Shown here: positions 1 to 32,728 of the stretch, in pieces
Layout of the letters: each line of letters starts with the position of its first letter
How positions within the stretch are numbered: the first letter of the stretch is position 1
From: a virus
IMG/VR virus record: IMGVR_UViG_3300027708_000210
Span: 1 to 32,728 of that record
Reading direction: 5' to 3' (one strand)
Length of the DNA stretch: 32,728 nt
The notes under the pieces: model-generated
What the model was told of the DNA's origin: nothing
The model's input: the letters and a program-made list of their open reading frames with translations, nothing else
Database searches by the model: none
Program-made: the position numbers and the translations under genes

Positions 1-2
1 AT

Positions 3-1226
3 ATAAATCCAGGTTTATGGAATTTCGTTCCTTCTGCCGGTAGTTTAGCAATTAATTTTGGACAAAACATAGGTTATACTAAGGATTTCTCAGGAAACAC
101 CATTATTGGTTTACCTGATGCCGGAATTTTAGAATATACGGTACAATCAACTCCAACCCCAACTCCAACCATAACACAAACTACAACCTCAGGTTTATTA
201 TTAACACAAACACCAACACCAACAAGAACATCTACACCAACTAAAACGGTAACTCAAACAATTACATCCAGTGTTACACCAACAAGAGCGTCAACCCCAA
301 CTCCAACACCGACATATGTACCATCATCCTTGACGATGACAGTTAACTCAACAGGAAATACTCAGAATTGGTTTATACAAGGTTCTTCAAGTTTTATAAT
401 GACTATTAATTGGGGTGATGGACAAGTACAAAGTTATGTCGGTAATGATAACTACAACCCAACACATACGTATTTAACACAAGGAGATTATATTGTAACA
501 ATAACATCATCAAATTTCTCTTTAATCACTTATTTGGATGTTTCAACATCTTATGGTGACAATAGGTTAAAAAGTATTACAGGGTTAGAAAATTTAACAT
601 CACTTAATACTTTAATTTTAGGCGGTAATTTATTAACATCATTTGACCCAAATCCTTTGGTTGATAGTGTTAGTACATTAGATTTATCTTATAACAATTT
701 AACAACTTTTGCACCAACATTACCATTACCTTATGGTTTAGTTAATTTGTATTTAAATAATAACTCAATTTCAACATTTACACCGGTAGAACCATTACCT
801 CTTAATCTACAAAATATATTTTTGAGTAACAATTTATTAACAAATTTCAATCCATCATATCCAATGATTAATGTGGTTAATTTGGCATTAAATAATAATT
901 TAATTACAGGATTTACACCAACACAGCCTTTACCTATTTCATTAGAAGTGTTAAATTTATCGAACAATTTAATAACAACTTTTGCACCGGCAACACCTTT
1001 TGCAAAATCGGTAAGTGAATTATATTTAAACAACAATAGTTTATCATCATCGGGAATTAATAATGTGTTAGTTTATTTGTCGGGTGTGACCGGTTGGTTA
1101 TCACCAAACAATATAACATTATTTAATCAAAATGGTGGTGGATGTTTAAATAGTTCTGGTGTTGGACGTAACGCTTACCTAAGTTTAACAGGTTTAGGGT
1201 GGACAATTGATGTTGATATGTGTTAA
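3..1226 (+). CDS. Adhesin / tail-fibre-like protein, 3' part only (beta-helix cap, Thr/Pro linker, PKD-like, LRR)
   Basis: The frame is open from base 3 to the TAA at 1224-1226, so the gene starts upstream of the window; the TTG at 330 is internal and not a real start. In order it shows the end of a right-handed beta-helix (motifs NPGLWNF and GNTI..DAGILEY, about 3-140), a Thr/Pro-rich linker (about 150-329), a PKD-like beta-sandwich with WGDG at 411-422 and a HTY..GDY..TIT ending, then about seven leucine-rich repeats of 22-25 residues (582-1079; pattern LxxLxLxxNxLTxFxPxxPLP) and a short C-terminal tail. Such modules usually bind surfaces or ligands, so a receptor-binding fibre or adhesin is inferred. 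The start of the next gene lies 27 bases downstream. Domain calls are by pattern only; attachment to the virion is not shown. Confidence 0.8.
   Translation: MNPGLWNFVPSAGSLAINFGQNIGYTKDFSGNTIIGLPDAGILEYTVQSTPTPTPTITQTTTSGLLLTQTPTPTRTSTPTKTVTQTITSSVTPTRASTPTPTPTYVPSSLTMTVNSTGNTQNWFIQGSSSFIMTINWGDGQVQSYVGNDNYNPTHTYLTQGDYIVTITSSNFSLITYLDVSTSYGDNRLKSITGLENLTSLNTLILGGNLLTSFDPNPLVDSVSTLDLSYNNLTTFAPTLPLPYGLVNLYLNNNSISTFTPVEPLPLNLQNIFLSNNLLTNFNPSYPMINVVNLALNNNLITGFTPTQPLPISLEVLNLSNNLITTFAPATPFAKSVSELYLNNNSLSSSGINNVLVYLSGVTGWLSPNNITLFNQNGGGCLNSSGVGRNAYLSLTGLGWTIDVDMC
150..329 (+). repeat. Thr/Pro-rich low-complexity linker coding sequence
   Basis: Repeated aca/act and cca codons encode TPTPT-type blocks (several separate runs) between the beta-helix cap and the PKD-like domain. 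This is a flexible, mucin-like linker, and a similar Thr/Pro block sits inside the tail sheath at 24430-24540. It is a possible O-glycosylation target, by inference only. Confidence 0.8.
582..1079 (+). repeat. Leucine-rich repeat array (about 7 units)
   Basis: Units of roughly 66-75 bases each encode LxxLxLxxNxLTxFxP with an intervening PLP turn. The nucleotide copies are diverged, so this is a protein-level repeat rather than a recent DNA duplication. Confidence 0.85.
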
Positions 1227-1252
1227 TAAATAAAAAAAAAAACAAAAAAAAA

Positions 1253-4200
1253 ATGAAAAAAATGAAAAAACTATTACTTGCATTAGTATTACTAATCTCT
1301 ATTAATGTTTCTGCAAGAACACTCTATGTGAGTCAATTTGGAAGTGATTCTAATAATGGAACAACAATATCCACACCTTGGAAAACTCTATCACAAGTAC
1401 AGAGTAATGTTGTTAATGGCGATATTGTTTTATTTGCCAAAGGGAGTAAATTTTCTGGTACTCTAAATTTATCAAATAAAAATAACATTTATTTTGGTGT
1501 GTATGGAACAGGTGCCGACCCATTATTTTGGGGTACGGGGTCACAAATTCAAAGTTTAATTGAATTAAATACATGTACAAACATAACATTTTATGGTTGG
1601 AACATTAGTGACACTACTATTTCATTCACAGATAGAAAAATACAAGCCAAAATACAATATGTATTTATATTTCGTAGTTCATCTACAGGTTGTACAATTA
1701 GAAAATGTAGAATGGATAGAATGGGTTATGGTGCATACATTCCTCCATTTAATAATGGTAATACAATGGATTCTTGTGATATTGGAAATCTCAGAATGAT
1801 AAGAAATACTCCGGGAGGTGATGATGATTATGGTGGTGTTCCAATACAGCTTTCTAGTAGAAATAATGTTGTTACTAACAACTACTTTCATGATTGTTAT
1901 GCAGTGAGTTATGATTATGGATTTGATGGCGGAGGTGTAGAGTTTTTTGAAGAGGGTGATACCGTTAAAGGTAATAAAGTAATGTACAATACCTTTATAG
2001 ATTGTGAGGGGTTGTTTGAATTTGGAAGTAATAATGATGGAGTTGCTAGATATCCACATTCTGATAATGTTATTGCATATAATAAATTCATTAACAACAA
2101 TACGGTAGTATATATAAATAACAATGGTCAATATAAAACTAAGGTTAGAAACTTACAGTTTTATAATAATGTAGTGGTACAAACACTACCTAATAAAAAT
2201 CCTGCTGGTAGTAGTGGTATACAGTTTTCAATGGCAATTGATGATGCAACAACCGGAATTATTGTACTTAAAAACAATATATTTCAAGTTAGTAATGGGT
2301 TACCAATAACCCCAAATGGGCAATTTGATGGTGTTAATTTAACTCACACTAACAACATATACAAACTATCTAATGGTAGTGTTACTAACTTTACATTAGG
2401 TGGTACAGAGATTGCTACATCAGGAACTATTTGGGTGAATACATCAGATGCAAATCCTTTAAATTGGGATTATCGTTTAACCTTCACATCTCCAGCAAAT
2501 AATAATGGTGTTGATGTTGGACTTACAAGAGATTTTAATAATAATACTGTTATTCCACCTCCGGATAGGGGAATTTTAGAATATGGAGGTATACCACCTG
2601 CGGCGTGTTCATTTACATATGGTACTTGGTCCGCTTGTATTAATAATGTTCAAACAAGAAGTTATACCGTTTCACCGGTAGGTTGCACAGGGACTCCCGA
2701 CCCTGATAGTATAAGGAAAACTTGTACATCACCAATTGTAACAGGAAGAAAATTTTACTTTAGTACTTCAGGTGATGATGGTAACAATGGATTATCACCG
2801 GCAACTCCTTGGAAAACATTGACTAAATTACAATCATTTAGTACTAGTTCATTACCCGGGGATACATTCGCATTTAAATGTGGGGATGTATTTGCAAATG
2901 GAAATGACCGAAGAATTGCGATGGAGTGGGATGGTCCCTCAGGAACGGCAAGAAATCCAATTGTGTTTACATACTATGGCGATTTAAAACTTGGAAACCC
3001 TAATTTTTTATTTCCAAGACCAACATCCGTTGCGGCCACCAACAGATACAATATGTGTTTTAAAAATGCGTCTTATTTGATTTTTGATGGATTACAATTT
3101 AATGATTTTAGATTTCCGGTTAATGATAAGGTATCGTCAGCATTTACCGCTTCAGGACTAATGTTTGGTGAAAGTATGGATACAAAATCTTTTTATTGTA
3201 CAATCAAAAATTGTTATTTCAGTAATATTGGGTACGGTATTTTGGGTGATTGCGATAATTGCACCATTACCAACAATACTTTCACAAACTTCAAATCGGT
3301 GGGTGATACGTTCGGTATTCACGATATTGGTGCCGATGCACTTCAAATTTCAGGAAAAAAATATAGAATAACTAATAACTACATTAGTGGTAGTTGGGCA
3401 TATTCAAGTGGAACAAATTCTTCTTCAAATGGTTTACTTGGTGGTGCACTTGAAACCATTAATGATTTTGATAGTAGCTTCATTGGATATAATATATTCA
3501 TTGATAACTCGGGTGCAATGGAAGGTGGACAATTCGCAGGTACACAATATGGTCCAAACGATGATACATTTGCATATAATTTATTTATTAACAACTCTAA
3601 TGTAGTTTATGTTAATACAACAAATACTTTTAAATGTACCGCCTACAAACTTCATTATTGGAATAATGTTATTATTGAAAATGAAAAATCGCGATTTACA
3701 GGTAGAAATAATGGTGGGGATGCGTTAGGTAACGGACAAACATATTCTTCTACAGGATTTTTATATTGGCCTCCAATACCTCCAAGTAAATCAACTTTTA
3801 CTCCTCAGATATACAATTATTATTCTAATTGGAGAACTTTTGATTGTGGTGACCAATCATTTGTGCCGGGAGACACTCTTTATGATATTAGAAACAATAT
3901 TATTTGGAATACAAATGGTTTACAATTAAAATCTAGTGTTGCTAGAAGACCAAAAGACCACTATAGAAATAACATATATCACATTAAAGGTAGTTATCAA
4001 TTGGCAACAAATCTTGGAGATGATGCGGTATTAGACATAGGAGAAAAAATTATAAACGGAAGATTGTTTGTTGATACATCAAACGCTTTTCCACAAAATT
4101 GGGATTTGCATATTGTTGATACGTCATCAGCAATATTAGGAGGAGTAAATGTGGGTATTTTAAAAGATTATGGAGGAAATACTGTATCAGGAAATCCAAC

Positions 4201-4474
4201 AATTGGTGTATACCAATATTCTAAAACTCCAAAACTAACGGCTTCTTCAACAAACGTTACGTGTAAAACGGCGAATAATGGAACGATAACCGCTAGTGCA
4301 AGTGGTGGAACATCACCTTATCTTTATAAGATAAACAATTTAACCTATCGTAGTTCAGGTAGTTTTACAGGTTTAGCACCAAACACATATACTGTTTATG
4401 TTAAAGATTCGAAGGGGGTTGTAAGTACATTGACTGTTACGATAAAATCAAGTAATGTTGTTTGTACTCCTTAA
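1253..4474 (+). CDS. Secreted-looking double right-handed beta-helix protein with C-terminal SprB repeat
   Basis: I chose ATG 1253 (1073 residues) over the in-frame GTG at 1220, which overlaps the previous gene and only adds a poly-Lys lead; ATG 1262 is also possible. Residues 1-21 look like a Sec signal peptide (MKKMKK, then a Leu/Ile-rich core, with a likely cut after NVSA). Two tandem beta-helix domains follow, each opening with a YVS/YFS..GxDxNNG...TPWKTL motif (about residues 24 and 500) and ending with a NxNWD...G..VG...D..GNTV cap. Between them is a Cys-rich stretch with TWSAC (about 451-490), faintly thrombospondin-like. Residues about 995-1060 match the SprB repeat (VTC..NNGTI...GGTSPYLY...GLAPNTYTVYVKDSKG), a Bacteroidota surface-adhesin module. 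No pectate-lyase catalytic set is recognisable. The role is probably host-surface binding; a signal peptide on a phage fibre is odd. Confidence 0.88.
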   Translation: MKKMKKLLLALVLLISINVSARTLYVSQFGSDSNNGTTISTPWKTLSQVQSNVVNGDIVLFAKGSKFSGTLNLSNKNNIYFGVYGTGADPLFWGTGSQIQSLIELNTCTNITFYGWNISDTTISFTDRKIQAKIQYVFIFRSSSTGCTIRKCRMDRMGYGAYIPPFNNGNTMDSCDIGNLRMIRNTPGGDDDYGGVPIQLSSRNNVVTNNYFHDCYAVSYDYGFDGGGVEFFEEGDTVKGNKVMYNTFIDCEGLFEFGSNNDGVARYPHSDNVIAYNKFINNNTVVYINNNGQYKTKVRNLQFYNNVVVQTLPNKNPAGSSGIQFSMAIDDATTGIIVLKNNIFQVSNGLPITPNGQFDGVNLTHTNNIYKLSNGSVTNFTLGGTEIATSGTIWVNTSDANPLNWDYRLTFTSPANNNGVDVGLTRDFNNNTVIPPPDRGILEYGGIPPAACSFTYGTWSACINNVQTRSYTVSPVGCTGTPDPDSIRKTCTSPIVTGRKFYFSTSGDDGNNGLSPATPWKTLTKLQSFSTSSLPGDTFAFKCGDVFANGNDRRIAMEWDGPSGTARNPIVFTYYGDLKLGNPNFLFPRPTSVAATNRYNMCFKNASYLIFDGLQFNDFRFPVNDKVSSAFTASGLMFGESMDTKSFYCTIKNCYFSNIGYGILGDCDNCTITNNTFTNFKSVGDTFGIHDIGADALQISGKKYRITNNYISGSWAYSSGTNSSSNGLLGGALETINDFDSSFIGYNIFIDNSGAMEGGQFAGTQYGPNDDTFAYNLFINNSNVVYVNTTNTFKCTAYKLHYWNNVIIENEKSRFTGRNNGGDALGNGQTYSSTGFLYWPPIPPSKSTFTPQIYNYYSNWRTFDCGDQSFVPGDTLYDIRNNIIWNTNGLQLKSSVARRPKDHYRNNIYHIKGSYQLATNLGDDAVLDIGEKIINGRLFVDTSNAFPQNWDLHIVDTSSAILGGVNVGILKDYGGNTVSGNPTIGVYQYSKTPKLTASSTNVTCKTANNGTITASASGGTSPYLYKINNLTYRSSGSFTGLAPNTYTVYVKDSKGVVSTLTVTIKSSNVVCTP

Positions 4475-4494
4475 AAATAATTAAAAGTTATGTG

Positions 4495-4524
4495 AACCCT
4501 CCCCTAAAAAGGAGGGTTTTTTTT
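4495..4524 (+). terminator. Rho-independent terminator after the adhesin genes
   Basis: The stem CCCTCC (4497-4502) pairs with GGAGGG (4511-4516), extended by AA/TT, with an 8-base loop, and is followed by a run of eight T (4517-4524). It lies 20 bases after the stop codon and separates the adhesin genes from the glycosyltransferase operon. Confidence 0.9.
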
Positions 4525-4594
4525 ATTAAAATATTTTTTTTTACTCTTCATTATTTTAATCTTTATAGTATTTTTTATATAAAAAGAAAACATA

Positions 4595-5845
4595 ATGAAA
4601 ATTTTTATTCAAATTGCGTCTTACAGAGACCCCCAATTAGTCCTTACTATCAAAGATATGATTGAGAAGGCAAAAAATCCAAAAAATTTAAGATTTGGTA
4701 TTGCGAGACAATTTCATCCTGACGATAAGTTTGATGATTTATCTGAGTATTCTAAAGATAAAAGATTTAGAGTGTTAGATATCCCATATAACGAATCTAG
4801 AGGTGTTTGTTGGGCAAGAAATCTTACACAACAACTTTATCAAGGAGAAGAATATACCATGCAAATTGACTCTCATATGAGAGTTGAACAAGATTGGGAT
4901 AAAACTCTTATTGACATGATTAAACAACTTCAAAAGAAAGGTCATGAAAAACCTTTGTTAACGGGTTATGTTTCATCGTTTGACCCTGACAATGACCCAG
5001 CGGCAAGAGTTAGAGACCCATGGAGAATGGTGTTTGATAGATTTATCCCTGAGGGTGCTGTATTCTTTTTACCTGAAACAATTCCAGGATGGCAAGAATT
5101 AACAGAACCAATACCTGCAAGATTTTATTCAGCACACTTTTGTTTTACAGTAGGAGAATTCTCAAATGAAGTACAACACGACCCTGAGTATTATTTCCAC
5201 GGTGAAGAAATATCTATTGCCGCAAGAGCGTACACATGTGGATATGATTTATTCCATCCACATAAAGTAGTTATTTGGCATGAATATACTCGTAAGGGTA
5301 GAACAAAACAATGGGACGATGATAAAGAGTGGGGTGAAAAAAATAGAATCGCGCATTTAAAAAATAGAAAACTATTTAGTATGGATGGAGAAATCTATAA
5401 TCCTGAAGAGTTTGGTAAATACGGATTCGGAACTGAAAGAACTTTAATGGATTATGAAAAATTCTCAGGTCTTTTATTTGGTGATAGGTCAGTTCAACAA
5501 TACACGTTAGATAAGAACTATCCTCCAAATCCTTATAATTTTGAAACTGAAGAAGAATGGAGAAAAAGTTTCGCTAAAATATTTAAACATTGTATTGATG
5601 TGGGTTATGACCAAGTCACTGAAAAGGATTACGATTTTTGGGTTGTGGCATTCCACAGTGATGATGACGAAACTATATTTAGAAAAGATGCTGATAGAAA
5701 TGAAATTGATATGATGATGAATGACCCTGACGGATATTGTAAAGTATGGAGAGAATTTCAAACCGCACATAAACCAGCATATTGGGTGGTATGGCCTCAC
5801 TCAGAATCTAAAGGTTGGGGTAATAGATTAACAGGGAATTTATAA
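4595..5845 (+). CDS. GT60-like GlcNAc-type glycosyltransferase
   Basis: The 416-residue product resembles the GlcNAc-transferase family that includes Skp1 and mucin-type polypeptide GlcNAc-transferases (GT60, Pfam GlcNAc). It opens with FIQIASYRDPQL (4-15), has a DxD-like DSH at 92-94 inside YTMQIDSHMRV, and carries HGEEISIAARAYTCGYDLFHP (202 onward) followed by WHEY (228-231), which is the family's acceptor and catalytic end. These enzymes transfer GlcNAc from a nucleotide sugar to hydroxyl groups on proteins in the cytoplasm. About 150 C-terminal residues are outside the recognisable core and unassigned. It is the first gene of a five-gene operon and is followed one base later by the next gene. 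No TATTTAT motif precedes it. The acceptor here is unknown. Confidence 0.85.
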   Translation: MKIFIQIASYRDPQLVLTIKDMIEKAKNPKNLRFGIARQFHPDDKFDDLSEYSKDKRFRVLDIPYNESRGVCWARNLTQQLYQGEEYTMQIDSHMRVEQDWDKTLIDMIKQLQKKGHEKPLLTGYVSSFDPDNDPAARVRDPWRMVFDRFIPEGAVFFLPETIPGWQELTEPIPARFYSAHFCFTVGEFSNEVQHDPEYYFHGEEISIAARAYTCGYDLFHPHKVVIWHEYTRKGRTKQWDDDKEWGEKNRIAHLKNRKLFSMDGEIYNPEEFGKYGFGTERTLMDYEKFSGLLFGDRSVQQYTLDKNYPPNPYNFETEEEWRKSFAKIFKHCIDVGYDQVTEKDYDFWVVAFHSDDDETIFRKDADRNEIDMMMNDPDGYCKVWREFQTAHKPAYWVVWPHSESKGWGNRLTGNL

Positions 5846-5846
5846 T

Positions 5847-6632
5847 ATGAAAAAAATAGCATTCGTTTCGGGATACTATACATATGGTGGTAATAAAGGA
5901 ATTAGTGATAACAATCGTTTTATGTACGATTGTTTATACAAAACCGCTAAAAAGTATTTTTTAAAATCACATGATGTTGATTTAATATTCATAAGTAACG
6001 ATGATATTGAAATAGATGGTGTTAATAATATAAAAATTGACCACGAATTAGTAGGTTATGACCATATGTTATTAATGAAGATTTTAGGTATAAATTTTAT
6101 AGAACAAAAATATGATTATATATTTGTATCTGATGGTGACCAAATCTTTATAAATGATGTTAACGATGAAGATTTATTAGATTCCGACTTTTCATTTTTT
6201 GACCACTATTTTAAACCAACGATTAAATCTATTTTACCTGAAATATCCGATGTTGTGGATTTAAATTTTGACACGACAAAAGAAACATGGACTATGGGTA
6301 ATTTTTTTGGTGGGTCTCAAGAAGTTATGTTGGATTTATTAAAACATACTAAGGAATATCATGAAAAATATTTAGGACAAGTGTTCTCAACTAGAGGTTT
6401 CTATGCCAGATATCCTGACGAAATATTTTTACTTAAGTACGCTTTTGAAAATAATGTACCACATAAACGATTGAGATGTACGATAAACCCTGTTGAGTCG
6501 TCAGAAAAATTTTTCTTATCGGACTTCACAATAGATGAGTCACAATATATTCTTTTTACTAACACAAAATTAATACACGATACTAAAAGAAATTTAGAAA
6601 CATTAAAAAAAATAATTAATAATTATATCTAA
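5847..6632 (+). CDS. GT6-like glycosyltransferase
   Basis: The 261-residue product has the layout of family GT6 (the ABO / alpha-1,3-galactosyl- or GalNAc-transferase superfamily). It has N-terminal IAFVSGYYTYGG, a DxD metal/nucleotide-sugar motif DGD at 96-98 within YDYIFVSDGDQIFIN, GNFFGGS at 151-157 (the GT6 acceptor loop is typically xGAFFGG) and a late acidic pair DE at 191-192 in YPDEIFLL. Bacterial GT6 members are soluble and about this size. There is no signal peptide or membrane segment, so cytoplasmic action is likely. It starts one base after the previous stop. The exact sugar cannot be read from sequence. Confidence 0.75.
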   Translation: MKKIAFVSGYYTYGGNKGISDNNRFMYDCLYKTAKKYFLKSHDVDLIFISNDDIEIDGVNNIKIDHELVGYDHMLLMKILGINFIEQKYDYIFVSDGDQIFINDVNDEDLLDSDFSFFDHYFKPTIKSILPEISDVVDLNFDTTKETWTMGNFFGGSQEVMLDLLKHTKEYHEKYLGQVFSTRGFYARYPDEIFLLKYAFENNVPHKRLRCTINPVESSEKFFLSDFTIDESQYILFTNTKLIHDTKRNLETLKKIINNYI

Positions 6633-6644
6633 AATAAAAAAAAC

Positions 6645-7973
6645 ATGAACAAAATTGTAGTTTGTCAATATTGGACAAAAAATTTAAGCTACGGTCAGTA
6701 TACCGAGGCAATCAATAAAAAATATTGTGAAGAACAAGGTTACGTCTATCACAATGAAGTGGATACTGATAAGATATTCGCAAACTTAGATGGTAGGGCT
6801 ATTACTTGGTATAAGCCAAAGTTCATCTTAGAAGTGTTGGAGACACATAATCCTGATTTTATTTTATTCTTGGATGCGGACGCTATTGTTTGTGATTCCA
6901 ATTATAGAATAGAAGAGTTTATTGACGATAATTATAATATTATTTGTACTGAAGATTATGGACCTAGTAAATTAAATGCCGGTGTTTTTATTATGAAAAA
7001 CACAGAATGGACTAAAAATTTCTTACAAAAATGGTGGGATATTTGTGACGAATTAACCGGAGGCGAACAAAATCAAAAAGGATATTACGCAAATGCGTTA
7101 TGGCATGACCAAACATGTTTCGGTCATTTAATGTCGGCATTACCTGACGCAATACAAAACATTAAATTAATTAGTAATAAAGTATTAAACGGTAGAGATT
7201 ATAAAAATTCTGTTGATAAAAACTTTATTTTTCATGCCTTTTCTTATGGTATGATTAATAACAGAACTATTGATAACGCATATTACGATATCTTTAATGT
7301 AACAAAACCGACAGGTAAAGAACTTATTGATGTAGTACAATATTATAACACCGATAAACATCACGAACATAATTACTTTAATTTAATTTATAGCGAATTA
7401 TTTAAAAATAACTACAAAGAAGTTAACAAATTTATTGAGATTGGTGTTCTTGATGGAGGTTCTGTTGAGTTATGGAGAGATTATTTTGTAAACGCTGAAA
7501 TTATTGCTCTTGATTATAACATTCAGAATACTATAAATAAACTATCAGGTAAGAATTTAGATAGAATTACATTCCAAAGTATTGACCAATCAGACCCGAT
7601 TCAGTTAGAGGAATTAACCACCCAATATAGTGATGTGGACGTTATTATGGATGACGGTTCACATAGAATGTATGACCAACAAATCACATTGGCTAAAACA
7701 TTTAAAATGTTAAAATCAGGAGGAATTTATGTCTTGGAAGATTTACATACAAGTTTAGAAGCGGGTAAACCTGAAAAAGCTTGGTGTGGTTGGGGAGACG
7801 CAACAAAAACCATTACTTTAGATATGTTAAACGAATTTAACATGACGGGTAAAATTAAGTCAGATTATATGACCGAAGAAGAATGTGATTATTTAACCAA
7901 CAATATTAAAAGTATTGATGTCTACAGAAACAGAGCCGATTGGAGCATAACTAGTGTTATTATAAAAAAATAA
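6645..7973 (+). CDS. Two-domain protein: GT34-like glycosyltransferase fused to a SAM-dependent methyltransferase
   Basis: Residues 1 to about 215 look like the GMA12/MNN10 (GT34) fold: VVCQYW, KPKFILEVL, a DADA metal motif at 77-80, NAGVFIMKN at 111-119 and WHDQTCF at 153-159. Residues from about 225 to 442 form a class I methyltransferase: YYNTDKHHEHNYFNLIYSEL, a glycine-rich SAM motif EIGVLDGGS (265-273), ALDYN (288-292) and DDGSH (336-340), then GGIYVLEDLH. This second half resembles sugar O-methyltransferases of the macrolide (MycE-like) type. A bifunctional enzyme that adds a sugar and methylates it is inferred. The operon position is tight (12 bases after the previous gene, 2 before the next). 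Confidence 0.8.
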   Translation: MNKIVVCQYWTKNLSYGQYTEAINKKYCEEQGYVYHNEVDTDKIFANLDGRAITWYKPKFILEVLETHNPDFILFLDADAIVCDSNYRIEEFIDDNYNIICTEDYGPSKLNAGVFIMKNTEWTKNFLQKWWDICDELTGGEQNQKGYYANALWHDQTCFGHLMSALPDAIQNIKLISNKVLNGRDYKNSVDKNFIFHAFSYGMINNRTIDNAYYDIFNVTKPTGKELIDVVQYYNTDKHHEHNYFNLIYSELFKNNYKEVNKFIEIGVLDGGSVELWRDYFVNAEIIALDYNIQNTINKLSGKNLDRITFQSIDQSDPIQLEELTTQYSDVDVIMDDGSHRMYDQQITLAKTFKMLKSGGIYVLEDLHTSLEAGKPEKAWCGWGDATKTITLDMLNEFNMTGKIKSDYMTEEECDYLTNNIKSIDVYRNRADWSITSVIIKK

Positions 7974-7975
7974 AT

Positions 7976-8941
7976 ATGATAGGAATAGTATATCACAGTT
8001 TTCTAACCGGAAATTGGAAAGAAGTTGTCTTAGGTCAATTAAGACGATTAAAAGAATCAGGGCTTTATGATAAATCAGACATTATTTGGTTTACTGTTAA
8101 TCTTAACGGTAATGATGAAAGTGTTTTTGATGAAATTGCTAAAGAGTATCCAAAGGCAAATATAGAATATAATGTTGATAACCATGCGGAATATCCTGGT
8201 ATAAGAAAAGTGAAAGAACTTGGTGATTCTCATGATGATTTAAAAATATTATATTTTCACTCTAAAGGAGTTAGTAATGATTATGTTGTTTCACACATAA
8301 AAACAAGAAGTGAAACTAAACATAAAAATGTTAACTCATGGAAAGAATGTTTAGAATATTTTGTTATTGATAAATGGGAGGATTGTATTGAGAAACTAAA
8401 CGAATATGATAATGTTGGTGTTACTTGTAACAGTAATTGGTTTTGGGGTAACTTTTGGTGGTCTCAATCAAGTCATATTAAAAAATGTTCTGAAGTCGGT
8501 ATATGGGGTAGATGGGATTATGAAGCTTGGTTAAATAGAGGTGTTGATTCTCCTAAGAATTACGAATACTATAAATTTACTTATAATCCATACTTAACTT
8601 ATTTTGAACCTGATTGGTATAAGAACCCATTAAAATTAAAGGGGTCTAAAATTACTTTACATAAGGCATTATATGGTACCGCCGAATTCCAAATTGACGA
8701 AGGGTACGCAAGTACTGAATTAGGTATTACCACAGATGTTACTGATATTATTAATAAAAAATTAGAGAGTGAAGATTTTAAAAGGTTATACTTTAGGGTT
8801 GATAACGATACGATGGGTGGTGACCCAATATATGGATATAAAAAAGTATTAACAATTGATTTTTCATTAGATATTGAACCAAATAAAATATATACGGTTG
8901 GTATTGGCGAAGACCAACAATTAGATTTAAATTTTAATTAA
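7976..8941 (+). CDS. Probable glycosyltransferase of unassigned family
   Basis: The 321-residue product shows an IGIVYHSFLTGNWK start, LKILYFHSKGVS near 86-97, CNSNWFWGNFWWSQSSHIK near 150 and a WGRWDYEAWLNR element. The YFHSKG and GNFWWSQ elements recall sugar-transferase-like proteins of phage and surface-polysaccharide clusters, but I cannot name a CAZy family, and no clear DxD motif is visible. The C-terminal 100 residues (after HKALYGTAEFQID) look like a separate beta-rich domain. It is in the same operon, two bases after the previous stop and one base before the next start. The function is inferred mainly from context. Confidence 0.6.
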   Translation: MIGIVYHSFLTGNWKEVVLGQLRRLKESGLYDKSDIIWFTVNLNGNDESVFDEIAKEYPKANIEYNVDNHAEYPGIRKVKELGDSHDDLKILYFHSKGVSNDYVVSHIKTRSETKHKNVNSWKECLEYFVIDKWEDCIEKLNEYDNVGVTCNSNWFWGNFWWSQSSHIKKCSEVGIWGRWDYEAWLNRGVDSPKNYEYYKFTYNPYLTYFEPDWYKNPLKLKGSKITLHKALYGTAEFQIDEGYASTELGITTDVTDIINKKLESEDFKRLYFRVDNDTMGGDPIYGYKKVLTIDFSLDIEPNKIYTVGIGEDQQLDLNFN

Positions 8942-8942
8942 A

Positions 8943-10625
8943 ATGAATAAAAATATTACTATTGTAACCGGACTTTGGGATATGGGTCGCGGAGAACTTG
9001 ATGGGTGGGCTAAAAGAGATTTTACCTCGTATAAAGATAGATTTTTTGAAATGTTAGAATCAGATGCACAAATGTGTATTTGGATACCTAGAGATTTAGA
9101 AGAAGATGTCATTAGAATTAGAAAAGATAAACCAACTAAAATTTTTATTAAAAATTTAGAAGATTTTGAAACATGGAATCCTTTTTATAGTAAAATACAA
9201 GAGATTAGAACCAACGAAAATTGGTTATCGTTAGCAGGGTGGTTAAGAGAATCCCCTCAAGCGTCGTTAAAGTTTTATAACGCGATGATGTTTACCAAAA
9301 TGTTTATGTTAAACGATTCTGCAATTGTTAATCCATTTAATTCGGAATATTTCTTTTGGATTGATGGGGGATTAACAAATACGGTAAATAAAGGATACTT
9401 CCAACATGATTTAGTTTTGGATAATTTAGATAATTACGTAATAAAGAATGACGGTAAATTTGTTCATTTAGCATATCCTTATGAACCAACAAACGAAATA
9501 CATGGTTTTGAAAAAAATGCAATGGCGAAATTTTGTAACGTTAGTTCAGTAAATTATGTTTGTCGTGGCGGTTTTTTTGGTGGAACTAAGAGTAAAGTTC
9601 ATGATATTAACAACCTTTATTACTCAGTAATGGATACCACTTTAAATAGTGGATACATGGGGGCTGACGAATGTTTATTTACAATACTAACACATAGACA
9701 TGAAGATATCATTCATAAGTTTGATATTGGTGGTAACGGTCTTGTTTGGCCGTTTTTTGAAGAGTTAAAAAATTATAAAACAGAGATTATTAAAAATGAT
9801 GAAACTTTTTTAAATCCTGATAATACGGCATTATATGTAATAACATTTAATAGTCCAAACCAACTTCAAACATTAATTGATTCTATGTACGCATATGATT
9901 CCAATTTTGTTGATAAACCTAAAAAATTCTTATTAGATAACTCAAGTGATTTATCAACAACTGAGAAGTATTCTGAGATATGTAATAAATATAATTTTGA
10001 ACATATTAAAAAAGATAATTTAGGAATATGTGGAGGAAGACAGTGGGTTGCTGAACACGCAAATGATAATGGATTTGATTATTATTTCTTTTTTGAAGAT
10101 GATATGTTTTTCTATCCAAAAAAAGGTGAGGTATGTAAAACAGGATTTAATAGATATGTTCCCGATTTATACAGAAAATCAATAAATATTATTAACAAAT
10201 ATAAGTTTGATTTTTTAAAACTTTCTTTTAGTGAATTTTTCGGGGATAACGGGACTCAGTGGTCTTGGTATAATATTCCTCAGAATGTAAGAAATGAACA
10301 CTTTCCTGATAAGCCAAATTTACCTGTACATGGTACCGACCCTGACGCACCAAGAACCAATTTTAAAAACATTAGATTTTATGAAGGTTTAGGAGTCATT
10401 AATGGGGATGTGTATTATTCAAATTGGCCTCAAGTTGTTAGTAAGGTGGGTAATAAAAAAATGTTTTTAACTGAAAAATGGGATAGACCTCACGAACAAA
10501 CGTGGATGTCGTATATGTTCCAAAATACAAGAAAGGGGGAATTAAATCCCGCTTTATTATTGTTAAGTCCAACAGAACACAATCGTTTTGATTTTTATGA
10601 TGGTTCGTTAAGAAAAGAATCTTAA
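8943..10625 (+). CDS. HtrL/YibB-like protein fused to a GT-A (GT2-like) glycosyltransferase
   Basis: Residues 1 to about 280 match the HtrL_YibB pattern (IVTGLWDMGRGELDGW, then FWIDGG at 138-143, RGGFFGGT at 208-215 and ADE at 241-243), a GT-A-like family often found in LPS or surface-polysaccharide loci. Residues about 296-560 form a second transferase: YVITFNSPNQLQTLI (298-312), NLGICGGRQW (359-368), a metal-binding EDDM at 385-388 in FFFEDDMFFYP, and WDRPHEQTW near 520. It is the last gene of the glycosyltransferase operon. A promoter-like motif and a new transcription unit start right after it. Whether both halves are active cannot be told from sequence. Confidence 0.75.
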   Translation: MNKNITIVTGLWDMGRGELDGWAKRDFTSYKDRFFEMLESDAQMCIWIPRDLEEDVIRIRKDKPTKIFIKNLEDFETWNPFYSKIQEIRTNENWLSLAGWLRESPQASLKFYNAMMFTKMFMLNDSAIVNPFNSEYFFWIDGGLTNTVNKGYFQHDLVLDNLDNYVIKNDGKFVHLAYPYEPTNEIHGFEKNAMAKFCNVSSVNYVCRGGFFGGTKSKVHDINNLYYSVMDTTLNSGYMGADECLFTILTHRHEDIIHKFDIGGNGLVWPFFEELKNYKTEIIKNDETFLNPDNTALYVITFNSPNQLQTLIDSMYAYDSNFVDKPKKFLLDNSSDLSTTEKYSEICNKYNFEHIKKDNLGICGGRQWVAEHANDNGFDYYFFFEDDMFFYPKKGEVCKTGFNRYVPDLYRKSINIINKYKFDFLKLSFSEFFGDNGTQWSWYNIPQNVRNEHFPDKPNLPVHGTDPDAPRTNFKNIRFYEGLGVINGDVYYSNWPQVVSKVGNKKMFLTEKWDRPHEQTWMSYMFQNTRKGELNPALLLLSPTEHNRFDFYDGSLRKES

Positions 10626-10628
10626 TCG

Positions 10629-10641
10629 TAATATTTATTAT
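10629..10641 (+). promoter_or_regulatory. TATTTAT promoter-like motif before the 126-residue gene
   Basis: TAATATTTATTAT is an exact copy of the window's consensus, starting 4 bases after the previous stop and ending 10 bases before ATG 10652. The same 13-mer occurs at 13925 and, on the minus strand, at 18141. Confidence 0.6.
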
Positions 10642-10651
10642 AAAAGAGACA

Positions 10652-11032
10652 ATGGAATTTTTTATAAAAAAAGATGCAACATTACCACTACTTAAAATGC
10701 AAGTGGTTAAAGATGGTAGAAGTGACTATCAAAGTTTTATGAACTTGATAGAAACATCTACCATCGTTTTTTCTATGGTAGATGTTGCAACGGGAATACC
10801 AAAGATATCGTCAAAATTAGCAGGGTTTGTATCAAAAACTTTTGATGACCCTAACACTCCAACAGAATATTACATCTATTATCGTTTCACTAAAAAAGAC
10901 ACAGGTAAAGTAGGTAGATACGAGGGTCAATTTTTATTAAAGAACGAACAAGGTGATTTAATTGTTCCAATTAGAGAACAATTATTTATCAATGTTCAAG
11001 ATTCCTTTGTTTCTGACAACCCGTGTTGTTAA
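10652..11032 (+). CDS. Small virion-like protein, unassigned
   Basis: The 126-residue product is beta-rich, with no signal peptide or membrane segment. It has a MQVVKDGRSDYQSFMNLIE segment, FSMVDVATGIPKI, and a repeated-strand C-terminal half ending GKVGRYEGQFLL...LFINVQDSF. The layout loosely resembles the N-terminal domain of baseplate upper proteins (BppU-like), but I cannot confirm this. It has its own promoter-like motif and stands alone between the glycosyltransferases and the polymerase. The two terminal cysteines (CC) are unusual for a cytoplasmic virion protein. A structural role is inferred from context only. Confidence 0.55.
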   Translation: MEFFIKKDATLPLLKMQVVKDGRSDYQSFMNLIETSTIVFSMVDVATGIPKISSKLAGFVSKTFDDPNTPTEYYIYYRFTKKDTGKVGRYEGQFLLKNEQGDLIVPIREQLFINVQDSFVSDNPCC

Positions 11033-11054
11033 TTGATTTCCAAAAATAATTATT

Positions 11055-11067
11055 TTATATTTATAGT
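11055..11067 (+). promoter_or_regulatory. TATTTAT promoter-like motif before DNA polymerase
   Basis: The sequence ttaTATTTATagt matches the window consensus at 10 of 13 positions. It lies 56 bases before ATG 11124, so the transcript would carry the hairpin at 11079-11095 in its leader. Confidence 0.45.
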
Positions 11068-11078
11068 AATAAGGTTAA

Positions 11079-11095
11079 TCCAACAACTTGTTGGA
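11079..11095 (+). promoter_or_regulatory. Leader hairpin before DNA polymerase, possible translational operator
   Basis: TCCAACA (11079-11085) pairs with TGTTGGA (11089-11095) across a 3-base loop, 28 bases before the polymerase start. No T-run follows, so it is not a terminator. T4 DNA polymerase represses its own translation by binding a hairpin in its leader; a similar role here is inferred from position alone. Confidence 0.45.
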
Positions 11096-11123
11096 GCCAA
11101 TGTACCACAAAAAACTATAAATT

Positions 11124-13898
11124 ATGATTTCCCAAGAAGAGATTAAGTCCTTTTTAGAAGGCAACGACCCCGAAGAGCACATTGTGTGCGTAGAGTTTGA
11201 TTACGCAAAAGATTGCGTTTACAAGATTAAAGAAATTCCAGGACAACCTAAAACAATACAGAAAGACACGTTTATTGCGTTCTCATGGGTTGGTGATTTA
11301 AGAAACCTAAATTTTTACCAAGATTCCAAAGGATTACAAAAAGAGTCAATGACCAAATATGGTATTGTAATTGAGAAATTAGAAACTCAAGGTAATGATA
11401 GATTAGAGAAAGGACTTAAGTTTATGGTTAAGTCATTAAAGGGATATCGTTCACTTATACAATTTTTTAGAGATGGTGGATTAGACCCGTGGTCTGATAG
11501 AGCAAAAGATAAGATATTAATACTTCCCCCCGTAGAACAATACTTAATCTCAAAAGAAAAAAGATTATTCAAAGGTTATGAAGAATACAATGATGTTACC
11601 CGACTTGTATTTGACTTGGAGACGACCGCATTAGAACCTAAGGATGGTCGTATATTCATGATTGGAATTAAGACAAACAAAGGATACAAGAAGGTTATAG
11701 AATGTTCTGACGCTGAACAGGAACGTCAAGGATTGATTGAATTCTTTAATATAATAGATGACATCAAACCAAGTATTATTGGTGGTTATAACTCCGCAAA
11801 CTTTGATTGGTATTGGATATTTGAAAGATGTAAGGCACTTAATTTAGATATTAAAAAGATTTGTAGGACATTAAATCCGGGTAAAAATATTTCCCAATCT
11901 GAGAGTATGTTAAAACTTGCTAATGAGGTTGAGAAGTATAATCAGGTATCAATGTGGGGTTATAATATAATTGATATTATCCATGCCACAAGAAGGGCTC
12001 AGGCGATTAACTCAGGTATTAAGTCCGCAGGATTGAAATATATTACAAAGTATATTGATGCTGAAGCACCTGACCGTGTGTATATTGACCATACAGATAT
12101 TGGTTCTATGTATGCAAAGAAGGAAGAGTATTGGTTAAATACTCAGAATGGTAAATATAAAAAGGCGGATAAACCTGAGTTTGAGGATTTAGATAAAAGA
12201 TTTCCCGATGTTTATATTAAAGTAACGGGTGATAATATTGTTGAAAGATACCTTGACGATGATTTAGAGGAAACCTTATTGGTTGATGAAGAATTTAATC
12301 AAGGTTCGTTCTTACTTGCGTCTATGGTTCCAACAACATATGAAAGAGTATCCACTATGGGTACAGCCACTTTGTGGAGAATGGTTATGCTTGCGTGGTC
12401 ATATAAAAATAAATTAGCTATACCTGAAAAACAACAAAAAAGAGAATTTGTTGGTGGATTATCTAGGTTGATTAAAGTTGGATATTCAAAGGACGTATTA
12501 AAGTTAGATTTTAGCTCTCTATATCCATCAATACAACTCGTTCATAATATTTTCCCTGAATGTGATGTAAGTGGTGTTATGAAAGGATTATTATCATATT
12601 TTAGAGGTACCAGAATAAAATACAAAAATTTGGCATCAAAATATAAAAAAACAGATAAAAAATTATCACAGAAATACGACGCACTACAATTACCTATTAA
12701 AATTTTTATTAATGCTTTTTTTGGTAGTTTAAGTGCTCCTCAGGTTTTTAATTGGGGTGATGTTGATTGCGGTGAACAGATTACATGTACCGGCAGACAG
12801 TACCTTCGTCAAATGGTAAAATTTTTTATGAAAAAAGGTTATTCTGTACTTGTTCTTGACACTGATGGTGTAAACTTTTCATTACCCATTGGGGGTGTTG
12901 ATGATAGAGTATATATCGGTAAAGGTAATAATTGGTTAGTAGAAAAAGATAAGGAATATAGAGGATATGATGCGGATGTTGCGGAATTTAACGACATTTT
13001 TATGAAAAATGAAATGGGGTTAGATTGTGACGGTACTTGGGCAAGTTGTATTAATTTAGCAAGAAAGAACTACGCAACATTGGAGAATAATGGTAAAGTT
13101 AAACTCACAGGTAATACAATTAAGTCCAAAAAACTTCCATTATATATTGAGGATTTCTTGGATAAAGGAGTTAAGATGTTGTTGGAAGGTAAGGGTCAAG
13201 ATTTTGTTAATTGGTATTATGACTATCTTCAGATTATCTTTGATAAACAAATCCCACTAATGAAGATTGCTCAAAGAGCCAAAGTTAAGTTATCAATGGA
13301 TGATTATATGACTAGAACGACTCAAAAAACTAAGTCGGGTGGAGCTATGAGTAGAATGGCTCATATGGAATTGGTAATACAAAATAAGTTAAATGTTAAT
13401 TTAGGTGATGTAATATACTACGTTAATAACGGTTCAAAAGCTTCTCATGGTGATGTCCAAAAAATATCAAAACCAACCAAAGCCCAAAATGAAGAACACA
13501 CTAAAAAATATGGTAAACCAATGCCGGTGGATTATATTCAGATTAATAGTTACATGTTAGATGCTAAAGAGTTGGAGAATAACCCTGAAATGACGGGTGA
13601 GTATAATGTTCCAAGAGCAATTACCACATTTAATAAAAGAATTGAGCCATTATTGGTTGTGTTCAAACAAGAAATTAGAGATGGTTTATTGGTTGAGGAC
13701 CCTAAAGATATGGGATTATTTACCAAAGAACAATGTGAACTAATTAACGGTGTACCATTTGAAGAAAAAGACCAAGATAGATTAAAAGAAGATTTGTTGG
13801 ATATGTCTGTAGACGAAATTAAATTTTGGGAAAAAAAGAATATAAACCCAAATTATATTTATGATTTGGCGGAACCTGAGTGGGAAAATTTTATATAA
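11124..13898 (+). CDS. Family B DNA polymerase with 3'-5' exonuclease
   Basis: This is a 924-residue replicative polymerase, close in length to T4 gp43 (898). Exonuclease motifs: Exo I DLET at 164-167 (acidic residues D164 and E166), Exo II GGYNSANFDW and Exo III-like YLDDDLEET. Polymerase motif A is LDFSSLYPS (D462), motif B is in the KIFINAFFGSL region, and motif C is LDTDG (D579, D581). All catalytic acidic residues are present and no intein or intron interrupts it. It is preceded by a promoter-like motif and a leader hairpin. A small ribbon-helix-helix-like gene and an HNH endonuclease follow closely, which is a common site for homing endonucleases. I see no break in the frame. Confidence 0.97.
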   Translation: MISQEEIKSFLEGNDPEEHIVCVEFDYAKDCVYKIKEIPGQPKTIQKDTFIAFSWVGDLRNLNFYQDSKGLQKESMTKYGIVIEKLETQGNDRLEKGLKFMVKSLKGYRSLIQFFRDGGLDPWSDRAKDKILILPPVEQYLISKEKRLFKGYEEYNDVTRLVFDLETTALEPKDGRIFMIGIKTNKGYKKVIECSDAEQERQGLIEFFNIIDDIKPSIIGGYNSANFDWYWIFERCKALNLDIKKICRTLNPGKNISQSESMLKLANEVEKYNQVSMWGYNIIDIIHATRRAQAINSGIKSAGLKYITKYIDAEAPDRVYIDHTDIGSMYAKKEEYWLNTQNGKYKKADKPEFEDLDKRFPDVYIKVTGDNIVERYLDDDLEETLLVDEEFNQGSFLLASMVPTTYERVSTMGTATLWRMVMLAWSYKNKLAIPEKQQKREFVGGLSRLIKVGYSKDVLKLDFSSLYPSIQLVHNIFPECDVSGVMKGLLSYFRGTRIKYKNLASKYKKTDKKLSQKYDALQLPIKIFINAFFGSLSAPQVFNWGDVDCGEQITCTGRQYLRQMVKFFMKKGYSVLVLDTDGVNFSLPIGGVDDRVYIGKGNNWLVEKDKEYRGYDADVAEFNDIFMKNEMGLDCDGTWASCINLARKNYATLENNGKVKLTGNTIKSKKLPLYIEDFLDKGVKMLLEGKGQDFVNWYYDYLQIIFDKQIPLMKIAQRAKVKLSMDDYMTRTTQKTKSGGAMSRMAHMELVIQNKLNVNLGDVIYYVNNGSKASHGDVQKISKPTKAQNEEHTKKYGKPMPVDYIQINSYMLDAKELENNPEMTGEYNVPRAITTFNKRIEPLLVVFKQEIRDGLLVEDPKDMGLFTKEQCELINGVPFEEKDQDRLKEDLLDMSVDEIKFWEKKNINPNYIYDLAEPEWENFI

Positions 13899-13924
13899 AA
13901 AAATACTACTTTTATTAAAAGTTA

Positions 13925-13937
13925 TAATATTTATTAT
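13925..13937 (+). promoter_or_regulatory. TATTTAT promoter-like motif abutting ATG 13939
   Basis: This is an exact TAATATTTATTAT with one base between it and the start codon. If it is a -10-type element, the transcript would begin at or just after the ATG. The 17-mer through the ATG is identical to that of the minus-strand gene starting at 18139. Confidence 0.6.
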
Positions 13938-13938
13938 T

Positions 13939-14097
13939 ATGGGGAGACATAAAAAAAACAAAGAAGATAAAAAAATTAAAGTTAGTATTAGTATTAATAG
14001 AGAATTATATTATAAAATAAAAGAAGATAAAATTATGCCTTCCCGTATAATAGAAAAATTAATTAAAGAGTATTATGCAATTAAAAATTTGTTGTAG
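13939..14097 (+). CDS. Small ribbon-helix-helix-like protein (52 aa)
   Basis: I start it at ATG 13939; an upstream in-frame ATG at 13861 lies inside the polymerase gene. The product is very basic at the N-terminus (MGRHKKNKEDKK), then has a beta-strand KIKVSISIN, helix RELYYKIKED and a turn plus helix MPSRIIEKLIKEYY. This is the strand-helix-helix outline of MetJ/Arc-type DNA-binding dimers. A similar small protein is encoded at 23436-23275. Its end overlaps the HNH gene by 23 bases, so the two are translationally linked. It is probably a local transcriptional regulator, but the target is unknown. Confidence 0.65.
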   Translation: MGRHKKNKEDKKIKVSISINRELYYKIKEDKIMPSRIIEKLIKEYYAIKNLL

Positions 14098-14644
14098 ATG
14101 TAATCTTGAAAAGAATTGTTTAGATTTTAACGTATCTAAAAGAAATAAATCCGGTTTAAGGGGGGAATGTCGGGATTGTCAAAAATTGATTTACTCTAAA
14201 AAATCTGATTATTATAAAGAAAAAAGAATAGAAAGATATAATCGTAATCCAAAAAAAGAATTATTACGTAATAAAATATATTATGAAGAAAAAAAACCTG
14301 AGATTATAGAAAAATTAAAAATTAAAAAAAGAAATAATACAATGTTGAGGGTTTCTTCTAATTTAAGAAGTCGGATATCTCAATTTATTAAATCAAATAA
14401 CATACACAAAGATAATAAAACTTTAGTTATGTTAGGTATTGATTTACCTAATTTTAAGAAACATATAGAAGAAAAATTTAAACCCGGAATGAATTGGGAT
14501 AATTATGGTATGTGGCACATTGACCACATAATTCCATTATTTTTTGCAAAAAATACGGATGATTTAAACACTTTATGTCATTATACAAATTTACAACCTT
14601 TATGGGGAACTGAAAACTCATCAAAAAGAAATAAAATTATTTAA
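14075..14644 (+). CDS. Free-standing HNH endonuclease (homing-type)
   Basis: The 189-residue product has an N-terminal zinc-ribbon-like CxxC pair (C6/C9 and C32/C35), a long Lys/Arg/Tyr-rich middle region (about 36-90), and a C-terminal HNH core: WHIDHIIP at 147-154 (H148, D150, H151), TNLQPLW at 171-177 and N181 in TENSSK. This is a mobile HNH nuclease typical of phage genomes, acting on DNA next to its own insertion site. Its place right after DNA polymerase fits the usual homing pattern. It starts inside the preceding small gene, and its stop overlaps the stop of the convergent minus-strand gene by 3 bases. Codon use is even more A-rich than that of the polymerase, consistent with mobility. 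Confidence 0.9.
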   Translation: MQLKICCRCNLEKNCLDFNVSKRNKSGLRGECRDCQKLIYSKKSDYYKEKRIERYNRNPKKELLRNKIYYEEKKPEIIEKLKIKKRNNTMLRVSSNLRSRISQFIKSNNIHKDNKTLVMLGIDLPNFKKHIEEKFKPGMNWDNYGMWHIDHIIPLFFAKNTDDLNTLCHYTNLQPLWGTENSSKRNKII

Positions 14645-14976
14645 GAAATTTTTAACCCATCGCTTGAAAGGATATACCATCCTCCAGCACAATAAACAAA
14701 CTCAACACACGCACCTTTGTCAATAAATATTTCATCATATTCATCATCAATTTTACCCATAATAGGTAATATTAAAACTTTTGTTAGTGCCTTTATTGTT
14801 ACGTGGTCGGTAGTTGTGTGGTCTAATGTAACTTTACTACTATCAATATTTTTTATAATAACAATTCCCTCACCTTTAGTGACAAAAGTGGGGTCAGAAA
14901 CTATTGCAGATTCTGATGATGTTATTGTTTTTCCGTTAATAATACGTTGTGATGGGATATTTCTTATTATTGCCAT
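14641..14976 (-). CDS. Small virion-type protein, unassigned (111 aa)
   Basis: The protein is beta-rich: SQRIINGKTITSSESAIVSDP, then GEGIVIIKNIDSSKVTLDHTT and a C-terminal GACVEFVYCAGGWYILSSDG, a pattern common in small phage decoration or appendage proteins. It has no catalytic motif, signal or membrane segment. It follows the 370-residue gene with a 3-base gap, so it is the last gene of the minus-strand operon. The two proteins share the start MAII, and co-assembly is plausible. The identity is uncertain. Confidence 0.55.
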   Translation of the reverse strand: MAIIRNIPSQRIINGKTITSSESAIVSDPTFVTKGEGIVIIKNIDSSKVTLDHTTTDHVTIKALTKVLILPIMGKIDDEYDEIFIDKGACVEFVYCAGGWYILSSDGLKIS

Positions 14977-14979
14977 AAA

Positions 14980-16092
14980 TTAAATTACATATATTTGACG
15001 AGGGAATGCCCTAAACTTCATCGCCTTGTTTAAATTTTCGGCGGTTAGTGCTTCTTTCTCCATCATTTTTTCAGGTCTCATTCTTTCAAGACGAGCCATA
15101 AGTTCTTCCCTAAGTTTATCTCTTTCATCTTTACCTTCAGTTAGTAAACTTGTATAGTCCATAGTTAACTCACTGTCAGGTGCTTTAAGATTACCACTAT
15201 ATTTACCTCTAACTCTACCTAAAGTTTCTTTACAAAGTCCAATAAACCATCTTCTAACCCACTGTTGTGCGGGGTTATTTAGTTCATCCCAACTAATTTC
15301 ATCAATCGGAACGTCAGAAGGTAATTTAACGATGTCAGGATTTTTCTTTAAACAATCGTCCCTATCGGCACCATCTACATCATAATACCAATACCAAACT
15401 TTACCATTATGGAAATTTGCACTACCGAAATCCCATTTACCTCCAGGCGTGTTCATTAAATGTATCATCTTTTTACCATCAGGTAATGCGGTAACTCTAT
15501 AAGTTAAATCACCACCAATAATACGTCTTTGTATGTTGGTTTCTTGCATTCTCAATAACATATCAAAAGCCGGCATCATAGTGTAAGAACCTGAATATCC
15601 TAATTGTGCGAAACCACCGACACCACCAAGTCCAGGACCACCCATGGCACCAAATGCAAATGGGTCAAACATTACGTTGTTCATTGTTGGTGGGGTATAC
15701 CATAACAATTCATTAATTTCTCTACCCGCAGGTATTTCGTATAGTTGTTGACCTCTTTGTAGGGTAATATAATCTTTTTTTAAAACCCAATCACCTCCTT
15801 GTTGTAATCCAACAATTTTTGAGTAAGCATAACTATATCTTGTTTCATAATCTAAACTTCTCGTTATGAATGCTTTAGTTAAAGATTGTTCATCAAGATT
15901 TAAGTTTTGCAATGCGGACCATTGTGATTCAATTAACCAATCTTGAATATATTGAGAATAATCTCCAATGGATAATTCTAATAAAGAATCTAACATTTCA
16001 TCTTCTAGCTCAACACTTCTAAGTGGAGCTCCGAGTAGATGTTTAACTCTCGTATATAATTTACTTCTATTTGGTTCAGATATTATAGCCAT
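14980..16092 (-). CDS. Virion structural protein, probably neck-type
   Basis: The 370-residue product has an acidic helical N-terminus (EPNRSKLYTRVKHLLGAPL, LEDEMLDSLLELSIGDY), a glycine-rich loop (AFGAMGGPGLGGVGGFAQLGY) near 150, and a conserved-looking C-terminal part with QQWVRRWFIGLCKETLGRVRG and LTMDYTSLLTEGKDERDKLREEL. The last block resembles a family of unannotated structural proteins of large contractile-tailed phages, usually near neck and head-completion genes. I cannot assign it to a T4 gene. It ends 3 bases before the next gene and starts 9 bases after the superoxide dismutase gene's stop. Confidence 0.6.
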   Translation of the reverse strand: MAIISEPNRSKLYTRVKHLLGAPLRSVELEDEMLDSLLELSIGDYSQYIQDWLIESQWSALQNLNLDEQSLTKAFITRSLDYETRYSYAYSKIVGLQQGGDWVLKKDYITLQRGQQLYEIPAGREINELLWYTPPTMNNVMFDPFAFGAMGGPGLGGVGGFAQLGYSGSYTMMPAFDMLLRMQETNIQRRIIGGDLTYRVTALPDGKKMIHLMNTPGGKWDFGSANFHNGKVWYWYYDVDGADRDDCLKKNPDIVKLPSDVPIDEISWDELNNPAQQWVRRWFIGLCKETLGRVRGKYSGNLKAPDSELTMDYTSLLTEGKDERDKLREELMARLERMRPEKMMEKEALTAENLNKAMKFRAFPRQIYVI

Positions 16093-16101
16093 TTTATGTC
16101 T

Positions 16102-17748
16102 TTATGATAAATATTCAGAACAGTTCATAAATTTAATATTATTACTTCCTTGTAATGTCATAAAATTATTTTGTTTTGGTATTTTAAAATCAGTTTTCTT
16201 AACTGTCACATTTTCAGTTTTAAATATTCTGACTTTTTTCTTTTTTATATTAACAAATATTAACAAATCAACTTTAGTATATTCTTTAGCCCCCGAAGAA
16301 CCACTTATAATAAAATAATTATCTATTTCAATTTCATTAGTATATGGTTTAATTTGCCCTGTTAAAATTTTAGATTCTATATTAATAGTAGCATCAATAC
16401 CTGACATCATATCACTCGTTAATCCACCACCTGAAGTGATTGTACATGCTCCATCACCTAAATTTTCGTCAATTATTTTTTTAGCACCATCCTCATTTCT
16501 TTTACCATAACAATCAGTTGTTCTTAATATCTTCTCAATATGTTTTAAAGTATTAGAACTTTGTCTATCAAACAATCTTGATTTAATACCTTCCATTACT
16601 GAAAAGAATCTTATTAATTGTGATAAGTTTTCTTCAGGATTATCACCATAAACTATAGGTTCTTGATTTGTGTGTTTTAAATGACGATTAATATCATTAT
16701 GTATAACACAAAATGCAGAATATGATGAAGTTAAATTATTCAACAATGACCTTTTATTCTCAGCATCATATAAACCCGGCATATGTCCAACAAATAACTC
16801 ATCCTTTTCTCTCCAATTTTGGGGATATAAACCCTTTAAAAAACTATTCCAACCCTTAACATATTCTTCCTTAAATTTTTTAAGTAATTCCCTTTTTGTT
16901 TTATCCTCAGTATACGAAGGAAATAATAAACTTTTAAATATTTTTTCATCTTCGGTTGAACAAGTATGTGAGTGTCCTGTCGCCTCAAGTAATATTTCAT
17001 TCTCTTTTAACATAAGTTGTGTCATAACTGTTTCTTCGTTTATTTTGGTTTCTAATTTCATTTTGTAAAGTTTCTCAACAAATTCCCAATTTACCGCCTC
17101 CCAGAATTGTTTGATATAATCATCTCTCCTATTTCTATATTTCAAATAATAAGCATGTTCCCACAAATCTAATCCAAGAATTGGATATCCACCATCTTCA
17201 ACGTCGTTCATTAAAGGATTATCTTGGTTTGGGGTGGACATTATTTTTAATTTATTATTTTTCGTAACAATCAACCAAACCCAACCTGAACCGAATCTTT
17301 CTTTTGCGACCGTCTCAAATTTTTTCTTGAACTTGTTAAAGGTATCAAAATCTTTGTTAATCCTTTGTGAAACTAATTCTTTTGGTTTCTGTGGTGTTGG
17401 GGATAACATCTTCCAAAACAATGCGTGATTGTAAGCTCCACCAGCATTATTTCTAATGGTATTATCATACTTGCTAATAGTTTTAACAATTTGTTCTAAA
17501 TCCAAATCACCAAACTTTTCTTTTTCTAAAGCAAGATTTAATTTTTCAACATACCCTTTATAGTGTTTGTTGTAGTGAAAGTCCATAGTTTCGGGGTCAA
17601 TAAATTTCTTTAATGCCGTTTTTGCATATGGTAATTTCTCAATACCTATTTTTTTCATTTCAGTTATAAAAAATTTTTCACTATAATCTTTTTCCTTCTT
17701 AACTATTTCTTCCTCTAACTGTTCTATTCTATTAACTAAGTTTTTCAT
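16102..17748 (-). CDS. Mn/Fe superoxide dismutase fused to a long C-terminal region (possible PD-(D/E)XK nuclease)
   Basis: Residues about 35-232 are a complete Mn/Fe superoxide dismutase, which converts superoxide to oxygen and hydrogen peroxide. All four metal ligands are present: H58, H108 (in NNAGGAYNHALFW), D194 and H198 in the signature DLWEHAYYL. The GG before NH and Q175 in PNQDNPLM favour a Mn-type or cambialistic enzyme. Ordinary SODs are about 200 residues; this one is 548. It has an N-terminal coil (1-22) and about 310 further residues. In these, SGIDATIN (449-456) followed by GQIKPYT (464-470) resembles the D...QxK core of a PD-(D/E)XK nuclease, a weak call. It overlaps the metalloprotease gene by 17 bases. 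It could serve oxidative defence or be a structural reuse of the fold. Confidence 0.88.
   Translation of the reverse strand: MKNLVNRIEQLEEEIVKKEKDYSEKFFITEMKKIGIEKLPYAKTALKKFIDPETMDFHYNKHYKGYVEKLNLALEKEKFGDLDLEQIVKTISKYDNTIRNNAGGAYNHALFWKMLSPTPQKPKELVSQRINKDFDTFNKFKKKFETVAKERFGSGWVWLIVTKNNKLKIMSTPNQDNPLMNDVEDGGYPILGLDLWEHAYYLKYRNRRDDYIKQFWEAVNWEFVEKLYKMKLETKINEETVMTQLMLKENEILLEATGHSHTCSTEDEKIFKSLLFPSYTEDKTKRELLKKFKEEYVKGWNSFLKGLYPQNWREKDELFVGHMPGLYDAENKRSLLNNLTSSYSAFCVIHNDINRHLKHTNQEPIVYGDNPEENLSQLIRFFSVMEGIKSRLFDRQSSNTLKHIEKILRTTDCYGKRNEDGAKKIIDENLGDGACTITSGGGLTSDMMSGIDATINIESKILTGQIKPYTNEIEIDNYFIISGSSGAKEYTKVDLLIFVNIKKKKVRIFKTENVTVKKTDFKIPKQNNFMTLQGSNNIKFMNCSEYLS
16104..16116 (-). promoter_or_regulatory. 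TATTTAT promoter-like motif inside the end of the SOD-fusion gene
   Basis: On the minus strand this reads gaaTATTTATcat, 11 bases before ATG 16092, and also encodes the last residues (EYLS) of the preceding gene. It matches the consensus at 11 of 13 positions, but dual coding makes it weaker evidence than the intergenic copies. Confidence 0.4.
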
Positions 17749-18139
17749 GTGTCTTATATATTAAATCTGTAAATTTGGGATGGTATCTTTCAAACTTTTT
17801 AACTAATTCACCCGATAATGCGTTTGCCTCATTTTCCAAATGTCCACCAATATTTTTACCTTTCTTTTTATGCTTAATAGCGTGTTGATATTCATGTATC
17901 CATTCGTGCGCCAATGTTCTAATAATGTCTCGGTTTAATCTACCGGCAGATAATATAAAAAGTTCATGTTCATCGGTTCTTTCTCCCGTTGTCATATCTT
18001 TAATTCTATTACCTAAAAAATTTACTTTAATGTTTTTTTCTAAAGGATAATTTTTTTGAAGAAACTCAATAAATTTATTAAATAATTTATGTTCGGATTT
18101 ATCTATCCCCGACTTACTATATATTACCGAAATGTCCAT
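17732..18139 (-). CDS. Small zincin metalloprotease-like protein
   Basis: The 135-residue product has HEWIH at 78-82, the HExxH zinc and catalytic motif, inside RTLAHEWIHEYQHA, and a downstream LENEANALSG with E104 as probable third ligand. This is a gluzincin layout also seen in ImmA/IrrE-like and SprT-like families. It has no signal peptide, so it would act in the cytoplasm or virion. Proteases of this kind in phages may process virion proteins or cleave host regulators; neither is shown. It starts 11 bases after the helicase stop, right after an exact promoter motif, and overlaps the next gene by 17 bases. Confidence 0.75.
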   Translation of the reverse strand: MDISVIYSKSGIDKSEHKLFNKFIEFLQKNYPLEKNIKVNFLGNRIKDMTTGERTDEHELFILSAGRLNRDIIRTLAHEWIHEYQHAIKHKKKGKNIGGHLENEANALSGELVKKFERYHPKFTDLIYKTHEKLS

Positions 18140-18140
18140 A

Positions 18141-18153
18141 ATAATAAATATTA
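18141..18153 (-). promoter_or_regulatory. TATTTAT promoter-like motif abutting ATG 18139
   Basis: The minus strand reads TAATATTTATTAT, starting with the helicase stop codon and ending one base before the start codon. It fills the whole intergenic gap and is identical to the 13925 copy through the ATG. Confidence 0.6.
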
Positions 18154-21033
18154 AGATTTATTGTTTATTAATCTCATAATTTCCTCAACAACATCAACTT
18201 TATCCATATTATCACCCATCACTGTTTCAAAGATATTTTTCTTTTTGGATAGGATATCGTAGATAACTCCTTCTATCGTATTCTCAAAGATAGGATAATA
18301 AACTGAAACATTTGATTTTTGTCCATATCTATACGACCTGTCCTCAGCCTGGCTATGGTCTGAAGGTACAAATGATAGGTCATTCATTATAACCGCTTCA
18401 CCCGCAGTTAATGTTAAACCAACACCTGCCGCTTTAAGATTTCCAACAAATATTTTTATTTTATCATTTGTTTGGAACTCATCCACAGCGTTTTGTCTTT
18501 TAGCTTGAGAACAACTACCATCAACATAGACCGCTTTTTTTCCAAAATGCTCTACCAATTTTTGTAGGGATGCTGTGAAGTTTGTAAATATAATAACTTT
18601 CTTTCCTTGTTCCACAATATTCTCGGCAAGTTCTATTGATGACTCTATTTTTTCATCCGCAATTATCTGTCTAACTTTTGTAAGTTTGGTAAATTGTAAT
18701 GTCATAGATGATGATTCTTCAGCCTTGGTTTTATACCAATCATAATATTCGCCCATTAATTCTTCATATAATTTAGACCTTAATCTCAAATAAACGGGGG
18801 TGATAATTTTGTCAGGTAAATCTAAAACATCTTCTTTTAATCTTCTCAACACTTGTTTAGATGTTCTATCTCTAAGTTCTTCAAGATTAGAAGCCCCACT
18901 TGTATTCCATATTTTTCTATTACCCCCAACTCTAAATTGATACCCTTGACAATATCTAATAACATAAGCCATCCAATTTCCCGCAACAGGATTCTCAATT
19001 AAACTTAATAAGTTATAATAATTGATTGGCCTTGAAGTCATTGGTGTTCCCGTTAATAACCATAGTTTATCAACACTTTTGGCAAAACTATTAATTAATT
19101 TTGTTCTTTGAGCTTGAACATTTTGAAGATAGTGGGCTTCATCAATTATTATTAAATCAAAATTACATTGATAAATCGGACTATTCTCTTTGTCTTTTAT
19201 ATCATAAAAATTTTTAATAATATCGTAATTGGTAATAACAAAATCGTGTTCAGTTGAGAAGTTTTTACTTTCACATATGAAAACACTTCTATCACTATAA
19301 TTCGCAATTTCTCTTTGCCAATTTATCTTAAGGGATGCTGGACAAATAATTAAAATCTTTTTAGCTCCCGTTTCAAGTGCTGCAATAATGGTGGAGGTTG
19401 TATTATGGGTAACTATACAATGTTCCGCAACATATAGTTTGTCCGGAGAATCAACTGAAATACATACAGCATCTCCTTTCCTTTCAAATTCTATTTTTTT
19501 AATATATCTCCCAACTTTATATTTTTGTGGTTCTTTATACAATTCTTTTTTTCTTTGTAATTTGAACGGGTTCATCCCCGATTGTAATTTAATATTTACA
19601 CGATAAGCCTTTTTTCCATTTTTTTTCTCACCGTTATAAGTATATTTTGGAATTCTACTTGATTTACGAGCGATTCCTCCTAAAGTGTGAACTATTTCAA
19701 TCACATCATCTGTAAGTTGTTCGGATATTGAACAAAATTCTGTACCTAAAAATTCATTATTTTTTCTTGATTTATAACAAAAACCGTCTGTATCCATTAA
19801 TCCTTGTAAAATTAGTAACCTATTTTCTATACTTGAATATTTGTAAACATCAGGAATAAATTTTTGACTTGAGTTACAACCCATTAAGTTTAATTGTCTT
19901 AATTTATCAATTAAAGAATTTTTTCCTCTTATTTTTGTAACAATATCGTAATCACAATTATCTCCACTTGTTTTTTTAATTTCTAAATCATCTGTCAATA
20001 GTTTTTTTATTTCTTCAATTATCTCATCATCTATACTACTAAATCTTATACTTTTTGTTATTCCACCGTCACCTAATATTAATCCAAGTAAGTAAGGATG
20101 AATTGGTAATTCTTCATTATTATCAAATGTAATAGGTTTAACAATTGGTATTTGCCATTTTGATTGACCGTTACTTTGAAGATAATATGTTGATTGTAAT
20201 TTATCAAAAGAATTACTATTTCTTGTTACCTTTAACTCTTTATCTAAAAGCTGTTTTGTTGTTAAATTTAACGTTAGGGTTTTTCTACCTTTTGAGTTGT
20301 TTCCATTCGCTCTTGTTGAAACTGTCCATATGTGTTCATCACAACATAATATTGAACATCCGTCATTGAATGTTATTTTGTATAAATCTTTTAGTCCTTG
20401 TGGATAAACCCCTGTTACGTTATGTGAATTACCGTCACTACCTATTACTTTATCCCCCACTTTAATATCTCCCATTTTTTTCACTCCATCAGAGGTATAA
20501 ATTTTTGTATTTATTTCAAGAGCTTTACCCAATCCCATATCATCCGCTAATATAAATCTCTTACTACCGACCAATTTCTCAATGGCTTCTTTTTGATGAC
20601 CTAATGGGGGACGATGTTCGTATTTTGAATAATCAATCTCAACTTGTTCTACCTTATGAGCTTTAATAATTGCGTTCTTCGGTAACCAAAAATCGTGGTT
20701 TGTTTCCCCACTGAATATTTTACCCCAAATATGATATGATTTGTCTTTCTCAACCAATAATTTCTCAACCCAAACTTGTTCAGGAACTACTGTATACAAT
20801 TTTTCATCGGCAATTTTTTGAGCGAAGTAGGGGTCTAAATCAACCCATTTCTTGGCGACTTTAGGTTGGGTGTCGTGAAAATTAATTATATAATCTGATT
20901 GAGCCCGAGTGGGATAAAACTTTTTATTAACTTGTGATTGATGTTTTAATTTAAGGATATAGTTATTTGCACCCTCATAGGTGTCCAAAATTTTTAATGC
21001 GGTTCTTTCAATTAAATGAGTGGTATTTTCCAA
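18151..21033 (-). CDS. SNF2-family helicase interrupted by an intein
   Basis: The 960-residue precursor would leave 586 residues after intein removal. The helicase has an N-terminal domain (1-145), Walker A DDMGLGK (164-170) continuing after the intein with TT (545-546), DEAH at 631-634, LLTGTP (659-664), and a C-terminal RecA-like domain with VIIFTNFTASL (813-823), AGVGLTLTAG (868-877) and QAEDRSYRYGQ (895-905), all typical of SNF2 ATPases. Such phage enzymes remodel replication or recombination intermediates, as T4 UvsW does from a different family. The start is TTG (21033-21031); no in-frame ATG precedes it before an upstream stop, and the first internal Met is inside Walker A. The gene is divergent from 21082 across 48 bases. 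Loss of splicing would destroy the ATP site. Confidence 0.95.
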   Translation of the reverse strand: MENTTHLIERTALKILDTYEGANNYILKLKHQSQVNKKFYPTRAQSDYIINFHDTQPKVAKKWVDLDPYFAQKIADEKLYTVVPEQVWVEKLLVEKDKSYHIWGKIFSGETNHDFWLPKNAIIKAHKVEQVEIDYSKYEHRPPLGHQKEAIEKLVGSKRFILADDMGLGKALEINTKIYTSDGVKKMGDIKVGDKVIGSDGNSHNVTGVYPQGLKDLYKITFNDGCSILCCDEHIWTVSTRANGNNSKGRKTLTLNLTTKQLLDKELKVTRNSNSFDKLQSTYYLQSNGQSKWQIPIVKPITFDNNEELPIHPYLLGLILGDGGITKSIRFSSIDDEIIEEIKKLLTDDLEIKKTSGDNCDYDIVTKIRGKNSLIDKLRQLNLMGCNSSQKFIPDVYKYSSIENRLLILQGLMDTDGFCYKSRKNNEFLGTEFCSISEQLTDDVIEIVHTLGGIARKSSRIPKYTYNGEKKNGKKAYRVNIKLQSGMNPFKLQRKKELYKEPQKYKVGRYIKKIEFERKGDAVCISVDSPDKLYVAEHCIVTHNTTSTIIAALETGAKKILIICPASLKINWQREIANYSDRSVFICESKNFSTEHDFVITNYDIIKNFYDIKDKENSPIYQCNFDLIIIDEAHYLQNVQAQRTKLINSFAKSVDKLWLLTGTPMTSRPINYYNLLSLIENPVAGNWMAYVIRYCQGYQFRVGGNRKIWNTSGASNLEELRDRTSKQVLRRLKEDVLDLPDKIITPVYLRLRSKLYEELMGEYYDWYKTKAEESSSMTLQFTKLTKVRQIIADEKIESSIELAENIVEQGKKVIIFTNFTASLQKLVEHFGKKAVYVDGSCSQAKRQNAVDEFQTNDKIKIFVGNLKAAGVGLTLTAGEAVIMNDLSFVPSDHSQAEDRSYRYGQKSNVSVYYPIFENTIEGVIYDILSKKKNIFETVMGDNMDKVDVVEEIMRLINNKS
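19402..20523 (-). mobile_element. Class 3-like intein with LAGLIDADG homing endonuclease, in the helicase Walker A
   Basis: The intein is 374 residues (171-544 of the precursor), inserted between K170 of GLGK and T545. It begins with Ala instead of Cys or Ser and ends VTHN. It has the Trp-Cys-Thr set described for class 3 inteins: W236 in CDEHIW (block B), C524 in AVCISVDSP (block F) and T542 before HN (block G), with Thr at +1. The two endonuclease dodecapeptides are LLGLILGDGG (315-324, D322) and LQGLMDTDGF (409-418, D416), so splicing and homing functions look intact. Class 3 inteins have been linked to phages and SNF2/DnaB helicases. Boundaries come from the conserved ends and the restored GLGKTT. 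Confidence 0.95.
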
Positions 21034-21062
21034 AAATACGTTATTTATATAATAATAACAAA

Positions 21063-21080
21063 ATTATAAATATTTATCAA
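21063..21080. promoter_or_regulatory. Divergent TATTTAT motifs on one palindrome
   Basis: ATAAATATTTAT (21066-21077) is a perfect 12-base palindrome that places a TATTTAT core on both strands. One copy points to the helicase start (29 bases away) and the other ends 4 bases before ATG 21082. It is the only clear signal in the 48-base divergent gap. Confidence 0.55.
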
Positions 21081-21081
21081 T

Positions 21082-21597
21082 ATGGCAAACAATAAAGTTC
21101 CAATAACAAGGTTAGGTAAGTTCTTCGGGGCCGAAGATTATTCATTGGATATTAATATGGGTGAGGAGTGGTTGCATGGAGATATGAACTTCACATTAGT
21201 GTTGTACCGTGTTGATAGGTACAAAACAAAGACAGATGATGTGTATGGTGAAACGGTTACAGACGGAATTAAGTATTTATCACCAGTAGAATTTAAATCC
21301 TATGTTCAAGTTATGGCACCTGAAAACAAATATTTGGGTAATTCTAAAGTAGAACAATTTGAACCCGGTAACATTAAGGTATCCGTTTACCAACAACACT
21401 TAGATGAGTTAGATATTGATATTTCATATGGTGATTATTTGGGATATTATGAAACAGAAACAAGAGTTAGATATTATGTAGTTAATAATGATGGTAGGGT
21501 TGTTTCGGATAACAAACACTCATATGGAGGTGTTAGACCTTTTTATAGAACAATATTGGCATCACCTGTTAGTCAAAATGAATTTAGAGGTATATGA
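21082..21597 (+). CDS. Virion structural protein, neck/tail-type, unassigned
   Basis: The 171-residue product opens MANNKVPITRLGKFFGAEDYSLDINMGEEWLHGDMNF in broken form (MANNKVPITRLGKF, then DINMGEEWLHGDMNF) and is mixed alpha/beta, with no catalytic motif, signal or membrane segment. The middle part QVMAPENKYLGNSKV and the Tyr-rich end (YLGYYETETRVRYYVV) suit a structural role. It leads a three-gene block (stop/start overlap ATGA with the next gene) that precedes the sheath, where contractile phages usually encode neck and tail-completion proteins. The exact identity is unknown. Confidence 0.55.
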   Translation: MANNKVPITRLGKFFGAEDYSLDINMGEEWLHGDMNFTLVLYRVDRYKTKTDDVYGETVTDGIKYLSPVEFKSYVQVMAPENKYLGNSKVEQFEPGNIKVSVYQQHLDELDIDISYGDYLGYYETETRVRYYVVNNDGRVVSDNKHSYGGVRPFYRTILASPVSQNEFRGI

Positions 21598-22238
21598 GAA
21601 TACTAGTTACTGAACGACAATTAAAACTACTTGAGCAAAATAAAACACCTCAAGAACAACTTGATGATTTTAATTACCAAGAAGATAAAATTAAATCGTC
21701 ATTCACACTTAAAAAAAATGTTAAAAAATGGTTAACCCATCTTGAAAACAAATACCCTTCATTATCATTTAAATTAGAATATGGTAATGATGTTTTAATC
21801 GCTAAAGCAAAAATTAAAAATATTAACGAATCAAAAGATATATCAGATAGTCCATTAGGAAAAAGAGTTAAGGTTTATTATAACCTAAACAAACACACTT
21901 TTTCCGTGACATATAAAAGTTTAGTAATACTACATGCCGATTATGTTAAATTAAATGATGTTGAGTTTAAAGTTAGACCGGGGGGTAAAGAAAGGGTTAG
22001 AAAAGAAAAATCAAAAAATGTTCACGCATTTGTCATTGGTAATTTGATAGATTATTGTGAGTTCCCTTGTGAAAACTTACCCACAGATTCTTTAGGAAAT
22101 GTGGTAACATATAACCCATACAAATATGATACCTTTGTTTATAAAGATAGTGAGGAGCCAATTTATAACGCTAAAGAAATTGAGATGATAAATCTTAAAA
22201 ATAAATTATTCGTAATAAACGAGATAACACAAAAATAA
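21594..22238 (+). CDS. Hypothetical protein in the neck/tail block
   Basis: This 214-residue protein is Lys-rich. It begins MRILVTERQLKLLEQN, a short amphipathic N-terminus of a kind I associate with large-phage proteins and which could be a packaging or capsid-targeting tag (inference). The body has a lysine-rich middle (RPGGKERVRKEKSKNVHAF) and a CEFPCEN pair of cysteines. It has no recognised domain. It is coupled to both neighbours, starting within the previous stop (ATGA) and ending with TAATG shared with the next start. Co-expression with neck proteins is therefore certain in layout, but the function is unknown. Confidence 0.55.
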   Translation: MRILVTERQLKLLEQNKTPQEQLDDFNYQEDKIKSSFTLKKNVKKWLTHLENKYPSLSFKLEYGNDVLIAKAKIKNINESKDISDSPLGKRVKVYYNLNKHTFSVTYKSLVILHADYVKLNDVEFKVRPGGKERVRKEKSKNVHAFVIGNLIDYCEFPCENLPTDSLGNVVTYNPYKYDTFVYKDSEEPIYNAKEIEMINLKNKLFVINEITQK

Positions 22239-23278
22239 TGGGATTTCCAAAAAAAATAAAAAAAGATATTAGTTTAACCCCTCATAGAACATTGTATCCA
22301 AGAAGATTAGAATTATTGGACAAGATTAATGAGAATGGTACTTATTTACCAAAATCTATTTTACATGCTGATTTAGATAGAGGATTTTTGGATTTTGTTG
22401 TTAATGAGCTAAAAATATCTTCAGAAGGAAAAACAATACCTGTTATAGACATTTTAATCACCACTCAGAATTGGGTTCAGTTTACTCAAACTTGGGACTT
22501 CCAAGATTTAGATAAAAATACCTCACCACCGTTCATTTGTGTAATTAGAAATCCCGAAGTTAAATATGGTACAACACCATCACTACAATACACAATACCA
22601 AATAGAAGACAATTTTATTACGCCTCAGTACCTAGTTTTGACGGTAATAATTTAAATGTTGATGTTTACCAAATACCTCAACCAGTCCCTGTAGATATTA
22701 AATTCTCAGTTAAAATTATATGTAATAGAATGAGAGAACTTAATACTTTAAATAAAACAATTTTACAAAAGTTTTCTTCAAGACAGGCCTATACTCAGAT
22801 TAAAGGACACTACATTCCAATTATAATGGATAATATTTCAGACGAGTCAGTTATGGATATAGAGAAACGAAAGTTTTATATTCAAAATTACGATTTTACT
22901 ATGATGGGATTTCTAATAGATGAAGAAGAGTTTGTAGTAAAACCAGGAGTAGAAAGAGTATTAAAACTGATTGAGGTACCTAACTCTAAAAAAATTAAAG
23001 GAAAAAATAACGAAATTTCTAACCCATCTAGTTATCCTGTGGAATTTGTTTTTGAAGAAGATAAAATAATTATTGAAAAAACATTTTACAACTTAGTTAA
23101 TTTAAATTTAACCACTTCAGTAAATCTTTCAAATTATGACATATACATTAATGGTGATTTCTATGGGACAAATTTACAAAGAATTCAAATAAATAATAAT
23201 GATGTTGTTAGATTTGAAATAACACAAGAACAATTAGGTAAACCATCAAAATTATCTTTTGTGGCCAATATTGTTTAA
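22238..23278 (+). CDS. Virion structural protein, possible neck or tail-terminator type
   Basis: The 346-residue product has VPVDIKFSVKIICNRMRELN, a helix with FSSRQAYTQIKGHYIPI and then SDESVMDIEKRKFYIQNYDF, a pattern I associate with unannotated tail-completion-like proteins of large myophages. The C-terminal 90 residues (after about 255) form a separate beta-rich domain (VNLNLTTSVNLSNYDIYINGDFYG). It has no enzyme motifs. It comes just before the sheath, where T4 places neck and tail-terminator genes, but a match to T4 gp15 or gp3 cannot be shown. It shares one base with the preceding stop (TAATG). Confidence 0.55.
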   Translation: MGFPKKIKKDISLTPHRTLYPRRLELLDKINENGTYLPKSILHADLDRGFLDFVVNELKISSEGKTIPVIDILITTQNWVQFTQTWDFQDLDKNTSPPFICVIRNPEVKYGTTPSLQYTIPNRRQFYYASVPSFDGNNLNVDVYQIPQPVPVDIKFSVKIICNRMRELNTLNKTILQKFSSRQAYTQIKGHYIPIIMDNISDESVMDIEKRKFYIQNYDFTMMGFLIDEEEFVVKPGVERVLKLIEVPNSKKIKGKNNEISNPSSYPVEFVFEEDKIIIEKTFYNLVNLNLTTSVNLSNYDIYINGDFYGTNLQRIQINNNDVVRFEITQEQLGKPSKLSFVANIV

Positions 23279-23436
23279 TTCTCTCCGTAAATATCTTTCT
23301 TATCTTTACACTTTTCTATAATCAAATTCTCAAGAAATTTGTAAATTTTAATTCCTTTTTTATCACAATATTTTTTTAATATATCGTGAGCTTCAATAGA
23401 AATCTTAAGATTTTTTATTTTTTTCTTTTCTTCCAT
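23275..23436 (-). CDS. Small ribbon-helix-helix-like protein (53 aa)
   Basis: I start it at ATG 23436 (53 residues); a longer reading to 23637 would overlap the sheath start and adds a hydrophobic lead unlike a DNA-binding protein. The Lys-rich N-terminus MEEKKKIKN is followed by a strand LKISIE, helix AHDILKKYCDKKG and helix IYKFLENLIIEKC, a strand-helix-helix pattern similar to the 52-residue protein at 13939. It is convergent with the preceding gene (4-base overlap) and divergent from the sheath gene. An inverted repeat lies just upstream and could be its operator. It is probably a small regulator. Confidence 0.55.
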   Translation of the reverse strand: MEEKKKIKNLKISIEAHDILKKYCDKKGIKIYKFLENLIIEKCKDKKDIYGEN

Positions 23437-23446
23437 AATAATGATA

Positions 23447-23475
23447 GGCAGAAAAAAGTAAGAAAATAATCTGCC
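23447..23475. promoter_or_regulatory. Inverted repeat in the sheath / RHH divergent gap
   Basis: GGCAGA (23447-23452) is mirrored by TCTGCC (23470-23475), 17 bases apart, in otherwise very AT-rich DNA, 10 bases upstream of the small ribbon-helix-helix-like gene. This is plausible as a dimer-binding operator; no T-run follows a tight stem, so it is unlikely to be a terminator. Confidence 0.4.
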
Positions 23476-23521
23476 ATAATATAAATATCTTTTACAAAGT
23501 AAAGTTTTTTCATAAAAAAAC

Positions 23522-23534
23522 AAATATTTATGAT
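23522..23534 (+). promoter_or_regulatory. TATTTAT promoter-like motif before the tail sheath
   Basis: The sequence aaaTATTTATgat lies 30 bases before ATG 23565 and matches the consensus at 11 of 13 positions. Confidence 0.5.
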
Positions 23535-23564
23535 AAAATAAATCATTAAAGTAAATTAAGAGTA

Positions 23565-26500
23565 ATGGCAACAAATAGTAAAGTGTTCGTATCTCCCGGT
23601 GTGTATACCTCAGAAAGAGATTTAAGTTTCGTCTCACAAAGTGTGGGTGTAACTACTTTAGGTATCGTAGGAGAATCATTAAAAGGTCCGGCGTTTGAAC
23701 CTATTTTTATAAAAAACTACGACGAATTCCAAACATATTTTGGAGGAACAAGTCCTGAGAAATTTATAAATACACAAATCCCTAAATATGAGGCAGCTTA
23801 TATCGCTAAATCGTACCTACAACAATCTAATCAAATGTTTATGACAAGGATATTAGGATTGTCGGGTTATGATGCAGGTCCTTCATGGTCTATTCAAACA
23901 ATTGCAAATGTTGATACAACTACCGTTGGATTAAATGAAATTTGTGTGTCAATACCAAACTATATTACAAATACTTGTGATATATCTTGTACCGCACAAA
24001 CTATTTCAATTAGTGTTGATTTTACAGGTTGTTCAAATCAAGATGGTTCTATAACTTTCTTATCTAGTTTCCCTGATGAAATTCAAAATATATTAAATGA
24101 ATCATATACTCAGTTTAATGGTGGTACATCAACATTAGAAACAAATATTAAACAACAATTATTAAATGTTTTTTCAAATAACGCATTAGCAAATACAAGT
24201 ATTTACTACTACGGTACAATTGAGGAGGGTGATTATAATACATTGGCACCTGTTTTTACCGCAGGAACTAACGTATTTGGAGTTAATAGTGTTTGTTCAG
24301 GAACTGCTGATTATACGGCACCTGAGAATGACCCTTGGTATTATGCTTTGTTTGAGAACTTTAGTGGTAATAGTTATTCAGGTTATTCATTTTGGACAGT
24401 AGTTCATAATTTAACAATGTTACCTAAATCAACAACCATAACAACCACAGCACCGGCTCCTACACCAACACCAATTCCTAACCCATGTACAACAACAACA
24501 ACAATATCACCAACAACAACAACTACAACTACAGAACCTGATTGTTTTTCAGGAACAGTTGTAGGTAAAATTTATTTATATACAGGTACAAGTTACTCAA
24601 ACTATAATAACTTAGTTGTAAGTACTTTAAGGTCAAGAGGTATTTCTCAATTTAACGCAACACATGACGGACCAACTTATGAAGTTAGTCAGTTAAGTGC
24701 CGTTACTTTGGACTTCAGTGGTTCTTACGCTTCAGTTAAAAAGAATCCTTATTCTGTGTTTGCGGTTAATATAACTAACGACGAAGGAAAATCATTTGTT
24801 TTCAAAGCATCACTTACATCTTCAGATACGACCTACTTACCTAAGGTATTTGGTGTGGATAATTTTGGTAAACCAAGAGCTGATGTTCCTTTATTTGTTG
24901 AAGAAAGATTCCAAAGTTTGTTAAATTGGGCATATAAAAAAGGATTCATTAGAGGATTAAGACAAGAATTAATTCAGTTACCTGAGGCAAGAAGTGAGGA
25001 CCCATCATCAATTGGTTTTTACTCTGAGAGATATCAAGCACCTGAAACTCCATGGGTTGTGTCAGAATTAAGAGGTACTAAAGTTTATAAATTATTTAAA
25101 GTAATTTCTATTGCGGATGGTAATAGTGCTAATGACCAAATTAAAATATCATTTATGAATATGTCATTTGACAATCAAACATTTGATATTGTAGTTCGTG
25201 ATTATTATGACACCGATGACGCACCTGTTGTATTAGAAAAATTTACTAACTGTTCTATGGACCCGGGTTTAAATAACTTTGTGGCCAAAAGAGTAGGTAC
25301 TTCTGATGGTGAATACGCATTAATGTCTAAATTTATTATGTTGGAAATTAATGAAGACGCACCACATGATTCATTACCTTGTGGTTTTGAAGGATATAGA
25401 TTTAGAACTTATGATGGTGTTAAATCTCCATTCCCTGTATTTAAAACAAAATATAACTATCCAGGTGAAGTTATTTTTAATCCTCCTTTTGGTTATTCAA
25501 CAGGAACTGATGACCCAATTGTTAGTTCAGGTGATAATGTTAGAAGAACTTATTTAGGTTTATCTAATAGTGTTGACACAAGTTATGATTTAGATTTCTT
25601 CCAATACGTTGGACTACAAAATTTAAATACAATGTGTGACCCTAAATTACAAGAGTGGGAATTTTTAACTAAAGGTTTCCATATGGATTCGGGAGCTACT
25701 GATATTGTTATTTCTGACAATTACATATCATCAGGAAAAACTGCGTTTGCTTGTGGTGTTGCAGCATTTAGAGAAGACCCAACAAACCAAAGTAATCCTT
25801 ACTATAGATTATACGCAAGAAAGTTCACAGTGTTTGTTGCTGGAGGTTTTGACGGATGGGACATTTATAGAGAACACAGAACTAATACCGATAACTTTGT
25901 TTTAGGTAAGTCGGGATATTTAGCGGGAGCATGTATCAGTGATAGATACCCTAATGCGACAGGTACGGGTTTATTTAGACAAATAACTGTTGGGGATAAC
26001 GTAGTAGATTGGGCAAATACTGATTATTACGCATATTTACTTGGTCAACAAACATTCTCAAATCCTGAGGCTGTTAATATCAATGTATTTGTAACACCAG
26101 GTATTGATTATGTAACTAATAGTAATCTTGTTGAGAGTTCAATTGATATGATTGAGTACAATAGAGCAGATTCTTTGTATATTTGTACAACACCTGACGT
26201 AGTTATGTTAAGTGAAGTGGTTGATTTGATTTATCCACAAGACGCTGTAGATGCTTTGGCACAAACAGGAATTGATTCTAACTACACCGCGACATTCTAC
26301 CCTTGGGTATTAACAAGAGATACGGTTAATAACACTCAAATTTATATCCCAGCAACTGCTGAAGTTACAAGAAACTTGGCGTTAACTGATAATATAGCTT
26401 TCCCTTGGTTCGCATCAGCGGGTTACACAAGAGGTTTAGTTAATTCTATTAAAGCTAGACGTAAGTTAACTCAAGAAGATAGAGATACTCTTTATGTTGG

Positions 26501-26897
26501 CCGACTTAATCCAATTGCGACTTTCTCTGATGTTGGTACTGTAATTTGGGGTAATAAAACTTTACAAATTAGAGAAAGTGCTCTTGATAGAATCAACGTA
26601 AGAAGATTGTTACTACAAGCTCGTAAGTTAATATCGGCAGTATCTGTTAGATTATTGTTTGAACAAAACGACGATAAAGTAAGACAAGATTTCTTAGACG
26701 CTGTTAATCCTATCTTAGACGCAATTAGAAGAGATAGAGGTTTATATGATTTCCGTGTAACTGTTTCGTCTTCACCGGAAGATTTAGATAGAAACACATT
26801 ATCAGGTAAAATCTATATCAAACCAACAAAGGCGTTAGAATTTATTGATATTGAATTCTTAATCACACCAACAGGTGCATCTTTTGAAAATATATAA
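23565..26897 (+). CDS. Tail sheath protein, enlarged
   Basis: This is the contractile sheath subunit that stacks around the tube. The N-terminus FVSPGVYTSERDLSF with VGVTTLGIVGESLKGPAFEP (8-47) and the C-terminus with FPWFASAGYTRG, NPIATFSDVGTVIWGNKTL and LLFEQND are classic T4 gp18-type sheath features. It is 1110 residues against 659 for T4 gp18. The extra length is in the middle, including a Thr/Pro-rich mucin-like linker with cysteines (about 289-325) and probable surface domains on either side. No intein or intron is visible. It has its own promoter-like motif, and a hairpin follows the stop. The next gene is a HAD-family hydrolase and then the tube. Confidence 0.96.
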   Translation: MATNSKVFVSPGVYTSERDLSFVSQSVGVTTLGIVGESLKGPAFEPIFIKNYDEFQTYFGGTSPEKFINTQIPKYEAAYIAKSYLQQSNQMFMTRILGLSGYDAGPSWSIQTIANVDTTTVGLNEICVSIPNYITNTCDISCTAQTISISVDFTGCSNQDGSITFLSSFPDEIQNILNESYTQFNGGTSTLETNIKQQLLNVFSNNALANTSIYYYGTIEEGDYNTLAPVFTAGTNVFGVNSVCSGTADYTAPENDPWYYALFENFSGNSYSGYSFWTVVHNLTMLPKSTTITTTAPAPTPTPIPNPCTTTTTISPTTTTTTTEPDCFSGTVVGKIYLYTGTSYSNYNNLVVSTLRSRGISQFNATHDGPTYEVSQLSAVTLDFSGSYASVKKNPYSVFAVNITNDEGKSFVFKASLTSSDTTYLPKVFGVDNFGKPRADVPLFVEERFQSLLNWAYKKGFIRGLRQELIQLPEARSEDPSSIGFYSERYQAPETPWVVSELRGTKVYKLFKVISIADGNSANDQIKISFMNMSFDNQTFDIVVRDYYDTDDAPVVLEKFTNCSMDPGLNNFVAKRVGTSDGEYALMSKFIMLEINEDAPHDSLPCGFEGYRFRTYDGVKSPFPVFKTKYNYPGEVIFNPPFGYSTGTDDPIVSSGDNVRRTYLGLSNSVDTSYDLDFFQYVGLQNLNTMCDPKLQEWEFLTKGFHMDSGATDIVISDNYISSGKTAFACGVAAFREDPTNQSNPYYRLYARKFTVFVAGGFDGWDIYREHRTNTDNFVLGKSGYLAGACISDRYPNATGTGLFRQITVGDNVVDWANTDYYAYLLGQQTFSNPEAVNINVFVTPGIDYVTNSNLVESSIDMIEYNRADSLYICTTPDVVMLSEVVDLIYPQDAVDALAQTGIDSNYTATFYPWVLTRDTVNNTQIYIPATAEVTRNLALTDNIAFPWFASAGYTRGLVNSIKARRKLTQEDRDTLYVGRLNPIATFSDVGTVIWGNKTLQIRESALDRINVRRLLLQARKLISAVSVRLLFEQNDDKVRQDFLDAVNPILDAIRRDRGLYDFRVTVSSSPEDLDRNTLSGKIYIKPTKALEFIDIEFLITPTGASFENI
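24430..24540 (+). repeat. Thr/Pro-rich low-complexity tract inside the tail sheath
   Basis: Runs of aca/act/acc and cca codons encode TTITTTAPAPTPTPIP, then a Cys, then TTTTTISPTTTTTTTE, ending at another Cys. This is a mucin-like, glycosylatable tract at sheath residues about 289-325, resembling the linker at 150-329. Confidence 0.85.
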
Positions 26898-26909
26898 TAC
26901 TTATTAAAT

Positions 26910-26933
26910 GGATGGGGGATAAAATCCCCATCC
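26910..26933 (+). terminator. Hairpin after the tail sheath
   Basis: GGATGGGG (26910-26917) pairs with CCCCATCC (26926-26933) around an 8-base loop, 12 bases after the sheath stop and 10 bases before the next ATG. The trailing sequence is AT-rich (ttattaattt) without a clean T-run, so it may be a partial or leaky terminator. Confidence 0.7.
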
Positions 26934-26943
26934 TTATTAATTT

Positions 26944-27759
26944 ATGAAAAGAATATTAAAAGAAGGAATTAGTAGTAAGGGAACACCGGATTTAAAGTAC
27001 TATGCGTTTGATTGGGACGATAATATCGTAACAATGCCGACAAAAATTATACTTAAAAATGAAGAAGGTGATGAAGCTGGGATGTCAACTGAGGATTTTG
27101 CCAAATATAGAAGTAGAATAGGTAAAGAGAATTTTAATTATAAGGGGGATACTATTGTTGGGTTTGGAGATAATCCATTCAGAAACTTTAAAACTGAAGG
27201 CGATAAATTGTTTATTATAGATTCCATGTTAGCCAAAACAGGTCCTGCATGGGCTGATTTCAAAGAGGCGATTAATAATGGTTCTATATTCTCAATAATC
27301 ACTGCAAGGGGACATAACCCAAATACAATAAAAGAGGCAGTTTATAATTATATTATATCAGGTTTTAATGGACTAAATAAAGAAGAGTTAATTAAAAATC
27401 TAAAAAAATATAGGGATTTTACCGATGAAGGTGATTTAAGTGATTTAGAATTAATTAGAGATTATCTCAATTTGTGTAGATTTTATCCGGTATCCTTCGG
27501 TGAAGGTGTAGAATCAAATCCTGAAGAAGCCAAAATAAAGGCGTTAGAAGAATTTGTTGATTATATTAGAGAATTATCACATTCATTAAATAAAAAGGCA
27601 TATATAAAAAACAATGTTAAGAATTTCTTTTTACCTACTGTAGGATTTTCAGATGATGATATTAAAAATGTAGAAGCAATTAAAACACATTTTAATAAGA
27701 AAGACGATAATATAGTTAAGACATATTCAACACAAGGAGGAATTAAGAAAGAATATTAA
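26944..27759 (+). CDS. HAD-superfamily hydrolase-like protein
   Basis: The 271-residue product has motif I FDWDDN (22-27) with nucleophile D23 and acid D25, motif II T120 in IITARG, a candidate motif III lysine in LNKKAYIKNN, and motif IV GFSDDD (234-239, D237-D239). This is the full phosphohydrolase set. A large cap region sits between motifs I and II. The likely chemistry is phosphate removal; the substrate is unknown (T4-type polynucleotide 3'-phosphatases also belong to this fold). The N-terminus MKRILKEG could be a short tag ending in a T4-type LxE site. It lies between sheath and tube genes, separated from the sheath by a hairpin. Confidence 0.75.
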   Translation: MKRILKEGISSKGTPDLKYYAFDWDDNIVTMPTKIILKNEEGDEAGMSTEDFAKYRSRIGKENFNYKGDTIVGFGDNPFRNFKTEGDKLFIIDSMLAKTGPAWADFKEAINNGSIFSIITARGHNPNTIKEAVYNYIISGFNGLNKEELIKNLKKYRDFTDEGDLSDLELIRDYLNLCRFYPVSFGEGVESNPEEAKIKALEEFVDYIRELSHSLNKKAYIKNNVKNFFLPTVGFSDDDIKNVEAIKTHFNKKDDNIVKTYSTQGGIKKEY

Positions 27760-27836
27760 TTTATATACTGGAACTGGATTCTAGTAGAAGAATAAAAGAT
27801 AAAAAAATAAAGTAAATACAAAAATTTTTAAAAAGG

Positions 27837-27849
27837 AAGTATTTATAAA
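27837..27849 (+). promoter_or_regulatory. TATTTAT promoter-like motif before the tail tube
   Basis: The sequence aagTATTTATaaa is the best signal in the 123-base gap before the tube gene, 33 bases upstream of ATG 27883. It matches the consensus at 9 of 13 positions, with the core intact. Confidence 0.4.
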
Positions 27850-27882
27850 TAATAAAAATAAAAAAAATTAAATTTAAATATT

Positions 27883-28371
27883 ATGGCTGATTTACTCATG
27901 AAGATGCCGATTCCCTACGAACCCAAAAGAGCGAATCGTTTCATTTTAAGATTTCCAAGTACATTAGGGATTAACGAATGGTTTGTTGAAAGCACAAAAA
28001 GACCGGCAATTAAAATCAAAGACGTTGAGATTCCTTTCTTAAATACATCAACATACGTTGCGGGTAGGTTTAACTGGGACGCAATCACAGTGACGTTTAG
28101 AGACCCGATTGGACCTTCGGCAGCACAAGCCTTAATGGAATGGGTTCGTTTACATGCAGAGTCAGTAACAGGTCGTATGGGTTATGCTGCGGGATATAAA
28201 AAGAACGTAGATTTGGAAATGTTAGACCCAACCGGAGTTGTTGTTGAAAAATGGATATTAGAAGGAACTTTCTTGACAGGTGTAGATTTCCAAGCACTTG
28301 CATATTCTGATGATAAGTTAGCGACTATTCAAGCAACTTTAAGAATGGACAGATGTATTTTAGTTTATTAA
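27883..28371 (+). CDS. Tail tube protein (gp19-like)
   Basis: The 162-residue product is the size of T4 gp19 (163). It has KRANRFILRFPSTLGINEWFV, then RFNWDAITVTFRDPIGPSAA and GRMGYAAGYKKNVDLEMLDPTG, and ends with a long strand TIQATLRMDRCILVY, all typical of myovirus tube subunits. It would form the inner conduit inside the sheath. It is a highly expressed single gene in layout, with its own promoter-like motif and a strong terminator straight after, followed by the chaperone and tape measure genes in the usual order. Confidence 0.93.
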   Translation: MADLLMKMPIPYEPKRANRFILRFPSTLGINEWFVESTKRPAIKIKDVEIPFLNTSTYVAGRFNWDAITVTFRDPIGPSAAQALMEWVRLHAESVTGRMGYAAGYKKNVDLEMLDPTGVVVEKWILEGTFLTGVDFQALAYSDDKLATIQATLRMDRCILVY

Positions 28372-28381
28372 TATTTATTTA
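28369..28381 (+). promoter_or_regulatory. TATTTAT promoter-like motif before the chaperone gene
   Basis: TAATATTTATtta begins on the tube stop codon and matches 11 of 13 positions. Transcripts from here would run through the terminator at 28406-28449 before reaching ATG 28454. Confidence 0.45.
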
Positions 28382-28405
28382 CTAAAAAAAATAATTACAC
28401 TATAT

Positions 28406-28449
28406 TTAACCGTAGGGAAACTATAAACTCTCTACGGTTAATTTTTTTT
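28406..28449 (+). terminator. Rho-independent terminator after the tail tube
   Basis: TAACCGTAG (28407-28415) pairs perfectly with CTACGGTTA (28432-28440), extended by a G-U pair and two more pairs inward, and is followed by T8 (28442-28449). It ends only 4 bases before the next ATG. Confidence 0.9.
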
Positions 28450-28453
28450 ATAT

Positions 28454-29206
28454 ATGGACGAATCAAAACAATATGGACAACAAAATTTAAATTTACCACA
28501 CGATGTTGTTAAATTACCTTCAGGTGGTGTATTTTATAAATCAAAGAAAAAAGCGATTAAGGTCGGGTATTTAACCGCCTCTGACGAAAACTTATTAATG
28601 GCGGGAGATACCAATAGAGATGGTATCGTAATGACACTATTAAGAAGTAAAATATATGAACCAGATATTAGACCTGAAGAATTATTAAATGGTGATATAC
28701 AGGCAATATTAATATTTCTTAGAAATACTGCTTTTGGTTCAGAATATTCTTTCAAATTAACTGACCCTGAAACAGGTAAAGATTTTGATATTGATGTATC
28801 TTTGGAAGAATTATATATTAAGAAAACTGAAGTAACTGCAAATGAGGAAGGTTCATTTACAACTGTATTACCAAAATCAGGGGTTACAGTAAAATTAAGA
28901 CCATTATCTTTTGGAGAACAAGATGAGTTAGACAAATTGGGTGAAAAATACCCTGCAGGTAGAGTGGCTCCAAAACAAACATGGAAATTAAATAAAATGA
29001 TTGTAGAATTTAATGGTTCAACTGATAGACAATTGATTAGTCAAAATGTTGATTCGTTACCAATTGCCGATGCAAAATATATCCGAAGGTTCATTGATGA
29101 TAATGAGCCAGGACTAGACTTAACCAAACAAGTAATCGCCCCATCAGGAAAAGAGGCCAATGTTAACATTGCCTTTGGGGTGGAGTTTTTTCGGCCTTTC
29201 TTCTAA
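28454..29206 (+). CDS. Tail-assembly chaperone / T4-baseplate (gp26)-like protein
   Basis: The 250-residue product resembles the T4_baseplate (gp26-like) family: VVKLPSGGVFYK (18-29), VGYLTASDENLLM, then RPLSFGEQDELDKLG and the C-terminal end NIAFGVEFFRPFF. Position is the strongest clue: between tail tube and tape measure, where long-tailed phages encode the G/GT tail-assembly chaperones. Its end overlaps a second reading frame (29160-29357) in the +1 phase, with a T6C run (29186-29192) at residues 245-246, close to the stop. This suggests a frameshifted longer form. The T4 role of gp26 in baseplate hub assembly is an alternative. Confidence 0.8.
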   Translation: MDESKQYGQQNLNLPHDVVKLPSGGVFYKSKKKAIKVGYLTASDENLLMAGDTNRDGIVMTLLRSKIYEPDIRPEELLNGDIQAILIFLRNTAFGSEYSFKLTDPETGKDFDIDVSLEELYIKKTEVTANEEGSFTTVLPKSGVTVKLRPLSFGEQDELDKLGEKYPAGRVAPKQTWKLNKMIVEFNGSTDRQLISQNVDSLPIADAKYIRRFIDDNEPGLDLTKQVIAPSGKEANVNIAFGVEFFRPFF

Positions 29207-29357
29207 TTACCGAGAATCCCAATCATGGGAATATTATATCTGTACAAAACATATGAATGTTTCATATACGGACTTTCTTATTATGCCTGTATATCTCAGG
29301 AAATATCTTATTAATGAACTTGTTAAAGAGAATTCTCCAAAAGAAAACGAATGGTGA
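29160..29357 (+). CDS. Probable C-terminal tail-assembly chaperone segment (frameshift product or overlapping gene)
   Basis: The open frame is in the +1 phase relative to the preceding gene and overlaps it by 47 bases. The convincing part is the C-terminal 50 residues: NYRESQSWEYYICTKHMN, then VSYTDFLIMPVYLRKYLINELVK, a pattern like the small helical T segment of tail-assembly chaperones. It could be made from ATG 29160, from ATG 29253, or by +1 or -2 slippage at TTTTTTC (29186-29192), giving a fused G-T protein. Only 26 bases separate it from the tape measure gene. I recognise no T4 name for it. It is less certain than its neighbours. Confidence 0.6.
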   Translation: MLTLPLGWSFFGLSSNYRESQSWEYYICTKHMNVSYTDFLIMPVYLRKYLINELVKENSPKENEW

Positions 29358-29369
29358 TGTATTTATTAT
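29357..29369 (+). promoter_or_regulatory. TATTTAT promoter-like motif before the tape measure gene
   Basis: The sequence atgTATTTATtat lies 14 bases before ATG 29384 and matches 10 of 13 consensus positions. Confidence 0.45.
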
Positions 29370-29383
29370 TAAATAATTAAAAA

Positions 29384-31252
29384 ATGTTATTTCAAGACAA
29401 AACAGAGGCCTCATCCCAAGAAACCAAATTTGACTTAAAAACATATCTTGAAGATTTTGGAAAAGTTTTAAAAAGTCCTTTTGGTGGTGTAGACGAATTA
29501 AAAAGTGTGTTTAGCACTATGGAGGATACCGCAGTAAAACTTGCAACGAGTTTTGGTGGTACTTCTTCATTTAGTCAGACAATACGAGACAGTATGGCAG
29601 GGGCGGCATCAAGTATGGCTGAGATTGGTGGTAGTATGTCGGATATTGAGGATATACAAAGAAATGTGGTTAAAACATTACAAACACAAACAATATTAAA
29701 TGAAGAATCCTATAAGGATTTGTTTGCTTCGGCTCAGTTAGTGAGTGATGGAACTAAGGGGGGTGCTCAGATGACGGGGGAAATGATTAAGAATTTTACA
29801 AATGCGGGATATGGACTTTACAATATAGGTAAAGAAATGACGGGTATTCTAAATACCGCTAGAGAAGTTGGTGTTACAGCAACTGCGGTTTATGAACAAC
29901 TTGGGACTAATATGGGTAAATTAGCTCTTTATAATTTTGAGAACGGAGTACAAGGAATGGCCAAAATGGCGGCCCAAGCGGCGGGTCTTAGAATTGATAT
30001 GAAAACTACGTTTGGGCTGGCCGACCAATTGTTTAATCCTGAAAAGGCGATTGAAATGGCAGCCGGATTCCAAAGGCTTGGGGTACAAGTAACAAATTTA
30101 CTTGACCCATATAAGTTAATGGATATGGCGAGAAACGACCCTAAAAAATTACAAGAATCTATTGTAGAAGCAACAAAACAGTTAACGTATTTTGATGAAA
30201 AAAGTAAAAGTTTTAGAATATTACCTGGTGCTCAAGGACAGTTAAGAGAACTTGCAACTCTTATGAATATTCCGGCGGAAGAGTTAGCGAAAATGGGACA
30301 AAACGCCGCAGATTTAGATAAAAAATTAAGAGAAATATCTTTTCCATCTGATTTTGCTAAAGAAGAGGATAGAAAGATGATTGCCAATATGGCACAAATG
30401 AGTGGTAGTAGTTATGTTGTTACTTTTACTGATAAAGATAACGGAGAAACAGTTACTAAAAAAGTTACTGAGTTATCAGAAAAAGATAGAGAAAATTTAG
30501 TTAAGGCGAATGAACCCGCAAAAAGTGCGGTTGATTTACAAATAGAGGCTAATGGTTATTTAAGAGGTATGTATAACGCTTTGAAGGCAAGACAAATAGC
30601 ATTACCTGCAAGAGCGGCAGCATCATCTAATGTTCAAACAGGAATTAAATATATAAAAGAAAATATTACTGACAGATATGCCGAAGACGTACTTGATAAT
30701 ATTGTAAAGGTTAAACGAGAACCAAGAAAAGATAAGACAGGGTTTTTAAGTTCTAAAGGTACTGATGAAGAAATTAATAAAATTACGACTGAATTAGGAA
30801 AAATAATGATTGAGGGTATTAAAAAAGGTAATATCAATCAAACTTTAACTGATATGTTGAAATATACCACAGACCAAATTAAAAATAAAGCTACAGATGT
30901 TAAAGAAGGTGTTACAAAATTTTTAATTGACCTTAAAACTTCTGCGATGTCGGGAATAATACCCACAGCATCTATCCGAGCATCTTCAATGGCCTCAACA
31001 GTATCTCCAACAGTTTCACCTGTCATTGGTTCTGTTGTGACACCGGCAAATTCAAGAACGGTTATTTCATCAACACAATCACAAAATTCTAATATAAGTA
31101 CGACCCCAATAACAATTAATTATAACGACTATTCAAACAATACTGTTATGGATAATTCTAAAATTTTAGACCTTAAAAAGGCTGAAATACAAAATTTAAT
31201 TTATGAGACAGTTAAAAAAGTTGAAGAGGAACAAAAAAATAGAAAACAATAA
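29384..31252 (+). CDS. Probable tail tape measure protein
   Basis: The 622-residue product is largely helical with alanine- and glycine-rich stretches (MAGAASSMAEIGGSM near 68-82, MAKMAAQAAGL near 193), no long Cys-containing segment, and a C-terminal Ser/Thr/Pro-rich tract (about 525-575) ending in a charged helix. It follows the tube and chaperone genes in the canonical order. Tape measure length sets tail length; at about 0.15 nm per residue this would give a tail near 90 nm (rule of thumb). It lacks a transmembrane segment I can see. A baseplate hub protein is the main alternative. Confidence 0.75.
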   Translation: MLFQDKTEASSQETKFDLKTYLEDFGKVLKSPFGGVDELKSVFSTMEDTAVKLATSFGGTSSFSQTIRDSMAGAASSMAEIGGSMSDIEDIQRNVVKTLQTQTILNEESYKDLFASAQLVSDGTKGGAQMTGEMIKNFTNAGYGLYNIGKEMTGILNTAREVGVTATAVYEQLGTNMGKLALYNFENGVQGMAKMAAQAAGLRIDMKTTFGLADQLFNPEKAIEMAAGFQRLGVQVTNLLDPYKLMDMARNDPKKLQESIVEATKQLTYFDEKSKSFRILPGAQGQLRELATLMNIPAEELAKMGQNAADLDKKLREISFPSDFAKEEDRKMIANMAQMSGSSYVVTFTDKDNGETVTKKVTELSEKDRENLVKANEPAKSAVDLQIEANGYLRGMYNALKARQIALPARAAASSNVQTGIKYIKENITDRYAEDVLDNIVKVKREPRKDKTGFLSSKGTDEEINKITTELGKIMIEGIKKGNINQTLTDMLKYTTDQIKNKATDVKEGVTKFLIDLKTSAMSGIIPTASIRASSMASTVSPTVSPVIGSVVTPANSRTVISSTQSQNSNISTTPITINYNDYSNNTVMDNSKILDLKKAEIQNLIYETVKKVEEEQKNRKQ

Positions 31253-31266
31253 AAAAAACAAATAAG

Positions 31267-31279
31267 CGCTATTTATAAT
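31267..31279 (+). promoter_or_regulatory. TATTTAT promoter-like motif before the last gene
   Basis: The sequence cgcTATTTATaat lies 12 bases before ATG 31292 and matches 9 of 13 positions. It is in a 39-base gap. Confidence 0.45.
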
Positions 31280-31291
31280 AAAATATAATAA

Positions 31292-32728
31292 ATGCCGAGT
31301 TATTTAACCTTTGCCTCCACACAACGATATAGAGACGTTTTATTAGCGAGAAACCTATCACCATATACCGTACCTGGCGTTTATACACCACCATCAGTAT
31401 CTACCATAGTTCATGATACTGTACAAACAGTTTCTTCTGTTATTGACTCACCTGATAACCTAATATTTGATGACCCATTTGCGGATTTATTATATCCTTT
31501 AAATATATACGGACCATCCAATGGATACAACAAAAACATAGGTATCAGATGGTTAACTAATACAAGGTCTAATGAGGGGCCTTATAATTATTCTAGAGCT
31601 AATTTACCACAACGAAGTTTACCTATTGAGAGGGAGATACCTACCTTAAACAAGTATGCCCCTCAAAATGTAATACAATTAATATCAATTAATAATATAC
31701 AATCGGTACCAACGTTTAAACAATACGCTGACCCTCTTAATTTTGTACCGTCAACATATACGCCATATCAGATATTATTACAGGATAATCCAACGGGTGA
31801 TAACGGAAGTTTAACTCAGGATTCTTATATAGCCCAATTAGGTGCTAAGAGATTAAGAAAAGAATTTGAAGATAGAATTGGTAGAGAATTAATTAGAAAT
31901 ACTTTAGGTAGAGTTAATTTACCAAATGCGATATCTGACCCTGTACAAGCCATACAATTATTACAAGGAAAAACACCTTTAATTGAAAGAGATTGGGTTA
32001 TCACTAGGTCTCAAAACGTAATACTAAAAGCGACGGATTTTGCCGCAAGATTGTCGGGTTTTAATTATCCTGGTTCACAAATACCCGGTGATTATTTTCA
32101 AACGGACGAACAAAATTTAAGTTTATTTGGACAAATTGCTGGTGCTTTTAATGGTGGAAAAGACCCAAGAGGTGGGTTCTTAGGTAAAGTCATGGGGAGA
32201 TTTTTATCACAACCATCACCATCCCAACTTTTTTTAAACAATACAGGTGGAGGTCAAAAATCACAACTATATTATAATTTAGGTTTTAATAGATATTCTC
32301 CAGAATATAACAAATCATTAATTGGAGAAGCGGTTGATTTGGCAAAAAGTGCGATTAACAGCCTTTTGGATTTACCAACAAAGGGAGGATACTACGTAGG
32401 TAGTAAAGAATTAAACCCAAGTAGAATTGACTCTCCGGCGGGAGAAGTACCTTTAAATCCTTTTGGACAAGAAACTAATAGTCCTGTTTACGGTCCTGAT
32501 GTGTTATCTAAAGAATATGAGGGAGAATCCATACAGAATAAATTCCAAATAGGGTTTGACGGGCGTTCGTATTCTGATGGTGGTGGGTTATCAGGAGGAT
32601 TAATTTGGACTTCACCAAAATATAATAATGCGGGATTTAAAGCAAGAATAGGGGGAGACCAAGGACCTACTGATAGTGAGTACAATCAAGTTAAGTCACA
32701 AACGGAGAGTTATTTAAGCCAAGGGTTT
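31292..32728 (+). CDS. Large virion structural protein, 5' part (runs off the window)
   Basis: An open frame runs from ATG 31292 to the end of the window with no stop: 479 codons, and the gene continues beyond. The start MPSYLTFASTQRYRDVLLARN is preceded by an A/T-rich leader and a promoter-like motif. The sequence is Pro-, Asn- and Gly-rich (TVPGVYTPPSVS, NIYGPSNGYNKNIG), with a helical DSYIAQLGAKRLRKEFEDRIG segment (near 176-196) and a Gly/Ser-rich end. No enzyme domain is visible. Following the tape measure gene, it is probably a baseplate or tail-tip component; the family is not recognised. Confidence 0.75.
   Translation, partial: MPSYLTFASTQRYRDVLLARNLSPYTVPGVYTPPSVSTIVHDTVQTVSSVIDSPDNLIFDDPFADLLYPLNIYGPSNGYNKNIGIRWLTNTRSNEGPYNYSRANLPQRSLPIEREIPTLNKYAPQNVIQLISINNIQSVPTFKQYADPLNFVPSTYTPYQILLQDNPTGDNGSLTQDSYIAQLGAKRLRKEFEDRIGRELIRNTLGRVNLPNAISDPVQAIQLLQGKTPLIERDWVITRSQNVILKATDFAARLSGFNYPGSQIPGDYFQTDEQNLSLFGQIAGAFNGGKDPRGGFLGKVMGRFLSQPSPSQLFLNNTGGGQKSQLYYNLGFNRYSPEYNKSLIGEAVDLAKSAINSLLDLPTKGGYYVGSKELNPSRIDSPAGEVPLNPFGQETNSPVYGPDVLSKEYEGESIQNKFQIGFDGRSYSDGGGLSGGLIWTSPKYNNAGFKARIGGDQGPTDSEYNQVKSQTESYLSQGF

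Follow-up and report, generated by a model that had tools for sequence, protein, structure and literature searches.

A run of five glycosyltransferase-like genes in a 32,728-nucleotide stretch of viral DNA (IMG/VR record IMGVR_UViG_3300027708_000210; hereafter the window) raises the question of which molecules the encoded enzymes modify. The window phage is a large freshwater phage, and hundreds of viral relatives carry an enzyme set led by a GT60 homologue. A first-pass annotation had proposed that the operon glycosylates the virion, with the tail sheath as the focal target. Here, we examine this proposal alongside three other possible fates of the sugars: host surface glycans, phage DNA, and phage proteins outside Thr/Pro-rich tracts.

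A compact operon of five enzymes without export signals

The five ORFs occupy positions 4595-10625, all on the + strand, with intergenic gaps of 1, 12, 2 and 1 bp, as expected from the 1-12 bp spacing described in the first-pass annotation. Its statement that none of the enzymes has a signal peptide also held. All five lack both signal peptides and membrane helices, and their maximum mean hydropathy over 19 residues ranged from 0.78 to 1.04, with no segment reaching 1.1. Furthermore, hydropathy and family matches revealed no membrane-bound glycosyltransferase, flippase or lipid-carrier glycosyltransferase of the Gtr-type serotype conversion kind in the operon. Scanning the window with Rfam and for tRNAs returned no match.

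The first gene (P0003, 416 aa; 4595..5845, +) encodes a homologue of GT60-type polypeptide GlcNAc-transferases. It matched the Pfam family GlcNAc (PF11397, CAZy GT60) with an E-value of 2.4e-70 (238 bits, cut-off 21) and the PHROG family phrog_24687, annotated 'glycosyltransferase' (E 1e-167). The DxH metal-binding motif reported in GT27/GT60 (PMC7185993) corresponds to D92-S93-H94 of P0003 and is invariant in 17 aligned sequences. P0003 has at least 379 viral relatives. Among 50,697 isolate records, only 3 contain GT60. Characterised GT60 enzymes produce GlcNAc-alpha-Thr on Trypanosoma cruzi mucins (PMC9472816); their relatives of the Skp1 pathway are soluble proteins of the cytosol (PMC8724618). 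By analogy, we propose that P0003 initiates the glycan chain.

The three middle genes are variable. P0004 (261 aa; 5847..6632, +) is a rare cassette gene that had been labelled GT6-like. P0004 itself has no Pfam match, but its homologue L084 matches GT6 weakly (PF03414, E 6.7e-4, 19 bits, below the curated cut-off of 25). Two relatives of P0004 were found among 163 first-fetched loci, and a scan of viral contigs returned none beyond those already known. P0005 (442 aa; 6645..7973, +) is a GT34-type glycosyltransferase-methyltransferase fusion (GT34 PF05637, E 4.9e-14; Methyltransf_31, E 1.8e-4; phrog_21658 methyltransferase, E 7.9e-21). P0006 (321 aa; 7976..8941, +), initially listed as an unassigned transferase for which structure prediction was advised, matched no family. 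Its AlphaFold model (pLDDT 92.8) has a GT-A fold, as residues 1-216 resemble GT-A enzymes (best Z 12.3, rmsd 3.2, 170 aligned), together with a C-terminal beta domain. HxKG and WGNFWW motifs are invariant in the P0006 family.

The last gene (P0007, 560 aa; 8943..10625, +) encodes an HtrL_YibB domain (PF09612, E 2.1e-16) and a second glycosyltransferase domain, modelled as GT-A (pLDDT 90.9). The C-terminal domain resembles B4GALNT1 (Z 15.6) and POMGnT1 (Z 15.4), and the whole chain covers both glycosyltransferase domains of LH3 (Z 14.3) with an rmsd of 17.8, a likeness that is therefore domain by domain. P0007 has 181 viral relatives, and profile comparison detected no relation between P0006 and P0007. 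Pfam and PHROG profiles thus confirmed the GT60, GT34-methyltransferase and HtrL-GT assignments made initially. P0003, P0004 and P0007 had no match in sequence searches of the PDB.

The C-terminal domain of P0007 also matched TAGT weakly (E 0.007, 16.8 bits, below the cut-off of 27.5) and phrog_842, a beta-glucosyl-HMC-alpha-glucosyltransferase family (E 1.6e-4, over 76 residues only), as would be expected if the enzymes glycosylated hypermodified phage DNA. Several observations make this explanation very improbable. The best structural matches of the P0007 model are protein- and glycan-modifying enzymes, and all six thymidylate synthases read carry PFN, a motif that dTMP synthases are expected to have. 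DNA of the GT60-positive phage XacN1 is cut by BssHII, NaeI and SpeI, ordinary restriction enzymes (PMC5852040). Tet_JBP gave no match in 28 large GT60-positive records, which are fragments, and the control was silent too. Finally, carbamoyl-, sulfo- and fucosyltransferases, which occur in related operons, are more typical of glycans.

GT60 and HtrL genes bookend a variable cassette

Across 138 loci, GT60 and HtrL genes flank a variable gene set comprising 492 ORFs of 74 families. Nearly all of these ORFs (488/492) are co-directional, and 92% of the gaps fall within -30 to +60 bp. Cassette contents include fucosyl-, methyl-, carbamoyl- and sulfotransferases, which suggests that phages differ in the decoration they make.

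GT60-HtrL pairs also occur in bacterial chromosomes, where they adjoin genes for secreted or outer-membrane proteins. In Burkholderiaceae, GT60 homologues are neighbours of T6SS genes. In the Saprospiraceae and Gemmatimonadota loci carrying such pairs, no Thr/Pro tract was found within the fetched flanks.

Phages are known to encode serotype-conversion enzymes. This precedent, together with the chromosomal and Burkholderiaceae neighbourhoods, favors the possibility that host surface glycans are the substrates in infected cells, resulting in superinfection exclusion or receptor masking. However, the five enzymes lack a membrane helix or signal peptide, the operon lacks a flippase or lipid-carrier enzyme, and the known acceptors of GT60 are polypeptides. 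Furthermore, action on the host surface predicts no tie between the operon and Thr/Pro tracts in phage proteins. We consider this explanation improbable.

Thr/Pro-rich tracts in phage proteins

Two Thr/Pro-rich tracts had been pointed out in the window, and both proved to be in frame upon translation. The first lies at about 150..329 (+; residues about 49-110) in an LRR/PKD adhesin-like ORF (3-1226, 5' end open), and the second at 24429..24539 (+; residues 289-325) in the tail sheath ORF (23565-26897). A Ser/Thr-rich end had also been assigned to a tape measure protein (29384-31252); we observed a mild enrichment there, and the putative tape-measure identity was not confirmed.

Of about 75 distinct sheaths, most retain both the composition of the tract and a Cys pair (NPC...CYSG). 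Among 28 GT60-positive phages with this sheath, the tract is present in 13, replaced by a folded domain in 9 and deleted in 6. The association between the operon and Thr-rich sheath inserts that had been put forward as a check is therefore seen in 13/28 phages and absent from 15/28. Because these 15 phages have lost or replaced the tract, it is not an essential target; we rejected the sheath tract as an obligatory substrate, and the proposed focus on the sheath is not supported.

Directly 3' of the operon, a small protein (10652..11032, +) with no Pfam or PHROG match is a candidate virion component and acceptor family. It is syntenic in most relatives, and 31 of 71 distinct homologues bear a Thr/Pro tract within the same ORF; the window copy has none. 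Judging from gene context, most tract proteins are probably virion components, the sheath being the clear case.

The operon and the tracts co-occur

We observed Thr/Pro tracts in 46/50 GT60/HtrL records compared to 1/50 control contigs. The tracts that accompany GT60 lie in adhesins, in proteins of the tail module and in the family whose gene follows the operon. A tract ORF was found at 135/160 GT60/HtrL loci (8.3 per 100 kb), which share descent and are not phylogenetically independent, vs 1/99 neutral viral loci (0.11 per 100 kb), and in the fetched flank of 89/94 distinct GT60 proteins. Conversely, GT60 was present in 17/50 contigs chosen by tract and in none of 50 controls; when only contigs of at least 85 kb were considered, it was present in 11/18 tract-chosen contigs vs 0/11 controls. 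Many of the 33 tract-chosen contigs without a GT60 match are fragments. Common ancestry and differences in contig size confound these surveys. The neutral controls were drawn with a second pattern, the first being too rare (19 contigs).

Complete jumbo phages with GT60 contain 29 (XacN1), 19 (RAS14) and 19 (CM1) (TP)3 sites, compared to none in 11 related complete jumbo phages without GT60, two of them on Xanthomonas (Fisher p 0.003). Furthermore, one contig (L546) combines a GT60 gene with a crAss-type muzzle protein bearing a tract, and in Jiulongibacter (L543) a tract protein adjoins a GT60-carbamoyltransferase-HtrL set.

Retention of the operon without Thr/Pro-rich virion proteins, which the first-pass annotation had named as evidence against its reading, was found once. 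The incomplete 219-kb contig G076 carries the GT60/GT34-methyltransferase/P0006/HtrL set and a Ser/Gly-rich repeat, and has no Thr/Pro tract. This contig, the dispensability of sheath tracts in GT60-positive phages and the chromosomal GT60-HtrL pairs without nearby tracts are compatible with an operon that glycosylates virion or other phage proteins outside the tracts, the latter being plain flexible spacers of the same lineages. We regard this as unlikely, since the link between GT60 and tracts stands in lineage-matched complete genomes as well as at the Jiulongibacter and crAss-type loci, and the known acceptors of the GT60 family are Thr-rich mucins (PMC9472816).

Discussion

The operon travels with mucin-like Thr/Pro stretches in the phages' own proteins, and therefore most likely sugar-coats the virus particle. 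Our results indicate that it is probably a phage-encoded cytosolic mucin-type O-glycosylation system, likely acting on Thr/Pro-rich virion proteins. Virion glycosylation as first proposed is partly supported: for a cytosolic operon and likely Thr/Pro-rich virion substrates by the tract surveys, the complete genomes and the glycoproteins of XacN1, and not for the sheath as focus. At least two glycoproteins are present in virions of XacN1, given without names or a site in the available text (PMC5852040).

By analogy with characterised enzymes, the GT60 homologue would add the first sugar, putatively GlcNAc, to Thr or Ser in the tracts, either ahead of virion assembly or while it proceeds. Chain extension would fall to the GT6-like, GT34 and P0006 enzymes, the methyltransferase half of P0005 may cap the chain, and the HtrL/GT enzyme would perform a conserved step in its core or at its end. 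The methylation and branching suggested by the first-pass annotation are putative. Such glycan bristles would stiffen and protect adhesin linkers and vary the outer chemistry of the virion between phages. The chances appear even that prokaryotic mucin-type O-glycosylation is a widespread and modular process of phages and a few bacteria, in which a GT60 initiator, an HtrL/GT partner and fast-exchanged decorators build bottlebrush-like, phage-specific coats on Thr/Pro linkers of adhesin and tail proteins.

Protist GT60 systems (Trypanosoma cruzi OGNT, Dictyostelium/Skp1 GlcNAc-transferases) share their Pfam family and DxH motif with the phage GT60. Likewise, the tracts are Thr-rich and acceptor-like, further glycosyltransferases would extend the first sugar and, as in the Skp1 pathway, the operon enzymes are predicted from their sequences to be soluble and cytosolic. 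Unlike the protist systems, that of the phage belongs to a prokaryotic virus, its genes form a single operon whose cassette can be exchanged, and its putative acceptors are adhesins and tail proteins of the virion.

Mycobacteriophages (Freeman et al. 2023, as cited in PMC12619734) and chloroviruses likewise encode glycosyltransferases with structural proteins as proposed targets and no secretory pathway. Mycobacteriophage glycans are located at the C-termini of capsid and tail-tube subunits, whereas the glycans proposed here would be initiated by GT60 on internal Thr/Pro linkers, and the gene set behind them is variable and framed by two bookends. Moraphages, jumbo phages of aquatic Bacteroidota, have four core glycosyltransferase orthogroups whose targets were left open (PMC12619734). 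Like the window phage, which probably also has a Bacteroidota host, they are large aquatic phages with several core glycosyltransferases.

The corresponding XacN1 locus (ORF334-ORF330) encodes a GT60 (ORF334, 48% identity) and an HtrL/GT enzyme (ORF330, 37%) with genes between them. It differs in its middle genes, which include a carbamoyltransferase (ORF333), and the XacN1 sheath has no tract. The cassette, the HtrL partner and the tracts are new relative to the XacN1 paper, which remarks on none of them (PMC5852040). No earlier report of mucin-like or threonine-rich glycosylation in phages emerged from a literature search that had most subscription journals outside its scope.

If this interpretation is correct, tract peptides of virions of XacN1, RAS14 and CM1, which are growable isolates, should carry glycans. 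Large phages would then own a mucin-like coat, made in the bacterial cytoplasm by relatives of protist mucin-initiating enzymes, which would account for the many glycosyltransferases of such phages and explain why their adhesins contain unusual Thr/Pro tracts. Variable glycan cassettes would add a new dimension to the surface diversity of phages, with a bearing on adsorption, mucus binding, and escape from antibodies or proteases.

Five-gene operon and its products

The window is a 32,728-bp fragment of an AT-rich virus record. Its operon (4595-10625, + strand) consists of five head-to-tail genes separated by 1, 12, 2 and 1 bp, confirming the tightly spaced set of transferase genes described in the first-pass annotation. 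P0003 (4595-5845) is a GT60-type enzyme (profile match PF11397, E = 2.4e-70) whose DxH motif, the distinguishing mark of GT27 and GT60 (PMC7185993), showed no variation in an alignment of 17 relatives. Family profile searches identified P0005 (6645-7973) as a fusion of a GT34-type enzyme with a methyltransferase, and P0007 (8943-10625) contains two GT-A domains, the N-terminal one being HtrL_YibB. The GT6-like label of P0004 (5847-6632) derives solely from a sub-threshold match of a homologue. P0006 (7976-8941), initially an unassigned transferase, returned no match in family profile searches; its predicted structure (pLDDT 92.8) exhibits a GT-A fold at residues 1-216 (Z ~12 against many GT-A enzymes), followed by an additional C-terminal beta domain. 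The predicted C-terminal domain of P0007 has B4GALNT1, POMGnT1 and GnT-I as its nearest structures (Z 15-15.6). LH3, LARGE1 and mimivirus R699 also carry tandem GT domains, but their inter-domain geometry differs from that of P0007 (rmsd about 18). Furthermore, a hydropathy scan revealed no membrane or signal segment in any of the five enzymes, which bears out their reported lack of signal peptides.

Elsewhere in the window, we observed a phage Fe/Mn superoxide dismutase fused to a further C-terminal region (16102-17748, - strand; Sod_Fe_C, E = 4.7e-40; Sod_Fe_N, E = 1.1e-22) and a SNF2-type helicase (18151-21033, - strand) bearing an in-frame LAGLIDADG intein at residues ~172-546, near the Walker A motif. 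A large ORF (1220-4474, + strand) starts with a hydrophobic, signal-like segment; it also contains a SprB repeat, a motif of gliding adhesins in Bacteroidota that hints at a Bacteroidota host.

GT60 and HtrL/GT genes bookend a variable cassette

Relatives of P0003 (at least 379) and P0007 (181) were found in viral contigs. In the 138 fetched loci with both, GT60 came first and HtrL/GT later, 0.6-9.9 kb apart. The ORFs between these bookends were co-directional in 488 of 492 cases, with 92% of gaps tight, and were sorted into 74 families, of which 36 had a single member. Searches with 20 representatives revealed glycosyltransferases (GT25, GT10 fucosyltransferase, GT2, GT1 and PLOD-type), FkbM and RMNT methyltransferases, a carbamoyltransferase, a sulfotransferase and a HAD/nucleotidyltransferase fusion; eight of the 20 had no Pfam match. 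This layout is reminiscent of exchangeable bacterial surface-glycan loci, although the latter are usually membrane-linked. A minimal pair of GT60 and adjoining HtrL/GT was also present in MAG contigs annotated as Saprospiraceae, Bacteroidia and Gemmatimonadota. In L551, the neighbours of a GT60 homologue (around 10001) are a type VI secretion gene (TssF, 626 aa) and genes for a fimbrial adhesin and an RHS protein; L549, L550 and L552-L554, from other Burkholderiaceae and one Neisseriaceae bacterium, are similarly arranged.

GT60 carriage is associated with Thr/Pro-rich tracts

ORFs containing a Thr/Pro/Ser-rich 24-residue window (tract ORFs) were present in 135 of 160 GT60/HtrL viral loci (8.3 per 100 kb) vs one of the 99 neutral loci (0.11 per 100 kb), and a DNA pattern for TPTxTPTxTPT in 46/50 GT60/HtrL records vs 1/50 control contigs. 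Conversely, contigs picked solely by this pattern contained a GT60 relative in 17 of 50 cases (controls, 0/50), or 11 of 18 at 85 kb and above (controls, 0/11). Shared descent could inflate between one fifth and one half of the survey comparisons; therefore, the lineage-matched test carries more weight.

Among 50,697 isolate records, GT60 relatives were confined to the jumbo phages XacN1, CM1 and RAS14, at most two independent isolates, since the matches seen in CM1 and RAS14 hardly differ. Using a single tract criterion set before the genomes were read, we counted 29, 19 and 19 (TP)3 sites, respectively. Eleven relatives of 345-490 kb, picked via polymerase similarity or the published XacN1 tree (RaK2, GAP32, CBB, Atu_ph07, SCTP-2, BF, XbC2, XaC1, Phosso, 121Q and Vibrio 2.275.O), all had neither GT60 nor (TP)3 sites; with the three carriers in a single clade, this comparison amounts to one evolutionary contrast. 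At least 14 XacN1 proteins contain the tracts in frame, including those of ORF350 (adjoining a structural protein gene), ORF369, ORF370 and ORF372 (a block adjoining the sheath), ORF325 (near the GT locus) and the putatively paralogous run ORF232-237. The latter six neighbouring ORFs (L583, 3177-13105), several sharing N-termini like MxDYxVxxTD, are perhaps appendage proteins.

In phages near the window, 31 of 71 distinct homologues of P0008, a small protein encoded directly downstream of the operon (10652-11032, + strand), carry a tract. In contig L546, the protein encoded two genes on from GT60 combines long TP tracts with a crAssvirus muzzle C-terminal domain; L555 is similar. The Jiulongibacter locus L543 has a GT60-carbamoyltransferase-HtrL set adjoining a divergently transcribed gene, the product of which has a tract of >100 residues. 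L084 and G084 (L139) are very rich in tract sites, and the 236 matches in the 70-kb G084 indicate that tract number differs greatly among GT60 phages.

Of 94 distinct GT60 proteins, 89 had a tract ORF in the fetched flank. A phage that keeps the operon without Thr/Pro tracts, named at first pass as evidence against virion glycosylation, was encountered once, as G076. This 219-kb, perhaps incomplete contig carries GT60, GT34-methyltransferase, P0006-like and HtrL genes amid unrelated genes, not beside PolB, and no Thr/Pro/Ser tract was found in it even when the criteria were relaxed; Ser content peaks in an (SGS)n repeat at the end of the contig.

The tail sheath tract is dispensable

In most of about 75 distinct sheaths, an NPC...C(Y/F)SG cysteine pair is surrounded by a Thr/Pro-rich insert. 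The insert hardly varies in length, and its poly-Thr and TP forms swap. Its Thr codons are mixed (ACA, which is raised, 63%; ACT, 26%), arguing against a plain DNA microsatellite. Of the 28 GT60-positive records that encode this sheath, the tract is present in 13, replaced by a folded domain in nine and lost in six. The ~140-residue domain occupies the exact insert site in L257-L264 and L266 (sheath residues ~283-340), and the six others show a clean deletion there. Hence the sheath is not the reason the operon is retained, and its proposed role as focal target was not sustained; it may still be a substrate in the window phage.

Candidate substrates of the operon

Glycosylation of phage DNA is disfavoured, as BssHII, NaeI and SpeI digest XacN1 DNA (PMC5852040), the thymidylate synthases read appear ordinary, and a weak TAGT-type match is confined to a short GT-A motif region. 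Tet_JBP had no match in 28 large GT60-positive records; its control was silent as well, so that this search by itself carries no information. Modification of the host surface seems improbable, since the operon lacks membrane components and this explanation does not predict the tract link. Phage proteins may instead be glycosylated at sites outside the tracts.

Glycosylation of phage virions and mucin-type glycosylation by GT60 enzymes have each been described before. In T. cruzi, GT60 enzymes form GlcNAc-alpha-Thr on mucins (PMC9472816), and GT60 and its partner GTs function as soluble cytosolic enzymes in the Skp1 pathway (PMC8724618). The virions of XacN1, a carrier of the two bookend genes, contain at least two glycoproteins (PMC5852040). 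Four core glycosyltransferases with suggested virion targets were described in moraphages, jumbo phages of aquatic Bacteroidota (PMC12619734); in the literature searched, we found no earlier account of the bookended cassette or of its association with Thr/Pro tracts.

On the simplest and most likely reading, the operon would glycosylate phage proteins at Thr/Pro linkers. GT60 would carry out the starting step on linkers of adhesins and tail proteins, the variable cassette enzymes would extend and decorate the chain, and the HtrL/GT enzyme would contribute one conserved step; the sugar order, the methyl group's role and any branches are all inferred. Glycosylation would precede virion assembly.

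Follow-up and report, generated by a model that had tools for sequence, protein, structure and literature searches.

A probable T4-type late promoter box with a changed core, and a large class of late genes predicted to be leaderless, in an uncultured phage family

Late genes in an uncultured family of T4-like phages, here studied starting from one 32,728-nt stretch of viral DNA (the window), very probably have as their "on switch" the motif ATATTTAT, whose core TATTTAT is often followed by A. In the model that we favour, to which we assign a probability of about 0.85, this late promoter box would act alone as a -10-type element, with no -35 element, and a gp55-like sigma factor encoded by the phage (about 250 residues, with a sigma region-2 fold) would bring the host RNA polymerase to it. 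Transcription would start 5-7 nt after the box, preferably at A; in units with a leader the start slot would be AAA, and in a second class of late genes the A of the ATG itself would occupy that slot, giving a leaderless mRNA. The other, presumably early, genes would use a promoter of the host sigma-A type (TTTG, 17-22 nt, TAnnTTTG), often placed 4 nt before the ATG and, going by host data, also yielding leaderless transcripts. The original prediction, made from the window alone, had described a phage-wide, promoter-like TATTTAT motif; beyond it, the motif now resembles a late box of the T4 type coupled to a gp55-like sigma factor, and a second, host-type promoter class stands beside it, as does a large gene class that is predicted to be leaderless.

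The heptamer TATTTAT by itself is not rare in the window, with 31 copies against 32.6 expected from shuffling, and it is therefore the placement of the copies that constitutes the signal; simple rarity, given this lack of window-wide enrichment, was rejected as a signal. Namely, 14 of the 31 copies are intergenic, while intergenic DNA amounts to 968 bases or 3% of the window. In the background-corrected search that had been proposed as a check, 2000 dinucleotide shuffles of the 13 intergenic stretches of at least 10 nt (950 nt) gave a mean of 3.6 copies and a maximum of 11, such that none of them reached 14. All 12 copies originally listed as preceding leading genes were located on the strands claimed, including the three exact 13-mers TAATATTTATTAT (10629+, 13925+ and 18141-). 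Eleven of these 12 are intergenic, and the twelfth (16107-) lies inside the 3' end of the gene that precedes its target. Twelve of the 14 intergenic copies point at a start at most 75 nt away; the remaining two are 23481- and 27845-, the latter being the opposite reading of a palindrome.

At most orthologous starts the box is conserved within 100 nt. On the plus strand, the box at 10632..10638 lies 13 nt before ATG 10652 of a 126-residue ORF in a leadered unit, and TATTTAT recurs in 36/36 orthologs (antisense in 8), while that at 11058..11064, 59 nt before ATG 11124 of DNA polymerase B, recurs in sense in 41/58 and in antisense in none, with gaps of mostly 55-63 nt. The tail sheath box (23525..23531, plus) stands 33 nt before ATG 23565; TATTTAT is found in 86/87 sheath orthologs and antisense TATTTAT is also near in 80/87, with ATATTTAT giving 82 sense and 13 antisense. 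The tail tube box (27840..27846, plus; within the palindrome TATTTATAAATA, 27840-27851) precedes ATG 27883 by 36 nt and is found in 42/42 orthologs (antisense 14), and the plus-strand boxes at 29360..29366 and 31270..31276, 17 nt before ATG 29384 and 15 nt before ATG 31292, in 5/6 and 24/24 (antisense 2 in each case). On the minus strand, the box at 16107..16113 lies 14 nt before ATG 16092 of a leadered gene with a match to the PHROG head-tail adaptor Ad2 (67/67 orthologs; antisense 6), and that at 18144..18150 lies 4 nt before ATG 18139 of a 135-residue ORF, predicted to be leaderless (14/14; antisense 3). Also predicted to be leaderless is the 52-residue ORF starting at ATG 13939, 4 nt after the plus-strand box at 13928..13934; it has no ortholog set, and the copy is directed at this ATG rather than at the longer ORF that had been called from 13861. 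The two adjoining copies listed at 21063- and 21068+ are both present, being one palindrome, ATAAATATTTAT (21066..21077), read twice: the plus box stands 4 nt before ATG 21082, predicted to be leaderless, and in 74/82 orthologs TATTTAT recurs in sense within 100 nt, as against 17/76 for the minus reading toward an SNF2 helicase. Conservation is weak at this SNF2 start and also at the candidate box at 28372..28378 (plus), which precedes the baseplate hub gene (28454) by 75 nt, with 6/42 orthologs within 100 nt and 8/42 within 200 nt. The glycosyltransferase start has no box in the window, as originally observed, but 17/24 relatives do have one.

The same picture is obtained in the relatives, taken as the best 80 of more per scan, with the window pieces L001-L003 excluded and with genes shorter than 60-80 residues and duplicate upstream sequences removed. 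Nine records are large; eight of them (G007 being absent) were used for operon context, spacing, start slot, N-termini, promoter classes, variants and family resampling, and four for de novo motif discovery, shuffles and the survey of T4 virion orthologs. The operon-context series from the eight large IMG/VR relatives was 32/932, 296/632 and 168/319, the first fraction being tight-operon genes with TATTTAT upstream and the second same-strand genes with space before them. As had been claimed, orientation follows the gene: in 606 codirectional gaps ATATTTAT is found 287 times in sense and 26 times in antisense. De novo expectation maximization ranked a motif that includes ATATTTAT first in 4/4 genomes, in an estimated 61-76% of upstream regions, and shuffles in these genomes likewise favour the box. 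Strand bias, shuffles, de novo discovery, operon context and ortholog conservation thus all support the promoter reading. At promoter positions in the eight records there are 284 instances of the consensus 8-mer, as against at most 19 of any single change within TATTTAT. A few variants of the box are still above background there, namely GTATTTAT (62), CTATTTAT (29), ATATTTAA (19) and AAATTTAT (17). Across 689 aligned sites there is no upstream element of comparable information, and thus no -35 element; at 15-17 nt upstream there are no more than weak A/T positions, and the DNA downstream is A-rich.

Late transcription in T4 is textbook material, and most of what is known of it comes from phages of Proteobacteria and cyanobacteria. 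By its virion genes the clade belongs to the T4 superfamily: phmmer found homologs of gp18 and gp25 in 4/4 genomes, of gp17, gp20, gp21 and gp23 in 3/4, and of gp13 and gp19 in 1/4. The box is mostly present before orthologs of virion gp13, gp17, gp18, gp19, gp20, gp21 and gp25, and within 100 nt it is found at 0/3 orthologs of gp23 and 0/3 of nrdA. In PMC2988020, T4 late promoters are described as having A-rich or AT-rich DNA downstream and no -35 element. The clade's box resembles them in consisting of one 8-bp TA box at the -10 location without a -35 element, in its AT-rich downstream DNA, in its use on both strands and before most virion genes tested, and in the match to the gp55 sigma family within the phage. 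It differs in its core, namely TATTTATA in place of TATAAATA (193 vs 24 sites at promoter positions), the two differing, when read in the same direction, at the two central bases and no more. The reverse-complement relation to the T4 box that had originally been noted is a consequence of the palindromic ends. What is more, the clade differs from T4 in its frequent leaderless spacing and in having the box also before DNA polymerase. T4 itself was a weak positive control: ATAAATA was found in sense at 13 and in antisense at 5 of 46 genes, and TATAAATA was not at the top of the 8-mer list.

A second point of reference is the Microcystis phage Mel-JY01, which shares the ATATTTAT box (in sense 26 times, in antisense 5), capsid and tail tube genes of the T4-like kind, and a protein homologous to the sigma candidate (hhalign, 213 columns, E 1e-10), itself with no match in PHROG. 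Unlike the clade, it has a cyanobacterial host and leaders of the Shine-Dalgarno type: 25 of its 26 sites lie at least 13 nt before the start, one lies at 2 and none at 4-6, and at many an SD-like GGAG stands between box and start. Ten of the 26 sites are in the 50-100 kb stretch with replication genes, which, together with the box before DNA polymerase, means that "late" should not be equated strictly with "virion". The gp55-family match and the box shared with Mel-JY01 make a T4-type late promoter with the core changed from TATAAATA to TATTTATA the most likely reading.

The box is probably read by a sigma factor of phage origin. A sigma-like protein of about 250 residues is encoded in most large relatives, its gene being absent from the window; the T4 late sigma (gp55) family, phrog_234, matches remotely in 7/9 large relatives (E 3e-5 to 5e-3) and in 25 of 39 aligned homologs (39/87 proteins having been aligned and 40/87 examined), and it also matches 2/14 cellular control genomes. 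No homolog was found in the large relatives G004 and G007, G004 nonetheless having many boxes, and a profile search found one in 6/14 records, several of these being fragments. The predicted structure (pTM 0.40) aligns to the gp55 chain of a holoenzyme (7d7c_F; Z 10.1, 121 residues, 4.0 A) as well as to further chains with sigma region 2; gp55 is among the best-scoring chains, and ordinary region-2 chains score as high. Foldseek gave no match below 0.001 with this model, a PDB sequence search with the sigma homolog gave nothing meaningful, Pfam sigma models had no match in the three relatives tested, and hhalign to T4 gp55 alone gave a probability of 6%. While T4 has gp33 and gp45, neither was detected here: the co-activator family phrog_254 gave a single chance-level match (E 0.05) in 1/7 relatives, in a search that remote homologs can escape, and the sliding clamp family phrog_223 matched in 0/7, where a diverged clamp would be missed; the T4 control was positive for both. 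Matches to the clamp-loader family (8/8 records) were set aside as generic AAA+, since they also occurred in 14/14 cellular controls. A phage-encoded RNA polymerase was rejected, since a search for Rpb1 domain 2 was negative in all 9 records and positive in 14/14 controls; the search for a single-subunit enzyme matched nowhere and is hence not informative.

An unexpected result in the eight large relatives is that the spacing from box to ATG is bimodal, being either 4-6 nt or at least 12 nt, with gaps of 7-11 nt nearly empty; spacing and placement both hold after resampling one gene per family. Leadered units carry a conserved AAA (A at +5/+6/+7 of 0.86/0.91/0.89), and in the short class the A of the ATG occupies the same slot, the predicted +1. 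It follows that leaderless mRNAs are predicted for the short class, that is, for 170 of the 597 late-box genes, in which the box would be so near the start codon as to leave the message almost no leader. We called the starts ourselves from the ORFs, taking mostly the first ATG, so that individual spacings may be in error. The histogram does not support a helical phasing of these modes.

Other, presumably early, genes carry the second class of promoter, TTTG 17-22 nt TAnnTTTG, found in sense orientation at 86/2195 genes; with 15-25 nt spacing, sense exceeds antisense and shuffles in 4/4 genomes. By sequence, the two classes mark largely different genes, with 8 genes having both elements vs 36 expected (p 1.3e-12). 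This is the type of the Bacteroidota sigma-A promoter, whose final G and TTTG partner the late box lacks. It often lies exactly 4 nt before the ATG, which fits the distance of 4 or 5 nt between TAnnTTTG and +1 that PMC6847099 reports for the host. The clade very probably infects Bacteroidota, a host phylum that we infer; a genome scan with the tail sheath gave no match, and one with the sigma homolog matched one MAG, labelled simply "bacterium". As for transcripts, 87% of leaders exceed 10 nt in F. johnsoniae (PMC6847099), 5.5% of F. psychrophilum transcripts are leaderless (PMC9723704), and phage transcripts are often leaderless (PMC5312081). In bacteria, genes with a -10-like box about 10-12 nt ahead of the start codon are taken to be leaderless (TA-led; PMC3160421); the present case differs in involving phage genes and both promoter classes, while the known hosts are mostly leadered. 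We consider it fairly probable that in this clade much of both classes, early and late, is leaderless or nearly so, both kinds of box being set for the AUG at +1, and that many leadered units begin on an AAA run, at which slippage could produce a short 5' poly(A). Such an arrangement would fit the late system of T4 type to a non-Shine-Dalgarno host, since in the cyanophage relative, whose box is the same, the leaders have remained SD-like.

Could the 4-6 nt class not be leaderless after all, with the true starts lying downstream or transcription beginning upstream of the box? Start codons are indeed ORF-called, but we find this unlikely. Namely, 107/135 ortholog pairs of this class align from the same residue, 3 or lower (1853/3349 for all pairs by the same measure), and differences in codons 2-12 are biased to third positions (291/231/493), like those further downstream; both support the called starts, and the near-empty 7-11 nt gaps and the AAA at the same slot in leadered units also speak against such a reading.

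It might also be argued that the motif works at the RNA level, helping translation to begin at the nearby start codon of Bacteroidota mRNAs that have no SD, as it often lies 4-20 nt before the ATG and A-rich starts are given as typical of the phylum (PMC6847099). This is improbable, because the box seldom precedes tight-operon genes, and these are translated as well, because there are several separate distance modes, with the polB box conserved far upstream, and because the cyanobacterial phage sites lie mostly well before the start, many with GGAG in between. Only slightly less improbable is that a host alternative sigma factor, not a phage one, reads the box. The two large relatives without a detected sigma and the ECF and sigma-54 factors listed for F. 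psychrophilum (PMC9723704) would fit this, but a cyanobacterium's phage with a homologous sigma uses the same box, which moreover is phage-wide and marks no small regulon. AT-rich intergenic sequence arising by chance or mutational bias would account for the whole-window counts, but in our view it is refuted by the intergenic shuffles, the strand asymmetry, the conservation at orthologous starts and the one-gene-per-family resampling.

The late promoter reading, which we thus prefer, maps two promoter classes computationally in uncultured T4-like phages whose hosts appear to be Bacteroidota. It suggests that a late box can change its core and yet keep its architecture, the new core being linked to a sigma lineage that one isolate also has. 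The leaderless prediction bears on the open question of how start codons are chosen in SD-less Bacteroidota, and box and start slot together make starts and operons easier to call in hundreds of phage contigs from metagenomes. Our searches of the PMC open set turned up no title or abstract dealing with the box or with late promoters in T4-like phages of Bacteroidota, and a megablast search against phages gave no match.

Two further elements accompany the boxes. The polB leader holds, 3' of its late box, a two-helix covarying RNA element (11073..11106, plus; 26 of 81 sequences used in the alignment), with outer pairs joining 11073-11075 to 11104-11106 and with no Rfam match at gathering score. 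The motif AAGTAAAG ranks second among the sense-biased 8-mers; it was rejected as a -35 partner, its 7-mer AAGTAAA peaking 61-80 nt upstream of starts, and in the window it lies upstream of the tail sheath, within what looks like an intrinsic terminator.

The ATATTTAT box is real and very probably a functional late promoter box with a new core in a known architecture. The 32.7 kb IMG/VR virus record belongs to a contractile-tailed phage, with matches for tail sheath, tail tube and baseplate hub, as well as for a family B DNA polymerase (polB) and endonuclease VII. The core, TATTTAT, occurs 31 times in the whole window, which is at expectation (32.6). However, 14 of these 31 copies fall within 968 intergenic bases, as against a mean of 3.6 and a maximum of 11 in 2000 intergenic shuffles. 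All twelve copies listed in the original prediction as a promoter-like motif were found, lying 13, 59, 4, 14, 4, 32, 4, 33, 36, 75, 17 and 15 nt from the next start. Among three unlisted intergenic copies, the one at 21042 (+) points at a start 33 nt away, and the other two face none.

The box is kept at most orthologous starts in relatives, namely the best 80 of at least 599 IMG/VR matches to the tail sheath and the best 80 of 238 to the DNA polymerase. In the 606 codirectional intergenic gaps of the window and these loci, ATATTTAT is the 8-mer with the strongest strand bias (287 sense, 26 antisense). Counting TATTTAT within 100 nt of orthologous starts, sense copies were present in 67/67 orthologs of the gene labelled 14980- (6 antisense), 86/87 of the tail sheath (80), 42/42 of the tail tube (14), 36/36 at 10652 (8), 24/24 at 31292 (2), 14/14 at 17732- (3), 74/82 at 21082 (12), 41/58 at polB (0) and 5/6 at 29384 (2). 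It is uncommon at 28454 (6/42; 2 antisense) and at the SNF2 start (17/76), where the 76 antisense copies arise because the divergent 21082 box is counted. Genes that are boxless in the window mostly lack it in relatives too (29160, 0/37; 14641-, 1/30; 8943, 1/33; 21594, 0/16; 14075, 0/11; 6645, 0/7; 5847, 0/2; 7976, 1/4), yet orthologs of 16102- (43/57), 26944 (43/60), 4595 (17/24) and 22238 (17/93) carry it. ORF 13861 has no ortholog among the relative loci. At the tail sheath the antisense copy is itself conserved: a plus-strand ATAAATA at 23481-23487 (-), approximately 80 nt 5' of the start, is kept in 80/87 relatives, adjoins what looks like a terminator-like hairpin, and has no minus-strand gene downstream. 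When all genes are pooled, the T4 consensus TATAAATA occurs 74 times in the bin for this distance, and we take these to be the same pre-sheath copies.

Eight of nine large relatives (192-322 kb) were analysed as whole genomes. In four of these, de novo expectation maximization ranked a motif containing ATATTTAT best in every case, and their upstream regions hold 26-46 sense and 10-21 antisense copies (2.5-7.0 in shuffles), the antisense count being raised because divergent regions are read both ways. Could the box be a ribosome-binding element instead? Among 2188 nonredundant genes of the eight genomes, TATTTAT stands upstream of 32/932 tightly packed genes, 296/632 same-strand genes with space and 168/319 divergent genes, antisense ATAAATAT being found at 10, 8 and 86 of them, respectively. 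The consensus is seen 284 times at promoter positions, as against at most 19 times for any single change within TATTTAT, and a few of these changes still exceed background. Such a profile fits a promoter and not a ribosome-binding element, and in this respect the promoter-like reading of the original prediction stands.

The most surprising part is a spacing rule that would imply leaderless transcripts; we found no mention of this rule in the literature searched (the PMC open set). Namely, the distance from ATATTTAT to ATG is 4 nt in 77 cases, 5 nt in 41 and 6 nt in 18, with only 14 in total over 7-11 nt and a second mode at 12-18 nt, while the antisense control is flat. The shape persists when each of 881 families is represented by a single gene in 200 draws, with 29, 18 and 6 at 4, 5 and 6 nt and approximately 6 in total over 7-11 nt; at least one late-box gene has the 4-6 nt spacing in 89 families. 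In leadered units (12-20 nt), A is found at +5, +6 and +7 after the box in 86, 91 and 89% of cases, at +1 to +4 in 56-67% and at +8 to +12 in 50-67%. The +5 to +7 enrichment therefore marks the predicted start slot, which in the 4-6 nt class is occupied by the A of the ATG, and the start codons called for this class look right. The depletion at 7-11 nt would be expected if leaders of such short length were poorly suited to both modes of initiation, leaderless and leadered.

A second class of promoter, of the Bacteroidota type (TTTG-N17-22-TAnnTTTG), precedes 86/2195 genes. Of the 977 genes that leave room for a promoter, the host-type one precedes 75 and the late box 469; 8 carry both, where 36 would be expected (Fisher p 1.3e-12). 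The distance from TAnnTTTG to ATG likewise peaks sharply at 4 nt (61 genes, a TTTG partner being present in 30), with 17 sites in total over 5-12 nt. In F. johnsoniae, a passage of PMC6847099 places the transcription start 4 or 5 nt past TAnnTTTG. Altogether, the 4-6 nt spacing is found in 170/597 late-box and 32/86 host-type genes, these being counts of phage genes, as against 5.5% leaderless among 890 mRNAs in F. psychrophilum in a passage of PMC9723704. The host-type examples group at 155-168 kb in G006 and 145-153 kb in G008, two of the large relatives, and clustering is less clear in the other genomes; we infer that this class serves early genes. It is mainly because of its presence that we suppose a Bacteroidota host; genome scans for matches yielded no host record. 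At 21059-21089 (-), the SNF2 start carries TTTG...TAATTTTG, a promoter of the host type that overlaps the palindrome of the divergent late box, also in G008, perhaps as an early/late switch, and only 3/76 orthologs match the host-type pattern there.

What might read the box? T4 queries (gp13, 17, 18, 19, 20, 21, 23, 25 and nrdA) have homologs in one to four of four genomes each, and the box precedes gp18 in 4/4, gp25 in 4/4, gp21 in 3/3, gp20 in 2/3, gp17 in 2/3, gp19 in 1/1 and gp13 in 1/1; none lies within 100 nt of gp23 orthologs (0/3), and nrdA lacks it too (0/3). The family of the T4 late sigma, phrog_234, matches 7/9 large records (E 3e-5 to 5e-3), and also 2/14 cellular controls. These sigma homologs share 65-67% identity with the first one in the alignment, and 493/600 IMG/VR stretches examined encode a relative. 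An AlphaFold model (pLDDT 73.7, pTM 0.40) aligns with sigma region 2 structures, the best score going to sigmaE (Z 10.5) and the third best to gp55 in 7d7c (Z 10.1), with no hit below 0.001 in Foldseek. In 40 upstream regions read by eye, the sigma gene adjoins or overlaps the preceding stop codon, and neither box class occurs within 90 nt. In T4, according to a passage of PMC2988020, the late box takes the -10 position roughly one turn of the helix 5' of the start, with AT-rich downstream DNA and an absent -35 element, the same architecture as here. The box belongs to the T4 late system only in part: the core differs, the sigma is remote, and gp33 and gp45 were not found.

Microcystis phage Mel-JY01 is the sole phage-collection record with a tblastn match to the sigma at E of at most 0.01 (27.5%), its homolog aligning over 213 columns in hhalign (E 1e-10) and having no PHROG match. 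Its upstream regions hold 26 sense and 5 antisense copies of ATATTTAT. By position, the 0-50 kb stretch, where the virion genes lie, has 11 of the sense sites over 43 genes, the 50-100 kb stretch 10 over 65, the 100-150 kb stretch 1 over 83 and the 150-190 kb stretch 4 over 37. Leaders there are SD-like, and 0/26 sites have the 4-6 nt spacing. Since phages of apparently different host phyla share both box and sigma homolog, this argues for a phage factor reading the box.

The polB leader contains, at 11073-11106, a two-helix RNA element (GGU-AAAU-hairpin-AGCNAAU-ACC) shared by the window and 25 relative loci (within L084-L156). In 26 hand-picked leaders, 23 of them distinct, pairing holds in 98.4% of cells, covariation is 0.833 against 0.317 in shuffles, and both-side changes occur in 50 cells against 15.4; they affect 7/8 pairs, which 196/500 shuffles do as well. 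No Rfam family reaches its gathering score. T4 gp43 has an autogenous operator, and by analogy the element is possibly another.

Several other genes of the window deserve mention. The SNF2 helicase gene at 18151-21033 (-), with a LAGLIDADG match and a Hint match below its cut-off, is apparently split by an intein. The ORF at 16102-17748 (-) begins with an iron/manganese superoxide dismutase domain and continues for approximately 320 more residues, and the 52-aa ORF at 13939-14097 (+), immediately 3' of a predicted leaderless box, resembles in sequence a small DNA-binding protein of the ribbon-helix-helix type. Finally, the large ORFs at 1220-4474 (+), without a PHROG match, and 3-1226 (+), with leucine-rich repeats and threonine/proline-rich linkers, perhaps encode adhesins or fibres.
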